42,197 nucleotides of DNA from Micromonospora sp. CPCC 205371 (GTDB lineage Bacteria > Actinomycetota > Actinomycetes > Mycobacteriales > Micromonosporaceae), in assembly GCF_026130045.1 (NCBI RefSeq), contig NZ_JAIBNX010000001.1, positions 162,446 to 204,642 of the forward strand, in the 5' to 3' direction. A model generated the notes under the pieces. That model did not search any database. It was given only the letters and a program-made list of their open reading frames with translations, and was not told the DNA's origin. Shown one piece after another: positions 1-42,197 of this stretch (its first letter is position 1; each line of letters starts with the position of its first letter). The translations under genes and the position numbers were made by a program.

Positions 1-55
1 TGGCCCCGCCGCCGATCTGCCCCTCCAGCACGTAACACTCGCCGATGCGCCGCAT
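1..55 (-). CDS. Serine/threonine protein kinase, N-terminal fragment (partial)
   Basis: Reading leftward from an ATG at 55 gives 18 residues, MRRIGECYVLEGQIGGGA, before the window ends. The pattern tyrosine-valine-leucine followed by IGGGA matches the start of an actinobacterial PknB-type kinase domain, where the glycine-rich ATP loop (GxGxxG) follows a conserved Y-x-L strand. A GAAGG ribosome site lies 4 bases upstream. The gene would be the next one downstream of the chitinase on the same strand, 50 bp away. The call rests on only 18 residues, so another family is possible. Confidence 0.5.
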   Translation of the reverse strand, partial: MRRIGECYVLEGQIGGGA

Positions 56-105
56 CCGACCTTCGTACTAGGCGCGGCGTCCGATTGCAACCGACACGTC
101 CCTTA

Positions 106-1416
106 TTATCGGAGTCCGAACGATATCGTCCTAGTAAGCGTCGCATTGTCGTCATCGCCGTCCAGCGACCACACCATCGCGCCGGCCAGCCCCTGCGACC
201 GGATGTACGCGGTCTTCTGCAGGACCACCTTCGGGCCGTCGTACGTCCAGAACGTCGTGCCGTCGTACAGCCAGGCGGTGCCGGCACGCAGGTCACGGTG
301 GACGGTGAAGCCGGCGTCCGGCAGCGTCTTGAGCACCTTGTAGTCCTCGTACCCCGCCTCGAACGTCGCGGGCGCGGCACCGGTCGAGGTGCCGAAGAGC
401 CCGTTGCGGCCACCGGTCACGCCCGTCCAGCCCCGGCCGTAGTACGGGATGCCTACGACCAGCTTGCTCCGCGGCGCCCCGCGCTGGAGCCACGCGTTGA
501 TCGTCGACTCGACCGAGAAGTCGGGGTCGTCGGGCGAGCCGGCCGGCACCCGCAGCGCGGACTGCTGGTTGGCGCGCGCCTCCCAGGTGCCGTGGAAGTC
601 GTACCCCTGTACGGTCGCGAAGTCGAGGCTCTTCATGACCTTGCGCACCTCGAAGCCGGCGTCGATCGTGGCCGGGCTGGCCGGTACGAACGCGGTGAGC
701 TGGTAGTGCTTGCGGTTCTGCCGGCCCAGCGCGTCGAGTTGCCGCCGGAACTCGGTCACCAGCGCGGTGAAGTTCTGCTTGTCCTCGGGCCGGTAGACGG
801 TGTCGACGTCACCGGCCGAGCCCGGCCACTCCCAGTCGAGGTCGATGCCGTCGAAGACGCCGGCCAGCGAACCCGGCCCACCGGCACTGCCATCCGGGTT
901 GGGCAGGTTGCCCTTGAGGTACAGGTCGATGCAGGACGACACGAACTCCTTGCGAGACGCGTCGGTGAGCGCGGCGTCGGAGAAGTACGTCGACCAGCTC
1001 CAGCCGCCGAGCGAGATGAGCACCTTGAGGTGCGGGTACTTGGCCTTGAGCTTCTGGAGCTGCCCGAAGTTGCCGTTGAGCGGCTCGCCCCAGGCGTCCG
1101 CCACGCCGTCGACGCTCTCCTCGGCGGGCACGGGCCGCTGGTAGTCGGCCCACGGGTCGCCCTCGCCCGGACCACCGTCCACATAGCAGCGGCCGTCAGG
1201 GCTGACGTTGCCGAACGCGTAGTTGACGTGGGTCAGCTTGCCAGCCGCGCCCGAGGTGTCGAGCTTCTTGACGGGAAACGCCCGGCCGTAGATGCCCCAC
1301 TGGGTGAAGTACCCGACCTTGAGGTAGCGGCTGCCCTTGCCGGTCGCCTGCGCGGCCGTCGCGGTGCCGGCTATGAGGGTGGATGCGGCCAGGAGTATCG
1401 CGAGCGCTCTCCGCAT
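106..1416 (-). CDS. Secreted GH18 chitinase
   Basis: This 436-residue protein hydrolyses chitin outside the cell. It starts with a signal peptide (residues 1-23, cleavage near TAAQA), then a single GH18 TIM barrel. The family motif DGIDLDWEW spans residues 189-197, with the catalytic acid Glu196; the SLGGWSWS strand near residue 135 is the second GH18 signature. No chitin-binding or fibronectin module is present, so it is a compact single-domain enzyme. The ATG at 1416 follows an AGAGG ribosome site. It is divergent from the AlkZ-like gene and has its own promoter with an operator-like sequence just upstream. Confidence 0.93.
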   Translation of the reverse strand: MRRALAILLAASTLIAGTATAAQATGKGSRYLKVGYFTQWGIYGRAFPVKKLDTSGAAGKLTHVNYAFGNVSPDGRCYVDGGPGEGDPWADYQRPVPAEESVDGVADAWGEPLNGNFGQLQKLKAKYPHLKVLISLGGWSWSTYFSDAALTDASRKEFVSSCIDLYLKGNLPNPDGSAGGPGSLAGVFDGIDLDWEWPGSAGDVDTVYRPEDKQNFTALVTEFRRQLDALGRQNRKHYQLTAFVPASPATIDAGFEVRKVMKSLDFATVQGYDFHGTWEARANQQSALRVPAGSPDDPDFSVESTINAWLQRGAPRSKLVVGIPYYGRGWTGVTGGRNGLFGTSTGAAPATFEAGYEDYKVLKTLPDAGFTVHRDLRAGTAWLYDGTTFWTYDGPKVVLQKTAYIRSQGLAGAMVWSLDGDDDNATLTRTISFGLR

Positions 1417-1428
1417 GACGTACCTCTT

Positions 1429-1478
1429 TTAGTAAAGAATGTTTCCCGTAACGTAGGTGCGGTCGGGTGTGGCGTCAA
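1429..1478 (-). promoter_or_regulatory. Chitinase promoter with operator-like sequence
   Basis: On the minus strand a -35 TTGACG (1473-1478) is separated by exactly 17 bases from a -10 TACGTT (1450-1455). Downstream of the -10, 1429-1452 reads TTAGTAAA and TTTCCCGTAAC on the plus strand, an imperfect inverted repeat in a position where a repressor would block transcription. A/T-rich TTAG..TAA-type boxes of this kind resemble ROK-family sugar repressor sites upstream of secreted hydrolases; that assignment is inference. I do not see a DasR-type TGGTCTAGACCA site. Confidence 0.5.
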
Positions 1479-1486
1479 GGCTTGGT

Positions 1487-2665
1487 ATGAAAGGTGGCGT
1501 GAAGCGGATCGGGATCGCCGAGCGGCGGGCACGGCTGGCGGTACGGCACCACCTCGGCGCGGCAGCCGCGGCCGATCCGGTCGAGGCGGTACGCGGCGTG
1601 GCCGCCCTGCACTCCACCGACCCGGCGTCGGTCTTCCTGTCGGTGCGGGCCCGGGCCGCCGGGGTCACGCCCGACGCGATCGAGCGGGCGCTCTACGAAG
1701 ACCGCTCGCTCGTGCGGATGCTCGGCATGCGGCGCACCATGTTCGTCGTGCCGGTCGAACTGGCCCCGGTCGTCCAGGCGGGGTGCACGCAGGCGATCGC
1801 GGTCGCGCAACGCAAGCGGTACAGCCAAATCCTGGAAGCGGCCGGAGTGGGCGACGGCGCCTTCCTCAAGGAGGTCGAAGACGCGACGGCGGTCGCGCTC
1901 GCCGGCCTCGGCAAGGCGACCGGCGCCCAGTTGTCCGCCGCGGAGCCGCGCCTGCGCACGCAGGTCGAGGTGGCGACCGGCAAGTCGTACGGCGGCAAGC
2001 AGAACATCACCACCTGGGTGCTCTTCATGCTGGCGGCCGACGGGCGGATCGTGCGCGGACGGCCCCGTGGCACCTGGGCGAGCAGCCAGTGGACCTGGTC
2101 GCCGATGGAGGCCTGGTTCCCCGCCGGCCTCCCCGACCTGCCCGCCGAGGCCGCGCGCGCCGAGTTGGTGCGCGCGTGGCTCGGCGCATTCGGCCCCGGC
2201 ACGGTCGCCGACCTGCGGTGGTGGACGGGCTGGACGGCGAGCCACGTCAAGCGGGCGCTGGCCGACGTAGGCGCGGTCGAGGTCGACCTCGACGGCGCTA
2301 CCGGCCTCGTACTGCCCGGCGACGACGAGCCCACTCCCGAGCCCGAGCCGTGGGTGGCGCTGCTGCCCGCGCTCGACCCCACGCCGATGGGCTGGTCGGA
2401 GCGCTCCTGGTACCTCGGCCCGCACACGGCGCAACTGTTCGACCGGTCGGGCAACATCGGCCCGACCGTGTGGAGCGACGGCCGGATCGTCGGCGGCTGG
2501 GCACAGCGCGCGGACGGCGAGATCCTGTACCGCCTGCTGGAAGACCTCGGAGCCGAGAAGGAAGCCGCCGTGGCGTCCATGGCAGACGACCTGAGCCAAT
2601 GGATCAGACCGGTGCGAGTCACCCCACGCTTCCGCACACCGCTCGAACGTGACCTTGCCAGCTAG
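1487..2665 (+). CDS. AlkZ/YcaQ-like winged-helix DNA glycosylase family protein
   Basis: The 392-residue protein belongs to the HTH_42 (winged helix DNA-binding) family, whose characterised members AlkZ and YcaQ excise bulky or cross-linked N-alkylated bases. The N-terminal stretch RRARLAVRHHL followed by DPVEAVRGVAALHSTDP aligns with the family's helix carrying the catalytic Q-x-Q/Q-x-D motif; here the corresponding residues appear to be His-Ser-Thr-Asp, so catalytic activity is not certain. I choose ATG 1487 because AAGG lies 6 bases upstream; a GTG at 1457 would add 10 poorly conserved residues. It is divergent from the chitinase and shares a 70 bp intergenic region with it. Confidence 0.75.
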   Translation: MKGGVKRIGIAERRARLAVRHHLGAAAAADPVEAVRGVAALHSTDPASVFLSVRARAAGVTPDAIERALYEDRSLVRMLGMRRTMFVVPVELAPVVQAGCTQAIAVAQRKRYSQILEAAGVGDGAFLKEVEDATAVALAGLGKATGAQLSAAEPRLRTQVEVATGKSYGGKQNITTWVLFMLAADGRIVRGRPRGTWASSQWTWSPMEAWFPAGLPDLPAEAARAELVRAWLGAFGPGTVADLRWWTGWTASHVKRALADVGAVEVDLDGATGLVLPGDDEPTPEPEPWVALLPALDPTPMGWSERSWYLGPHTAQLFDRSGNIGPTVWSDGRIVGGWAQRADGEILYRLLEDLGAEKEAAVASMADDLSQWIRPVRVTPRFRTPLERDLAS

Positions 2666-2738
2666 CTCGGTCATGCGCCAGCCAACTCTGTCATAGCGCG
2701 CCGTACCTACTCCGAATATTAGTTCTTGTGAATTACCG

Positions 2739-2763
2739 GACGCGGTGAGAGCCTCATCGCGTC
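2739..2763 (+). promoter_or_regulatory. Hairpin in the leader of the S1 protease gene
   Basis: GACGCGGTGA (2739-2748) pairs with TCATCGCGTC (2754-2763) around a 5-base loop; the one non-Watson-Crick pair is a G-U. It lies 64 bases before the GTG start, in the 162 bp upstream region. It may be a leader structure or an operator; nothing distinguishes these here. Confidence 0.4.
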
Positions 2764-2827
2764 TGGGCATTCGGGTTGGTTGATCCCTGCGATGTCCGGC
2801 ACCCCCGACACATCTCAGGAGGACCAA

Positions 2828-3895
2828 GTGAGATCCACGAGCTTCTCCGCTCGCCGCGCCGCGGTCATCCTTGCGGCGCCCGTCCTGCTCCTCGGTTCCG
2901 TTCTCTGGCCGTCCGCCGCGCAGGCCGCCCCCGCACCGCTCCACGCCGATGGCGCCGCGACAGCCACCGCGCTCGCCAGCAAGCTCGGCGCCAAGTCGGC
3001 CGGTGCCTACCTCGACGCCGCGTCCGGCCGCATGGTCGTCACCGTCACCGACTCGGCGGCAGCCGACCAGGTACGGGCCGCCGGTGCGGTCGCCAAGACG
3101 GTCAAGTACAGCGCCACGCAGCTCGACGCGGTCACCGCGAAGATCGAGAAGGCGGCCGCCATCCCGGGCACCGCCCGCGCCACCGACCTGGCCACCAACC
3201 AGGTCGTGGTGACCGTCGACAGCACGGTCACGGGCGCCCGGCTCGACACCGTCAGGGCCGCCGTCGCGACGGCCGGCGACGCCGCACGGCTGGAGTACAC
3301 CGCCGGCCAGTTCAGCCTCCGGATCGCCGGTGGCCAGGCCATCTACAGCAGCAGCTCGCGCTGCTCACTGGGCTTCAACGTGCGCACTCCCAACGCTTAC
3401 TACCTCGTCACCGCCGGGCACTGCAACCGGAGCGGCGGGACGTGGTACACCAACTCGAGCCGCACGACGGCGATCGGCGCGAGCGTGGTGTCCAGCTTCC
3501 CCGGCAACGACTACGGGATCATCCGGTACGACAACACGAGCCTCTCGCACCCCAGCCAGGTCTACCTGTACGGCGCTGGCAACCAGACCATCAGCTCGGT
3601 GGGCAACGCGTTCGTCGGCCAGTCCGTGCGGCGCAGCGGCAGCACCACCGGCGTCCGCGGCGGCTCGGTGACCGCCGTCAACGCGTCCGTCACTTACCCG
3701 CAGGGCACGGTCAGCGGCCTCATCCGCACCAACGTCTGCGCGGAGCCCGGTGACAGCGGCGGCTCCCTCTTCGCCGGCTCGATCGCGCTCGGCATGACCT
3801 CTGGCGGCAGCGGCAACTGCTCCAGCGGCGGCACGACGTTCTTCCAGCCCTTGAACGAGGTCTTCGCGACCTACACCAACCTGACACTGGCCTGA
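2828..3895 (+). CDS. Secreted S1 (streptogrisin-type) serine protease
   Basis: This 355-residue preproprotein has a Sec signal peptide (cleavage near residue 33 after AQA), a prodomain to about residue 165, and a chymotrypsin-fold protease domain of the alpha-lytic/streptogrisin group (S1E). The triad is visible: His198 in TAGHC, Asp228 in GNDYG, Ser310 in PGDSGGS. Three cysteine pairs fit the usual disulfides. Such proteases need the prodomain for folding and remove it themselves. GTG 2828 is chosen because a perfect AGGAGG lies 5 bases upstream and the signal peptide begins immediately; an upstream ATG at 2780 would put 16 extra residues before it. A strong terminator follows. Confidence 0.93.
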
Positions 3896-3909
3896 TCTGC
3901 CCAGGATCA

Positions 3910-3940
3910 CCGAGCCGCCGGGCCCGTTCCGGCGGCTCGG
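3910..3940 (+). terminator. Intrinsic terminator-type hairpin after the S1 protease
   Basis: CCGAGCCGCCGG (3910-3921) and its perfect complement (3929-3940) form a 12 bp stem with a 7-base loop, 15 bases after the stop codon, followed by GGGTGTTT. The U-tract is weak, as usual in high-GC actinobacteria. The oppositely directed oxidase gene ends at 3948, so the hairpin may serve both genes. Confidence 0.8.
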
Positions 3941-3947
3941 GGGTGTT

Positions 3948-5177
3948 TCAGGTGGCGAAAAAGGGGGCCCGGGCCCGCCGCGGGGGGGGGGCGCAGCGGG
4001 CTTTCACCCGGCGCAGCACGTCTTGGGTCGCCACCGGGCCCCACATGTCGACGGCGTCTCGCACCGGCTCCGGTGCCGACACGACCACGCACGAGCCTGC
4101 CCGCGCCAGCAGGACTCCGCGCACCGCGTCGAGGATCGCCGCCGCCCGGTCGGGCGGTGTATTGCCCGGCAGCGCGGCATGGACCACGCCGAGCCCGGCC
4201 GATCCGCGTACCGGCACCGGGTGACCGGCGGCGTCGCGCAGCGCGTAGACGGCGGCGTGCAGGTCGGACGTGGGCACGGTGATCCGCAGCGCGATGTCGC
4301 GCGGCCGGGCGGCGTATCGACCCCACCACTCGGGCGGCTCGCCGTAGACCTCGGCGTCGCCGCCCAGCAGGGTCGCGACCCGCCGCGCCTGCTCGGCCAC
4401 CACCGCGGGCGCGCCCTCTAGCAGCACAGCCAAGGCGCCCAAGCCACGCGGACCGCGCACGGGCAGGTCGACCTCGACCGCGGCAACTTGCACCGGATCG
4501 GCGACCACCACATCGACGAGGTCATGCACCTCAAGCGGCGTCCACACCGAACGGTGCACCCAGGCCCGGGTGGCGGGTGCGGCCAGGACCTTGAGCGTCG
4601 CGGCGACCAGCACGCCGAGGCCACCGAACGAGCCGCACAGCAGCCGGCCCACCCCACGCCCGGCGGAGTGGCTGAGCAGTCCGTTGGGTCCGACGTAGCT
4701 GACGCCGAGCAGCTGGTCGCCGGCCGTGCCGTGGCGGTGCGCCAGCGGACCGGACTCGTCGGTGGCGATCGCGCCGCCGATCGTCGCGCCCTCGGACGCC
4801 GGGTCGAGTGCCAGCCGCTGGCCGACGCGACCGAGCGCGGCCTGAGCCGCCCGCACCGCCGTGCCGGCGCCGATCTCGGCATACGACTCATCGATCGGGT
4901 GATGCCAGATGCCCGCGAGGCGCCCGGTGTCGACGAGCAGGCCGAGCTGGCCCGGGCTGGAGCCCCAGTGGAGCTTGGTGCCGGCACCCCGAGCGGCCAC
5001 CGTGAGGCCGTGCTCGGCGGCCACCCTCATCACCGCCGAAGCGCCGTCGACCGAGGCGGGAACGGCGACCCAGGTGGGTGTCACGCCGGCCACCGCATCT
5101 GCGGCGGCGCCTCGCCGGGCGAACCGGATGCCGCAGATGCCGACCAGCTCGCGGAAGACCCGACCGCCCGTTGCCAT
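3948..5177 (-). CDS. FAD-linked oxidase (GlcE-like FAD-binding oxidoreductase)
   Basis: A 409-residue flavoprotein of the FAD_binding_4 (PCMH/VAO) group, related to the GlcE subunit of glycolate oxidase. The FAD-binding segment is visible as RGAGTKLHWG (near residue 70), GAGTAV, and EGATIGGAIATDESGP (near residue 140). No partner glcD or glcF is adjacent, so the substrate is unknown. The ATG at 5177 has no ribosome site but a TACACT hexamer ends 6 bases upstream, consistent with a leaderless message. The C-terminus is odd: after VKAR, where the family has an F-D-P..R-L-A-P-G-R-F type ending, the translation becomes proline/arginine-rich exactly at a 10-G run (3982-3991). The last 15 residues are probably wrong because of sequence error. 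Confidence 0.8.
   Translation of the reverse strand: MATGGRVFRELVGICGIRFARRGAAADAVAGVTPTWVAVPASVDGASAVMRVAAEHGLTVAARGAGTKLHWGSSPGQLGLLVDTGRLAGIWHHPIDESYAEIGAGTAVRAAQAALGRVGQRLALDPASEGATIGGAIATDESGPLAHRHGTAGDQLLGVSYVGPNGLLSHSAGRGVGRLLCGSFGGLGVLVAATLKVLAAPATRAWVHRSVWTPLEVHDLVDVVVADPVQVAAVEVDLPVRGPRGLGALAVLLEGAPAVVAEQARRVATLLGGDAEVYGEPPEWWGRYAARPRDIALRITVPTSDLHAAVYALRDAAGHPVPVRGSAGLGVVHAALPGNTPPDRAAAILDAVRGVLLARAGSCVVVSAPEPVRDAVDMWGPVATQDVLRRVKARCAPPPRRARAPFFAT
3982..3991. repeat. 10-base G homopolymer, probable sequence artefact
   Basis: Ten consecutive G sit in an otherwise C/G-only stretch at the very end of the FAD oxidase gene. The protein loses the expected family C-terminus across this patch and regains FAT and a stop at the expected length, which points to miscalled bases rather than a real frameshift. 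Confidence 0.6.
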
Positions 5178-5229
5178 CGAACAAGTGTACGACTGGACCC
5201 ACCTCGCCGCTATACCCGTAGCGGACCGG

Positions 5230-5243
5230 TAACGTGGTGCGGC
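5230..5243 (+). promoter_or_regulatory. Candidate leaderless promoter of the S9 peptidase
   Basis: TAACGT at 5230-5235 is a good actinobacterial -10 element and lies 8 bases before the GTG at 5244, so transcription would start at or next to the start codon. No ribosome site is visible. An alternative -10, TATACC, is at 5211. Confidence 0.35.
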
Positions 5244-7370
5244 GTGAGCACCGACACCGGCGCGACCCCACCGGTCGCCAAGCGCGTCCCCAGCGAACGC
5301 ACCCATCACGGCGACACGATCGTCGACGAGTACGCCTGGCTGGCCGCCAAGGACGACCCGGAGACGATCGACTACCTGAAGGCGGAGAACGCCTACACGG
5401 AAGCCGCCACCGAGCACCTTGCCGGTCTGCGCGAGACGCTGTTCGAGGAGACGAAGCGGCGCACGCAGGAAACCGATTTGTCGGTGCCGACCCGAAAGGG
5501 CGGCTACTGGTACTACACGCGCACGGTCGAGGGGCAGCAGTACGGCATCCAGTGCCGCCGTGCTGTGCGCGACGGCGAGACAGCCCCTCCGTCCACAGCA
5601 GACGGTGCGCCCCTGGACGGCGAAGAGGTGCTGCTCGACGGCAACGCGCTGGCAGAGGGGCACGACTTCTTCGCCCTGGGCACCTTCGACGTGAGCCCGG
5701 ACGGGCGCTGGCTGGCGTACTCGACGGACTTCGCCGGCGACGAGCGCTTCACGCTGCGCGTCAAGGACCTCAGCACCGGCGAGGTACTGCCCGACGAGGT
5801 GCCCGACGCGTTCTACGGCAGCGCCTGGTCGGCGGACGGCTCGACGCTGTTCTACCTGACGGTCGACGAGGCCTGGCGGCCGTACCGGGTGTGGCGTCAC
5901 GCGATCGGCACCGCGCCCGCCGACGACGTCGTGGTCTTCCAGGAGGATGACGAGCGGTTCTGGGTAGGCGTCGAGCTGACCCGCTCCGAGAAGTTCATCG
6001 TGATCGAGGCGCACAGCAAGGTCACGAGCGAGGCGCGGGTGATCCCGGCCAGCAACCCGACCGGCGAGCCCGCGGTGATCGCGCCGCGGCGGCAGGGCAT
6101 CGAGTACTCGATCGAGCACTACGTCGGAGGAGGCGGAGCCGACGCCGACCAATGGGGCGCTGCCACCGGTTTCCTTATTCTCCATAACGATGGGGCGGAG
6201 GACTTCGCGCTCGCGTACACGTCCGCGGACGTGCCGGGCGAATGGACCACGCTGATCCCGCACACGCCGGGAACCCGGCTGGAGTCGGTCGACGCGTTCT
6301 CCGGGCACGTGGTGGTGTCGCTGCGCAAGGACGGCCTGACCGGCCTGCGCGTGATCCCGGACGGCTCTACCGACTCGTACGACATCTCCTTTCCCGAGCC
6401 GCTCTACAGCGTGGGTCTGGAGAGCAACCCCGAGTACGACACCACCAGCGTGCGGCTGCACTACGCCTCGTTCGTGACGCCCGATTCGGTGTACGACTAC
6501 GACCTGGTCACCCGCGAGATGGTGCTACGCAAGCAGAAGCCGGTGCTTGGCGGTTTCGACCCGGCGGCATACGAGCAGCACCGCGACTGGGCGGTGGCCG
6601 ACGACGGCACCCGGGTGCCGATCTCACTGGTCTGCAAGACCGGCACGCCGAAGGACGGCTCCGCACCGTGTGTGATCTACGGGTACGGCTCGTACGAGGC
6701 GAGCATGGACCCCTGGTTCTCGATCCCTCGGCTGTCGCTGCTCGACCGCGGCGTCATCTTCGCGGTCGCGCACATCCGGGGTGGCGGTGAGCTGGGCCGC
6801 CGCTGGTACGAAGACGGCAAGATGCTCGCCAAGAAAAACACCTTCACCGACTTCGTCGCTTGCGCGCGGCACCTGGTCAAGGCGGGCTGGACCTCGGCCG
6901 ACCGGCTGGTCGCCCGGGGCGGCTCGGCGGGCGGCCTGCTGATGGGCGCGGTGGCAAACATCGCGCCGGACGCGTTCACCGGCGTGGTGGCGCAGGTGCC
7001 GTTCGTCGACGCTCTGAACTCGATCCTCGACCCGTCGCTGCCGCTCACCGTCACCGAGTGGGAGGAGTGGGGCAACCCGCTCCACGACCCCGAGGTGTAC
7101 GCGTACATGAAGTCGTACACGCCGTACGAGAACGTGACGGCGGTCGAGTACCCGGCGATCCTGGCCGTGACCAGCCTCAACGACACCCGCGTGCTCTACC
7201 ACGAGCCGGCGAAGTGGGTCGCCAAGCTGCGCGCCACCGCACCGGCCGGCGACTACCTGCTGAAGACGGAGATGGGCGCGGGCCATGGCGGGCCGAGCGG
7301 CCGGTACGACGCGTGGAAGGAGGAGGCGTTCGTGGCGGCCTGGATTCTCGACCGCCTCGGTGCCTCATAG
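5244..7370 (+). CDS. S9 family oligopeptidase (oligopeptidase B-like)
   Basis: This 708-residue cytoplasmic peptidase cuts short peptides after its beta-propeller restricts access. The N-terminal half is the propeller (DVSPDGRWLAYS, WSADGSTLFY repeats); the C-terminal half is an alpha/beta hydrolase. The triad reads Ser561 (GGSAGG), Asp647 (LNDTRV) and His681 (GAGHGG). RGGGELGRRWYEDGK is the S9A signature found in prolyl oligopeptidase and oligopeptidase B; the overall length and tail fit oligopeptidase B better. GTG 5244 is the first start giving the typical family N-terminus (PVAKRVPSERTHHG..DEYAWL). There is no signal peptide. It ends 9 bp from the convergent dehydratase gene with no visible terminator. 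Confidence 0.92.
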   Translation: MSTDTGATPPVAKRVPSERTHHGDTIVDEYAWLAAKDDPETIDYLKAENAYTEAATEHLAGLRETLFEETKRRTQETDLSVPTRKGGYWYYTRTVEGQQYGIQCRRAVRDGETAPPSTADGAPLDGEEVLLDGNALAEGHDFFALGTFDVSPDGRWLAYSTDFAGDERFTLRVKDLSTGEVLPDEVPDAFYGSAWSADGSTLFYLTVDEAWRPYRVWRHAIGTAPADDVVVFQEDDERFWVGVELTRSEKFIVIEAHSKVTSEARVIPASNPTGEPAVIAPRRQGIEYSIEHYVGGGGADADQWGAATGFLILHNDGAEDFALAYTSADVPGEWTTLIPHTPGTRLESVDAFSGHVVVSLRKDGLTGLRVIPDGSTDSYDISFPEPLYSVGLESNPEYDTTSVRLHYASFVTPDSVYDYDLVTREMVLRKQKPVLGGFDPAAYEQHRDWAVADDGTRVPISLVCKTGTPKDGSAPCVIYGYGSYEASMDPWFSIPRLSLLDRGVIFAVAHIRGGGELGRRWYEDGKMLAKKNTFTDFVACARHLVKAGWTSADRLVARGGSAGGLLMGAVANIAPDAFTGVVAQVPFVDALNSILDPSLPLTVTEWEEWGNPLHDPEVYAYMKSYTPYENVTAVEYPAILAVTSLNDTRVLYHEPAKWVAKLRATAPAGDYLLKTEMGAGHGGPSGRYDAWKEEAFVAAWILDRLGAS

Positions 7371-7379
7371 GCCAGCCGG

Positions 7380-8318
7380 CTAGACCACGCTGACGAGCAG
7401 CGCCGGGTCGACGTTGCCGCCGCTGATGACGGCGACCGTGCGACCCGGCGGCAGCTCGTTGCGCCGGAAGAGGTGCGCTGCTGTGGCGACCGCCCCGCTC
7501 GGCTCGACGACCAGCCGGCTCTCCCGCACCAGGCGGCTCATCGCGGCCCGGATCTCGTCCTCGCTCACGGTCACGATCGCGTCGAGGCGCTCCCGCAGGT
7601 GGGCGAACGTCAGCGGGGACAGGCTGGTGCGCACCCCGTCAGCGATCGTCCGGTAGGTCTCCTCCACCGGCCATGTGACCAGCTCACCCGCCGCCAGTGA
7701 GTCGCGCGCGTCCGCGGCGTACTCCGGCTCGACACCGATCACGGCCGCGTCGGGCCGCAGCGCCTTGACCGCCGTGGCGATGCCCGATGCCAGCCCTCCG
7801 CCACCGACGGGTACCAGCACCACATCGACGTCGGGCAGGTCCGCGACGATCTCCAGTCCGATCGTGCCCTGTCCCGCGATCACGTCCCGGTGGTCGAAGG
7901 GCGGGATAAGGGTCAGCCCGCCCTCCGCGGCCAGCCGTTCCGCCTCGGCGAGCCGCCGCGCGGGCGGTACCAGGACGACCGTTGCGCCCAGCGCGCGTAC
8001 CTGATCGATCTTGACCGCCGGCGCGACGTCGGGGATCACGACCATGCACGGCGCGCCGGCCGCGCGTGCCGCGTAGGCCAGCGCCTGGCCGTGGTTTCCT
8101 GACGAGTGCGTGACCACGCCCCGCGAGCGGCGCTCCGCCGGCACCGACGCCACCGCGTGGGTGGCACCGCGGATCTTGAAGGAACCGACCGGCTGGAGGC
8201 TTTCGGGCTTGAGCAGGAGCTCGTCGTCCCACCGGCATGGCAGCAGCGGGGTGCGGACAGCGACCCCGGCGATGCTCCCGGCCGCTGCCTCCACGTCGTC
8301 GATTGAGATCAGGTCCAT
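7380..8318 (-). CDS. Threonine/serine dehydratase-like PLP enzyme
   Basis: The 312-residue protein is a fold-type II PLP enzyme that would deaminate threonine or serine to a 2-oxoacid. The Schiff-base lysine is Lys48 in SFKIRGA; SSGNHGQALA and the phosphate-binding VGGGGLASG loop are present, and SGGN near the end is the ring-nitrogen region. There is no C-terminal ACT domain, so it is the catabolic/TdcB or serine racemase size class rather than biosynthetic IlvA. ATG 8318 gives the typical MDLISIDDVEAA start; an ORF extension to 8369 adds unlikely residues. It stands alone, divergent from the DUF4352-like gene. Confidence 0.85.
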   Translation of the reverse strand: MDLISIDDVEAAAGSIAGVAVRTPLLPCRWDDELLLKPESLQPVGSFKIRGATHAVASVPAERRSRGVVTHSSGNHGQALAYAARAAGAPCMVVIPDVAPAVKIDQVRALGATVVLVPPARRLAEAERLAAEGGLTLIPPFDHRDVIAGQGTIGLEIVADLPDVDVVLVPVGGGGLASGIATAVKALRPDAAVIGVEPEYAADARDSLAAGELVTWPVEETYRTIADGVRTSLSPLTFAHLRERLDAIVTVSEDEIRAAMSRLVRESRLVVEPSGAVATAAHLFRRNELPPGRTVAVISGGNVDPALLVSVV

Positions 8319-8383
8319 GCAGCCAAGATTGCCCGTAATTCGATGCGACAAAAGCCTAGAATCGCCCAAAGGGGGTCGAGCGG

Positions 8384-8920
8384 ATGGGCGGTCGGCTGGC
8401 CATCATCGCCGGCGCCGCCGTGGCCGCAGCCGTGCTGTGCTGCGGCGCGGGCACCGGCGTGGTCACCGGGGTGCTGCTGTGGGGCGATGACGTCTACGAA
8501 CGGATCATGCGCGTGCGGACGGACACCGTCGGGCTCGGCGAGGCCGGACGCGACGGCAGCCTGGAGTTCCGGGTCCACGACGTGCAGTGCGGCGTCGTCC
8601 AGGTCGGCGATCCGTTCATCAGTCAGACCGCGGTCGGGCAGTTCTGCCTGGTCCAGCTCACGGTGAGCAACGTTGGGCGCCGGCCGGCCACGTTCGCCGA
8701 CACACTGCAGCGCGCGTACGGGCCGGACGGCTCCCGCTTCGCCGCCGACAGCGGCGCCGGCATCCTCGCCAATCCGGAACAGCAGCTCTTCCTCAACGAG
8801 ATAAACCCGGGCAACCGCGTGGCCGGCGTGGTCGTCTACGACATCCCACCGGACGGCCGGATCGCCGAACTCGAACTGCACGAGACCGAGAACTCCGCCG
8901 GCCTGCGGGTCACACTCTGA
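8384..8920 (+). CDS. Single-TM protein with DUF4352-like extracytoplasmic domain
   Basis: A 178-residue protein with one N-terminal membrane segment (residues 5-33, with a Cys-Cys at 19-20) and an outside domain. The pattern EFRVHDVQCG, then FCLVQLTVSNVGRRPATF, then VAGVVVYDIP matches the DUF4352 immunoglobulin-like fold seen in many actinobacterial surface proteins of unknown role. ATG 8384 follows AAAGGGGG with 8 bases spacing, and a TAGAAT -10 lies at 8357-8362. It overlaps the convergent permease gene by 11 bp. The function is unknown. Confidence 0.75.
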   Translation: MGGRLAIIAGAAVAAAVLCCGAGTGVVTGVLLWGDDVYERIMRVRTDTVGLGEAGRDGSLEFRVHDVQCGVVQVGDPFISQTAVGQFCLVQLTVSNVGRRPATFADTLQRAYGPDGSRFAADSGAGILANPEQQLFLNEINPGNRVAGVVVYDIPPDGRIAELELHETENSAGLRVTL

Positions 8921-10355
8921 GCTCCTCTAGCGCCGTGCTCGCGCGCAGGAAGAGCAGGCCGACTCCGACGACCGCGAGCACCGCCGCCACGGCGCCGGCC
9001 CCGAGCAGCGCCAGGTCGTCAACGGGTACTGGCACCTCCAGCACGATGCCCTCACGCTCTACTTCGTCCCCGAACAGGCTCTGGGAAAGCGCGGCCCCAA
9101 CCGCGAGCGCTACCACGATCCCCGCTGCCGCCGGCACGAGCGACTGCCACATCACGGCCTTCGCCAGCGTGGACCGGGGCACGCCGGTCGCCACGAGCGC
9201 GGCGTACGCCCGCCGGCGTGAGACGATCGACTCGGCGAGCGCGACGATCAAGCCTCCGGCGGCGATCACCAGGCCGACCCCGATCGCGATGTTGACGAGA
9301 TTGAACGCTCCGAAGTAGAAGTCGGTGTCGCGCGGTTCGATGATCACGCCACTGGGGTCGGAGCGTTGGGCCGCCAGGCGCTCCGCCTCGAAATCCGTGG
9401 CGAACGACGAGCGCACCCCAGCCGCCCCGCCACCGAAGACCAGGCATGCGAGAAGCGCCGCCAACGTGCGGCTGCCGCTCCAGGGGTCGGCCATCAGGCG
9501 CCGGGCCGCGAGCAGCGTCGCCGGCCGGCGGCCGAAGCGGTGCATGAGCCAGCCCGTCCGGTACGAGATCCAGCCGGTGCCCGTCACGACGCCGATGGTG
9601 GCGCACCCCAGTCCACAGAGGAGCACCACGAGGAGCAAGGCGCCCGACTCTTCCGGGTCGCCTTCGAGCTGGCGCGACAGCGGCACGACCGTCGCCGTGG
9701 CGATGAGGCCCACGACGATCAGCGCGCCTGGCCACGGCAGCGGTGCCCGGGTCCGGACCCGCCGGACCACCCCGAACGGCGTGACCGCGACCCGCCGCAG
9801 TTGCAGGACCGCGAACAGCATGGCGACCACCGGGATACCGACGCACACCGCGGCGATCCACCACACCGGCGGCACCACGTCGGTGGGCAGCGGCAGCCTG
9901 CCGTCCGCATCCGGCCGATGCAGGAACTCGCGGCCTCCGAAGTAGGCGCCCAGACCAACGACCGTGCCCAGCACGCTGGCCAGGCCGGTCTCGGTCGCGG
10001 CGATGGCGATCGCCTGGCCCGGGCTGGCGCCGGCGAGGCGGATCGCCGACAGGCGCCGGTCCCGCGACGGCGCCCCGAGCAGCGCGCACTGACCCGCCAG
10101 GGCCAGCACCGGCACCGTGAGCAGCACCAGGACCACTACCACGCCCGGCCGGAGACCGGCTTCGGCGATCAGCGCGTGGCGGTACTGCGGTGACACTCTC
10201 CCGCCGCCGTCCTCCACGGTCGGTATCACGATCACGGTCAGCGCGGCGAGGTACGCCAGCGTGGCGAGACCGGCGGAAAGACCGGTAAGCGCCACCCGGA
10301 CCGTATCGCTGCGGGTGCCGGCGAGTGCCAGCCGCACCAGCGTCCCGGGCTTCAC
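8910..10355 (-). CDS. ABC transporter permease (FtsX/MacB type)
   Basis: A 481-residue permease with about eight to ten hydrophobic segments, including two FtsX-type halves: the first near residues 60-200, the second from about 345 to the end (VSRRRAYAALVATGVPRSTLAK is the conserved loop after the first helix of the FtsX unit). It begins with GTG 10355 in a GTGA overlap with the ATPase stop, so the two are translationally coupled. With the PadR regulator it forms a three-gene exporter operon, a common arrangement for drug or peptide efflux. Substrate not predictable. Confidence 0.88.
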   Translation of the reverse strand: MKPGTLVRLALAGTRSDTVRVALTGLSAGLATLAYLAALTVIVIPTVEDGGGRVSPQYRHALIAEAGLRPGVVVVLVLLTVPVLALAGQCALLGAPSRDRRLSAIRLAGASPGQAIAIAATETGLASVLGTVVGLGAYFGGREFLHRPDADGRLPLPTDVVPPVWWIAAVCVGIPVVAMLFAVLQLRRVAVTPFGVVRRVRTRAPLPWPGALIVVGLIATATVVPLSRQLEGDPEESGALLLVVLLCGLGCATIGVVTGTGWISYRTGWLMHRFGRRPATLLAARRLMADPWSGSRTLAALLACLVFGGGAAGVRSSFATDFEAERLAAQRSDPSGVIIEPRDTDFYFGAFNLVNIAIGVGLVIAAGGLIVALAESIVSRRRAYAALVATGVPRSTLAKAVMWQSLVPAAAGIVVALAVGAALSQSLFGDEVEREGIVLEVPVPVDDLALLGAGAVAAVLAVVGVGLLFLRASTALEELRV

Positions 10356-11041
10356 TGCTGTGCCGCCACGGTGCCGAGGCCGGTCGGATCGGCCGCGCCA
10401 TCGCGCAGCATGATCTCCCGGTCCCCATACGCCGCCACCTGCACGTCGTGCGTGACCAGCACGACGGTGGTGCGCTGCTCGCGGGCCAGCCGCACGAGGT
10501 GGCCCAGCACCTGCTCGCCGGCCAGCGAGTCGAGCGCACCGGTCGGCTCGTCGCAGAAGAGCACCCGCGGCTCGGTGACCAATGCCCGCGCGACGGCGCA
10601 GCGCTGCTGCTGCCCGCCCGACATCTCGCCCGGCCGCTGGTCGGCGAAGTCGGCGACACCGAGCCGGTCCAGCCAGGACAGTGCCGCGGTCCGCGCCTCT
10701 CGCCGCCCCGTGCCGGCGAGAAGCAGCGGCAGCGCGACGTTTTCCGCGGCGGTCAGTTCCGCCACGAGCTGCCCGAACTGGAAGAGAACCCCGAACTCGG
10801 TGCGCCGGAGGGCCGCGCGAGCGCCCTCCGACAGGGTGTCGATGCGGCGTCCCCGGTAGGTCACCTCACCGGCGTCCGGACGGAGGATGCCGGCCAGGCA
10901 GTGCAGCAGGGTGGACTTGCCGCAGCCGGACGGGCCGGTGACAGCGACGATCTCGCCCTCCTCGACATCCAGGTTGACGCCCCGCAGGGCGGGTGTCCGC
11001 CCGTACGACCGGACGAGGCCGCGGGCACTCAGGTAGCTCAT
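10352..11041 (-). CDS. ABC transporter ATP-binding protein (LolD/MacB type)
   Basis: A 229-residue ATPase with Walker A GPSGCGKST (near residue 38), Q-loop in LFQFGQL, signature MSGGQQQRCAVARAL, Walker B VLFCDEPTGALD and H-loop VLVTHD. The DEPTGALD wording and length place it with the LolD/MacB/FtsE group that drives FtsX-like permeases. Its ATG shares an ATGA with the PadR stop, and its own stop overlaps the permease GTG, so regulator, ATPase and permease are one transcript. Confidence 0.95.
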   Translation of the reverse strand: MSYLSARGLVRSYGRTPALRGVNLDVEEGEIVAVTGPSGCGKSTLLHCLAGILRPDAGEVTYRGRRIDTLSEGARAALRRTEFGVLFQFGQLVAELTAAENVALPLLLAGTGRREARTAALSWLDRLGVADFADQRPGEMSGGQQQRCAVARALVTEPRVLFCDEPTGALDSLAGEQVLGHLVRLAREQRTTVVLVTHDVQVAAYGDREIMLRDGAADPTGLGTVAAQQ

Positions 11042-11577
11042 CGGGTGGTCACCTCTCTGTGCAGGTCGGCGACCCGGTCCAGCGTGGTTTGCAGCCAGCG
11101 CAGGTCCGCGTCGAGGTGGGCGATGCCGAAGTCGGCGGCGATGACGTCGCTGAGGCTGGCGTCCGGGTCCGTCTTCACGCCGGTCAGCTCGCGCAGCCTG
11201 GTGGTATGCGCCGCGCGTTGGGCGGCGAGGTACTCGCGTGCCTGGTTCACATCGCCGACCAGCAGGGCGACGACGACCTTGGCGAGCAGCACGCTGGACA
11301 GGTGCGGCATCGGCGCCTCCACGGCGGCGATCCACTCCTTGAGCGCCTTGCGACCCTCCTCCGTCAGCTCGTACGACGTGCGGTCCGGACCAGCGTCTCG
11401 ATCCTGGCCGGCCGGCACGACGAGCCCGTCACGCACCAACCGGCCGAGCGTCGCGTAGACCTGCCCGAACGCCACCGGCTTGGCGCGCGGAAGCTTCAGG
11501 TCGTGCGCCCGCTTCAGGTCATAGCCGTGCTTTGGCCCGTCGACGAGCAGCCCGAGGAGGACGTGGGGCGTGGACAC
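11038..11577 (-). CDS. PadR family transcriptional regulator
   Basis: A 179-residue regulator with an N-terminal winged helix (LLGLLVDGPKHGYDLKR, then FGQVYATLGRLVRDGLV) and a C-terminal helical Vir-like dimerisation region (after residue 90). PadR proteins of this length repress neighbouring efflux operons and are released by the exported compound. The GTG at 11577 is the first codon after a clear inverted repeat at 11586-11604, and the stop overlaps the ATPase start, so autoregulation of the whole operon is likely. Confidence 0.92.
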   Translation of the reverse strand: MSTPHVLLGLLVDGPKHGYDLKRAHDLKLPRAKPVAFGQVYATLGRLVRDGLVVPAGQDRDAGPDRTSYELTEEGRKALKEWIAAVEAPMPHLSSVLLAKVVVALLVGDVNQAREYLAAQRAAHTTRLRELTGVKTDPDASLSDVIAADFGIAHLDADLRWLQTTLDRVADLHREVTTR

Positions 11578-11585
11578 GCGGCCAA

Positions 11586-11604
11586 CTATTCATCGAGCGA
11601 ATAG
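11586..11604 (-). promoter_or_regulatory. Inverted repeat, likely PadR autoregulatory operator
   Basis: CTATTC (11586-11591) and GAATAG (11599-11604) are perfect inverted arms with a 7-base spacer, 9 bases upstream of the PadR start. The A/T-rich arms also contain TATTCG, a plausible -10 element, so bound regulator would cover the promoter. Confidence 0.55.
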
Positions 11605-11623
11605 CTGCTGTCAACCCTCACCG

Positions 11624-13153
11624 TCAGTTACGCCGCAGGGCGACCACCGCGATGTCATCGTGCGCGGCGGGCGGCGGGAGCTCGCGGACGAGGCGCTCGC
11701 AGAAGCGGTCCAGGTCGGCGTCGACCCGGGCCGCCGCGCGGGCCAGCGCGGCGAAACCCACGTCGATGTCGGCGTCACGCCGTTCGATCAGGCCATCCGT
11801 GTACAGGATGAGCGTGCCGCCGCGCGGCAGCGTGAACCGCAGGTCGTCGGGCCGGTCGGCGGCCACACCCAACAACGGCGCGCGGTGTTCCCGGTACCCG
11901 ATCCGGCGTCCAACGGCGACCAACGGCGGCGGGTGACCGGCGCTCGCCATCCGGACCCGGCCGTTGCGCGGGTCGATGAGCAGCAGGCACAGCGTGGCCA
12001 ACTTACCCGGCAGCAGCCGGCGCAGCATGGTGTCGACGCGGGCCAGCACAGCGGCCGGCGCGTGCCCCTCCACCGCGTATGCCCGGACCGCGTGCCGCAC
12101 CTCGGCCATGACGGTGGCCGCGTGCAGCGAGTGGCCGGCCACGTCGCCGATGGCCACCAGCAGGCGATCGTCGATCACCGTCAGCTCGTAGAAGTCCCCG
12201 CCGACCTCGGCGTCCACGCTCGCCGGTTCATACCGCACAGCGAAATCCCAACCGGCCACGTCGGGCATACGCCGCTGCAGCAGGCTGCGCTGGAGGGTCA
12301 GGGCGATCCGGTGCTCCTCGTCGAACGAGCGCTGCGCCTCCGCCGCCGCGGCCACCGCCTGCGCGAGCTGCCGCAGCACCGGGTACCCAGGCATCTGGGT
12401 TTTGGTCGGCACCGCGACACACACAGGTGGCCGGTCGGCCCGGAGCCGCGCCACCGCGACCGTCACCGTGTCGTCGGTCGGCCACGCGACGAACGGCCAC
12501 GCGGCCGGCTCGTCCACCTGGATCGTCGTACCCACCGATGCCGCACGGCCGTCGGCCTTCCGCAGATGCACGGTGATGGGCGCATCCCGGCCGTTGGTCG
12601 CCGCGGCCAGCAAGTCGCCCTCGGCGGTCTCGGCTGTCGCCACGACCGGCCCGTCGAAGATCTTCGCAGCACCGGCAGCCGCCGCCTCGACGATGCGCGC
12701 CACGGATGGCGCCAGGTTGATCGCCAGTGTGGTGTCGGCGAGCCGGAGAAGCCGCTCCGCAAGCCCTTCGGCCTGCTGCCTCGCCCGGTAGTACCGCAGG
12801 ACGGACTGCACCGTGACGATCAAATCGTCTGGGTCGATCGGCTCGGTGAGGTACGCATCTGCGCCGCTGGCCCGGTCGGCGATCTCGACCGGGAGCTCCG
12901 ACACGTGAACCACCGGCAGCGCGGCATGCCGCGGGTGCTCCTTTATCCGTTCGCAGACCTCGAACCCGCTCTGATCGGGCAACTTGACGTCGAGCAGCAC
13001 CAGGTCGATGGGCTCCGCGTCCACGCGGGCCAACGCCTCGGCCCCGGTGCACGCCTCGATCACCGTGTGTCCGGAGCGGCCGAGCAAGGTAGCGAGCAGC
13101 TCCCGCTTGGCGGCACTGCCGTCTGCCACCAGGATGGTCGCTGACTCGCTCAC
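11624..13153 (-). CDS. Response-regulator/SpoIIE-type PP2C phosphatase
   Basis: The 509-residue protein has a receiver domain (residues 6-120, phospho-acceptor Asp55 in LVLLDVKLPD), a middle GAF-like sensor region (about 140-290) and a C-terminal PP2C/SpoIIE domain. The phosphatase metal ligands are visible in VGGDFYEL, GDVAGHSLHAATVM and the terminal HDDIAVV. Proteins of this RsbU/RsbP type remove phosphate from STAS anti-anti-sigma factors and so turn on stress sigma factors. The divergent neighbour is exactly such a STAS protein. The acidic pocket reads VADGS, with one acidic residue where two are usual. GTG 13153 gives the normal receiver start. Confidence 0.9.
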   Translation of the reverse strand: MSESATILVADGSAAKRELLATLLGRSGHTVIEACTGAEALARVDAEPIDLVLLDVKLPDQSGFEVCERIKEHPRHAALPVVHVSELPVEIADRASGADAYLTEPIDPDDLIVTVQSVLRYYRARQQAEGLAERLLRLADTTLAINLAPSVARIVEAAAAGAAKIFDGPVVATAETAEGDLLAAATNGRDAPITVHLRKADGRAASVGTTIQVDEPAAWPFVAWPTDDTVTVAVARLRADRPPVCVAVPTKTQMPGYPVLRQLAQAVAAAAEAQRSFDEEHRIALTLQRSLLQRRMPDVAGWDFAVRYEPASVDAEVGGDFYELTVIDDRLLVAIGDVAGHSLHAATVMAEVRHAVRAYAVEGHAPAAVLARVDTMLRRLLPGKLATLCLLLIDPRNGRVRMASAGHPPPLVAVGRRIGYREHRAPLLGVAADRPDDLRFTLPRGGTLILYTDGLIERRDADIDVGFAALARAAARVDADLDRFCERLVRELPPPAAHDDIAVVALRRN

Positions 13154-13238
13154 ACGCTCAGGGTACGGCGCTTTTGCGCCCCTCTACTGCGCGTACCGGG
13201 CGGGTGGAGTACCTTTCATCCGGTACGGGAGGTCGCGA

Positions 13239-13589
13239 ATGTCGTTGACGGTTAACACCGAACAGCGCGGTGACGTTGTGGTCGTCGCGGTCGGCGGGGA
13301 GCTCGACATGGCCACGGCGCCACAGCTCCAGGATCAGATCACCGACCTGCTCGACAAGGGCCGCAACAGGCTCGTCTTCGACCTGTCCGAGCTGTCGTTC
13401 TGTGACTCGACCGGGTTGTCCGTCTTTGTCCGGGCGAAGAACAGCTGCGACGAGGCCGGGGGCGAGGTCCGCATCGCCGCTCCGCAGCGCGGTGTGCTGC
13501 GCATCCTCGAGGTAAGCGGCCTGGTAGAGGTCCTCAACACCTACCCCACCGTCGCCGAAGCCGCCGCCCCCGAGCCCGCCACGGACTAA
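13239..13589 (+). CDS. STAS-domain anti-sigma factor antagonist (RsbV/SpoIIAA-like)
   Basis: A 116-residue STAS protein. Ser57 in CDSTGLSVF is the site phosphorylated by anti-sigma kinases and dephosphorylated by SpoIIE-type phosphatases; GGELDMATAP is the usual N-terminal motif. ATG 13239 follows GGGAGG with 6 bases spacing. It is divergent from the SpoIIE-type phosphatase, which suggests enzyme and substrate. No anti-sigma kinase (HATPase_c) gene lies between them; a SigF/SigB-type sigma factor is present at 37976. Confidence 0.93.
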   Translation: MSLTVNTEQRGDVVVVAVGGELDMATAPQLQDQITDLLDKGRNRLVFDLSELSFCDSTGLSVFVRAKNSCDEAGGEVRIAAPQRGVLRILEVSGLVEVLNTYPTVAEAAAPEPATD

Positions 13590-13617
13590 CCCCGCGCCGC
13601 GCCGCCCCTCCTTTTCG

Positions 13618-13698
13618 TCGATCAAGGGCGAACGCACGTGCTTTGATCTCTTTTCCACGTGCGTTTGCCCTTGATCCATGCGATCTCCCTTGATCGGC
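13618..13698 (+). repeat. Palindromic three-half-site repeat, copy A
   Basis: Arm 1 (13620-13640) starts GATCAAGGGC and ends GCACGTG; arm 2 (13656-13676) is its complement with a single G-U in the 21 bp stem; the loop is 15 bases containing TTTGATCTCTTTT. After 11 bases comes a third half-site CCTTGATC followed by GGCG. It lies between the convergent STAS and glpK genes, where it may also stop transcription. Three other copies are at 15303, 32832 and 33403. Confidence 0.9.
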
Positions 13699-13704
13699 GG
13701 GCGG

Positions 13705-15222
13705 CTAGTCGACCTCGATCCAGTCCAAGGTGCGCTGGACGGCCTTCTTCCACTTGGCGTACCCCTCGGCCCGCCGCTCCTCCGACCAGGTCGGCTGCCA
13801 GCGCTCGCTCTCGTTCCAGTTCTGCCGCAGTTCGTCGGTGTTCTTCCAAAAACCCACCGCCAAGCCGGCCGCGTACGCCGCACCCAGCGCGGTCGTCTCC
13901 GCGACCACCGGCCGGCTCACCGGCACCCCGAGAATGTCGGCCTGCAACTGCATGCACAGCCGGTTGGCGGTCACCCCGCCGTCCACCTTCAGCACGTCGA
14001 GCCGTACCCCAGAGTCCTTCGCCATCGCCTCGGTGACGTCGCGGCTCTGGTAGCAGATCGCCTCCAGCGTGGCCCGAGCCAGGTGCGCGTTCGTGTTGTA
14101 CCGCGACAGCCCAACGATCACCCCGCGCGCGTCGGAGCGCCAGTACGGCGCGAACAGCCCCGAGAACGCCGGCACGAAGTACACGCCGCCGCTGTCCTCC
14201 ACCTGGGCCGCCAACGCCTCGCTCTGCGCGGCGCCGCTGATGATGCCAAGCTGATCGCGCAGCCACTGGACGGCCGAGCCGGTCACCGCGATCGAGCCCT
14301 CAAGCGCGTACACCGGCGGCTCGTCGCCAAACTTGTAACACACCGTCGTCAGCAGCCCAGACTGCGACCGCACGATCGACGTACCCGTGTTGAGCAGCAT
14401 AAAGTTGCCCGTGCCATAGGTATTCTTCGCTTCACCCTCGGCGAAGCAAACTTGCCCGACCGTAGCGGCGTGCTGGTCGCCCAGGTCCGCCGTCAACGGC
14501 ACCTCCCCGCCCAGCGGACCGCCCGCCCGGGTCACCCCGAAGCGATTAGGGTCCGACGACGGCCGGATCTCGGGCAGCATCGCGCGCGGAATGCCGAAGA
14601 ACGACAGCAGTTCGTCGTCCCAGTCAAGGGTTTCGAGGTTCATGAGCATCGTGCGGCTTGCGTTCGTCACGTCCGTGACGTGCACTCCACCGTCGACCCC
14701 ACCGGTGAGGTGCCACAACAACCAGGTGTCCGTGGTGCCGAAGATCGCTTCACCGCGCTCGGCCGCCTCCCGGACGCCGTCGACGTTCTCGAGAATCCAC
14801 TGCACCTTGCCTGCGGAAAAGTACGTTGCGGGCGGCAGGCCGGCCTTCTCCCGGATGACGTCGCCGCGCCCGTCGCGGTCGAGAGCCGCGGCGATCTGAT
14901 CGGTACGCGTGTCCTGCCAGACGATCGCGTTGTAGTACGGCCGGCCGGTGCGTCTGTTCCACACCACGGCGGTCTCGCGCTGGTTGGTGACTCCGAGCGC
15001 GGCCAGGTCGGATGCGCTCAGGCCGTGAGCGTTCATGACCGTACCGATGACGGCCGACGTGCGCTCCCAGATCTCCAGCGGGTTGTGCTCCACCCAACCG
15101 GCCCGGGGCAGGATCTGCTCGTGTTCGAGCTGGTGCGACCCTACAACGTTCCCCGAGTGGTCAAAGACCATGAACCGCGTACTGGTAGTCCCTTGATCAA
15201 CCGCGCCAACAACCCGCGCCAC
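13705..15222 (-). CDS. glpK: Glycerol kinase
   Basis: A 505-residue FGGY-family kinase that phosphorylates glycerol to glycerol 3-phosphate. The N-terminal ATPase motif [12 protein letters not shown], the glycerol-binding QRET and WQDTRT stretches, the FGGY signature region ([12 protein letters not shown]) and the C-terminal [21 protein letters not shown] are all intact. GTG 15222 follows GGAGGAG by 4 bases and gives the usual start; a further 8 codons upstream are unlikely. No glpF or glpD is adjacent, which is unusual. The gene is bracketed by two same-orientation copies of the palindromic repeat. Confidence 0.96.
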
Positions 15223-15302
15223 GCCACTCCTCCATTCCGCTCCCACTACCCTGCCCGCTCCGCGCCGTTCCGCTCTGCTCCGCGCCCCGCCCCCACCTTC
15301 CG

Positions 15303-15383
15303 TCGATCAAGGACAAATGCACGTGCTTGGATCTCTTTTCCGCGTGCGTTCGCCCTTGATCGTGGCAAACTTCCTTGATCGGC
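15303..15383 (+). repeat. Palindromic three-half-site repeat, copy B
   Basis: Same architecture and orientation as copy A: arms from GATCAAGG to CACGTG and back, loop CTTGGATCTCTTTTC, then TTCCTTGATCGGCG as third half-site. Its stem is the least regular of the four, with two G-U and two A-C pairs in element orientation. It lies upstream of glpK and downstream of the immunity-like gene. Confidence 0.88.
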
Positions 15384-15384
15384 G

Positions 15385-15436
15385 CCGTCGCGTCAAGCAG
15401 CGCGACGGACGGCAAGCCGGAGCGCCACGCTCCGGC
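15385..15436. terminator. Two consecutive perfect hairpins
   Basis: CCGTCGCG (15385-15392) pairs with 15401-15408 around 8 bases, and GCCGGAGCG (15416-15424) pairs with 15428-15436 around 3 bases. They lie downstream of the toxin/immunity-like genes and could end that transcript, although no U-tract follows. Confidence 0.4.
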
Positions 15437-15556
15437 AGCCATTGTCTGCCGACACGGCCGCATCGCGCCGCGGACCCTCCGCCCCGTGCGTCTCAGCCCG
15501 CCAGCGGCCAGACGTTGGAACGCCAGCGTCGCCACCGCGACGGTCCAGCTCCTAGA

Positions 15557-15571
15557 CCCGCATATCGCGGG
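15557..15571 (-). terminator. Short hairpin just after the immunity-like gene
   Basis: CCCGC and GCGGG flank ATATC, 11 bases beyond the stop codon on the minus strand. The stem is only 5 bp, so its terminator role is weakly supported. Confidence 0.3.
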
Positions 15572-15581
15572 GGATTCGGCG

Positions 15582-16328
15582 TCAGACTCGGGCAGGCTTG
15601 GGCGCGTCTAGCACTACCCCGAACTCGTCCGCCTGCCGCTCGTCGCGCCACGGCGCGCACGTCCAGGTGCCGCCCGCGGCTAGCGTCGCCTCCCGCACCT
15701 CGCCGAGGAACGCATTGAGCCGCGTCCCGTTGAGCCTCGACAGCACCCGGTTGTCCAGCGGTTCGCCCCGCGGTATCCCGGTGCGCCCCATAGGCGAATT
15801 CCACGGAAACCAAATATCCGTCGACGTGCTGAAGGTCGCCCAGGTCTCCTCCATATCGGACGATCCCGCGTATCCGTAGTCGATATCCACGTCAAACGGC
15901 CGATAAGAGAACGCACTTGGAAGGCCGATAGCGAGCCCGAACTCCTGCATATCTTGAACCCATCGGTCGGCTATTTCACCGCCAGGAGCCATGTAGCTGA
16001 GGCGCGTCGATACAACCAGCTTGTGCTCGCCGTAACGCAAGTCGTCACCGAGAAGAAACCCGGCAGGAAATCGCGGATTCGAAATGGAGAGCCGGTCAGG
16101 ATGCGCCTTGACAAAGGCGCCGACCGGGCCGTCCACCTCTTGGCGGTACTCCATCCATTCGGCCGCCTCAACCCGAAATATCCCAGTGCGCTCTCCCGCA
16201 TCAAGAACGACGTCTTGCCATGGGAGGAGCGCACCGCTGCCCAGCGCCCAAGGGAAGGTAGCCGTCCACCAGCAGACCTCGCCGCTGTCGAAGCTGTTCC
16301 AGTTATTGACAGGGAGGTCCGAAGACAT
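15582..16328 (-). CDS. Unrecognised protein, candidate immunity partner
   Basis: A 248-residue protein without signal peptide or membrane segment; I do not recognise the family. It is rich in aromatic residues and has an acidic middle section (FDVDIDYGYAGSSDMEETW), a feature common in immunity proteins. The start at ATG 16328 is set by AAGGAGGAG 4 bases upstream, and lies inside the end of the preceding gene (26 bp overlap), so translation is coupled. Base composition of this gene and of the tail of its partner is clearly more A/T-rich than the surroundings, suggesting acquisition. Role as an antitoxin to the nuclease-like partner is inferred from position only. Confidence 0.6.
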   Translation of the reverse strand: MSSDLPVNNWNSFDSGEVCWWTATFPWALGSGALLPWQDVVLDAGERTGIFRVEAAEWMEYRQEVDGPVGAFVKAHPDRLSISNPRFPAGFLLGDDLRYGEHKLVVSTRLSYMAPGGEIADRWVQDMQEFGLAIGLPSAFSYRPFDVDIDYGYAGSSDMEETWATFSTSTDIWFPWNSPMGRTGIPRGEPLDNRVLSRLNGTRLNAFLGEVREATLAAGGTWTCAPWRDERQADEFGVVLDAPKPARV

Positions 16329-18276
16329 GGAACTCCTCCTTAGACCACTGAAACACACCGCGGGCACTCACCATGACCAACTGATCGATGAGAGGCCTTC
16401 CATCCTTACAGATCTGCAACTCAGCCTTGCCATGAAGGAATGCTAGCAACCTCTCTTTGGTGTCCTGGTGAAACTTCAGGCTCATCGGCTCGAGGTATAT
16501 GACCGCTATTTTCGTGTATCCCGGCGGCGCGTCCTGTATCACTTGGGTCTCGCCATCAGGATTCCTCCTGCCGTTGAGTTGGTCGACGGCAGCGTTGATG
16601 TTCGCGATCAACCTCTTCGAACTTACGGATTTGAGTTGGTAGGCGCGTTTGTTGGTGGTGTCGAAGACGTCGGCGCCGTACTTCTTGCCGCCCACCTCGA
16701 TGTGCCCGTCGAGGATGACTTTGGCCCTCGGGTCTTGGCGCAGGATTTCGACCGCCTGCTCGATCTCTCGGCGTACGCCGATCTTGCCTGGATCGGGTTG
16801 CTGAGTGGCGTTTGGGAGGGTGTTGATGTCGGCCTGCGGCAGGCGTGCTGTCAGGCCCTCGGGGTTGAGGAGGCGGCCGGAGTCGACGATGACCTTTAGC
16901 TCGGGGAGCAGGCCGAACCTGACCGCGTCATGGACGGCGTCGACCGCTTCTTCGAGTTGGTCGCGTTGGCCGCGTTGGAGGTTTCGGGTCATCAGGTCGG
17001 TGGCGCGGAGCACTGTGGATTGGTAGGCCGGGTCGATCTGCGGCAGGTCCCTGTTGGGGTCGATGCCGCGTGATCCCAGTCTGCGCAGCACATCGGTGTC
17101 GTTGCCGTGCAGGGTTGGGCTGTGCACCCATGCCAGGTAGTCGACGAAGACCTGTGTTCGCTGACCGCGCTGGGCACGTGGTGCCGGGTTGGGGAAAGTC
17201 ATCCGTGCGGTGGTCAGTGTGGCGCCCGGCCGGAGCGTGCCGAGTGGGAACGATAGTGGCCCGGTCATGCCGGGCGTCGCGTACGCGTGCACGGTGGCGT
17301 TGCCGGGCGCGGTGCCGGCGTTGGTCACGGTGACAGACCAGGAGCAGACGTTCGACGTGCAGTCGGTCGAGTTGATTTTGGTCTCGAAGACGGGGAGTGC
17401 GGCGGGAAGGTTGGCGATCGCGGGTGGTCCCGATGAGGCCTCGTCGGGCAGCACCTTGGCGACTGCCTCGCGTACTCCTTCGGCCTCGGTCGCGGTGGCC
17501 GGCTCGGGCAGCATCGCCGCGTACGGCGGCCGAGCGATCGGATCCGCTGGCGCCAGGCCACGCAGCTCAGCCGCCGCCCAGCCCAACCGGGCCACAGGGC
17601 CGACGAGCCTGCGGTTGCCGGGCGCGGCAGCCGGCGAGCCGTGCCTGTGGGCCGGGGCGAGGGCGACGGGTTTGGAGAAGGCGCGGTCGCGGATCGGGCC
17701 GCCGAGCCACATCAGCCTGCGCGGCTCGTCGGCGGTGACCAGGGCGGTCCAGTCACCGGCGGTGACGGTGACGACGCGCTGGCCAGCAACCGTGTCGGCG
17801 GTGTCGTCGGCGGAGCCGTGCCGGCCGACTGATTGGACCAGGTCGGCCAGCGCGCTTGGGTTCAGCGCCGATGCCACATCGACGGGGTACGCCATGTCGG
17901 GCTCGGGCCTGATCCAGCGGTCCGTCACGCGCTTGAGTGGTCGCGGCGCACGACGGGCCCAGAAGGAGGCGTCGCCGCGGACAGCGATGCCGTCGGGGCC
18001 CGCGAGCAGCTCGGCGCGGCCGGCGGTCGGGTCGGTGATGGTGCCGCTGGCGTAGCGGTCGGCTGTCACCACGAAGTTGCCCGCTACGCGGCGACCGTCG
18101 GGAGCCTCGTAGACCACGGCCAGCTTGACCGCGGGCGCGGCGCGCAGGGCTTCGGCGGCCGCCCCGATGTCGGGGCCGCCCAGGGCGCGCCAGACGAAGA
18201 CGGCCACGGTCGCCGTGAGCACCAGCGTCAGCCCGGCGGACACGAGCCCGATGACGAGGAGACGGCGGGGACGCAT
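16303..18276 (-). CDS. Membrane-anchored multi-domain protein with nuclease-like C-terminus (candidate toxin)
   Basis: A 657-residue protein: one N-terminal membrane segment (residues 5-32), an LppX/LprG-like lipoprotein-type domain (about 37-200; GNFVVTADRYASGTI, VVTVTAGDWTALV), a cysteine-containing beta-sandwich resembling CARDB (about 300-390; VTVTNAGTAPGNATVHAY), a helical segment, and a C-terminal domain from about 500. In that domain EIEQAVEIL, then GADVFD, then YQLKSV give a Glu...Asp...Gln-x-Lys pattern typical of PD-(D/E)xK nucleases used as polymorphic toxin tips. The last ~200 codons are less GC-rich than the N-terminal part. A small overlapping gene follows. It is not a recognised polymorphic-toxin architecture (no WXG, LXG, RHS or PAAR), so the delivery route is unknown. 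It starts 53 bp after the export operon's last gene. Confidence 0.7.
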   Translation of the reverse strand: MRPRRLLVIGLVSAGLTLVLTATVAVFVWRALGGPDIGAAAEALRAAPAVKLAVVYEAPDGRRVAGNFVVTADRYASGTITDPTAGRAELLAGPDGIAVRGDASFWARRAPRPLKRVTDRWIRPEPDMAYPVDVASALNPSALADLVQSVGRHGSADDTADTVAGQRVVTVTAGDWTALVTADEPRRLMWLGGPIRDRAFSKPVALAPAHRHGSPAAAPGNRRLVGPVARLGWAAAELRGLAPADPIARPPYAAMLPEPATATEAEGVREAVAKVLPDEASSGPPAIANLPAALPVFETKINSTDCTSNVCSWSVTVTNAGTAPGNATVHAYATPGMTGPLSFPLGTLRPGATLTTARMTFPNPAPRAQRGQRTQVFVDYLAWVHSPTLHGNDTDVLRRLGSRGIDPNRDLPQIDPAYQSTVLRATDLMTRNLQRGQRDQLEEAVDAVHDAVRFGLLPELKVIVDSGRLLNPEGLTARLPQADINTLPNATQQPDPGKIGVRREIEQAVEILRQDPRAKVILDGHIEVGGKKYGADVFDTTNKRAYQLKSVSSKRLIANINAAVDQLNGRRNPDGETQVIQDAPPGYTKIAVIYLEPMSLKFHQDTKERLLAFLHGKAELQICKDGRPLIDQLVMVSARGVFQWSKEEFHVFGPPCQ

Positions 18277-18329
18277 GACGGGTCACGCTACTACGCGTAC
18301 CTCATTGATCGCAGCCCGCTATCGGAGTC

Positions 18330-18776
18330 CTATTTGGACCCGGTCACGGTAGTGGCGGTGACAGTACCCTCGCTATCGGTCTGGCCCTGAACGGTGACCT
18401 TGTCGCCGGCCTTGAGGTCCTTCAACGCTGCTGCAACCGCGACGGCGGTCTCGCCGTTGGTGCGGACGGTGACCACTTCGCCGGATTCGGTCTGCACGTA
18501 GATGGTGGTTCCGTCGACGAGCTTCACGGTGCCGGTCGTGGGACGGGACGCGGCGGTCGATGGGACGGCGCCGCCGCCGGGAAAACCGCCATAGCCGCCG
18601 CGCTGTCCCTGCGGACCCGACGCGGTCGGCGACGTGGACGAGCCGTACGCCTTCTGCATCTCGATGCCGCCGATGAACCCGCCGAGCACCAGCGCGGCGC
18701 CGACGAGATACACGGTCCACCGGTTCCACCAGCGCTGGCTCGCGGCGGCGGCCAACTCCACCTCGAGTGAGGTCAC
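18330..18776 (-). CDS. Small single-TM protein with OB-like domain, end of export operon
   Basis: A 148-residue protein with a membrane segment (about 22-41), a glycine-rich linker containing GGFPGGG, and a C-terminal beta-rich domain (VKLVDGTTIYVQT, then GDKVTVQGQTDSEGTV) resembling DUF5666/OB-like modules. GTG 18776 follows AGGAGC by 6 bases and lies 9 bp after the permease stop. The GGFPGGG motif also occurs in the adaptor of the same operon, suggesting a shared envelope location. Exact role unknown. Confidence 0.75.
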   Translation of the reverse strand: MTSLEVELAAAASQRWWNRWTVYLVGAALVLGGFIGGIEMQKAYGSSTSPTASGPQGQRGGYGGFPGGGAVPSTAASRPTTGTVKLVDGTTIYVQTESGEVVTVRTNGETAVAVAAALKDLKAGDKVTVQGQTDSEGTVTATTVTGSK

Positions 18777-18785
18777 AACGTGCTC

Positions 18786-19982
18786 CTATTCGTAACGGAG
18801 AGCGTCGATCGGCCTGAGGCCGGCGGCACGGTTGGCCGGGACGCTGCCGAAGAAGAGCCCGATGGCGACGGAGACGCATAGCGCCAGCGCGATCGAGCTG
18901 GGAACGATGACCGGCTGGATGCCGACGATGGTGAAATTGCTGCCGATGAGCGCCGCGGCGACGCCCAACCCGCCACCGATGAGGCTGAGCATGGTGGCTT
19001 CGGCGAGAAACTGGGTGAGGATTACCCGTCGGGGCGCGCCGAGCGCCTTGCGGATGCCGATCTCGCGGGTCCGCTCGGTGACGGTGACCAGCATGATGTT
19101 GGTGATACCGATGCCCCCGACGAGCAGGCTGATGCCGGCGACCGCGCCGAGCAGCGTGGTGAAGGTGTCGGCGGTCTCGGTCTGTGTCTCCAGCAGCTGT
19201 GAGGCGTTCTGGATGCGGTACGGCGCCGAGGTGGATGTGGCTTCGACCTTGAGCCGCTGGTTGAGAATCGTGGTGATCTGGGCCTGCACGTCGGAGACAC
19301 GCTCGGGCGCGGAAGCCTCGACGACGATGGAAGTCAGCGACCCGTACCCCGTGAGGGCCTGCTGCACGGCGGTGAGCGGCGCGATCGCGACGTCGTTGGC
19401 GTCCTGGAAACCGCTGGAGGAGCTCTTCTCGTCGAGCACACCGACGATGGTGAAGAGTGACCCGCTGACCGTGAGCTCTTGGCCGATCGGGTCGAGGCCC
19501 GGAAATAGCTCTTCGGCCACCGTCTGTCCAATGACGACGACCCGCCGCCCCTGTTCCACATCCGCAGTCGTGAAGCCGGTTCCGCGGCCGACCGGCGAGT
19601 TCGAGGCGGTGAAGTAGCTGGCGTAGCTGCCGACGAACTGTTGCACCGAGTGGTCGGTGCCCTGATACGTCAGGGTGGCGGAGGTGCTGACGACCGGCGA
19701 TACCGACTCCACGTCCGGTGCCAGTACCGAATCCTTCAATGCCTGGGCGACCTGCACGGTCAGCGGCGACGACCCACCACGCGACGTGCTCTGCACGGTC
19801 AGCGTGTTGGTGCCGAGCGCCTCGATGCGGTCGGCGACCTGTTGCGCGGAGCCGTTTCCCACGGCGACCAGCAGGATAACGGCGGCGACGCCGATGAGGA
19901 TGCCGAGCATGGTCAGGCCGGAGCGCAGCTTGTTGGCGCCGATGCCGCGTACCGCGAAGCGGCACACCTCCCACACGTTCAT
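18786..19982 (-). CDS. MacB-type ABC permease
   Basis: A 398-residue permease with the MacB topology: first membrane helix near residues 20-42 (SGLTMLGILIGVAAVILLVAVG), a large extracytoplasmic MacB_PCD domain (about 45-270), and three helices at the C-terminus. ERTREIGIRKALGAPRRVI is the family signature. It couples to the ATPase through an ATGA overlap. MacB-type transporters move substrate on the outer side of the membrane by mechanotransmission rather than pumping through it. It is one of seven co-directional genes with two adaptors and a two-component system. Confidence 0.95.
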   Translation of the reverse strand: MNVWEVCRFAVRGIGANKLRSGLTMLGILIGVAAVILLVAVGNGSAQQVADRIEALGTNTLTVQSTSRGGSSPLTVQVAQALKDSVLAPDVESVSPVVSTSATLTYQGTDHSVQQFVGSYASYFTASNSPVGRGTGFTTADVEQGRRVVVIGQTVAEELFPGLDPIGQELTVSGSLFTIVGVLDEKSSSSGFQDANDVAIAPLTAVQQALTGYGSLTSIVVEASAPERVSDVQAQITTILNQRLKVEATSTSAPYRIQNASQLLETQTETADTFTTLLGAVAGISLLVGGIGITNIMLVTVTERTREIGIRKALGAPRRVILTQFLAEATMLSLIGGGLGVAAALIGSNFTIVGIQPVIVPSSIALALCVSVAIGLFFGSVPANRAAGLRPIDALRYE

Positions 19983-20671
19983 GCCGCGACCACCTGGCGC
20001 ACGTCGGAGGAGATCTGCCCGTCGAAGAGCTTGACCAGCCGCTTCGCGCGGGCGCTGACGTCGGGCTCGTGCGTGATGATCAGGATGGTGCGGCCGGCGG
20101 CGCTGAGCTGGTCGAAGATCGTGAGGATGTCCTCTGTGGACCTGCTGTCGAGGTTGCCGGTGGGTTCGTCGGCGAGCAGCAGCGCCGGCTCGGTGACCAG
20201 CGCCCGAGCCACCGCGACCCGCTGCTGTTGACCGCCGGAGAGCTGGTTGGGTTCGTGGTCTGCCCGGTCGGCCAGACCCACCATGTCGAGGGCGGCCCGG
20301 GCGCGGCGGCGTCGCAGCGCCGGTTTCACGCCCGCGTACGCCAAAGGCAGCTCCACATTGGCCAGTGCCGTGGTGCGCGGGATGAGGTTGAACGACTGGA
20401 AGATGAAGCCGATCCGGCGGTTTCGCACGAGGGCGAGCTGGCGATCGTTGAGGCGGCTCACGTCGACCCCGTCGAGCAGGTACTGGCCGCTGCTGGGCAC
20501 GTCGAGGCAGCCGAGAATGTTCATCAGGGTCGACTTGCCGGAGCCTGACGAGCCCATGATGGCCACATAGTCGCCCTGCTCGACGCTGAGCGAAACACCG
20601 CGCAGGGCATGCACGGCCGCCTCGCCTTCGCCGTACACCTTGGCGACGCGGCGGACGTCGAGAACCGTCAT
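19979..20671 (-). CDS. MacB-type ABC ATP-binding protein
   Basis: A 230-residue ATPase: Walker A GSSGSGKST (near residue 42), Q-loop FIFQSFNLIP, signature LSGGQQQRVAVARAL, Walker B LLLADEPTGNLD, H-loop IITHEPD. The wording is typical of MacB/LolD ATPases. ATGA overlaps join it both to the upstream adaptor and the downstream permease, so adaptor, ATPase and permease are translated as a set. Confidence 0.96.
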   Translation of the reverse strand: MTVLDVRRVAKVYGEGEAAVHALRGVSLSVEQGDYVAIMGSSGSGKSTLMNILGCLDVPSSGQYLLDGVDVSRLNDRQLALVRNRRIGFIFQSFNLIPRTTALANVELPLAYAGVKPALRRRRARAALDMVGLADRADHEPNQLSGGQQQRVAVARALVTEPALLLADEPTGNLDSRSTEDILTIFDQLSAAGRTILIITHEPDVSARAKRLVKLFDGQISSDVRQVVAA

Positions 20672-21786
20672 CGACCGCCGCCGGTTCGCGCGCCGCCGCC
20701 GGGGCCACCGCCACCGGGTGCGATGCCGCCACCGGGGAAACCGCCGCCACCGGGAAAGCCACCGGTGTTGGAGTTGGTCGTTGTCGACGAAGTCCGGATG
20801 ACGACCTGCTCGCCGGCCGTCAACCCGGAGGTGATCTCCGTGGCCTGGTCGCCTTCCAGTCCTATTTCGACGGTACGGGTGACCTGCTGGCCGTTCTCCA
20901 GCACGGTGACCGTGTGCCGGTTCCCGGCGCTGGTGAGCGCCGCCGAGTTCACGTAGACGACGTTTTCGGCCTGGCCCACGGTCACGCTGACCTCGACGCT
21001 CTGGCCTGCCTTCACGTTTTCGGGCAGGTCCTGGAGCGAGAAGAGCACGCCGTACGTCACGACGTTGTTTTCGGTCGTCGCGTTCGGGTCGATCGACGCC
21101 ACCTTGGCCGTGGCGGTGGCGTCCGGCAGGGCGTTCCAGGTGACGGTGGCCGCCTGGCCGGCTTTCAGCTTCGTGGCGTCCGCCTCGGCGACGGAGGCGG
21201 AAACCTCCAGCTTGGTGAGGTCGGCGATCTCCACGAATCCGCTGGAGTCCTGGGAAGGGGTCGCCGACGAGCCCACCGTGCCGTTCAAGGCGGTCACCGT
21301 ACCGGCCATGGGCGCTTTGAGCACCGTGCCGGCGACACCGTCCTCGGCTTCCTCGACCGCCAGTTCGGCCTGTGTCACCTGGGTTTCGGCGTCGGAGGTG
21401 TCGCTGTCCGCGTCCTCGGCACGGTCGAGCGCGTCTTCGGCGGCTTCCAGATCGGCCTTCGCCGCATCCAGGTCCCGCTGCGCCGCCGTATCGTCCACTA
21501 TGGCCAGTACGGCGCCCTTCTTGACGGTGTCGCCGACCTTCACCTTGATCTCGGTGACGGTGCCGGAGGTGCCGAACGTGGCGGTGGCGGTCGAGGCGCT
21601 CCGCACGCTGCCCGAGGCGGTCACGGTTGAGGTCACGGTGCCCTGCTGCACGGGAATGGTCCGCGTACCACCGGTGGTGGATTCGGCCGCTTCGGCCGTG
21701 CTGAACGACGTGTACGCCCACACCGCACCGCCGGCGATTACCACGGCGAGGCCGGTGTTGACGAAGACAGCACGCGGTAGACGCAT
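20668..21786 (-). CDS. MacA/HlyD-type periplasmic adaptor (first of two)
   Basis: A 372-residue membrane-fusion protein. One N-terminal membrane segment (about 9-28), a biotinyl-lipoyl half (GTVTEIKVKVGDTVKKGAVLA), an alpha-helical hairpin rich in Ala/Glu/Asp (about 95-150), the second lipoyl half (APMAGTVTALNG), a beta-barrel, and a C-terminal glycine-rich tail with repeated FPGGG. In a monoderm host it would connect the MacB-like permease to the outside face of the membrane. ATG 21786 is preferred over a TTG 11 codons upstream. Confidence 0.9.
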   Translation of the reverse strand: MRLPRAVFVNTGLAVVIAGGAVWAYTSFSTAEAAESTTGGTRTIPVQQGTVTSTVTASGSVRSASTATATFGTSGTVTEIKVKVGDTVKKGAVLAIVDDTAAQRDLDAAKADLEAAEDALDRAEDADSDTSDAETQVTQAELAVEEAEDGVAGTVLKAPMAGTVTALNGTVGSSATPSQDSSGFVEIADLTKLEVSASVAEADATKLKAGQAATVTWNALPDATATAKVASIDPNATTENNVVTYGVLFSLQDLPENVKAGQSVEVSVTVGQAENVVYVNSAALTSAGNRHTVTVLENGQQVTRTVEIGLEGDQATEITSGLTAGEQVVIRTSSTTTNSNTGGFPGGGGFPGGGIAPGGGGPGGGARTGGGR

Positions 21787-21827
21787 GGGCGACAGCCTGA
21801 TGGGGGCTGCTCGGAGCAACCCCCGCG

Positions 21828-23330
21828 CTAGCTCAAAGCTGACTGAGAACCCGTCGGCAGCAATACCCGGAACGCCGAACCACGCCCGGGAGCCGTGTCG
21901 AGCTCGACCCGACCGCCGTGGCCGCTGACGATCGCGGCCACGATGGACAGTCCGAGCCCCGAGCCGCCGTTGCGCCGGTTGCGACTGGGATCGGCCCGAT
22001 ACAGCCGCTCGAAGATCCGCTCGGCGTGTGTGCTCGGTACGCCGGGACCGGTGTCTACTACCTCCAGCACGGCGACCGGGGTGGCGGGCGGCAACTCCGC
22101 TCCGATCGCCGCCGCCGGGCTGTGCCAGGGCCGGAGCCGCGCGAGCCGGCCCACCCGTACCGTGATGGCGGCCTGCGACGGCGTGTGCTGCAGCGCGTTG
22201 GACACGAGGTTGGTGGCGACCTGCCGGAGCCGGTGTTCGTCGCCGAGCACCGTGACCGGTTCGAAGGCCCCGTCGTCGGCGCCTAGCGCGGCGAGCCGGA
22301 CGGGCCGGTCGGGCCGCCGGGCGTGCGCGTCGCGGATCGTGTCGGCGGCGATGGCCAGCAGGTCGACGGGGCGCCGTTGCGGCTGCCGCTGCTTGTCGAG
22401 CTTGGCGAGCAGCAGCAGGTCTTCGACGAGCAGCCCCATCCGGGCCGCCTCGGACTCGATCCGGGACATCGTCTCGTCCAGTACGGGGCCGGCCGGCGTG
22501 CCGCCCCGGCGGTACAGCTCAGCGAAGCCCCGGATCGACGTGAGCGGTGTGCGCAGCTCGTGTGAAGCGTCCGCGACGAATTGCCGCAGCCGCTGCTCGG
22601 ACGCCGTCCGCGCGGCGACCTCGGTCTGGATGCGGTCGAGCATGGAGTTGAGCGCGATGCCCAGCCGGCCGGCCTCGGTGTGCGGGTCGGCGTCGACCCG
22701 GCGGGACAGGTCGCCCGCGGTGATCTGGGCAGAGGTGCGTTCGATGCGGGTCAACGGGCGCAGCCCTATTCGCACGACGTACGCCGATACCAGGCCGAGC
22801 AGCAGAAGCACCGCCACCATGACGCCCAGTTCGATGGTGAGCAGCAGGTCGACGGTGGCTTCTACCTGCTGTAGGGAGATCGCGGCGACCGTGATCCCGC
22901 CGTCGTCGCGGCTTATGACCTTCACCCGCCACGAGCTCTCGCCGTCCTCCGCGCTGACGGTGTACGGCTTGCCCCCGGCGCGCTTGACCAGCTCGTTGAA
23001 CGGTTCGAGGACAGGCGGCGACATGTCGGTGGTGTATGTCGGCTCCAGCGTGCCGTCGGCGTCGTAGCGGATCAACGTCTTGTACTGGTCGAAGGGTCCA
23101 GGCGGGAAGTACCTGGCGGCGGCCGGTGGCCTTGTGTCGGGGCGCTCGTCTCTCGCGGCGGCGGGCGCGCGCGGCGCTTTGAGCTGCTGGTCGATCGAGT
23201 CGGTCAGGTACCGGCGCAGCACGATCACGCCGGCCGCGTTGGCGACGACCAGCGCCACCGCGGCCAGCGCCGCGACCGCGAGGACGAGCCGCGACCGCAG
23301 CGTCCAGTGCCGCCACCGGGGAAGCCTCAT
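21828..23330 (-). CDS. Sensor histidine kinase (EnvZ/OmpR class)
   Basis: A 500-residue kinase with two membrane helices (about 15-37 and 163-186), an extracytoplasmic sensor domain of about 120 residues, a HAMP segment, the dimerisation helix with phospho-acceptor His257 (ADASHELRTPLTS), and an HATPase_c domain with N box (NLVSNALQHT), G1 (DTGPGVP), F and G2 (GSGLGLSI) boxes. The ATG overlaps the response regulator stop (ATGA). Its place between adaptors suggests it senses the exported compound or envelope damage and controls this operon. Confidence 0.95.
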   Translation of the reverse strand: MRLPRWRHWTLRSRLVLAVAALAAVALVVANAAGVIVLRRYLTDSIDQQLKAPRAPAAARDERPDTRPPAAARYFPPGPFDQYKTLIRYDADGTLEPTYTTDMSPPVLEPFNELVKRAGGKPYTVSAEDGESSWRVKVISRDDGGITVAAISLQQVEATVDLLLTIELGVMVAVLLLLGLVSAYVVRIGLRPLTRIERTSAQITAGDLSRRVDADPHTEAGRLGIALNSMLDRIQTEVAARTASEQRLRQFVADASHELRTPLTSIRGFAELYRRGGTPAGPVLDETMSRIESEAARMGLLVEDLLLLAKLDKQRQPQRRPVDLLAIAADTIRDAHARRPDRPVRLAALGADDGAFEPVTVLGDEHRLRQVATNLVSNALQHTPSQAAITVRVGRLARLRPWHSPAAAIGAELPPATPVAVLEVVDTGPGVPSTHAERIFERLYRADPSRNRRNGGSGLGLSIVAAIVSGHGGRVELDTAPGRGSAFRVLLPTGSQSALS

Positions 23331-24043
23331 TCGTCCGGCGACCGGGGAAGGCGCAGGGCGTACCCGACGCCGCGCACGGTGTGGATCAACGGCGGCTCCC
23401 AGCAGTCGATCTTTTTGCGCAGGTAGTAGACGTACGACTCCACGATCCGGCCGTCGCCGCCGAAGTCGTAGCTCCACACCCGGTCGAGGATCTGTGCCTT
23501 GCTGACCACCCTGCCGGCGTTGACCAGCAGGTAGCGCAGCAGGTTGAACTCGGTCGGCGACAGTTCGACCAGCTTATTGCCCCGGCGTACCTCGTGCGCG
23601 TCCTCGTCGAGCTCCAGGTCGGCGTAGCGGAGCACCCCGGTGTCCGGCTCACCGTCGGGCTCGATGCGGCTGCGGCGCAGGATGGCGCGGATGCGCAGCA
23701 CCACCTCTTCGAGGCTGAACGGCTTGGTCACGTAGTCGTCGGCGCCGACGGTCAGGCCGGAGATCCGGTCTTCGACGGCGTCTCGCGCGGTGAGGAAGAG
23801 CACCGGGACGCCCGGGCCGCCGGTCGACCGCAGCTTCTGCGCGACCTGGAACCCGTCCAGGTCAGGCAGCATCACGTCGAGCACCACCAGGTCCGGCTCG
23901 AACTCTTCGGCGGCTACCAGGGCCTCCTGGCCGCAGTTCGCCACGCGTACGTCGAACTCGATGAGCCGCAGCGTCGCGGAGAGCAGGGCACAGATGTTCG
24001 GCTCATCGTCGACGACGAGGACCTTGGTTAGGCGGGACGTCAC
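23327..24043 (-). CDS. OmpR/PhoB-family response regulator
   Basis: A 238-residue regulator. The receiver domain has the acidic pair Asp12-Asp13, phospho-acceptor Asp56 (LVVLDVMLPD) and the conserved Lys in TKPFS; the winged helix DNA-binding domain (about 135-235) ends with the typical TVRGVGYALR. GTG 24043 begins 44 bp after the second adaptor; that gap contains repeated TAGCT steps (24062, 24073) that could be a secondary promoter or binding site. It pairs with the kinase through overlapping codons. Confidence 0.96.
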   Translation of the reverse strand: MTSRLTKVLVVDDEPNICALLSATLRLIEFDVRVANCGQEALVAAEEFEPDLVVLDVMLPDLDGFQVAQKLRSTGGPGVPVLFLTARDAVEDRISGLTVGADDYVTKPFSLEEVVLRIRAILRRSRIEPDGEPDTGVLRYADLELDEDAHEVRRGNKLVELSPTEFNLLRYLLVNAGRVVSKAQILDRVWSYDFGGDGRIVESYVYYLRKKIDCWEPPLIHTVRGVGYALRLPRSPDE

Positions 24044-24087
24044 GAAGTATCTCTACGATCGCTAGCTCGGAATTAGCTGGGAGCGCT

Positions 24088-25164
24088 CTAAGAACCGGCT
24101 ATGACAATTTCATCGCCTTCGATGAGCCCGGACGTCACTTCGGTGTACTGGTCGCCGCGTATGCCCAGCTCAACTGCCTTTGACTGGTCGCCGCTGGCGG
24201 TGCGCACCAGCACAGTACCGTCATCGCGCACCGCGCCGCTGGGCACCCGGAGCACCTCCGCGACAGACGACGTCGTGACCTTCACGTTGGCGCTCTGCCC
24301 TACCAGCAGGTCACTCGGCACCTTCTCGAAGGCCAGCACCACGCCGTACTTCACCATCGTGCCGCCGTCGTCGGTCGTGCCCACCGGGTCGACCTGCACC
24401 ACCTTGGCCGGGAACTCCTCGCCCGGCCGGTCGGCCAGCGTCACGGTGCCGGTCAGGCCGATCGCCAGTCGCGCGGCGTCCGCCTCCGGGAAGCTCGCCG
24501 AAATCTGCATACCGGCTACGTCAGCGAGCGTGACGAACGCGCTGCCGCCGCGGATCTCGCTGCCCACCGAGCCCGAGACGGTCAGCACCTTACCGGCGAT
24601 CGGCGCGGTGATCTTCGTACCGGCCAGTTGTTCCTTCGCCTCCGCCAGCGCCTTCTTCGCGCTGGTGACCCGCTGCTGCGCGTTGAGGATCGAGTCACGC
24701 CCGGAGGAGCGCGCACAACTAGGCGACGGCGCGGGTGCACTCGGCGACACGGTGGGCGTCGGTGTCACCAGCGAAACCGTGCAGACGGATGTCGACTCCG
24801 CCTCGTCCAACGCGTCTTCGGCCTCGTCGAGCGAATCCGTCGCGTCGTCGACCCTCTCCTGCGCATCGGTGGGGTCGATCGTCGCTAGCACCTGGCCGGA
24901 CGCGACCTGATCACCAGCCCGCACCTTGACCTCGGTAACGGTGCCAGCGGTGGCGAAGCTAAGGCTGCGGACCTGCCCCGGCTCCAGCTTCCCGGTGGTC
25001 GCGGCCGCCGTCGACACCTCACCCCGGTCCACCTTGACCGTGCTGGTCGCCGGGGCGGCCGCCGGCTCGCCGCGGCTGAGCGCGTACGAGCCGGCCGAGG
25101 TCAAGCCCACCGCAGCCGCGACCGCCGCGCCGGCCACCACCCACCGCCGCCCACGCATACCCAT
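24088..25164 (-). CDS. MacA/HlyD-type adaptor (second, first gene of the operon)
   Basis: A 358-residue membrane-fusion protein with N-terminal membrane segment (about 7-29), lipoyl half (GTVTEVKVRAGDQVASGQVLA), a hairpin interrupted by a Pro/Ser/Thr-rich, cysteine-containing insertion (about 128-150, Cys at both ends), second lipoyl half and a barrel (VGTTDDGGTMVKYGVVLAF). It parallels the other adaptor but has no glycine-rich tail. Two adaptors for one ATPase/permease is unusual: they may form a mixed complex or serve different substrates. It is divergent from the lipoprotein gene, with a 186 bp shared upstream region. ATG 25164 or 25158 are both possible starts. Confidence 0.88.
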   Translation of the reverse strand: MGMRGRRWVVAGAAVAAAVGLTSAGSYALSRGEPAAAPATSTVKVDRGEVSTAAATTGKLEPGQVRSLSFATAGTVTEVKVRAGDQVASGQVLATIDPTDAQERVDDATDSLDEAEDALDEAESTSVCTVSLVTPTPTVSPSAPAPSPSCARSSGRDSILNAQQRVTSAKKALAEAKEQLAGTKITAPIAGKVLTVSGSVGSEIRGGSAFVTLADVAGMQISASFPEADAARLAIGLTGTVTLADRPGEEFPAKVVQVDPVGTTDDGGTMVKYGVVLAFEKVPSDLLVGQSANVKVTTSSVAEVLRVPSGAVRDDGTVLVRTASGDQSKAVELGIRGDQYTEVTSGLIEGDEIVIAGS

Positions 25165-25350
25165 GGAGGGCGAGTGTCACGGGTACTCCTCACCGCTCGC
25201 TCGGCCGCGCCTCGGAGTTCGCTGAGAGTCGATTCGAAGCCTTCTCCCAGCTTGGTCTGACGTGTCGCCGAGGTCCCGCCGCTTGGCTGAGCCGTCGTGC
25301 CGCGGCGCGCCCCCAGGCCCGCGGCACGACCCCAACAATTTGGAGGACCA

Positions 25351-25917
25351 GTGAACCGTCGACTGCGACTGCCCCTCGCGTCAGCGGCGGCGTCCGCGGC
25401 GCTGCTGTTCGCAGCCGCCTGCGGCTCCGACGGCAGCGACAGCAGCACGAGTACCGCGAACGGCGGCAACGGCCTCACCGCGTACCTGGATTGCCTGCGC
25501 GAGCAGGGCATCGACGTGCCCGACACCGTGGCGTCCGGCCAGCCCCGCCCGGACGGGTCGAACCGCCCAACGGCCTTCCCATCCGGACGGCCCACGAACC
25601 GCCCGTCGGGTGACCCGTCCACTCGCCCGACGGGCGGCGGTATGGGCGGACCCGGTGGCGGTGGCAGGTTCCGCCCCGACGGGGTCGACGACGCCACCTG
25701 GGAGAAGGCACAGGCGGCGTGCCAGTCGGTCATGCCGACGGGCGGGCCCGGCGGTCAGCGTCGCCCGGGTGGCGGCCAGGCCGACGCCGCCTACCGCAAC
25801 TGCCTGTCGGACCGCGGTGTCGAACTGTCCCAGGTGGACAACACCGCCGACACCAAGATCGCGGAAGCGGTCAAAGCGTGCGAGGTGCTCCGGCCGACGC
25901 CGAGCCCTACCGCGTAA
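25351..25917 (+). CDS. Small secreted lipoprotein beside the MacAB-like operon
   Basis: A 188-residue protein with a lipoprotein signal (hydrophobic stretch then LLFAAACGS; probable acylated Cys24) and low-complexity Pro/Arg/Gly-rich middle containing GGGMGGPGGGG. Two related short motifs, YLDCLREQGI and YRNCLSDRGV, each hold a cysteine, with a further Cys after each (AACQ, KACE), giving two likely disulfide-linked helical repeats. GTG 25351 is set by GGAGG 4 bases upstream. Lipoproteins of this C-x-R-x-x-G type are often next to MacAB-like operons in actinobacteria; function unknown. It overlaps the convergent MFS gene by 11 bp. Confidence 0.8.
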   Translation: MNRRLRLPLASAAASAALLFAAACGSDGSDSSTSTANGGNGLTAYLDCLREQGIDVPDTVASGQPRPDGSNRPTAFPSGRPTNRPSGDPSTRPTGGGMGGPGGGGRFRPDGVDDATWEKAQAACQSVMPTGGPGGQRRPGGGQADAAYRNCLSDRGVELSQVDNTADTKIAEAVKACEVLRPTPSPTA

Positions 25918-27109
25918 CCGCCGGGTCCTCCACATAGCGCGGACGCGCCACCGCGAGACCGGCCGCGGTCTGGACCACCGCCGCCGCGATCAGCAGAGCG
26001 ATCGGTACCGTCCAGCCGGCGGTCACCTCGTAGAGGGCGCCGACCAGCAGGGGCCCCAGCGCGGCGATCAGATAACCCGTGCTCTGTGTGAAGGCGGAGA
26101 GTGCCACGGTGCCCTCGGCGGTGCGGGCGCGCAGTCCGATCGCGACCAGCGCCAGCGGAAACGCGCCCTGCCCGATCGCCAGCAGCACCACCCAGAACAG
26201 CGCGCCACCGTGCGGCGCCACGGCGAGCCCCACGTACGACGCGATCATCGCGACGGAGAGGGTAAGCACGAGTGGACGCAGGCTGCGCAGCTTGGTCGCC
26301 AGCGTCGGCATGGCCAGCGCCACCGGCACTCCGACCGCGGTGACCCCGGCAAGCAGCAGCCCAGCCGTCTGGGGCGAGTACCCAGAGTCCCGGAAGAGCT
26401 GCGCCAGCCAGCCCATCGTCGCGTACCCGCTCAGTGACTGCGTGCCGAAGTAGAGCGCCATCGCCCAGCCGACGCGGGTGCGCCCCGGCCGTATCCGGCT
26501 GGCCGGCGCGGGCAGTGCGGCCCGGCCGGGCGTCGAGCGGCGCATGATCGGCAGCCACGGCAGCACGGCGATCGCCGCGAGCACGGTCCACGCTCCGAGC
26601 CCGGCCCGCCACGAGCCGAAGGCGTCCGCGATCGGCACCGCCGACGCGGCGGCCACGGTGGCGCCGGCGGTCAGCGCGACGGTGTACGCGCCGGTGACGA
26701 GCCCGGCACGGTCCGGGAAGTGCTGTTTGACCAGCAGGGGCAGCAGGACGTTGGCGACCGCGATGCCGGCGAGGGCGAGCGCGCTGGTGGCCACGAAGAC
26801 GACCGTGGAGCCGGTGACCACCCGGATCGCCTCACCCGCGGCCAGCGCCACCATGGCGACGAAGAGCACCCGGCTCGGCGCGAACCGGCGTACCAGCACC
26901 GGGGTCAGCGCCCCGAACGCCGCGAACGCGATCGTCGGCATCGTCGTGACAGCGCTCGCCATCGCGCCCGAGAGCTGCAGCCCGGTGCGTACCTCGTCGA
27001 GCAGTGCGCCCAGGCTGGTGATGGCGGTGCGGAGGTTGACGGCGACGAGCAGGATGCCGGCGAGGACGAGCGCGGTGCCATGAGTGCGGGTGGCGGCAGG
27101 GGCAGACAT
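25907..27109 (-). CDS. MFS transporter, CynX/NimT family
   Basis: A 400-residue, 12-helix major facilitator protein. LVAVNLRTAITSLGALLDEV near the start and the LPLLVKQHFPDRAGLVTGAY loop are typical of the CynX/NimT (cyanate/2-nitroimidazole) group; substrates of most members are unknown. It is divergent from a GntR-type regulator across a 52 bp gap with a palindromic site, so it is probably controlled by that regulator. Confidence 0.9.
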   Translation of the reverse strand: MSAPAATRTHGTALVLAGILLVAVNLRTAITSLGALLDEVRTGLQLSGAMASAVTTMPTIAFAAFGALTPVLVRRFAPSRVLFVAMVALAAGEAIRVVTGSTVVFVATSALALAGIAVANVLLPLLVKQHFPDRAGLVTGAYTVALTAGATVAAASAVPIADAFGSWRAGLGAWTVLAAIAVLPWLPIMRRSTPGRAALPAPASRIRPGRTRVGWAMALYFGTQSLSGYATMGWLAQLFRDSGYSPQTAGLLLAGVTAVGVPVALAMPTLATKLRSLRPLVLTLSVAMIASYVGLAVAPHGGALFWVVLLAIGQGAFPLALVAIGLRARTAEGTVALSAFTQSTGYLIAALGPLLVGALYEVTAGWTVPIALLIAAAVVQTAAGLAVARPRYVEDPAVTR

Positions 27110-27125
27110 GATCCTTCGAGTCTAG

Positions 27126-27140
27126 AATCATGGGATGATT
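27126..27140. promoter_or_regulatory. Palindromic operator between MFS and GntR genes
   Basis: AATCATGGGATGATT is a perfect inverted repeat with 6-base arms and a 3-base centre, placed in the 52 bp between the two divergent starts. This length and layout fit a GntR/FadR-family dimer site acting on both genes. Confidence 0.6.
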
Positions 27141-27161
27141 TATGGTCGGGTGATGTAACCA

Positions 27162-27809
27162 ATGCCACGGGGCGGGCAGACGCTCGTGCGCCAGGTCATC
27201 GACCAGCTCCGCGAGCAGGTCACGAGCGACGCGTGGCCGGTGGGCGGCCGCATCCCGACCGAGCCGCAGCTCGTCGAGGCGCTCGGCGTGGGGCGCAACA
27301 CCGTCCGCGAGGCGGTGCGGGCGCTCGTGCACGCCGGGGTGCTGGAGTGCCGGCAGGGCTCCGGCACGTACGTCGTCTCCGCCGACGAACTCTCCGGGGC
27401 GATGTCTCGCCGGCTCGCGAGCGCGCAGGTGGCCGAGGCCGTCGAGGTGCGCCGGGCGTTCGAGGTCGAGGCGGCACGGCTCGCGGCCGGACGGCGTACA
27501 CCGGAAGACATGGCGGCGCTCGACGGCGCGCTCGCCGACCGCGAGGCCGCATGGCGATCAGGCCGCGTCGCCGACTTCGTCGAGGCCGACGCCGTGCTGC
27601 ACGCGGCGATCGTGGCCGCCGCGCACAACACGATGCTGGCGGAGCTGTACGCGTCGTTCGGCGCCGCGACGCGCGCGACGATCGCCGAGGGGGTGGGCGG
27701 CGAGTTGCACCGTGACAGATATGTCGATCACGGCCGGCTGGTGGCGGCGATCCGGGCCGGCGATGCGGAGCGTGCGGCCAATGAGGCTGGCGCGTTCCTA
27801 GAGGTCTAG
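27162..27809 (+). CDS. GntR/FadR-family transcriptional regulator
   Basis: A 215-residue regulator: N-terminal winged helix (IPTEPQLVEALGVGRNTVREAVRALVHAGVL, a textbook GntR recognition region at about residues 30-62) and a C-terminal all-helical FCD-type domain (VRRAFEVEAARLAA, then DAVLHAAIVAAAHN, then DHGRLVAAIRAGD) with the Asp/His residues that bind metal and carboxylate ligands. It probably regulates the divergent MFS transporter. Confidence 0.92.
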   Translation: MPRGGQTLVRQVIDQLREQVTSDAWPVGGRIPTEPQLVEALGVGRNTVREAVRALVHAGVLECRQGSGTYVVSADELSGAMSRRLASAQVAEAVEVRRAFEVEAARLAAGRRTPEDMAALDGALADREAAWRSGRVADFVEADAVLHAAIVAAAHNTMLAELYASFGAATRATIAEGVGGELHRDRYVDHGRLVAAIRAGDAERAANEAGAFLEV

Positions 27810-27834
27810 CCGAATTGGGCATACGGTGCTGGGC

Positions 27835-28245
27835 ATGCTCAAGGGCTTCAAAGACTTCATCATGCGCGGCAACGTGGTCGACCTGGCTGTCGGCATCGTC
27901 ATCGGCGCGGCGTTCACCGCCGTCGTCACCACCTTCACCAAGTCGTTCCTGGAGCCGCTGATCCGGCTCGCGTCAGGCGGAAAGGGCATCAAAGCGGGCG
28001 GATTCCACATCCGCGACATCTACTTCGACGTCCCCGCCTTCATCAACGGCGTCATCGCGTTCCTCCTCACCGCCGCTACCCTGTACTTCCTCGTCGTCGT
28101 ACCGATGAACAAGCTCGCCGGGCGGCGCGGGGGGGGGGGGGGGGGCCCCGCCGGCGCCCGCGGGGGGGGGGGGCGGGCGCTGACGGAGATCCGCGACGCC
28201 CTCGTGGCGCGCCGCGTTCCCGAGCAGGCGGACCCCCGCAGATAG
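27835..28245 (+). CDS. mscL: Large-conductance mechanosensitive channel
   Basis: A 136-residue MscL, the pentameric channel that opens on hypo-osmotic shock. MLKGFKDFIMRGNVVDLAVGIVIG is the conserved N-terminus and TM1; TM2 is at about 65-90. ATG 27835 is preferred over GTG 27826 because MLKGFK is the family start. Between the second helix and the C-terminal LTEIRDAL helix the translation becomes only Gly/Pro/Ala/Arg, coinciding with a 17-G and a 12-G run. The frame is kept, so the protein is likely intact but this linker sequence should not be trusted. Confidence 0.93.
   Translation: MLKGFKDFIMRGNVVDLAVGIVIGAAFTAVVTTFTKSFLEPLIRLASGGKGIKAGGFHIRDIYFDVPAFINGVIAFLLTAATLYFLVVVPMNKLAGRRGGGGGGPAGARGGGGRALTEIRDALVARRVPEQADPRR
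28129..28173. repeat. Poly-G tracts inside mscL, probable artefact
   Basis: A run of 17 G (28129-28145) and one of 12 G (28162-28173) flank a C/G-only segment. The cytoplasmic linker of MscL is normally acidic and polar, so loss of all A and T here most likely reflects miscalled bases. Confidence 0.65.
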
Positions 28246-28261
28246 TCGAACATCTGTTCTA
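28246..28261 (+). promoter_or_regulatory. LexA SOS box upstream of a small gene
   Basis: TCGAACATCTGTTCTA matches the actinobacterial LexA consensus TCGAAC-N4-GTTCGA at 11 of 12 specified positions. It directly follows the mscL stop and overlaps the TATACA -10 (28260-28265) of the next gene, the usual position for LexA repression. Confidence 0.7.
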
Positions 28262-28273
28262 TACAGTGCTGCC

Positions 28274-28501
28274 ATGGAGCAGCGAAAACACTGGTGGAAC
28301 GGCAAATGGGGGCGGCTCGCCCGCCGGGATGTGTACCTGCGCGCGGACGCCGACCAGTGGTTCGTCGAGCAACGTGCGGGCGGGGCCGAAGGCGTGTCTC
28401 GCTTCTACGAGTTCGACAGCGAAGACGAGGCGTACGAGGCCGTCCGACTGATGCTGGACGGCCCGGACGACTGGCGGCAGCTAGATGGCAGTGCTACCTA
28501 G
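28274..28501 (+). CDS. Small hypothetical protein, probably DNA-damage inducible
   Basis: A 75-residue protein of unknown family; basic, tryptophan-rich N-terminus (KHWWNGKWGRLARRD) and acidic C-terminal helix (SEDEAYEAVRLMLDG). No signal peptide or membrane segment. The ATG lies 8 bases after TATACA with no ribosome site, suggesting a leaderless message, and the promoter is covered by a LexA-type box. The shape (about 75 residues, one strand-helix unit) is like small inhibitor or adaptor proteins, but I cannot assign a function. Confidence 0.65.
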   Translation: MEQRKHWWNGKWGRLARRDVYLRADADQWFVEQRAGGAEGVSRFYEFDSEDEAYEAVRLMLDGPDDWRQLDGSAT

Positions 28502-28515
28502 ATAGCTGTGCTACC
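28482..28515 (+). repeat. Tandem 17-bp repeat in the PadR promoter
   Basis: TAGATGGCAGTGCTACC (28482-28498) is followed directly by TAGATAGCTGTGCTACC (28499-28515), 15 of 17 identical. The second copy ends in TACCTT, a possible -10, 7 bases before the GTG of the PadR gene, so this is probably both promoter and operator. The first copy overlaps the end of the small upstream gene. Confidence 0.6.
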
Positions 28516-28524
28516 TTCTTCCGC

Positions 28525-28851
28525 GTGGATCAGGAACGGCGAGGCCAGTGGCTGCGCGGCGTCCTCGACGTCTGCGTGCTGGCTCTGCTGGGCCGGCGGG
28601 AGTCCTATGGATACGAGCTGGCGCAAGCGCTCGACGCGGCTGGGTTCGGCCAGATTCAGGGCGGCACGCTGTACCCGGTGCTGTTGCGCCTCCAGCGCAC
28701 CGGCCTGATCACGGCCGAGTGGCGCGAGGGCGCCTCGGGCCCCGCACGCAAGTACTACCGGCTCACAGAGGACGGCGAGCAGGCGCTGGCGCGGCTCTCC
28801 GCCGACTGGTCCGTGTTCGCTGGCCACGTCGACGCGGTAATCCGGAGGTGA
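28525..28851 (+). CDS. PadR family regulator (short, PadR-s1 type)
   Basis: A 108-residue winged-helix regulator: LLGRRESYGYELAQAL, GTLYPVLLRLQRTGLI and YRLTEDGEQAL are the diagnostic PadR segments. It has no extra dimerisation domain, as usual for PadR proteins that precede HAAS/ABC cassettes. GTG 28525 is likely leaderless. Its stop overlaps the GGAGG ribosome site of the next gene, so it is co-transcribed with the ABC module it probably represses. Confidence 0.92.
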   Translation: MDQERRGQWLRGVLDVCVLALLGRRESYGYELAQALDAAGFGQIQGGTLYPVLLRLQRTGLITAEWREGASGPARKYYRLTEDGEQALARLSADWSVFAGHVDAVIRR

Positions 28852-28853
28852 CC

Positions 28854-29684
28854 ATGGACAACGACAGATGGTTGTGGACGCTCGGGCAGGAACTGGCCCG
28901 GCACCAGCTCGGGCCGGACGCGGTCCGGCACGTGGTCGCGGAGGCCGCCGCGCACCTGCGCGACAGTGGGCAGCCGGCGCTGCGGGCGTTCGGCACGCCG
29001 GAGGGGTACGCGGCAGCGGTCGCGGAGAGCCTGGCGGCTCGATACGGGCGGCCGGCCCGTCCAGCGCCCGGCCGGGTACGCCTGTCGGCCCGCGGCATCA
29101 CCAAGCGGTACCGCCGGCGCACCATCCTGCGCTCGGTGGACCTGACGGTACGGGCCGGCGAGGTGGCCGCCGTGGTCGGAGCGAACGGCGCGGGCAAGAG
29201 CACCTTCCTGCGTATCTGCGCCGGGCTGCTCACGCCGGACGCCGGTGAGGTAATGCTCGACGGCCGCCTCGGATACTGCCCGCAGGACGCCGGCACATAC
29301 GACTTTCTCCTGCCCGACGAGCAGTTCGTGCTGATCGGGGCCGGTCGTGGGCTCGATCGTGAGCGCTCCAAGCAGATCGGCCGAGCGGGCGCCGCCGCGC
29401 TCCAGTGGCGGCCGGCGGCCGGAGTCCAGACGCGCCACCTGTCCGGGGGCACCCGGCAGAAGCTCAACCTCGTCATGGCGTCCATGGGCGAGCCCGACGT
29501 GCTGCTGCTCGACGAGCCATACCAGGGCTTCGACCGCGGCACGTACCTCGACTTCTGGCAGCACGTCTGGCGCTGGCGCGACGAGGGCCGGGCGGTCGTC
29601 GTGGTGACCCACCTGCTGAGCCAGCTCGACCAGGTCGACCAGGTGCTCGACCTGACACCCGCGTCCGAAGGAGCGGCGGCATGA
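28854..29684 (+). CDS. HAAS-like domain fused to ABC ATPase
   Basis: A 276-residue protein. Residues 1-65 are a helical segment (WLWTLGQELARHQLG.., then AFGTPEGYAAAVAESL) resembling the HAAS domain that often accompanies PadR regulators; residues 80-270 are an ABC ATPase with Walker A GANGAGKST, signature LSGGTRQKLNL, Walker B VLLLDEP and H-loop VVVTH. HAAS and ATPase are usually separate proteins, so this is a fusion. ATG 28854 has GGAGG 5 bases upstream. It energises the permease encoded next. Confidence 0.85.
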   Translation: MDNDRWLWTLGQELARHQLGPDAVRHVVAEAAAHLRDSGQPALRAFGTPEGYAAAVAESLAARYGRPARPAPGRVRLSARGITKRYRRRTILRSVDLTVRAGEVAAVVGANGAGKSTFLRICAGLLTPDAGEVMLDGRLGYCPQDAGTYDFLLPDEQFVLIGAGRGLDRERSKQIGRAGAAALQWRPAAGVQTRHLSGGTRQKLNLVMASMGEPDVLLLDEPYQGFDRGTYLDFWQHVWRWRDEGRAVVVVTHLLSQLDQVDQVLDLTPASEGAAA

Positions 29685-30367
29685 AGATCCTGACCGTTGC
29701 CGAGATGGCCATCCGCGAGATGGTGCGCCGCCGTGCCGTGCTCGCCCTCCTGCTCGCCCTCCCGCTGGCCTTCTACCTGGTGCGCCGCGGCGACCAGGTC
29801 GGCCAGTCGATCCGGTTCCTGCTGATCGGCCTCGCGTGGGCCGTCAGCACGGCGGCCCTGTTCGCCAGCGGCACCAGCCGGCCGATCGAGCCGCGGCTAC
29901 GGCTGTCCGGGTACGCCAGCCACCACCTCTATCTGGGCCGGCTCGCCGCGATGTGGCTGCTCGGCATCGTGGTCGCTGCGCCGTTCTTCGCGCTCGTCGC
30001 GATCGACCACGGCGACCAGGTGCGCCTCGGCGCGGTGGCGCTGGCGATGCTGTTCGCGGTGACCGTGGCCGCGCCTTTCGGGCTGCTCATCGGGGCGCTG
30101 GTGCCGCGCGAGCTGGAGGGCACGCTGCTCCTGCTGGTGGTGGTCGGGCTCCAGATGATGATCGATCCGGCCGACGCCCTGACGAAGGTGACGCCGTTCT
30201 GGTCCAGCCGCGAGATCGCCACGTACGCCGTCGACCACACCGGCGACGAGTACCTCACCAGGGGCCTCGTGCACGGCCTCGCCTTCACCATCCTCGCGAC
30301 GGCTGTGGTAGCACTACTGTCGACTCTGCGTCTACGTGTCCGGCTACGGGCGGCAACGTCAGCGTAA
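29681..30367 (+). CDS. ABC transporter permease (ABC-2-like)
   Basis: A 228-residue protein with about six membrane helices and no large outside domain, the permease of the PadR/HAAS-ABC cassette. ATGA overlap with the ATPase stop and GAAGGAG 7 bases upstream support the start. The last 83 bp overlap, antisense, the end of the sensor kinase gene; both reading frames look genuine up to their final residues. Confidence 0.82.
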   Translation: MKILTVAEMAIREMVRRRAVLALLLALPLAFYLVRRGDQVGQSIRFLLIGLAWAVSTAALFASGTSRPIEPRLRLSGYASHHLYLGRLAAMWLLGIVVAAPFFALVAIDHGDQVRLGAVALAMLFAVTVAAPFGLLIGALVPRELEGTLLLLVVVGLQMMIDPADALTKVTPFWSSREIATYAVDHTGDEYLTRGLVHGLAFTILATAVVALLSTLRLRVRLRAATSA

Positions 30368-32015
30368 ACGTGGTGCCGACACCCACCTGGCTGGCGACGA
30401 CGATCGTGCCGTGGTGGTCGGTCACGATCTGTCGGACGATCGCCAGACCCAGCCCGCTGCCGCCGGTACGCCGGCCGCGTGCTTGGTCGCCCCGCCAGAA
30501 CCGGTCGAACACGTTCGGCAGCGCCTCGGCGGGGATGCCGGTGCCGGTGTCGGCCACGCGCACCACCACCGAGCCACCCATGTGCCCGGCCGTCAGGGTC
30601 ACGCTGCCACCAGCTGCGGTGGCCCGGATGGCGTTGGAGATGAGGTTGCCGAAGACCTGCCGCATCCGGTCCGGGTCGACGTTGACCAGCACCGGCTCGT
30701 GCACTGCCACTGCCAGCCGTACGCCGGCCGTCTCCGCCACCGCGAGATGCGCGGTCCGGGCCGTCTCCAGCAGCTCGGCGAGGTCGATGACCACCCGGTG
30801 GTACGCCAGCGTGCCCGCCTCGGCGAGCGCCAGGTCTTGCAGGTCGTTGACGATGCGCTGCTGGAGCACCGCCTCCTCGTGCAGCGACGCGAAGAGCTCG
30901 GTGTCGGGCGCGATCACGCCGTCCTTGAGCGCCTCCAGGTAGCCGCGCAGGTTCGCCAACGGCGTTCGCAGCTCGTGTGCCACGTCGGCCACCAGCCGGC
31001 GCTGGCGCTCCTCGGCACGCTGGAGCGAGTCGGCCATCCGGTTGAACGAGCGGCCGAGCTCGGCCACCTCGTCGCCACCCGACACCGAGACCCGGCTCGC
31101 CAGGTCACCGCGGCCGAGCCGGCCGGCGGCCTCGGTGGGGCGCACGGTCGGCCGCCGCACCCGCCGGCTCAGCGGCGCGGGGCCGGCGCTCGCGGGAATC
31201 GCCACCCCGGCCGCGGCGACGAGCATCGGCCCGGCCGAAAGCGGTCGCGACGGCTCCCCGCCGACGCCGAGCGTGACCCGCAGCGGCACCGCCGACACAT
31301 CGCTGACCTGCTCGGTGAAGACCCGCGCCAGGCACGTGGTGAGCGACTCCTCGCCCGGCGTCGCGACCGGGTCGGGGTTCGCCAAGGCCGCCGGCGGCCG
31401 GCCGGCATCCGACGACTCCAGGCAGGCGTTGACCCGCTGCTGATCCTGCTCCGGGTCTCGCTGGGACTCGCTGGCGAAGTCGCCGCATTGCGGAAGCATC
31501 TCGCTGCTCCGGTAGGACGGCACGCCGAACGAGTCGACGTTCATATCGATCGGCGCGCTGTTACGCGTCTGGCAGGCCGCGAGCCGTACCCCGTATCGGT
31601 AGTTGCTGATCAGCTTGAGCGTCACGAGCAGCGCCGTCTTCGGTTCTTCGCCCTCCGGGAACGTCAGCACGGGACGCGGGTCGACCAGCGTCACGGTGGT
31701 GCCGAGTTCCCGGGCCGTACGCCCATTGAGCTGGTCGGTGTCCGCCACCACCTCACCGAACTCGGTAGCCAGGTGCAGGCGCTGGCCGGTCCGTTGGCCG
31801 AGGTCCGAGAGCAGCGACGGCACCTGCTCCCAGGTGCCGTGGGTCCGCGCGTAGTTGAGCAACTCCTCGTGCACCAGGTCGGTGACCTCCTGGTCAGCGG
31901 TCGCCGACTCGGTGAGCTGCTCGGACGCCTGGCGCAGGGTCAGCCATGCCGTCGCCCCGATCGCGGTGAGCGCGACCAGCATGACGAGCCCCAGTACGCG
32001 CAGGCGGAAGCTCAA
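30285..32015 (-). CDS. Sensor histidine kinase with large extracytoplasmic domain
   Basis: A 576-residue kinase. TM1 at about 6-27, an outside domain of about 230 residues with four cysteines (148, 177, 198, 228; two likely disulfides), then HAMP, phospho-acceptor His347 (VADVAHELRTPLANL), and HATPase_c with NLISNAIRAT, DTGTGIP and GSGLGLAI boxes. The second membrane helix (about 262-282) is poor: it contains prolines and few large hydrophobics, and the HAMP start is also irregular, in a C/G-heavy patch (31140-31215), so sequence error is possible. The start is a TTG in a TTGA overlap with the regulator stop. Confidence 0.9.
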   Translation of the reverse strand: MSFRLRVLGLVMLVALTAIGATAWLTLRQASEQLTESATADQEVTDLVHEELLNYARTHGTWEQVPSLLSDLGQRTGQRLHLATEFGEVVADTDQLNGRTARELGTTVTLVDPRPVLTFPEGEEPKTALLVTLKLISNYRYGVRLAACQTRNSAPIDMNVDSFGVPSYRSSEMLPQCGDFASESQRDPEQDQQRVNACLESSDAGRPPAALANPDPVATPGEESLTTCLARVFTEQVSDVSAVPLRVTLGVGGEPSRPLSAGPMLVAAAGVAIPASAGPAPLSRRVRRPTVRPTEAAGRLGRGDLASRVSVSGGDEVAELGRSFNRMADSLQRAEERQRRLVADVAHELRTPLANLRGYLEALKDGVIAPDTELFASLHEEAVLQQRIVNDLQDLALAEAGTLAYHRVVIDLAELLETARTAHLAVAETAGVRLAVAVHEPVLVNVDPDRMRQVFGNLISNAIRATAAGGSVTLTAGHMGGSVVVRVADTGTGIPAEALPNVFDRFWRGDQARGRRTGGSGLGLAIVRQIVTDHHGTIVVASQVGVGTTFTLTLPPVAGHVDAESTVVLPQPSRGW

Positions 32016-32698
32016 GATTCCGCCAGCCTGTACCCGCGGCCGTAGACCGTCTGCACGTAACGCGGCTCGGCGGCGTCCGCCTCGATCTTGCGCCGCAGGT
32101 TCATCACGTGAGCGTCCACGGTGCGCTCCAGCACGTAGTGGTCGAATCCGAAAGCGCGGTCGATGATCTGCGCCCGCGTGAACACCCGCCCCGGCTCGGC
32201 CGCCAGTACCTCCAGGATTCCGAACTCCTTCGCCGTCAGCACGATCGGACGCCCCTCCACCCGTACTTCGAACCGGCCGGCATCGATCTCCAGCTCGCCG
32301 ACCCGCAGTATCTTCTGGTTGCCCGCGGTGACGGTGCCCGCACGGCGCAGCAGCGCGCGGACCCGCGCGGTCAACTCGCGCGGGCTGTAGGGCTTGGTGA
32401 TGTAGTCGTCGGCGCCGACGTCGAGGCCGAGCAGCAGGTCATCTTCCGTCGAACGGGCGGTCAGCAGCAGGATCGGGACCTTCGACTCCGACCGCAGGAT
32501 CCGGCAAACGTCCATGCCGTCTACGACCGGCATCATCACATCGAGCACCACCAGGTCCGGGCGGCGCGACCGGGCCTGCTCCAGCGCCGCCCGGCCGTCG
32601 CCAACCAGTAACACGCTGCGCCCGGCGGGCTCCCCGGGCCCCCCGACCAAGATGGCCGCCTTAGGTGGGGCTTCTGCGACCAGGATGCGCGCGCTCAT
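32012..32698 (-). CDS. OmpR-family response regulator with abnormal receiver N-terminus
   Basis: A 228-residue regulator. Phospho-acceptor Asp53 (LVVLDVMMP), TKPYS lysine and the winged helix (ending YGRGYRL) are normal. The acidic pair that binds magnesium (normally two Asp after the first strand) is missing: the sequence reads LVAEAPPK, and the first helix is replaced by Gly/Pro/Ala-rich residues to about position 27. Either the receiver cannot be phosphorylated normally or a patch of bases is miscalled to C/G (32620-32675). AGGAGT lies 4 bases before the ATG. It forms a pair with the following kinase. Confidence 0.88.
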   Translation of the reverse strand: MSARILVAEAPPKAAILVGGPGEPAGRSVLLVGDGRAALEQARSRRPDLVVLDVMMPVVDGMDVCRILRSESKVPILLLTARSTEDDLLLGLDVGADDYITKPYSPRELTARVRALLRRAGTVTAGNQKILRVGELEIDAGRFEVRVEGRPIVLTAKEFGILEVLAAEPGRVFTRAQIIDRAFGFDHYVLERTVDAHVMNLRRKIEADAAEPRYVQTVYGRGYRLAES

Positions 32699-32831
32699 AG
32701 GACTCCTATAGTGCCCGGCACCTTGGTGAAGATCCTATGAAGAAATTGTTCGATACCGATCGGGTCAGGTCCTCGATACCCCCATACGCACCTTCCCGCC
32801 ACGAAACGCGCGGCGCCGCCCCCCGTTCGCG

Positions 32832-32912
32832 TCGATCAAGGGCAAATGCACGTGGTTCGATCTCTTTTCCGCGTGCGTTTGCCCTTGATCGATGCGAACG
32901 GCCTTGATCGGC
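32832..32912 (+). repeat. Palindromic three-half-site repeat, copy C
   Basis: Arm 1 is 32834-32855, loop 32856-32868 (TTCGATCTCTTTT), arm 2 32869-32890, then GATGCGAACGG and the third half-site CCTTGATCGGCG. The 22 bp stem has only two non-Watson-Crick pairs, both G-U in element orientation. Confidence 0.9.
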
Positions 32913-33058
32913 GCGCGGCCACGCAGCGCCGCCATGAGCGGCGGCCAGGCGCCGGCATCGTTACCGCTTGCGGATGCCACCCTCCGACACACTCATAGCG
33001 GCGCGCCCCTTACGGCGCCATGGGCCCCGCGCTCAAACCGCCCGACGCCGGTCGGGCG

Positions 33059-33120
33059 AGATCTTGGAGGGTTGTGGCTGAAATGACGCCAAGACGCGCC
33101 AAGATCTACCGATCTTGGCG
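33059..33120. repeat. Second palindromic element with AGATCTTGG half-sites
   Basis: AGATCTTGG (33059-33067) is the perfect complement of CCAAGATCT (33099-33107), and CGCCAAGATC (33097-33106) is the perfect complement of GATCTTGGCG (33111-33120) with a 4-base loop. The central copy can therefore pair with either neighbour, giving two alternative hairpins. Confidence 0.7.
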
Positions 33121-33214
33121 GCATCACGTCGCCCAGAGCGACGCTCCAACTCCAAGGTTGGCGCGCAACGGAATCGGCGCGGCGCGTCCGCGTCCTCCAC
33201 GCCAGCCAAGCTCC

Positions 33215-33224
33215 CCGATCAAGG
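33215..33224 (-). repeat. Possible remnant of the three-half-site repeat
   Basis: CCGATCAAGG is identical to the complement of the third half-site (CCTTGATCGG) of copies A to C. It is short, so chance is possible. Confidence 0.3.
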
Positions 33225-33402
33225 ACGCCACGCCGATGGCTTAAGGGAGACCCCCGTCAAGGTCATCGTTCCGGCGGCAATGTTCACAGCTTGAGTGGCT
33301 CGCGGTGCTTGACGGGACATTTCGGTCGGGCATGGAGCGCTGACCGGTGCCCGCCGGGCGTGGTCGGCAATGACGAAGCGCCGGATCGCGCAGTCAACGA
33401 CG

Positions 33403-33480
33403 TTGATCAAGGAGATCTGCATCGATCAAGGGCAAATACACGCGGAAAGAGATCGAACCACGTGCATTCGCCCTTGATCA
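33403..33480 (-). repeat. Palindromic three-half-site repeat, copy D (inverted)
   Basis: On the minus strand the order is arm 1 (33479-33458), loop TTCGATCTCTTT, arm 2 (33445-33424), then ATGCAGATCT and third half-site CCTTGATC. The stem has three non-Watson-Crick pairs, all G-U when read on the minus strand. This copy is opposite to the other three. Confidence 0.88.
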
Positions 33481-33504
33481 GCGGAAGCAGGACGCGGGCC
33501 ACAG

Positions 33505-33557
33505 GCCACGCGGCGCAGCCACGCGGCGCAGAACGCGCGACGCGGCCGCGCGGCGCA
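33505..33557. repeat. 13-base GC-rich tandem repeat
   Basis: GCCACGCGGCGCA occurs perfectly twice in tandem (33505-33517, 33518-33530) and once more with one change at 33545-33557. No function is evident. Confidence 0.6.
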
Positions 33558-33702
33558 GGACGCGCGGTCGGCGGAACGGTGTGGGGGGTGCCGTCGGCGG
33601 TGGCGGAGGGCGTCGTGCGTTCGGCGAGGTGGCGTGGGGTGGAAGCGCTAGCAGGAGATGGCGACTAGCCGGGGTCGCCGTGGGCCTCTATGCTCCGGAA
33701 AC

Positions 33703-34320
33703 GTGTCAGGCGACGGCGGGGGGCCGGGCGCGGGTCCGAGAGGGCTGGGCGCTCGGTTAGTTGCGATACCGCTCCGGTGGCTGGGGGTCAGCACCGGTGC
33801 TGCTGCGTTGGCGGCTTCTGGGCTGTTCGGCGGGCTGGAGGTCGTCGAAGAGCCAGCCGTGCCACCGGCTGTAATCAACGAGGTCAACCGTGGCGAGCCG
33901 TGGAACGTGACCGTGGTGCGCGCCCGCTTGCTGAGCGAGCTGGGCGACCTTCGGCTGCAGGAGGAAGGCGACCGCTGGTTCGCCGTCGTGGCCGACGTCG
34001 AGGTGACCGCCCCCGAGAGCCGCAGTGATGTCAGCGACATCCTCACCGTCTCCGGCGTAGAGGGACTGCTCGACGACAAGCCCCAGCACATCGTCATGGT
34101 TCGCGACGCTAGCCGCGTCCAGTACCTCAATCCGAACATGCCGGAGAGAATCGGCTTCGTCTGGGAACAGAGGGGCAGCGCGCCGATACCGACCAATGTG
34201 ACCATCACGATCTACAAGAAGACCTACCAGGCCTCCTCGCTCACCGACCACATGGAGTGGCTCGACCATGAGCCTCGGGCGGAGTTGGAAGTGCCTGTCG
34301 AGGATAAGCGGTCGCCATGA
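33703..34320 (+). CDS. Single-TM protein with Ig-like outside domain (gene 1 of 3)
   Basis: A 205-residue protein: short basic Gly/Pro-rich start, membrane segment (about 18-45), then an outside beta-rich domain (NVTVVRARLLSEL, WFAVVADVEVTAPES, NVTITIYKKTYQ). The order of strands resembles DUF4352-type folds but I do not recognise a named family. GTG 33703 is chosen since TATGCT, a plausible -10, lies 8 bases upstream; ATG 33658 is the alternative. It overlaps the next gene by ATGA, starting a three-gene operon of similar proteins. Confidence 0.65.
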   Translation: MSGDGGGPGAGPRGLGARLVAIPLRWLGVSTGAAALAASGLFGGLEVVEEPAVPPAVINEVNRGEPWNVTVVRARLLSELGDLRLQEEGDRWFAVVADVEVTAPESRSDVSDILTVSGVEGLLDDKPQHIVMVRDASRVQYLNPNMPERIGFVWEQRGSAPIPTNVTITIYKKTYQASSLTDHMEWLDHEPRAELEVPVEDKRSP

Positions 34321-34979
34321 CGGAGACGCCGCAGCAGCCCGTTCCGGAGGAGGTACGCAGCCACCGGGCACCGCCCGGTCCTGTGCAGCGCGTCGGCACC
34401 AAGGCGAGCGTGGGCACCCTGCTCATCGCAGCGCTGGCAATCGGCGGGCTCATCGCCAGTTGGCGCCCACTCGGTGGTGGCGCCACTGAGGAGCGCGAGC
34501 GACCGTTCGTCCGTGCGGGTCAGGTTGGCGACACGGTCTCGGCCCGCGTCTTCGACGCGAAGGTGGTCAGCGTCAGCGGTGCGGGCAAGGTCAGGCTCAA
34601 AGGCGCGGCGATCGACACGGGCGGCGTGTGGATCATCGTCCGGGCCCGGATCACGGCCACCGACGAGGAAACGTCGGTGGGGTACGCCGCACTTCGGGAC
34701 GCCCGCGACCGGGTCTTTCTCGCGTCCACCCGGATCGAGCAGAGGATGATCGGCGTCCGCTCCTTTCAGCCCGGCATCCCGGTCGAGGGTGCGTTCGTGT
34801 TCGAGGTGCCGCGCGACGCGGCCACCAACCTCACGCTTCTGCTCGCCAGGCAGTCGATAGACCGGCGGATGGACGCCATGGCCGAGATCGAACTGTCCAC
34901 TTATGACAGTCCTACGATCGACACGTGGGCCGCGGCGGCGGAGCCCGTCACCATCGACGAGCCCAAGGTCGTGCCATGA
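34317..34979 (+). CDS. Single-TM protein with Ig-like outside domain (gene 2 of 3)
   Basis: A 220-residue protein with a cytoplasmic Pro-rich start, membrane segment (about 28-48) and an outside domain with strands VSARVFDAKVVSVSG, VWIIVRARITAT, DRVFLASTR and VEGAFVFEVPRD, matching the layout of DUF4352-like domains. ATGA overlaps link it to both neighbours, so the three proteins are made together. Function unknown. Confidence 0.72.
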   Translation: MTETPQQPVPEEVRSHRAPPGPVQRVGTKASVGTLLIAALAIGGLIASWRPLGGGATEERERPFVRAGQVGDTVSARVFDAKVVSVSGAGKVRLKGAAIDTGGVWIIVRARITATDEETSVGYAALRDARDRVFLASTRIEQRMIGVRSFQPGIPVEGAFVFEVPRDAATNLTLLLARQSIDRRMDAMAEIELSTYDSPTIDTWAAAAEPVTIDEPKVVP

Positions 34980-36466
34980 GCCAGCCACCGTCGCCATGGG
35001 CGCCACCGCCACCGGCGGAGCCGGCATGGACACCGCCGGACGCCACCGCCGTGCCGCCCGGCGCGGATGGCACCGCGCAATCGTCTGAGCCGCCCTCGCG
35101 GTCGGACGAGGCCGACACCGCCGTCTTCCAACGACTCGATCCGGACACTGCCGCGCTGCCGCAGCTGGCACCGCCCACGTCGGCTCCGACCGCGCCGCAC
35201 GCGCCCGGTGGGCGGCCAGTACCTGTCACGCCGGTCGCGCCGCCGCCGCACCCGTCGCTGCTCGCCGTCACCGCGCCGCAACCGCCCGCACCGCCACCAC
35301 ATCCGGTCGCGCCACCATCCGCACACCCACAGCCCGTCGCGCCACCGCCTTTCGGCGTAAGGCAGCAGGCACCGCCGCCACCCGCCGTGCCGCAGGTGAC
35401 GCCGGAGGTGCGGCCGGGCGCGCGTTCGTACTCGTCTCCACCGGCCGCGGCACCCGTCGGACCACCGCCGTCACCCGGCGCGCCATCCATGTGGGCGCCG
35501 GCCACTGCGCCAGGGCCAGCGATGCAGCCCCAACCGCCCACCGCATCACCGCCAGCTCCGACCCAGGCGGCGGCGCCACCCGGGTGGCCCCCGCCACCGA
35601 GCGCGCCGTCGGATGGCACGCAGCCAATTCCCCTGCCACCATCAGCCGCACCCCAGCCGGCCGCGTCAACCGCCGGGTCTATGTTCGCCGCGCCACCGCA
35701 GACCGCATGGCCATCTGGATGGCCGCCGCCAAGCACGCCGTTCCCGGCGGCGCCGGCAGGCGGCACGCAGTCACCCGTGCCACCGCCAGCCGCGACGCCG
35801 CCGGGTTGGGGCGCGCCGGCAGGCGGGGCAGCAGTATCCCCTCCGCATGCTGGGTGGGCTCCCGCGGCGCACGCCGTGCCCGGGCAGTCACCTCAATCTG
35901 GGCAGGCGCCGACGGCGCAGGCGGAGGTGGTGCGGGGATGGTGGCGGCGGAATCTTTGGGGGCTGCTCGCGGTGGTGCCGCTGTTTGCCCTTGCCATTGG
36001 CCCGTCCGCCAAGGAGGGGATCGACCGCCTCAACAATATCGAGACGTACCGGCCGATCGCCGCTAGCGCGGACGGGTGGGCAGACTTTGCCGGCGTACGG
36101 ATCAAGCTGGTGGAGGTGACACCGACCACCGATGCCAAGACCTTCGGCGGCGATCCCTTCGTGTTGCCTGACGGGCTGACGCTGTGGCGGGTCACGCTCA
36201 CGATTGAGGCGCCCAGCACCAAGGCGCTCGCTGGTTGCGCCGTCAAGCTCGAAGACAAGGAAGGCCGGATCTACGGTAGCGACCCCAGCGAGGTTGACGG
36301 TGCCCGCCTGCCGTACCCAGGATGCATGCCGGAGGACGACGAGGCGCCGCCGCCGTTCCAGGTGGTGAACTACTTCGTCATGCCCGAGTCTGCTAGCCCA
36401 GCGGCGGTGCGCGTTACGCGGTCGAGCGAGACGCCGCGCTACGTCCGGTTTTCGGCCGGAGGCTGA
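34976..36466 (+). CDS. Proline-rich single-TM protein with outside domain (gene 3 of 3)
   Basis: A 496-residue protein. Residues 1-315 are a low-complexity Pro/Ala/Gly-rich cytoplasmic region with repeated PPP and WPPP motifs; a membrane segment follows (about 324-342, LWGLLAVVPLFALAIG), then an outside domain of about 140 residues with one cysteine pair (CAVKLED..GCMPEDD) and strands like those of its two neighbours. ATG 34976 is in an ATGA overlap. Long proline-rich tails of this kind often dock partner proteins or polymers in the cytoplasm. It overlaps the convergent gene by 28 bp. Confidence 0.72.
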   Translation: MSQPPSPWAPPPPAEPAWTPPDATAVPPGADGTAQSSEPPSRSDEADTAVFQRLDPDTAALPQLAPPTSAPTAPHAPGGRPVPVTPVAPPPHPSLLAVTAPQPPAPPPHPVAPPSAHPQPVAPPPFGVRQQAPPPPAVPQVTPEVRPGARSYSSPPAAAPVGPPPSPGAPSMWAPATAPGPAMQPQPPTASPPAPTQAAAPPGWPPPPSAPSDGTQPIPLPPSAAPQPAASTAGSMFAAPPQTAWPSGWPPPSTPFPAAPAGGTQSPVPPPAATPPGWGAPAGGAAVSPPHAGWAPAAHAVPGQSPQSGQAPTAQAEVVRGWWRRNLWGLLAVVPLFALAIGPSAKEGIDRLNNIETYRPIAASADGWADFAGVRIKLVEVTPTTDAKTFGGDPFVLPDGLTLWRVTLTIEAPSTKALAGCAVKLEDKEGRIYGSDPSEVDGARLPYPGCMPEDDEAPPPFQVVNYFVMPESASPAAVRVTRSSETPRYVRFSAGG

Positions 36467-37809
36467 GAGTCCTCAACGGCGTCAGGCGCTGGCGGTGGTT
36501 GCAGACGCAGTACCCGGTCGACCGCCGCACCGAGCAGGCAGGCGAGCAGCACGACGCCGACCGCGTCATTGATCACGGAGAGCGGCCCTGACAGTGGCCA
36601 CCAGACGCTGCCCAACTCGCGGGGTCCGATGAGGAATCGTTCCAGCTCCCACATCCACTGCTGCGCGGTCTGCGCTATCAGGAACGACAGGCAGAACATG
36701 AGCATTGGCGCCAGACCGGCACGGAACATCAGCCGCAGGCTCTGCACCAAGGGCGCGAACCGGTCGCGCACATCGGTGGTGAGGTTGGTGCCGACGACGC
36801 GTACCGGCTTCGGCAGCCCTCGCCACCACGAGTTGGCCCGCTGAAGCAGCTCAGAGGCGGGCGGACCGGGTTCGACCAGCCTGTGGCCGTACACGACCGC
36901 GCCCACGGCCAGCCACGCGAGCGGTACGACGATGACGGCGTCAGCGGACGAGATCGCGTTGACCAGCCACTCGCCGGCGCTGCGGACCACGTTGGTCAGC
37001 GGGCCGAGCGACGACACGAAGGATTCCCAGACGTCCAGCAGCCACTCGACGACCTTGCGGCCGCGTACCCAGTCGGTGACCGGGTCGCGCACGGAGTTGA
37101 ACGCAACGACCGTGATGAGAATCCAGATGACTTCGATGTAGGCGCCGAAGATGGCCACTACGGGCCAGCGGCGCCCACCCTGCCACCAGTTGAGCAGCCA
37201 GCGCAGCAGGATCGCGAACCCGACCACGACGGCGAGGGTCACGGTGACGTCGAAGGGCAGGCGCTCTTCCAGGTTCTTGCTGAGTGCGTCCGGGTTGCTG
37301 AAGATCGCCGCGTCGTTGAAGGTGGCGTCTTCGAAGACTTCGTAGAAGTAGTTCGAGACGTCCGCCTGTAGATAGCCCCACGAGGCGTACACGGCGAGGA
37401 AGGGGACCATGGCGCTGGCCAGGTAGTCGAGCAGCGTCTTTGGCCGGCGCTGTGCCTCGGCGGGCTCCTGCGCGGGCGCTCGGGTCACGGCGGCCAGCCA
37501 CGGCAGGGATGGCAGTACCGTCCGCAACATCAGTACCAGGGCGGCGAGGGTGGCGACCGGCCCGATGATCAGGACCAGCATGCCGAGCACGTCGTTCAGC
37601 TTGCTGGCCTGTACGGCGGCGATGAGGGCGAACTCGCGCACCGCCGCGCCGGCGAAGTAGAGCGCGAACAGCACCGGCCAGTGCTTCCACAACAGTCGAG
37701 CCGAGGTGACGAGCACGGCGCCGGTGTCGGCGAGCGCGCTGGCAAGCGTCCTACGCCGGCGCGCACGCGGTGGCCGCGGTGGCGCCGTCACTCCCCCCGT
37801 GGCGGTCAC
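36439..37809 (-). CDS. Unrecognised multi-TM membrane protein
   Basis: A 456-residue protein with roughly six to eight membrane helices (clusters near residues 35-60, 70-95, 118-136, 190-240, 288-305, 355-375, 420-440) separated by amphipathic stretches. No catalytic or transporter motif is recognisable. GTG 37809 is chosen because a TTAGCC hexamer lies 9 bases upstream and no ribosome site is seen; further upstream codons lie in a region without protein-like sequence. It is convergent with the proline-rich protein gene and divergent from the sigma factor gene. It could belong functionally with the three single-TM proteins, but that is only position. Confidence 0.7.
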   Translation of the reverse strand: MTATGGVTAPPRPPRARRRRTLASALADTGAVLVTSARLLWKHWPVLFALYFAGAAVREFALIAAVQASKLNDVLGMLVLIIGPVATLAALVLMLRTVLPSLPWLAAVTRAPAQEPAEAQRRPKTLLDYLASAMVPFLAVYASWGYLQADVSNYFYEVFEDATFNDAAIFSNPDALSKNLEERLPFDVTVTLAVVVGFAILLRWLLNWWQGGRRWPVVAIFGAYIEVIWILITVVAFNSVRDPVTDWVRGRKVVEWLLDVWESFVSSLGPLTNVVRSAGEWLVNAISSADAVIVVPLAWLAVGAVVYGHRLVEPGPPASELLQRANSWWRGLPKPVRVVGTNLTTDVRDRFAPLVQSLRLMFRAGLAPMLMFCLSFLIAQTAQQWMWELERFLIGPRELGSVWWPLSGPLSVINDAVGVVLLACLLGAAVDRVLRLQPPPAPDAVEDSQPPAENRT

Positions 37810-37911
37810 GCGGCACAGGCTAACGCAGTCGCGCCGCTGGACAAACCCCTGTTCACGGCCGCTCAGCTGGGCAACCTCATACTTTCGGTGGAGCTTTTTC
37901 TGGCTGATCGG

Positions 37912-37938
37912 GTTACAGTAAGTCCACCTGTTGGGTAT
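37912..37938 (+). promoter_or_regulatory. SigF/SigB-type promoter of the sigma factor gene
   Basis: GTTA (37912-37915) and GGGTAT (37933-37938) are spaced by 17 bases, fitting the general-stress consensus GTTT-N14-18-GGGTA used by SigF/SigB-type sigma factors in actinobacteria. The site is 37 bases before the ATG, so the sigma factor probably transcribes its own gene. Confidence 0.6.
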
Positions 37939-37975
37939 AGAGCGCGGACAAGGTGCAGGTGCAGGGAGGACCACC

Positions 37976-38773
37976 ATGACCGCCACATACGCCCCCACGT
38001 GGGCCGACGTCGACGATCGACAGCTCTCCGAGAGCGCCAGCGACGTACTCGCCGCTATGGCTGCGCTGCCGGCCGGGCACCCCCGTCGCATGGCCCTCCG
38101 CGACCGGGCCATCGAGGCATGGCTGCCGCTGGCGCGCCATCTCGCGCAGCGCTTCGCCGGCCGAGCCGAGCCCATGGACGACCTGGTACAGACCGCAACC
38201 GTCGGCCTCATCAAGGCCGTCGACAAGTTCGACCCCGACCGCGGCGTCGACTTCACCGGATACGCGATCCCCACCATCATCGGCGAGCTCAAACGCCACT
38301 TCCGTGACCGGACCTGGGACGTTCGGGTGCCACGGCGCCTTCAGGAGCTGCGGATGAGCATCGCCGAGGCGAGCAGCGTGCTCAACCAGTCGCTGGGCCG
38401 CTCGCCGACGGTGGCCGACATCGCGGCACACCTGAGGATCTCCGAGGAAGACGTGCTGGAGGGCCTGGAGGGCGCTCGCGCGTACAACGCGGTGTCGCTC
38501 TCGATCCCCGCTGGCGACGGCGAGGGCGCTGTGCCGCTCGGAGATCTGCTCGGCGGGGAGGACCCCCAGTACGAGCTCGCCGAGCTGCGCGTGGCTCTCG
38601 GGCCGGCGCTGGCCGCCCTCGACGAGCGTGAGCAGCGCATTCTCACGCTGCGCTTCTACGGCAACATGACGCAGACGCAGATCGCCGAGCAGATCGGCGT
38701 CTCGCAGATGCACGTGTCGCGGCTGCTTGCCCGTGCTCTCAACAAGCTGCGCGGCGAACTCACGGACTTCTGA
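37976..38773 (+). CDS. SigF/SigB-type RNA polymerase sigma factor
   Basis: A 265-residue sigma-70 family group 3 factor with region 2 (MDDLVQTATVGLIKAVDKFDPDRGVDFTGYAIPTIIGELKRHFRD region, about 65-112), region 3 (SLGRSPTVADIAAHL) and region 4 (LDEREQRILTLRFYGNMTQTQIAEQIGVSQMHVSRLL, about 215-255). GELKRHFRD with VRVPRRLQEL is characteristic of the SigB/SigF/SpoIIAC stress and sporulation group, which is held inactive by anti-sigma kinases and freed by STAS proteins. No anti-sigma gene is adjacent; a STAS protein and phosphatase lie at 11.6-13.6 kb. GGGAGGA lies 6 bases before the ATG. Confidence 0.95.
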   Translation: MTATYAPTWADVDDRQLSESASDVLAAMAALPAGHPRRMALRDRAIEAWLPLARHLAQRFAGRAEPMDDLVQTATVGLIKAVDKFDPDRGVDFTGYAIPTIIGELKRHFRDRTWDVRVPRRLQELRMSIAEASSVLNQSLGRSPTVADIAAHLRISEEDVLEGLEGARAYNAVSLSIPAGDGEGAVPLGDLLGGEDPQYELAELRVALGPALAALDEREQRILTLRFYGNMTQTQIAEQIGVSQMHVSRLLARALNKLRGELTDF

Positions 38774-38778
38774 TGCGA

Positions 38779-38806
38779 GGTGGGGGCGGCCATGGCCGCC
38801 CCCACC
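38779..38806. terminator. Perfect 28-base palindrome, bidirectional terminator
   Basis: GGTGGGGGCGGCCA is followed immediately by its complement, giving a 14+14 perfect palindrome between the convergent sigma factor (ends 38773) and xyloglucanase (ends 38824) genes. As RNA it forms a tight G/C hairpin on either strand. Confidence 0.75.
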
Positions 38807-38823
38807 ATCACTGGCGCGTCAGG

Positions 38824-41580
38824 CTAGGCGACCGAGCAGGCCGACCCGTTCAACGTGAACGCGGTCGGCTTGGCGTTCGTACCAGTCCAACTGCCAAGGA
38901 ATCCGAACGTCACCGATCCGTTCGGAGCGATCGTGCCGGTATAGCTGACGTTCCTCGCGGTGACGGTGGCACCGCTCTGGGTCTGCGTGGCGCCCCAGAT
39001 CTGCGAGATCTGCTGCCCGTTCGCGTACGACCACACCAGCGTCCACCCGTTGACGGCTGAGCTGCTGGTGTTCTGGATGCGCACCTCACCCTGGAAGCCG
39101 CCGGTCCACTGGCCGACCACCGAGTACGTCACCGCGCACGTGCCCGCCGGGTTCGAGGTGGGCGGAGTCGTGGGCGGCGTCGTGGGCGGCGTCGTGGGCG
39201 GAGTGGTCGGAGGGGTAGTTGGCGGGGTAGTCGGTGGGGTCGTGGGCGGAGTCGTCGGAGGTGTGGTCGGCGGTGTCGTCGGAGGAGCCCCGGTGCGGTC
39301 CGCGTACAGCACGCCCCGCCCGTTGGTGCCCAGGTAGACCCGGCCGTAGATGCGCGGGTCGCCGGCGAGCGCCTCACCCATGTTGCCGTATTGGTGGGCG
39401 TCGTCGTTGATGCGCAGCCACGTGGTGCCGGTGTTGTCCGACCGGTACACGGCCTTGACGCCGTCGACCGTTCCGACCAGGAAGATCGCCTGGTACGCCT
39501 GCCCGGGCGCCGCGCGTCCAAATGCGACGTTGACGGCCTCGGTGACGTTCGACAGCTTGGTGAAGCTCGTGCCGGAGTTGGTGGAGCGGAACAGCCCGGT
39601 GCTGCCGGCCAGCCAGATGTCGCCTTCGCGTCCCGGTACCGCCTTGAACTTCACGCCCGTGGTCGGCAGGCCGGTGGCCGCCGCCGTGAACGTCTGGCCG
39701 CCGTTGGTGCTGACGTAGAACGTGCCGTTGCTGACGCCGTAGAACTTCTGCGGGTTGACCCGGTCGGACTCGACGACCGCGTTGGCCGGTATGCCCTGCG
39801 ACTGCTGCCAGCTGTTGCCGAAGCCGACCGAGTAGTGCACCTGGATGCCGGAGTCGCCCGGCGCCCACACGAACCGGCTGCCGTCGGCCGCCGCGGCGAT
39901 GGTGCCGCCGGAGGTGGTGCCACCGGGTTCGCCGCCCTGGAACCAGTTGGCCCCGCCATCGGTGGAGAACGCGGCGTGGCTGTCGTTTGGCCGGTCGGCG
40001 TCCGCGAAGTTGCCCGACCGCACCATCACGCTCGGGTTCAGCTCGGCGTAGTCGAGGCTGGTGGTGCTGGTGAAGTACGGCTGCTGGAACATCATCGACG
40101 GTACGGCGTCGAGGTTGGTGTGCCGGAACCCGCCGATGTCACCGAGGCCGCTGACCAGCGGGGCGCCGGACGGCGGGCTGATCAGGTCGAGTACGGCGGT
40201 CTCTTCGAGCCCCTTCACCATCGGCCGGATGGTGACCGTGGTGTTGCTGTCCCAGTTCTTCAGGTTCGTCGACCCGTAGATGGTCGCGCCGGTGCCGTAC
40301 ATGAACCGGTTGCCGTCGAACGGGTCGATCTCCAGAGACTCGGTCATCCAGCCCAGCTTCGGCGTCTCCTCCGGCGGCTGCGGGTTGGCGCCCAAAGTCA
40401 GCCACGGTGCGGAGGAGATATCCATCGTGTAGCGCTTGGTCCTGTTTGGATAGCCGTTCCAGTCCCAGATCCGGGTCCATGTGGCGCCGCCGTCGGTGCT
40501 GCGGAAGAAGATGACGTCTGGCCACCACGAGATCTGGGTGGCGACCATGATGGTGTTCGGCGCGGTGCGGTCGATCGTCAGGCCGCTGTATCCGAAGTAG
40601 TCATCGGAACTGCTCGACGGGATCGGGCTGATCTGCGTCCACGCGCCCGTCGCGGTGTCGTACTTCCAGACGTCGCCCTTGGCACCGTCGTACGGGCCAC
40701 CGGTGTCGCTGGTGGCGATGTAGAGGAAGCCGCCGGCGGTGTCCAGCACTCCCTTGTGGGCAATGTACCCGGTCGGCTGGCCGGCCACCCGCTCCCAGGT
40801 GGTGCCGCCGTTCGTGGTGCGGTAGACGGTGTTTTCCTTGTCCGCCACGCCCACGTAGATGGTCTGCGTGGCGTTTCCGGCGGTGCCGGAGCGCTTGTCG
40901 AACGTCACCCAGACGATGCCCTGGTTGTCGCCCTGGTACACGTCGCCGGGCACCGCCACATAGTTGCCGGCGTTGGGGAAGTTGGTGACCTTCGCCCAGG
41001 TGGCGCCGTAGTCGAGGCTGCGCCACAGGCCATTTCCACTGGGTGCGCCAAGGTACAGCGTGCTGTTGCGGTTGGGGTCGACGGCGAGCCGCTCGCCCAT
41101 GCCGCGGCCGGGCATGTTGCCGCCGAGCTTGAACGGCAGCGGGGTGGTCTGCCAGGTGGTGCCCTTGTCGGTCGAGCGCAGGATGGCGCCGTTGTTGGGA
41201 TCCCAGTCGTTGGTGTACATGCCAGCCGCGACGTATACCCGGTTGGTCTGCACCGGGTCGGTGGCCATGCTGACCACGCCGTTGTACCCCCACCGGTCCC
41301 AGCCCACCCAGTCGAGCAGCGGAATCCAGGACTGGTTCGCTTGGTCCCACCGGTAGGCGCCGCCGATGTCGGTGCGCGCGTAGATCAGGTTGCGTTCGGT
41401 TGGGTTGAAGATGATCCCTGGTACGAACCCGCCGCCATCGATCCGGACGTTCTTCCAGTTGTATGGGTCGGACGCGGCGGCCGACGCTGGCGTCGACGGG
41501 CTGAGGACGACCTGCGGCGCGACAGCCGTCACGCCGGCGGCCACCGCCGCCGCGCGGGCGCCGCCAAGAGTTCTTCGCAT
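38824..41580 (-). CDS. Secreted GH74 xyloglucanase with CBM2
   Basis: A 918-residue secreted enzyme that cleaves the xyloglucan backbone. Signal peptide (residues 1-34, PASAAA), then two seven-bladed beta-propellers of the GH74 fold (about 38-770) with many Asp-box-like repeats (STDKGTTW, TTNGGTTW, STDGGATW, STNGGQTF). DIGGAYRWD near residue 74 contains one of the conserved GH74 acidic positions. A linker of about ten PPTT units (residues ~775-815) joins a CBM2 cellulose-binding module (CAVTYSVVGQWTGGFQGEVRIQN to the final SACSVA, with paired cysteines). ATG 41580 follows GGGAGC and gives the signal peptide. Confidence 0.95.
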   Translation of the reverse strand: MRRTLGGARAAAVAAGVTAVAPQVVLSPSTPASAAASDPYNWKNVRIDGGGFVPGIIFNPTERNLIYARTDIGGAYRWDQANQSWIPLLDWVGWDRWGYNGVVSMATDPVQTNRVYVAAGMYTNDWDPNNGAILRSTDKGTTWQTTPLPFKLGGNMPGRGMGERLAVDPNRNSTLYLGAPSGNGLWRSLDYGATWAKVTNFPNAGNYVAVPGDVYQGDNQGIVWVTFDKRSGTAGNATQTIYVGVADKENTVYRTTNGGTTWERVAGQPTGYIAHKGVLDTAGGFLYIATSDTGGPYDGAKGDVWKYDTATGAWTQISPIPSSSSDDYFGYSGLTIDRTAPNTIMVATQISWWPDVIFFRSTDGGATWTRIWDWNGYPNRTKRYTMDISSAPWLTLGANPQPPEETPKLGWMTESLEIDPFDGNRFMYGTGATIYGSTNLKNWDSNTTVTIRPMVKGLEETAVLDLISPPSGAPLVSGLGDIGGFRHTNLDAVPSMMFQQPYFTSTTSLDYAELNPSVMVRSGNFADADRPNDSHAAFSTDGGANWFQGGEPGGTTSGGTIAAAADGSRFVWAPGDSGIQVHYSVGFGNSWQQSQGIPANAVVESDRVNPQKFYGVSNGTFYVSTNGGQTFTAAATGLPTTGVKFKAVPGREGDIWLAGSTGLFRSTNSGTSFTKLSNVTEAVNVAFGRAAPGQAYQAIFLVGTVDGVKAVYRSDNTGTTWLRINDDAHQYGNMGEALAGDPRIYGRVYLGTNGRGVLYADRTGAPPTTPPTTPPTTPPTTPPTTPPTTPPTTPPTTPPTTPPTTPPTSNPAGTCAVTYSVVGQWTGGFQGEVRIQNTSSSAVNGWTLVWSYANGQQISQIWGATQTQSGATVTARNVSYTGTIAPNGSVTFGFLGSWTGTNAKPTAFTLNGSACSVA
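39158..39287. repeat. 12-base tandem repeat encoding the Thr-Pro linker
   Basis: About ten to eleven copies of a 12-base unit (GTCGTGGGCGGC and variants on the plus strand) encode the PPTT linker of the xyloglucanase. Silent third-position changes show it is old and kept at the protein level, but slippage could change copy number between strains. Confidence 0.85.
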
Positions 41581-41596
41581 TTCGGCTCCCAGGGTG

Positions 41597-41610
41597 CGCA
41601 AGCGCTTTCC
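41597..41610 (-). promoter_or_regulatory. LacI-type operator of the xyloglucanase gene
   Basis: GGAAAGCGCTTGC on the minus strand contains the 8-base palindrome AAGCGCTT (41600-41607), close to the GGAAAGCGCTTTCC type bound by LacI-family sugar repressors. It lies between the start codon and the promoter, an appropriate place for repression. Confidence 0.45.
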
Positions 41611-41735
41611 TAGACGACGACCGCCGCGCACAGCAAAGATCAATGAGGGATCGCGTGCGCGGGTCTGGCTGTCGGAAGCTGCCCATTGCTTCCACTCCGG
41701 CTCCGTGGCAGAGATTCACACACGTAGCTGAGTCG

Positions 41736-41760
41736 TGTCAATAGTTTGGTACGCCAACTA
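41736..41760 (-). promoter_or_regulatory. Xyloglucanase promoter -35 with adjacent palindrome
   Basis: A consensus TTGACA lies at 41741-41736 (minus strand); the -10 is unclear (TGAATC with a 17-base spacer). Directly upstream, TAGTTTGGTACGCCAACTA (41742-41760) is a palindrome with 5-base perfect ends, overlapping the stop codon of the small membrane protein gene. It could be an activator or ROK-type repressor site. Confidence 0.45.
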
Positions 41761-41919
41761 ATTATCGCCGGCTGCCCGGAGCCGCTCCTGCAGGCGGCTG
41801 CGGATCTCCTCGGGGGTGTACGCGCGGCGGCGGCGCTCCGCCCGCACGATGACCGCTCCGGTGGCGGCCACTCCGACGAAGGCCGCCAATCCAAGTACCT
41901 TCCACCAGCGCATCCACAT
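41758..41919 (-). CDS. Small single-TM protein, 53 residues
   Basis: On the minus strand an ATG at 41919 (or 41913) opens 53 (or 51) codons to a TAG at 41758. The product has a short membrane helix (KVLGLAAFVGVAATGAVIV) followed by a charged helix (RAERRRRAYTPEEIRSRLQERL). The pattern is typical of conserved small actinobacterial membrane proteins. TACCCT lies just upstream of ATG 41913, suggesting a leaderless start there. It is divergent from the gene at 41931 with only 11 to 17 bp between starts, so promoters overlap. Function unknown. Confidence 0.65.
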   Translation of the reverse strand: MWMRWWKVLGLAAFVGVAATGAVIVRAERRRRAYTPEEIRSRLQERLRAAGDN

Positions 41920-41930
41920 AGGGTAGTCGC

Positions 41931-42197
41931 ATGGCCGGCACCGCGATCAGCCTTGACGAGGCCGTCAACCTGACCCGTTTGGGCGACCTGTGGCTGTTTC
42001 GGGGCCGGTCGGGGCCCGACCGGGCCATCCAGTTCACCACCAACAGCCCGGTCAACCACGTCGGGATGGCCGTCGTGCTCGAAGACATGCCGCCGTTGAT
42101 GTGGCACGCCGAACTGGGCAAGGCGCAGGGCCAGCTGTGGGGGGGCGGGCCCCCTCCCGGCCGGCCGGCGCCCGCCCCCCCGTCGGGCGGGCCGGGG
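41931..42197 (+). CDS. Permuted NlpC/P60 (YiiX-like) cysteine hydrolase, partial
   Basis: The frame from ATG 41931 is open to the window end. The sequence DLWLFRGRSGPDRAIQ, then NSPVNHVGMAVVLED, then MWHAEL fits the start of a YiiX/YycO-type permuted papain-fold hydrolase, where the motif H-V-G after a G-D-L-x-L-F strand carries the catalytic histidine; the cysteine would lie further downstream, outside the window. After about residue 68 the translation degenerates to Gly/Pro/Ala/Arg because the sequence becomes almost pure G/C. No ribosome site is seen; it may be leaderless. Confidence 0.55.
   Translation, partial: MAGTAISLDEAVNLTRLGDLWLFRGRSGPDRAIQFTTNSPVNHVGMAVVLEDMPPLMWHAELGKAQGQLWGGGPPPGRPAPAPPSGGPG
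42139..42197. other. G/C-only terminal patch, probably unreliable sequence
   Basis: The last 59 bases contain almost no A or T and consist of G and C runs, in the middle of a gene whose codons up to 42138 are normal. This resembles the two internal poly-G patches and probably marks low-quality sequence at a contig end. Confidence 0.65.

Follow-up and report, generated by a model that had tools for sequence, protein, structure and literature searches.

The palindromes described here from a 42,197-nt stretch of the genome of Micromonospora sp. CPCC 205371 (the window, whose positions serve for all feature coordinates) probably belong to a long-stemmed, lineage-specific, non-autonomous family of REP/BIME-like DNA hairpins that is spread in trans by a putative unlinked enzyme, a reading to which we give a probability of about 60%. 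It draws on the copy number and anatomy of the element, its occurrence in a single family among the genomes sampled, its intergenic siting, the head-to-head pairing of its copies and the lack of a Y1 transposase in the host.

Results

The four palindromes that an earlier note had reported in the window are all present, A, B and C on the plus strand and D on the minus strand, although the starts given there were about two bases too early and that of D took in the third half-site. Copy A occupies 13620..13676 (plus strand), with arms at 13620-13640 and 13656-13676, a loop at 13641-13655 and CGTC directly 5' of arm 1 (13616-13619, plus strand). Copies B (15305..15361, plus strand), C (32834..32890, plus strand) and D (33424..33479, minus strand) share the arms of 21 bases and the loop of 15, the loop being one base shorter in D and the stem extending to about 28 bp in C. 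The loop is directional and carries TTNGATCTC, less one T in D. A third half-site, CCTTGATC, lies 11 bases past arm 2 in all four copies: on the plus strand at 13688..13699 (CCTTGATCGGCG) for A, 15373..15384 for B and 32902..32913 for C, and on the minus strand at 33401..33412 for D; the third half-site of GATCAAGG type is found 19 bases past the end of arm 2. The whole module is non-coding and about 80-85 bases long; it consists of the CGYC border, the 21-22 bp hairpin and the third half-site, and the CGYC 5' of arm 1 is largely complementary to GAYG 3' of arm 2. According to a simple purpose-made gene caller, a STAS-domain gene (13239..13589, plus strand) ends 30 bases before copy A, the stop codon of a glpK-like FGGY carbohydrate kinase gene (13705..15171, minus strand) falls just after it, and a response regulator gene (32012..32698, minus strand) is the left neighbour of C and D, which form a head-to-head pair with C as left and D as right partner.

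Describing this as a four-copy element is right for the window and understates the genome total. With the loop and arm 2 as pattern and up to three mismatches allowed, the host genome (G000) gives 412 matches (about 410 copies) and the reversed control pattern none; since the RNA folds of the four window copies also stand out (z -4.6 to -9.3), the palindromes are far beyond chance. These matches and the intergenic position of the copies bear out the suggestion of a high-copy REP/MITE-like palindrome. Among five congeners searched, the sister species (G004) holds 555 copies, whereas this type is missing from the other four, and the full pattern occurs in 22 of 354 family genomes, host included, and in 0 of 395 other genomes of the phylum sample. 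Elsewhere in the family, cousin hairpins (sets G032 and g4) have the same ends and other stems. Sequence stretches were taken from 1.19 of 9.36 Mb of the host, some of them picked partly for containing copies, and from 0.8 of 10.7 Mb of the sister species. Decayed copies are nearly absent (86 strong matches and one weaker in the host, 62 and five in the sister species), a scarcity that would also fit a maintained function. Linkage among variable sites is weak but above chance (32 of 231 site pairs against 11.6 expected in the host), unlike a recent burst from a single master. Among 55 gene pairs adjacent in both species, a hairpin stands in two in the host and in none in the sister species, and no position was common to both among the few loci comparable.

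The RAYT/IS200-like enzyme envisaged in the earlier note did not turn up: the Y1/HUH transposase domain Y1_Tnp (PF01797) is absent from the host and from 11 of 12 relatives, the twelfth (G013) giving two partial matches, in a search that was positive in 5 of 14 control genomes. A comparison of protein clusters, as distinct from a family search, revealed no transposase-like family recurring beside copies in about 2 Mb. Orthologous sites were too diverged for a target-site duplication or an exact empty site to be recognised.

One alternative is an RNA element, a terminator or stabiliser of mRNA 3' ends, that was copied around and kept for such use. Solo copies are in excess between convergent genes (29/77, against 90/655 of spacers) and short between divergent ones (10/77 against 207/655); 53 of the 77 come after a gene whose reading direction matches theirs, with median distances of 96 and 90 bases to the gene on the 5' side. 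The folds are very stable as RNA, the 5' side is C-rich and in this resembles Rho-loading RNA, and of 71 host copies 52 have the better fold on the loop strand. Nevertheless, we regard this explanation as unlikely: ten solos do lie between divergent genes, those in tandem gene settings have no clear direction (24 co-oriented, 14 anti-oriented), the C-richness is unchanged where no gene reads in, the strand advantage is absent in the sister species (35/61), where A-C pairs are as common as G-U, and Rfam at gathering score gives no match in the whole window. The regulatory RNA module once proposed likewise sits uneasily with the weak orientation of copies relative to genes. A closer approach of the 5' side to genes was not significant in solos (23/42 and 21/35).

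It had further been proposed that G-U pairs keep the stem in one orientation. Eight of the ten arm mismatches in the window are G-U (A 1/1, B 2/4, C 2/2, D 3/3), the remaining two being the A-C pairs of copy B, and three of the eight are one recurring T.G at pair 20/38. The proposal fails in the host, where pairing equals that of the arm-swap control: 76 copies give a G-U to A-C ratio of 106:49, pair 20/38 contributes 46 G-U and 4 A-C, and the excess is not significant once this standing T.G is set aside (60:45, p 0.17). It fails again in 61 copies of the sister species (51:47). The ratio is 47:38 in 38 G032 hairpins. In favour of the proposal, the g4 set does lean towards G-U (49:21 in 67 hairpins); the 53 first counted there gave 33:16 against about 47:30 predicted from independent arms, a slightly stronger depletion of A-C than of G-U. 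A selected single-strand hairpin of fixed direction is not supported in the host or the sister species, where G-U does not exceed A-C beyond independent arms. Inside both, the arms vary independently and variable pairs show combinations near that expectation or worse (18 Watson-Crick against 26.6 expected at pair 14/44 of the sister species). Covariation is real between lineages and within the two cousin sets. Inner arms are compensatory between species (GCACGTG/CACGTGC against GGYCGTG/CACGRCC), pairing survives the rewriting of stem cores from genus to genus, and internal pairing amounts to 381 Watson-Crick pairs against an arm-swap mean of 300 (sd 10.7) in G032 and to 543 against 511 (sd 6.2) in g4. 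These counts used 61 host copies of 57 bases, 72 plus 61 copies, or 76 host and 61 sister-species copies; cousin figures concern listed hairpins, the list showing the first places per genome, and were obtained with 36 of 38 (G032) and 53 of 67 (g4) before being repeated on the complete 38 and 67.

Of 36 close pairs (gap below 1500 bp), 25 are head-to-head, 11 run in the same direction and none is in reverse order. In the sister species, full matches (E under 1e-8) give 28 head-to-head, four plus six in the same direction and none reversed; when partial matches to E 0.001 are added, it has three reverse-order neighbours under 1200 bp, which according to the match table involve hits of some 30 bases next to complete copies. 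The host has two reverse neighbours between 1500 and 6000 bp. Partner spacing runs from 133 bp up to the 1500-bp cut-off. Such an order would be expected of a composite transposon (element, interior, inverted element) that carries any DNA between and has the hairpin as its terminal inverted repeat, a special case that overlaps our preferred explanation. One unit indeed occurs at two loci, measuring 622 and 574 bases from one outer hairpin end to the other and having left flanks that differ outside the element, and flank repeats in the sister species favour the third-site side (33 downstream-downstream, one mixed, no upstream-upstream). However, at the second locus the contig stops with the right element and the left border alone is visible, for which reason we weight this possibility lower and consider it improbable. 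About half of the copies lack a partner at less than 1.5 kb, and the side bias is weaker in the host (15 downstream-downstream, four from the duplicated unit, 12 mixed and six upstream-upstream), in counts where partners share an interior and hence matches enter twice. Other interiors are unrelated or contain ordinary genes: a gene common to head-to-head partners was sought in 13 intervals, which hold ordinary genes or none, and no interior is conserved beyond the duplicated unit and scattered repeats. The C-D interior (32914..33400, no strand) has no gene called and is not repeated whole elsewhere, its seven other matches spanning about 45-58 bases, and in congeners this place is occupied by a gene. 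One of five junctions with a gene apparently missing is a gene-call difference, the spacer length being equal in all genomes.

The third half-site is conserved, as the earlier note held: in 61 of 65 copies its offset is fixed, and each base of CCTTGATC is 95-100% identical in 60 sister-species copies. The GATCAAGG ends and the third site are constant with free variation between them, copies are spaced at about one per 13-23 kb, few are decayed and the arms vary independently in both species; all this would suit a dyad that is bound by a protein of chromosome organisation or replication and selected on double-stranded DNA, with GATCAAGG half-sites at a 19-base period. We consider it improbable, since four congeners lack this type, a base-specific dyad would not need the pairing that is kept while stem cores are rewritten between genera, and the few comparable loci share no position with the sister species. 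An RNA two-state switch in which this third site, though fixed in place, competes with arm 2 is barely credible: the fold of arm 1 with the third site, predicted best for copy B, is on average 5.0 (host) and 8.6 (sister species) kcal/mol worse, the gene context is inconsistent, and the g4 cousins inspected lack the third site.

Strong tandem repeats (score 70 or more), specific to their locus, lie 5' of 41/127 copies against 5/401 control spacers (by set, 22/69 and 19/58 copies against 2/225 and 3/176 spacers), and the 5' side is C-rich whatever the gene orientation. In the window, a weak C-rich repeat is found on the 5' side of B (15255..15286, plus strand; a 10-mer in 3.2 copies, 72% matches) and another repeat on the 5' side of D (33488..33567, minus strand; a 14-mer in 5.9 copies, 75% matches). 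Arrays that pre-existed as targets were rejected, given that the units mostly do not extend into the 3' flank (mean percentiles of 0.55 and 0.56) and that, at a few loci, orthologous congener spacers are short or gene-bearing; the 3'-side percentile exceeds 0.95 in 3/48 and 7/44 cases, the latter slightly over chance.

Discussion

Under the reading of a hairpin family spread in trans, the element would move as folded single-stranded or cruciform DNA, and an unlinked putative nuclease or transposase would recognise its constant ends and loop. The long stem may then stall or break replication, and repair 5' of it might leave behind tandem repeats peculiar to the locus and occasionally delete a gene; both slippage and deletion are suggested by association only. 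It is tempting to go further and to propose, though we find it rather doubtful, that a RAYT-less hairpin both spreads and drives local sequence making, replication or repair at the folded hairpin laying new, locus-specific C-rich arrays 5' of it and clearing neighbour genes, thereby reshaping intergenic DNA family-wide. If hairpins do cause the adjoining arrays, these would constitute a genome-wide record of the effects of long hairpins on bacterial replication.

The element has the features of REPs in the wide sense, being palindromic, intergenic, in high copy and near gene ends, and seems to be a bacterial palindromic repeat of unusual length. Like MITEs, it is short and abundant with inverted repeats; unlike them, it has no parent transposon that we could find. 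A target duplication was not seen, at orthologous sites too diverged to show one. As in the BIME mosaics of enterobacteria, palindromic units in opposite orientation have other sequence between them, but here the spacing is far larger and the intervening sequence is not constant. Di Nocera et al. 2013 (PMC3733652) describe CGTC REPs as high-copy intergenic palindromes of mostly convergent or tandem settings, preferring head-to-head dimers and having no dedicated transposase, all of which, together with a CGTC-like border, recalls our element, the head-to-head preference on our own equation of the tag-outward order with their "HH". In contrast, their stems measure 8-9 bp, their loops 4-5 bases, their tags are unpaired and their partners mostly lie 20-100 bp apart, whereas here the stem reaches 21 bp or more, the loop 15 bases, the border appears mostly paired, partners are 133-1500 bp apart (the cut-off) and a third half-site is present. 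Their main text does not contain the words Actinobacteria, actinomycet or Frankia, though one passage mentions REP-like families without tag in M. tuberculosis; REP-like repeats without known transposase are an open problem (PMC3733652). GTAG REPs and REPINs with RAYT (PMC3733652) are also dispersed folded DNA elements with inverted pairs; ours has a CGYC border and no GTAG tag, and a Y1 transposase is lacking in the host and in 11 of 12 relatives.

The literature covered, subscription journals lying outside it, offered no evident description of this element and nothing joining Micromonosporaceae with repetitive extragenic palindromic sequences. A very abundant long-stem family exists here in genomes without RAYT-type gene, and congeners with zero or more than 500 copies provide a natural experiment for seeking the enzyme through gene comparison. 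Beyond chromosomes, blastn with copy C at E 0.01 gave no match in plasmids and phages, and seven viral contigs match a loose form of the pattern.

A palindromic family with a third half-site

All four palindromic copies that the earlier note described in the window are present as described, with starts about 2 bases off. When up to 3 mismatches are allowed, the loop-plus-arm-2 pattern has 412 matches in the host genome (9.36 Mb, 481 contigs) and its reversed control has 0 in the same 9.36 Mb, while the exact full arm1-loop-arm2 pattern has 386. Repeats sit at contig ends in fragmented assemblies, and in the list of matches a good number of the host copies are carried by contig ends. Our closer comparisons rest on 82 copies found in 1.19 Mb of the host and 61 in 0.8 Mb of G004, the element-rich sister species. 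In these copies the conserved region starts about 11 bases 5' of arm 1, as a T/C run ending CGYC, continues in the order GATCAAGG, inner arm, TTNGATCTC and second arm, and has a sharp 3' limit at base 23 past arm 2, where CCTTGATCGGCG ends. The proposed third half-site is indeed conserved, starting 11 bases past arm 2 in 61 of 65 host copies; of the remaining four, two are truncated where the sampled sequence stops, one is a fortuitous match inside a gene and one has a flipped hairpin. The half-sites have a period of 19 bases, and some G004 copies (their number uncounted) carry an additional fourth half-site upstream. At L099:11812-11868 the hairpin has the opposite orientation to the Y-tract and third half-site of the same copy, as though its stem had been inverted in place.

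Of 354 genomes in the family, 22 carry the full pattern, against 0 of 395 other genomes of the phylum sample. Within the genus the full pattern has 555 matches in G004 and none in the congeners G001, G002, G003 and G005, in which a looser palindrome is found 1, 1, 8 and 1 times, respectively (595 in G004). GATCAAGG-CCTTGATC hairpins built on different cores are found in other genera. Of the 32 genomes selected for this search, 20 contain at least one; G014 has 89 and G156 has 26, and these two sets of GATCAAGG palindromes differ from ours in loops as well as cores. By eye, TTGATC or TTNGATC recurs in the loop of most of the 38 hairpins of a further relative, G032, across several core types. 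Copy C found no match among plasmids and phages; the loose hairpin pattern is matched by seven viral contigs, L223-L229.

Pairing of the stem

The palindrome is kept between lineages by paired change: inner arms differ between the host and G004 and are self-complementary in each. When copies were oriented by their loops and arms swapped among copies served as control, pairing was well above the swaps in G032 (381 vs 300, sd 10.7) and in the g4 genomes, further relatives with cousin hairpins (543 vs 511, sd 6.2). Paired change between lineages together with this excess leads us to conclude that selection, or copying, acts on the fold itself; the evidence stops short of a fixed single-strand direction. 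Such a direction had been read from a stem kept by G-U pairs in one orientation, a claim that fails in the host. There and in G004 the combinations at variable stem pairs are near the prediction for independent arms, with 810 Watson-Crick pairs vs 811.6 (sd 7.2) after arm swaps in the host and 660 vs 666.9 (sd 6.2) in G004. The host ratio of G-U to A-C, 106:49, includes 46 G-U from a single pair whose usual state is T.G and is otherwise 60:45 (p 0.17); it is 51:47 in G004 (p 0.76) and 47:38 in G032. The g4 set, with 49:21, is the only result in favour of the earlier note's reading, and part of its lean towards G-U is already given by independent arms, which in a subset of 53 copies predict about 47:30, the same direction of lean as the 33:16 seen. 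Six of the seven stem positions varying in at least 12% of host copies are CpG vs TpG or CpA steps.

Genomic setting and flanks

Solo copies, those alone in their spacer, were compared with 655 spacers of at least 100 bases: 29 of 77 lie in convergent gene spacers vs 90 of 655, and 10 of 77 in divergent ones vs 207 of 655. In tandem settings they split 24 co-oriented to 14 anti-oriented, a weak orientation to genes. Of 36 cases in which neighbouring copies are separated by less than 1.5 kb, 25 are head-to-head, 11 have the same direction and none has the reverse order (reverse exceptions appear at looser settings). Host copies that share a spacer, counted as all minus solo, are spread evenly over convergent, tandem and divergent settings (6 each), and the head-to-head order is thus independent of genes. 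A single head-to-head pair was found with its interior at a second locus (L103:13691-14330 and L110:2-588), alike from element to element and about 78% alike overall; the left outside is mostly unlike, and the right border of the second locus is a contig end. The remaining interiors are unrelated, contain ordinary genes or are mosaics of other repeats. Interior repeat matches in G004 are nearly all on the third-site side (33 with both flanks on that side, 1 mixed, 0 with both 5'), and those in host flanks number 15, 12 and 6, partners with a common interior being counted twice. Within the interior of the window's C-D pair, 33055-33130 holds a second palindrome built from AGATCTTGG/CCAAGATCT, about 50 bases of which recur at five other places in the genome. 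A hairpin of another type, GATCA(A)GG with GGCGTCCTTCAAGTCG or a close variant as its core, lies in L122 after 2194, where it stands 3' of a stop codon, and in L100 from 18793; with a similar one in G011, it may be a gene-end hairpin common to the family.

The spacer on the 5' side is C-rich in all four gene settings, with a GC skew of -0.25 to -0.30 over 200 bases in the host and about -0.2 to -0.4 over 150 bases in G004, against values near 0 in element-free convergent spacers (n = 34 and 25). On the 3' side the skew is near 0 in the host and starts at +0.2, then fades, in G004; cousin hairpins of other genera (n = 29) are C-rich before and G-rich after. Tandem arrays with a TRF score of at least 70 occupy the 5' side of 22 of 69 host and 19 of 58 G004 copies, the 3' side of 6 of 69 and 11 of 58, and only 2 of 225 and 3 of 176 control spacers; after dinucleotide shuffling of the 5' flanks the corresponding numbers are about 1 and 0.6. 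Composition accounts for about 20 of the 49 score-30 arrays in the host; C-richness explains part of the weak arrays, not the strong ones. Array units are locus-specific. At most 20 bases separate the best array from the element in 31 of 48 and 32 of 44 cases, and most arrays have no continuation past it. Beside cousin hairpins, tandem repeats occur in 12 of 29 and 15 of 29 flanks vs 18 of 116 distant controls. From the association of arrays with hairpins we suggest that the hairpin may cause the neighbouring arrays. Locus-specific, C-rich examples abut hairpins on their 5' flanks before L114:9226, L095:680 (minus) and L165:2527 (minus).

Relatives, probable mobility and turnover

The closest known kind is the REP/BIME world, and CGTC-tagged REPs in particular, which favour head-to-head dimers and have no transposase (PMC3733652), two traits that our element seems to share. 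It differs from them in the size of its stem and loop, its paired border, the wide spacing of its pairs and its third half-site, and we regard it as a variant rather than a member. The RAYT/IS200-like transposase suggested earlier was not recovered, PF01797 being absent from the host in a family search and from 11 of 12 relatives. Called proteins of about 2 Mb, clustered at 55% identity, formed families of at most 3 members, among which no transposase-like family recurring beside hairpins was seen. The missing enzyme is the main gap; the element would presumably move in trans.

The host and G004 have 55 adjacent gene pairs in common; a hairpin lies within 2 of them in the host and within none in G004. 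At the C-D locus all five congeners have one extra called gene. Its G004 product is 243 residues long and contains an HEVGHFLGH motif, which we take to be metalloprotease-like, and similar DNA is present in the other four. At the place of copy A, one or two genes lie between the STAS gene and glpK in G001, G002, G004 and G005, not in G003. Across 39 comparable junctions, hairpins occur at 2 of 5 with a gene missing in the host, one of these five being a gene-call difference, vs 1 of 34 elsewhere (p 0.04, small numbers). The glpK-like gene of the window has 78% identity to a Nonomuraea gerenzanensis record, with 95% of the query covered.
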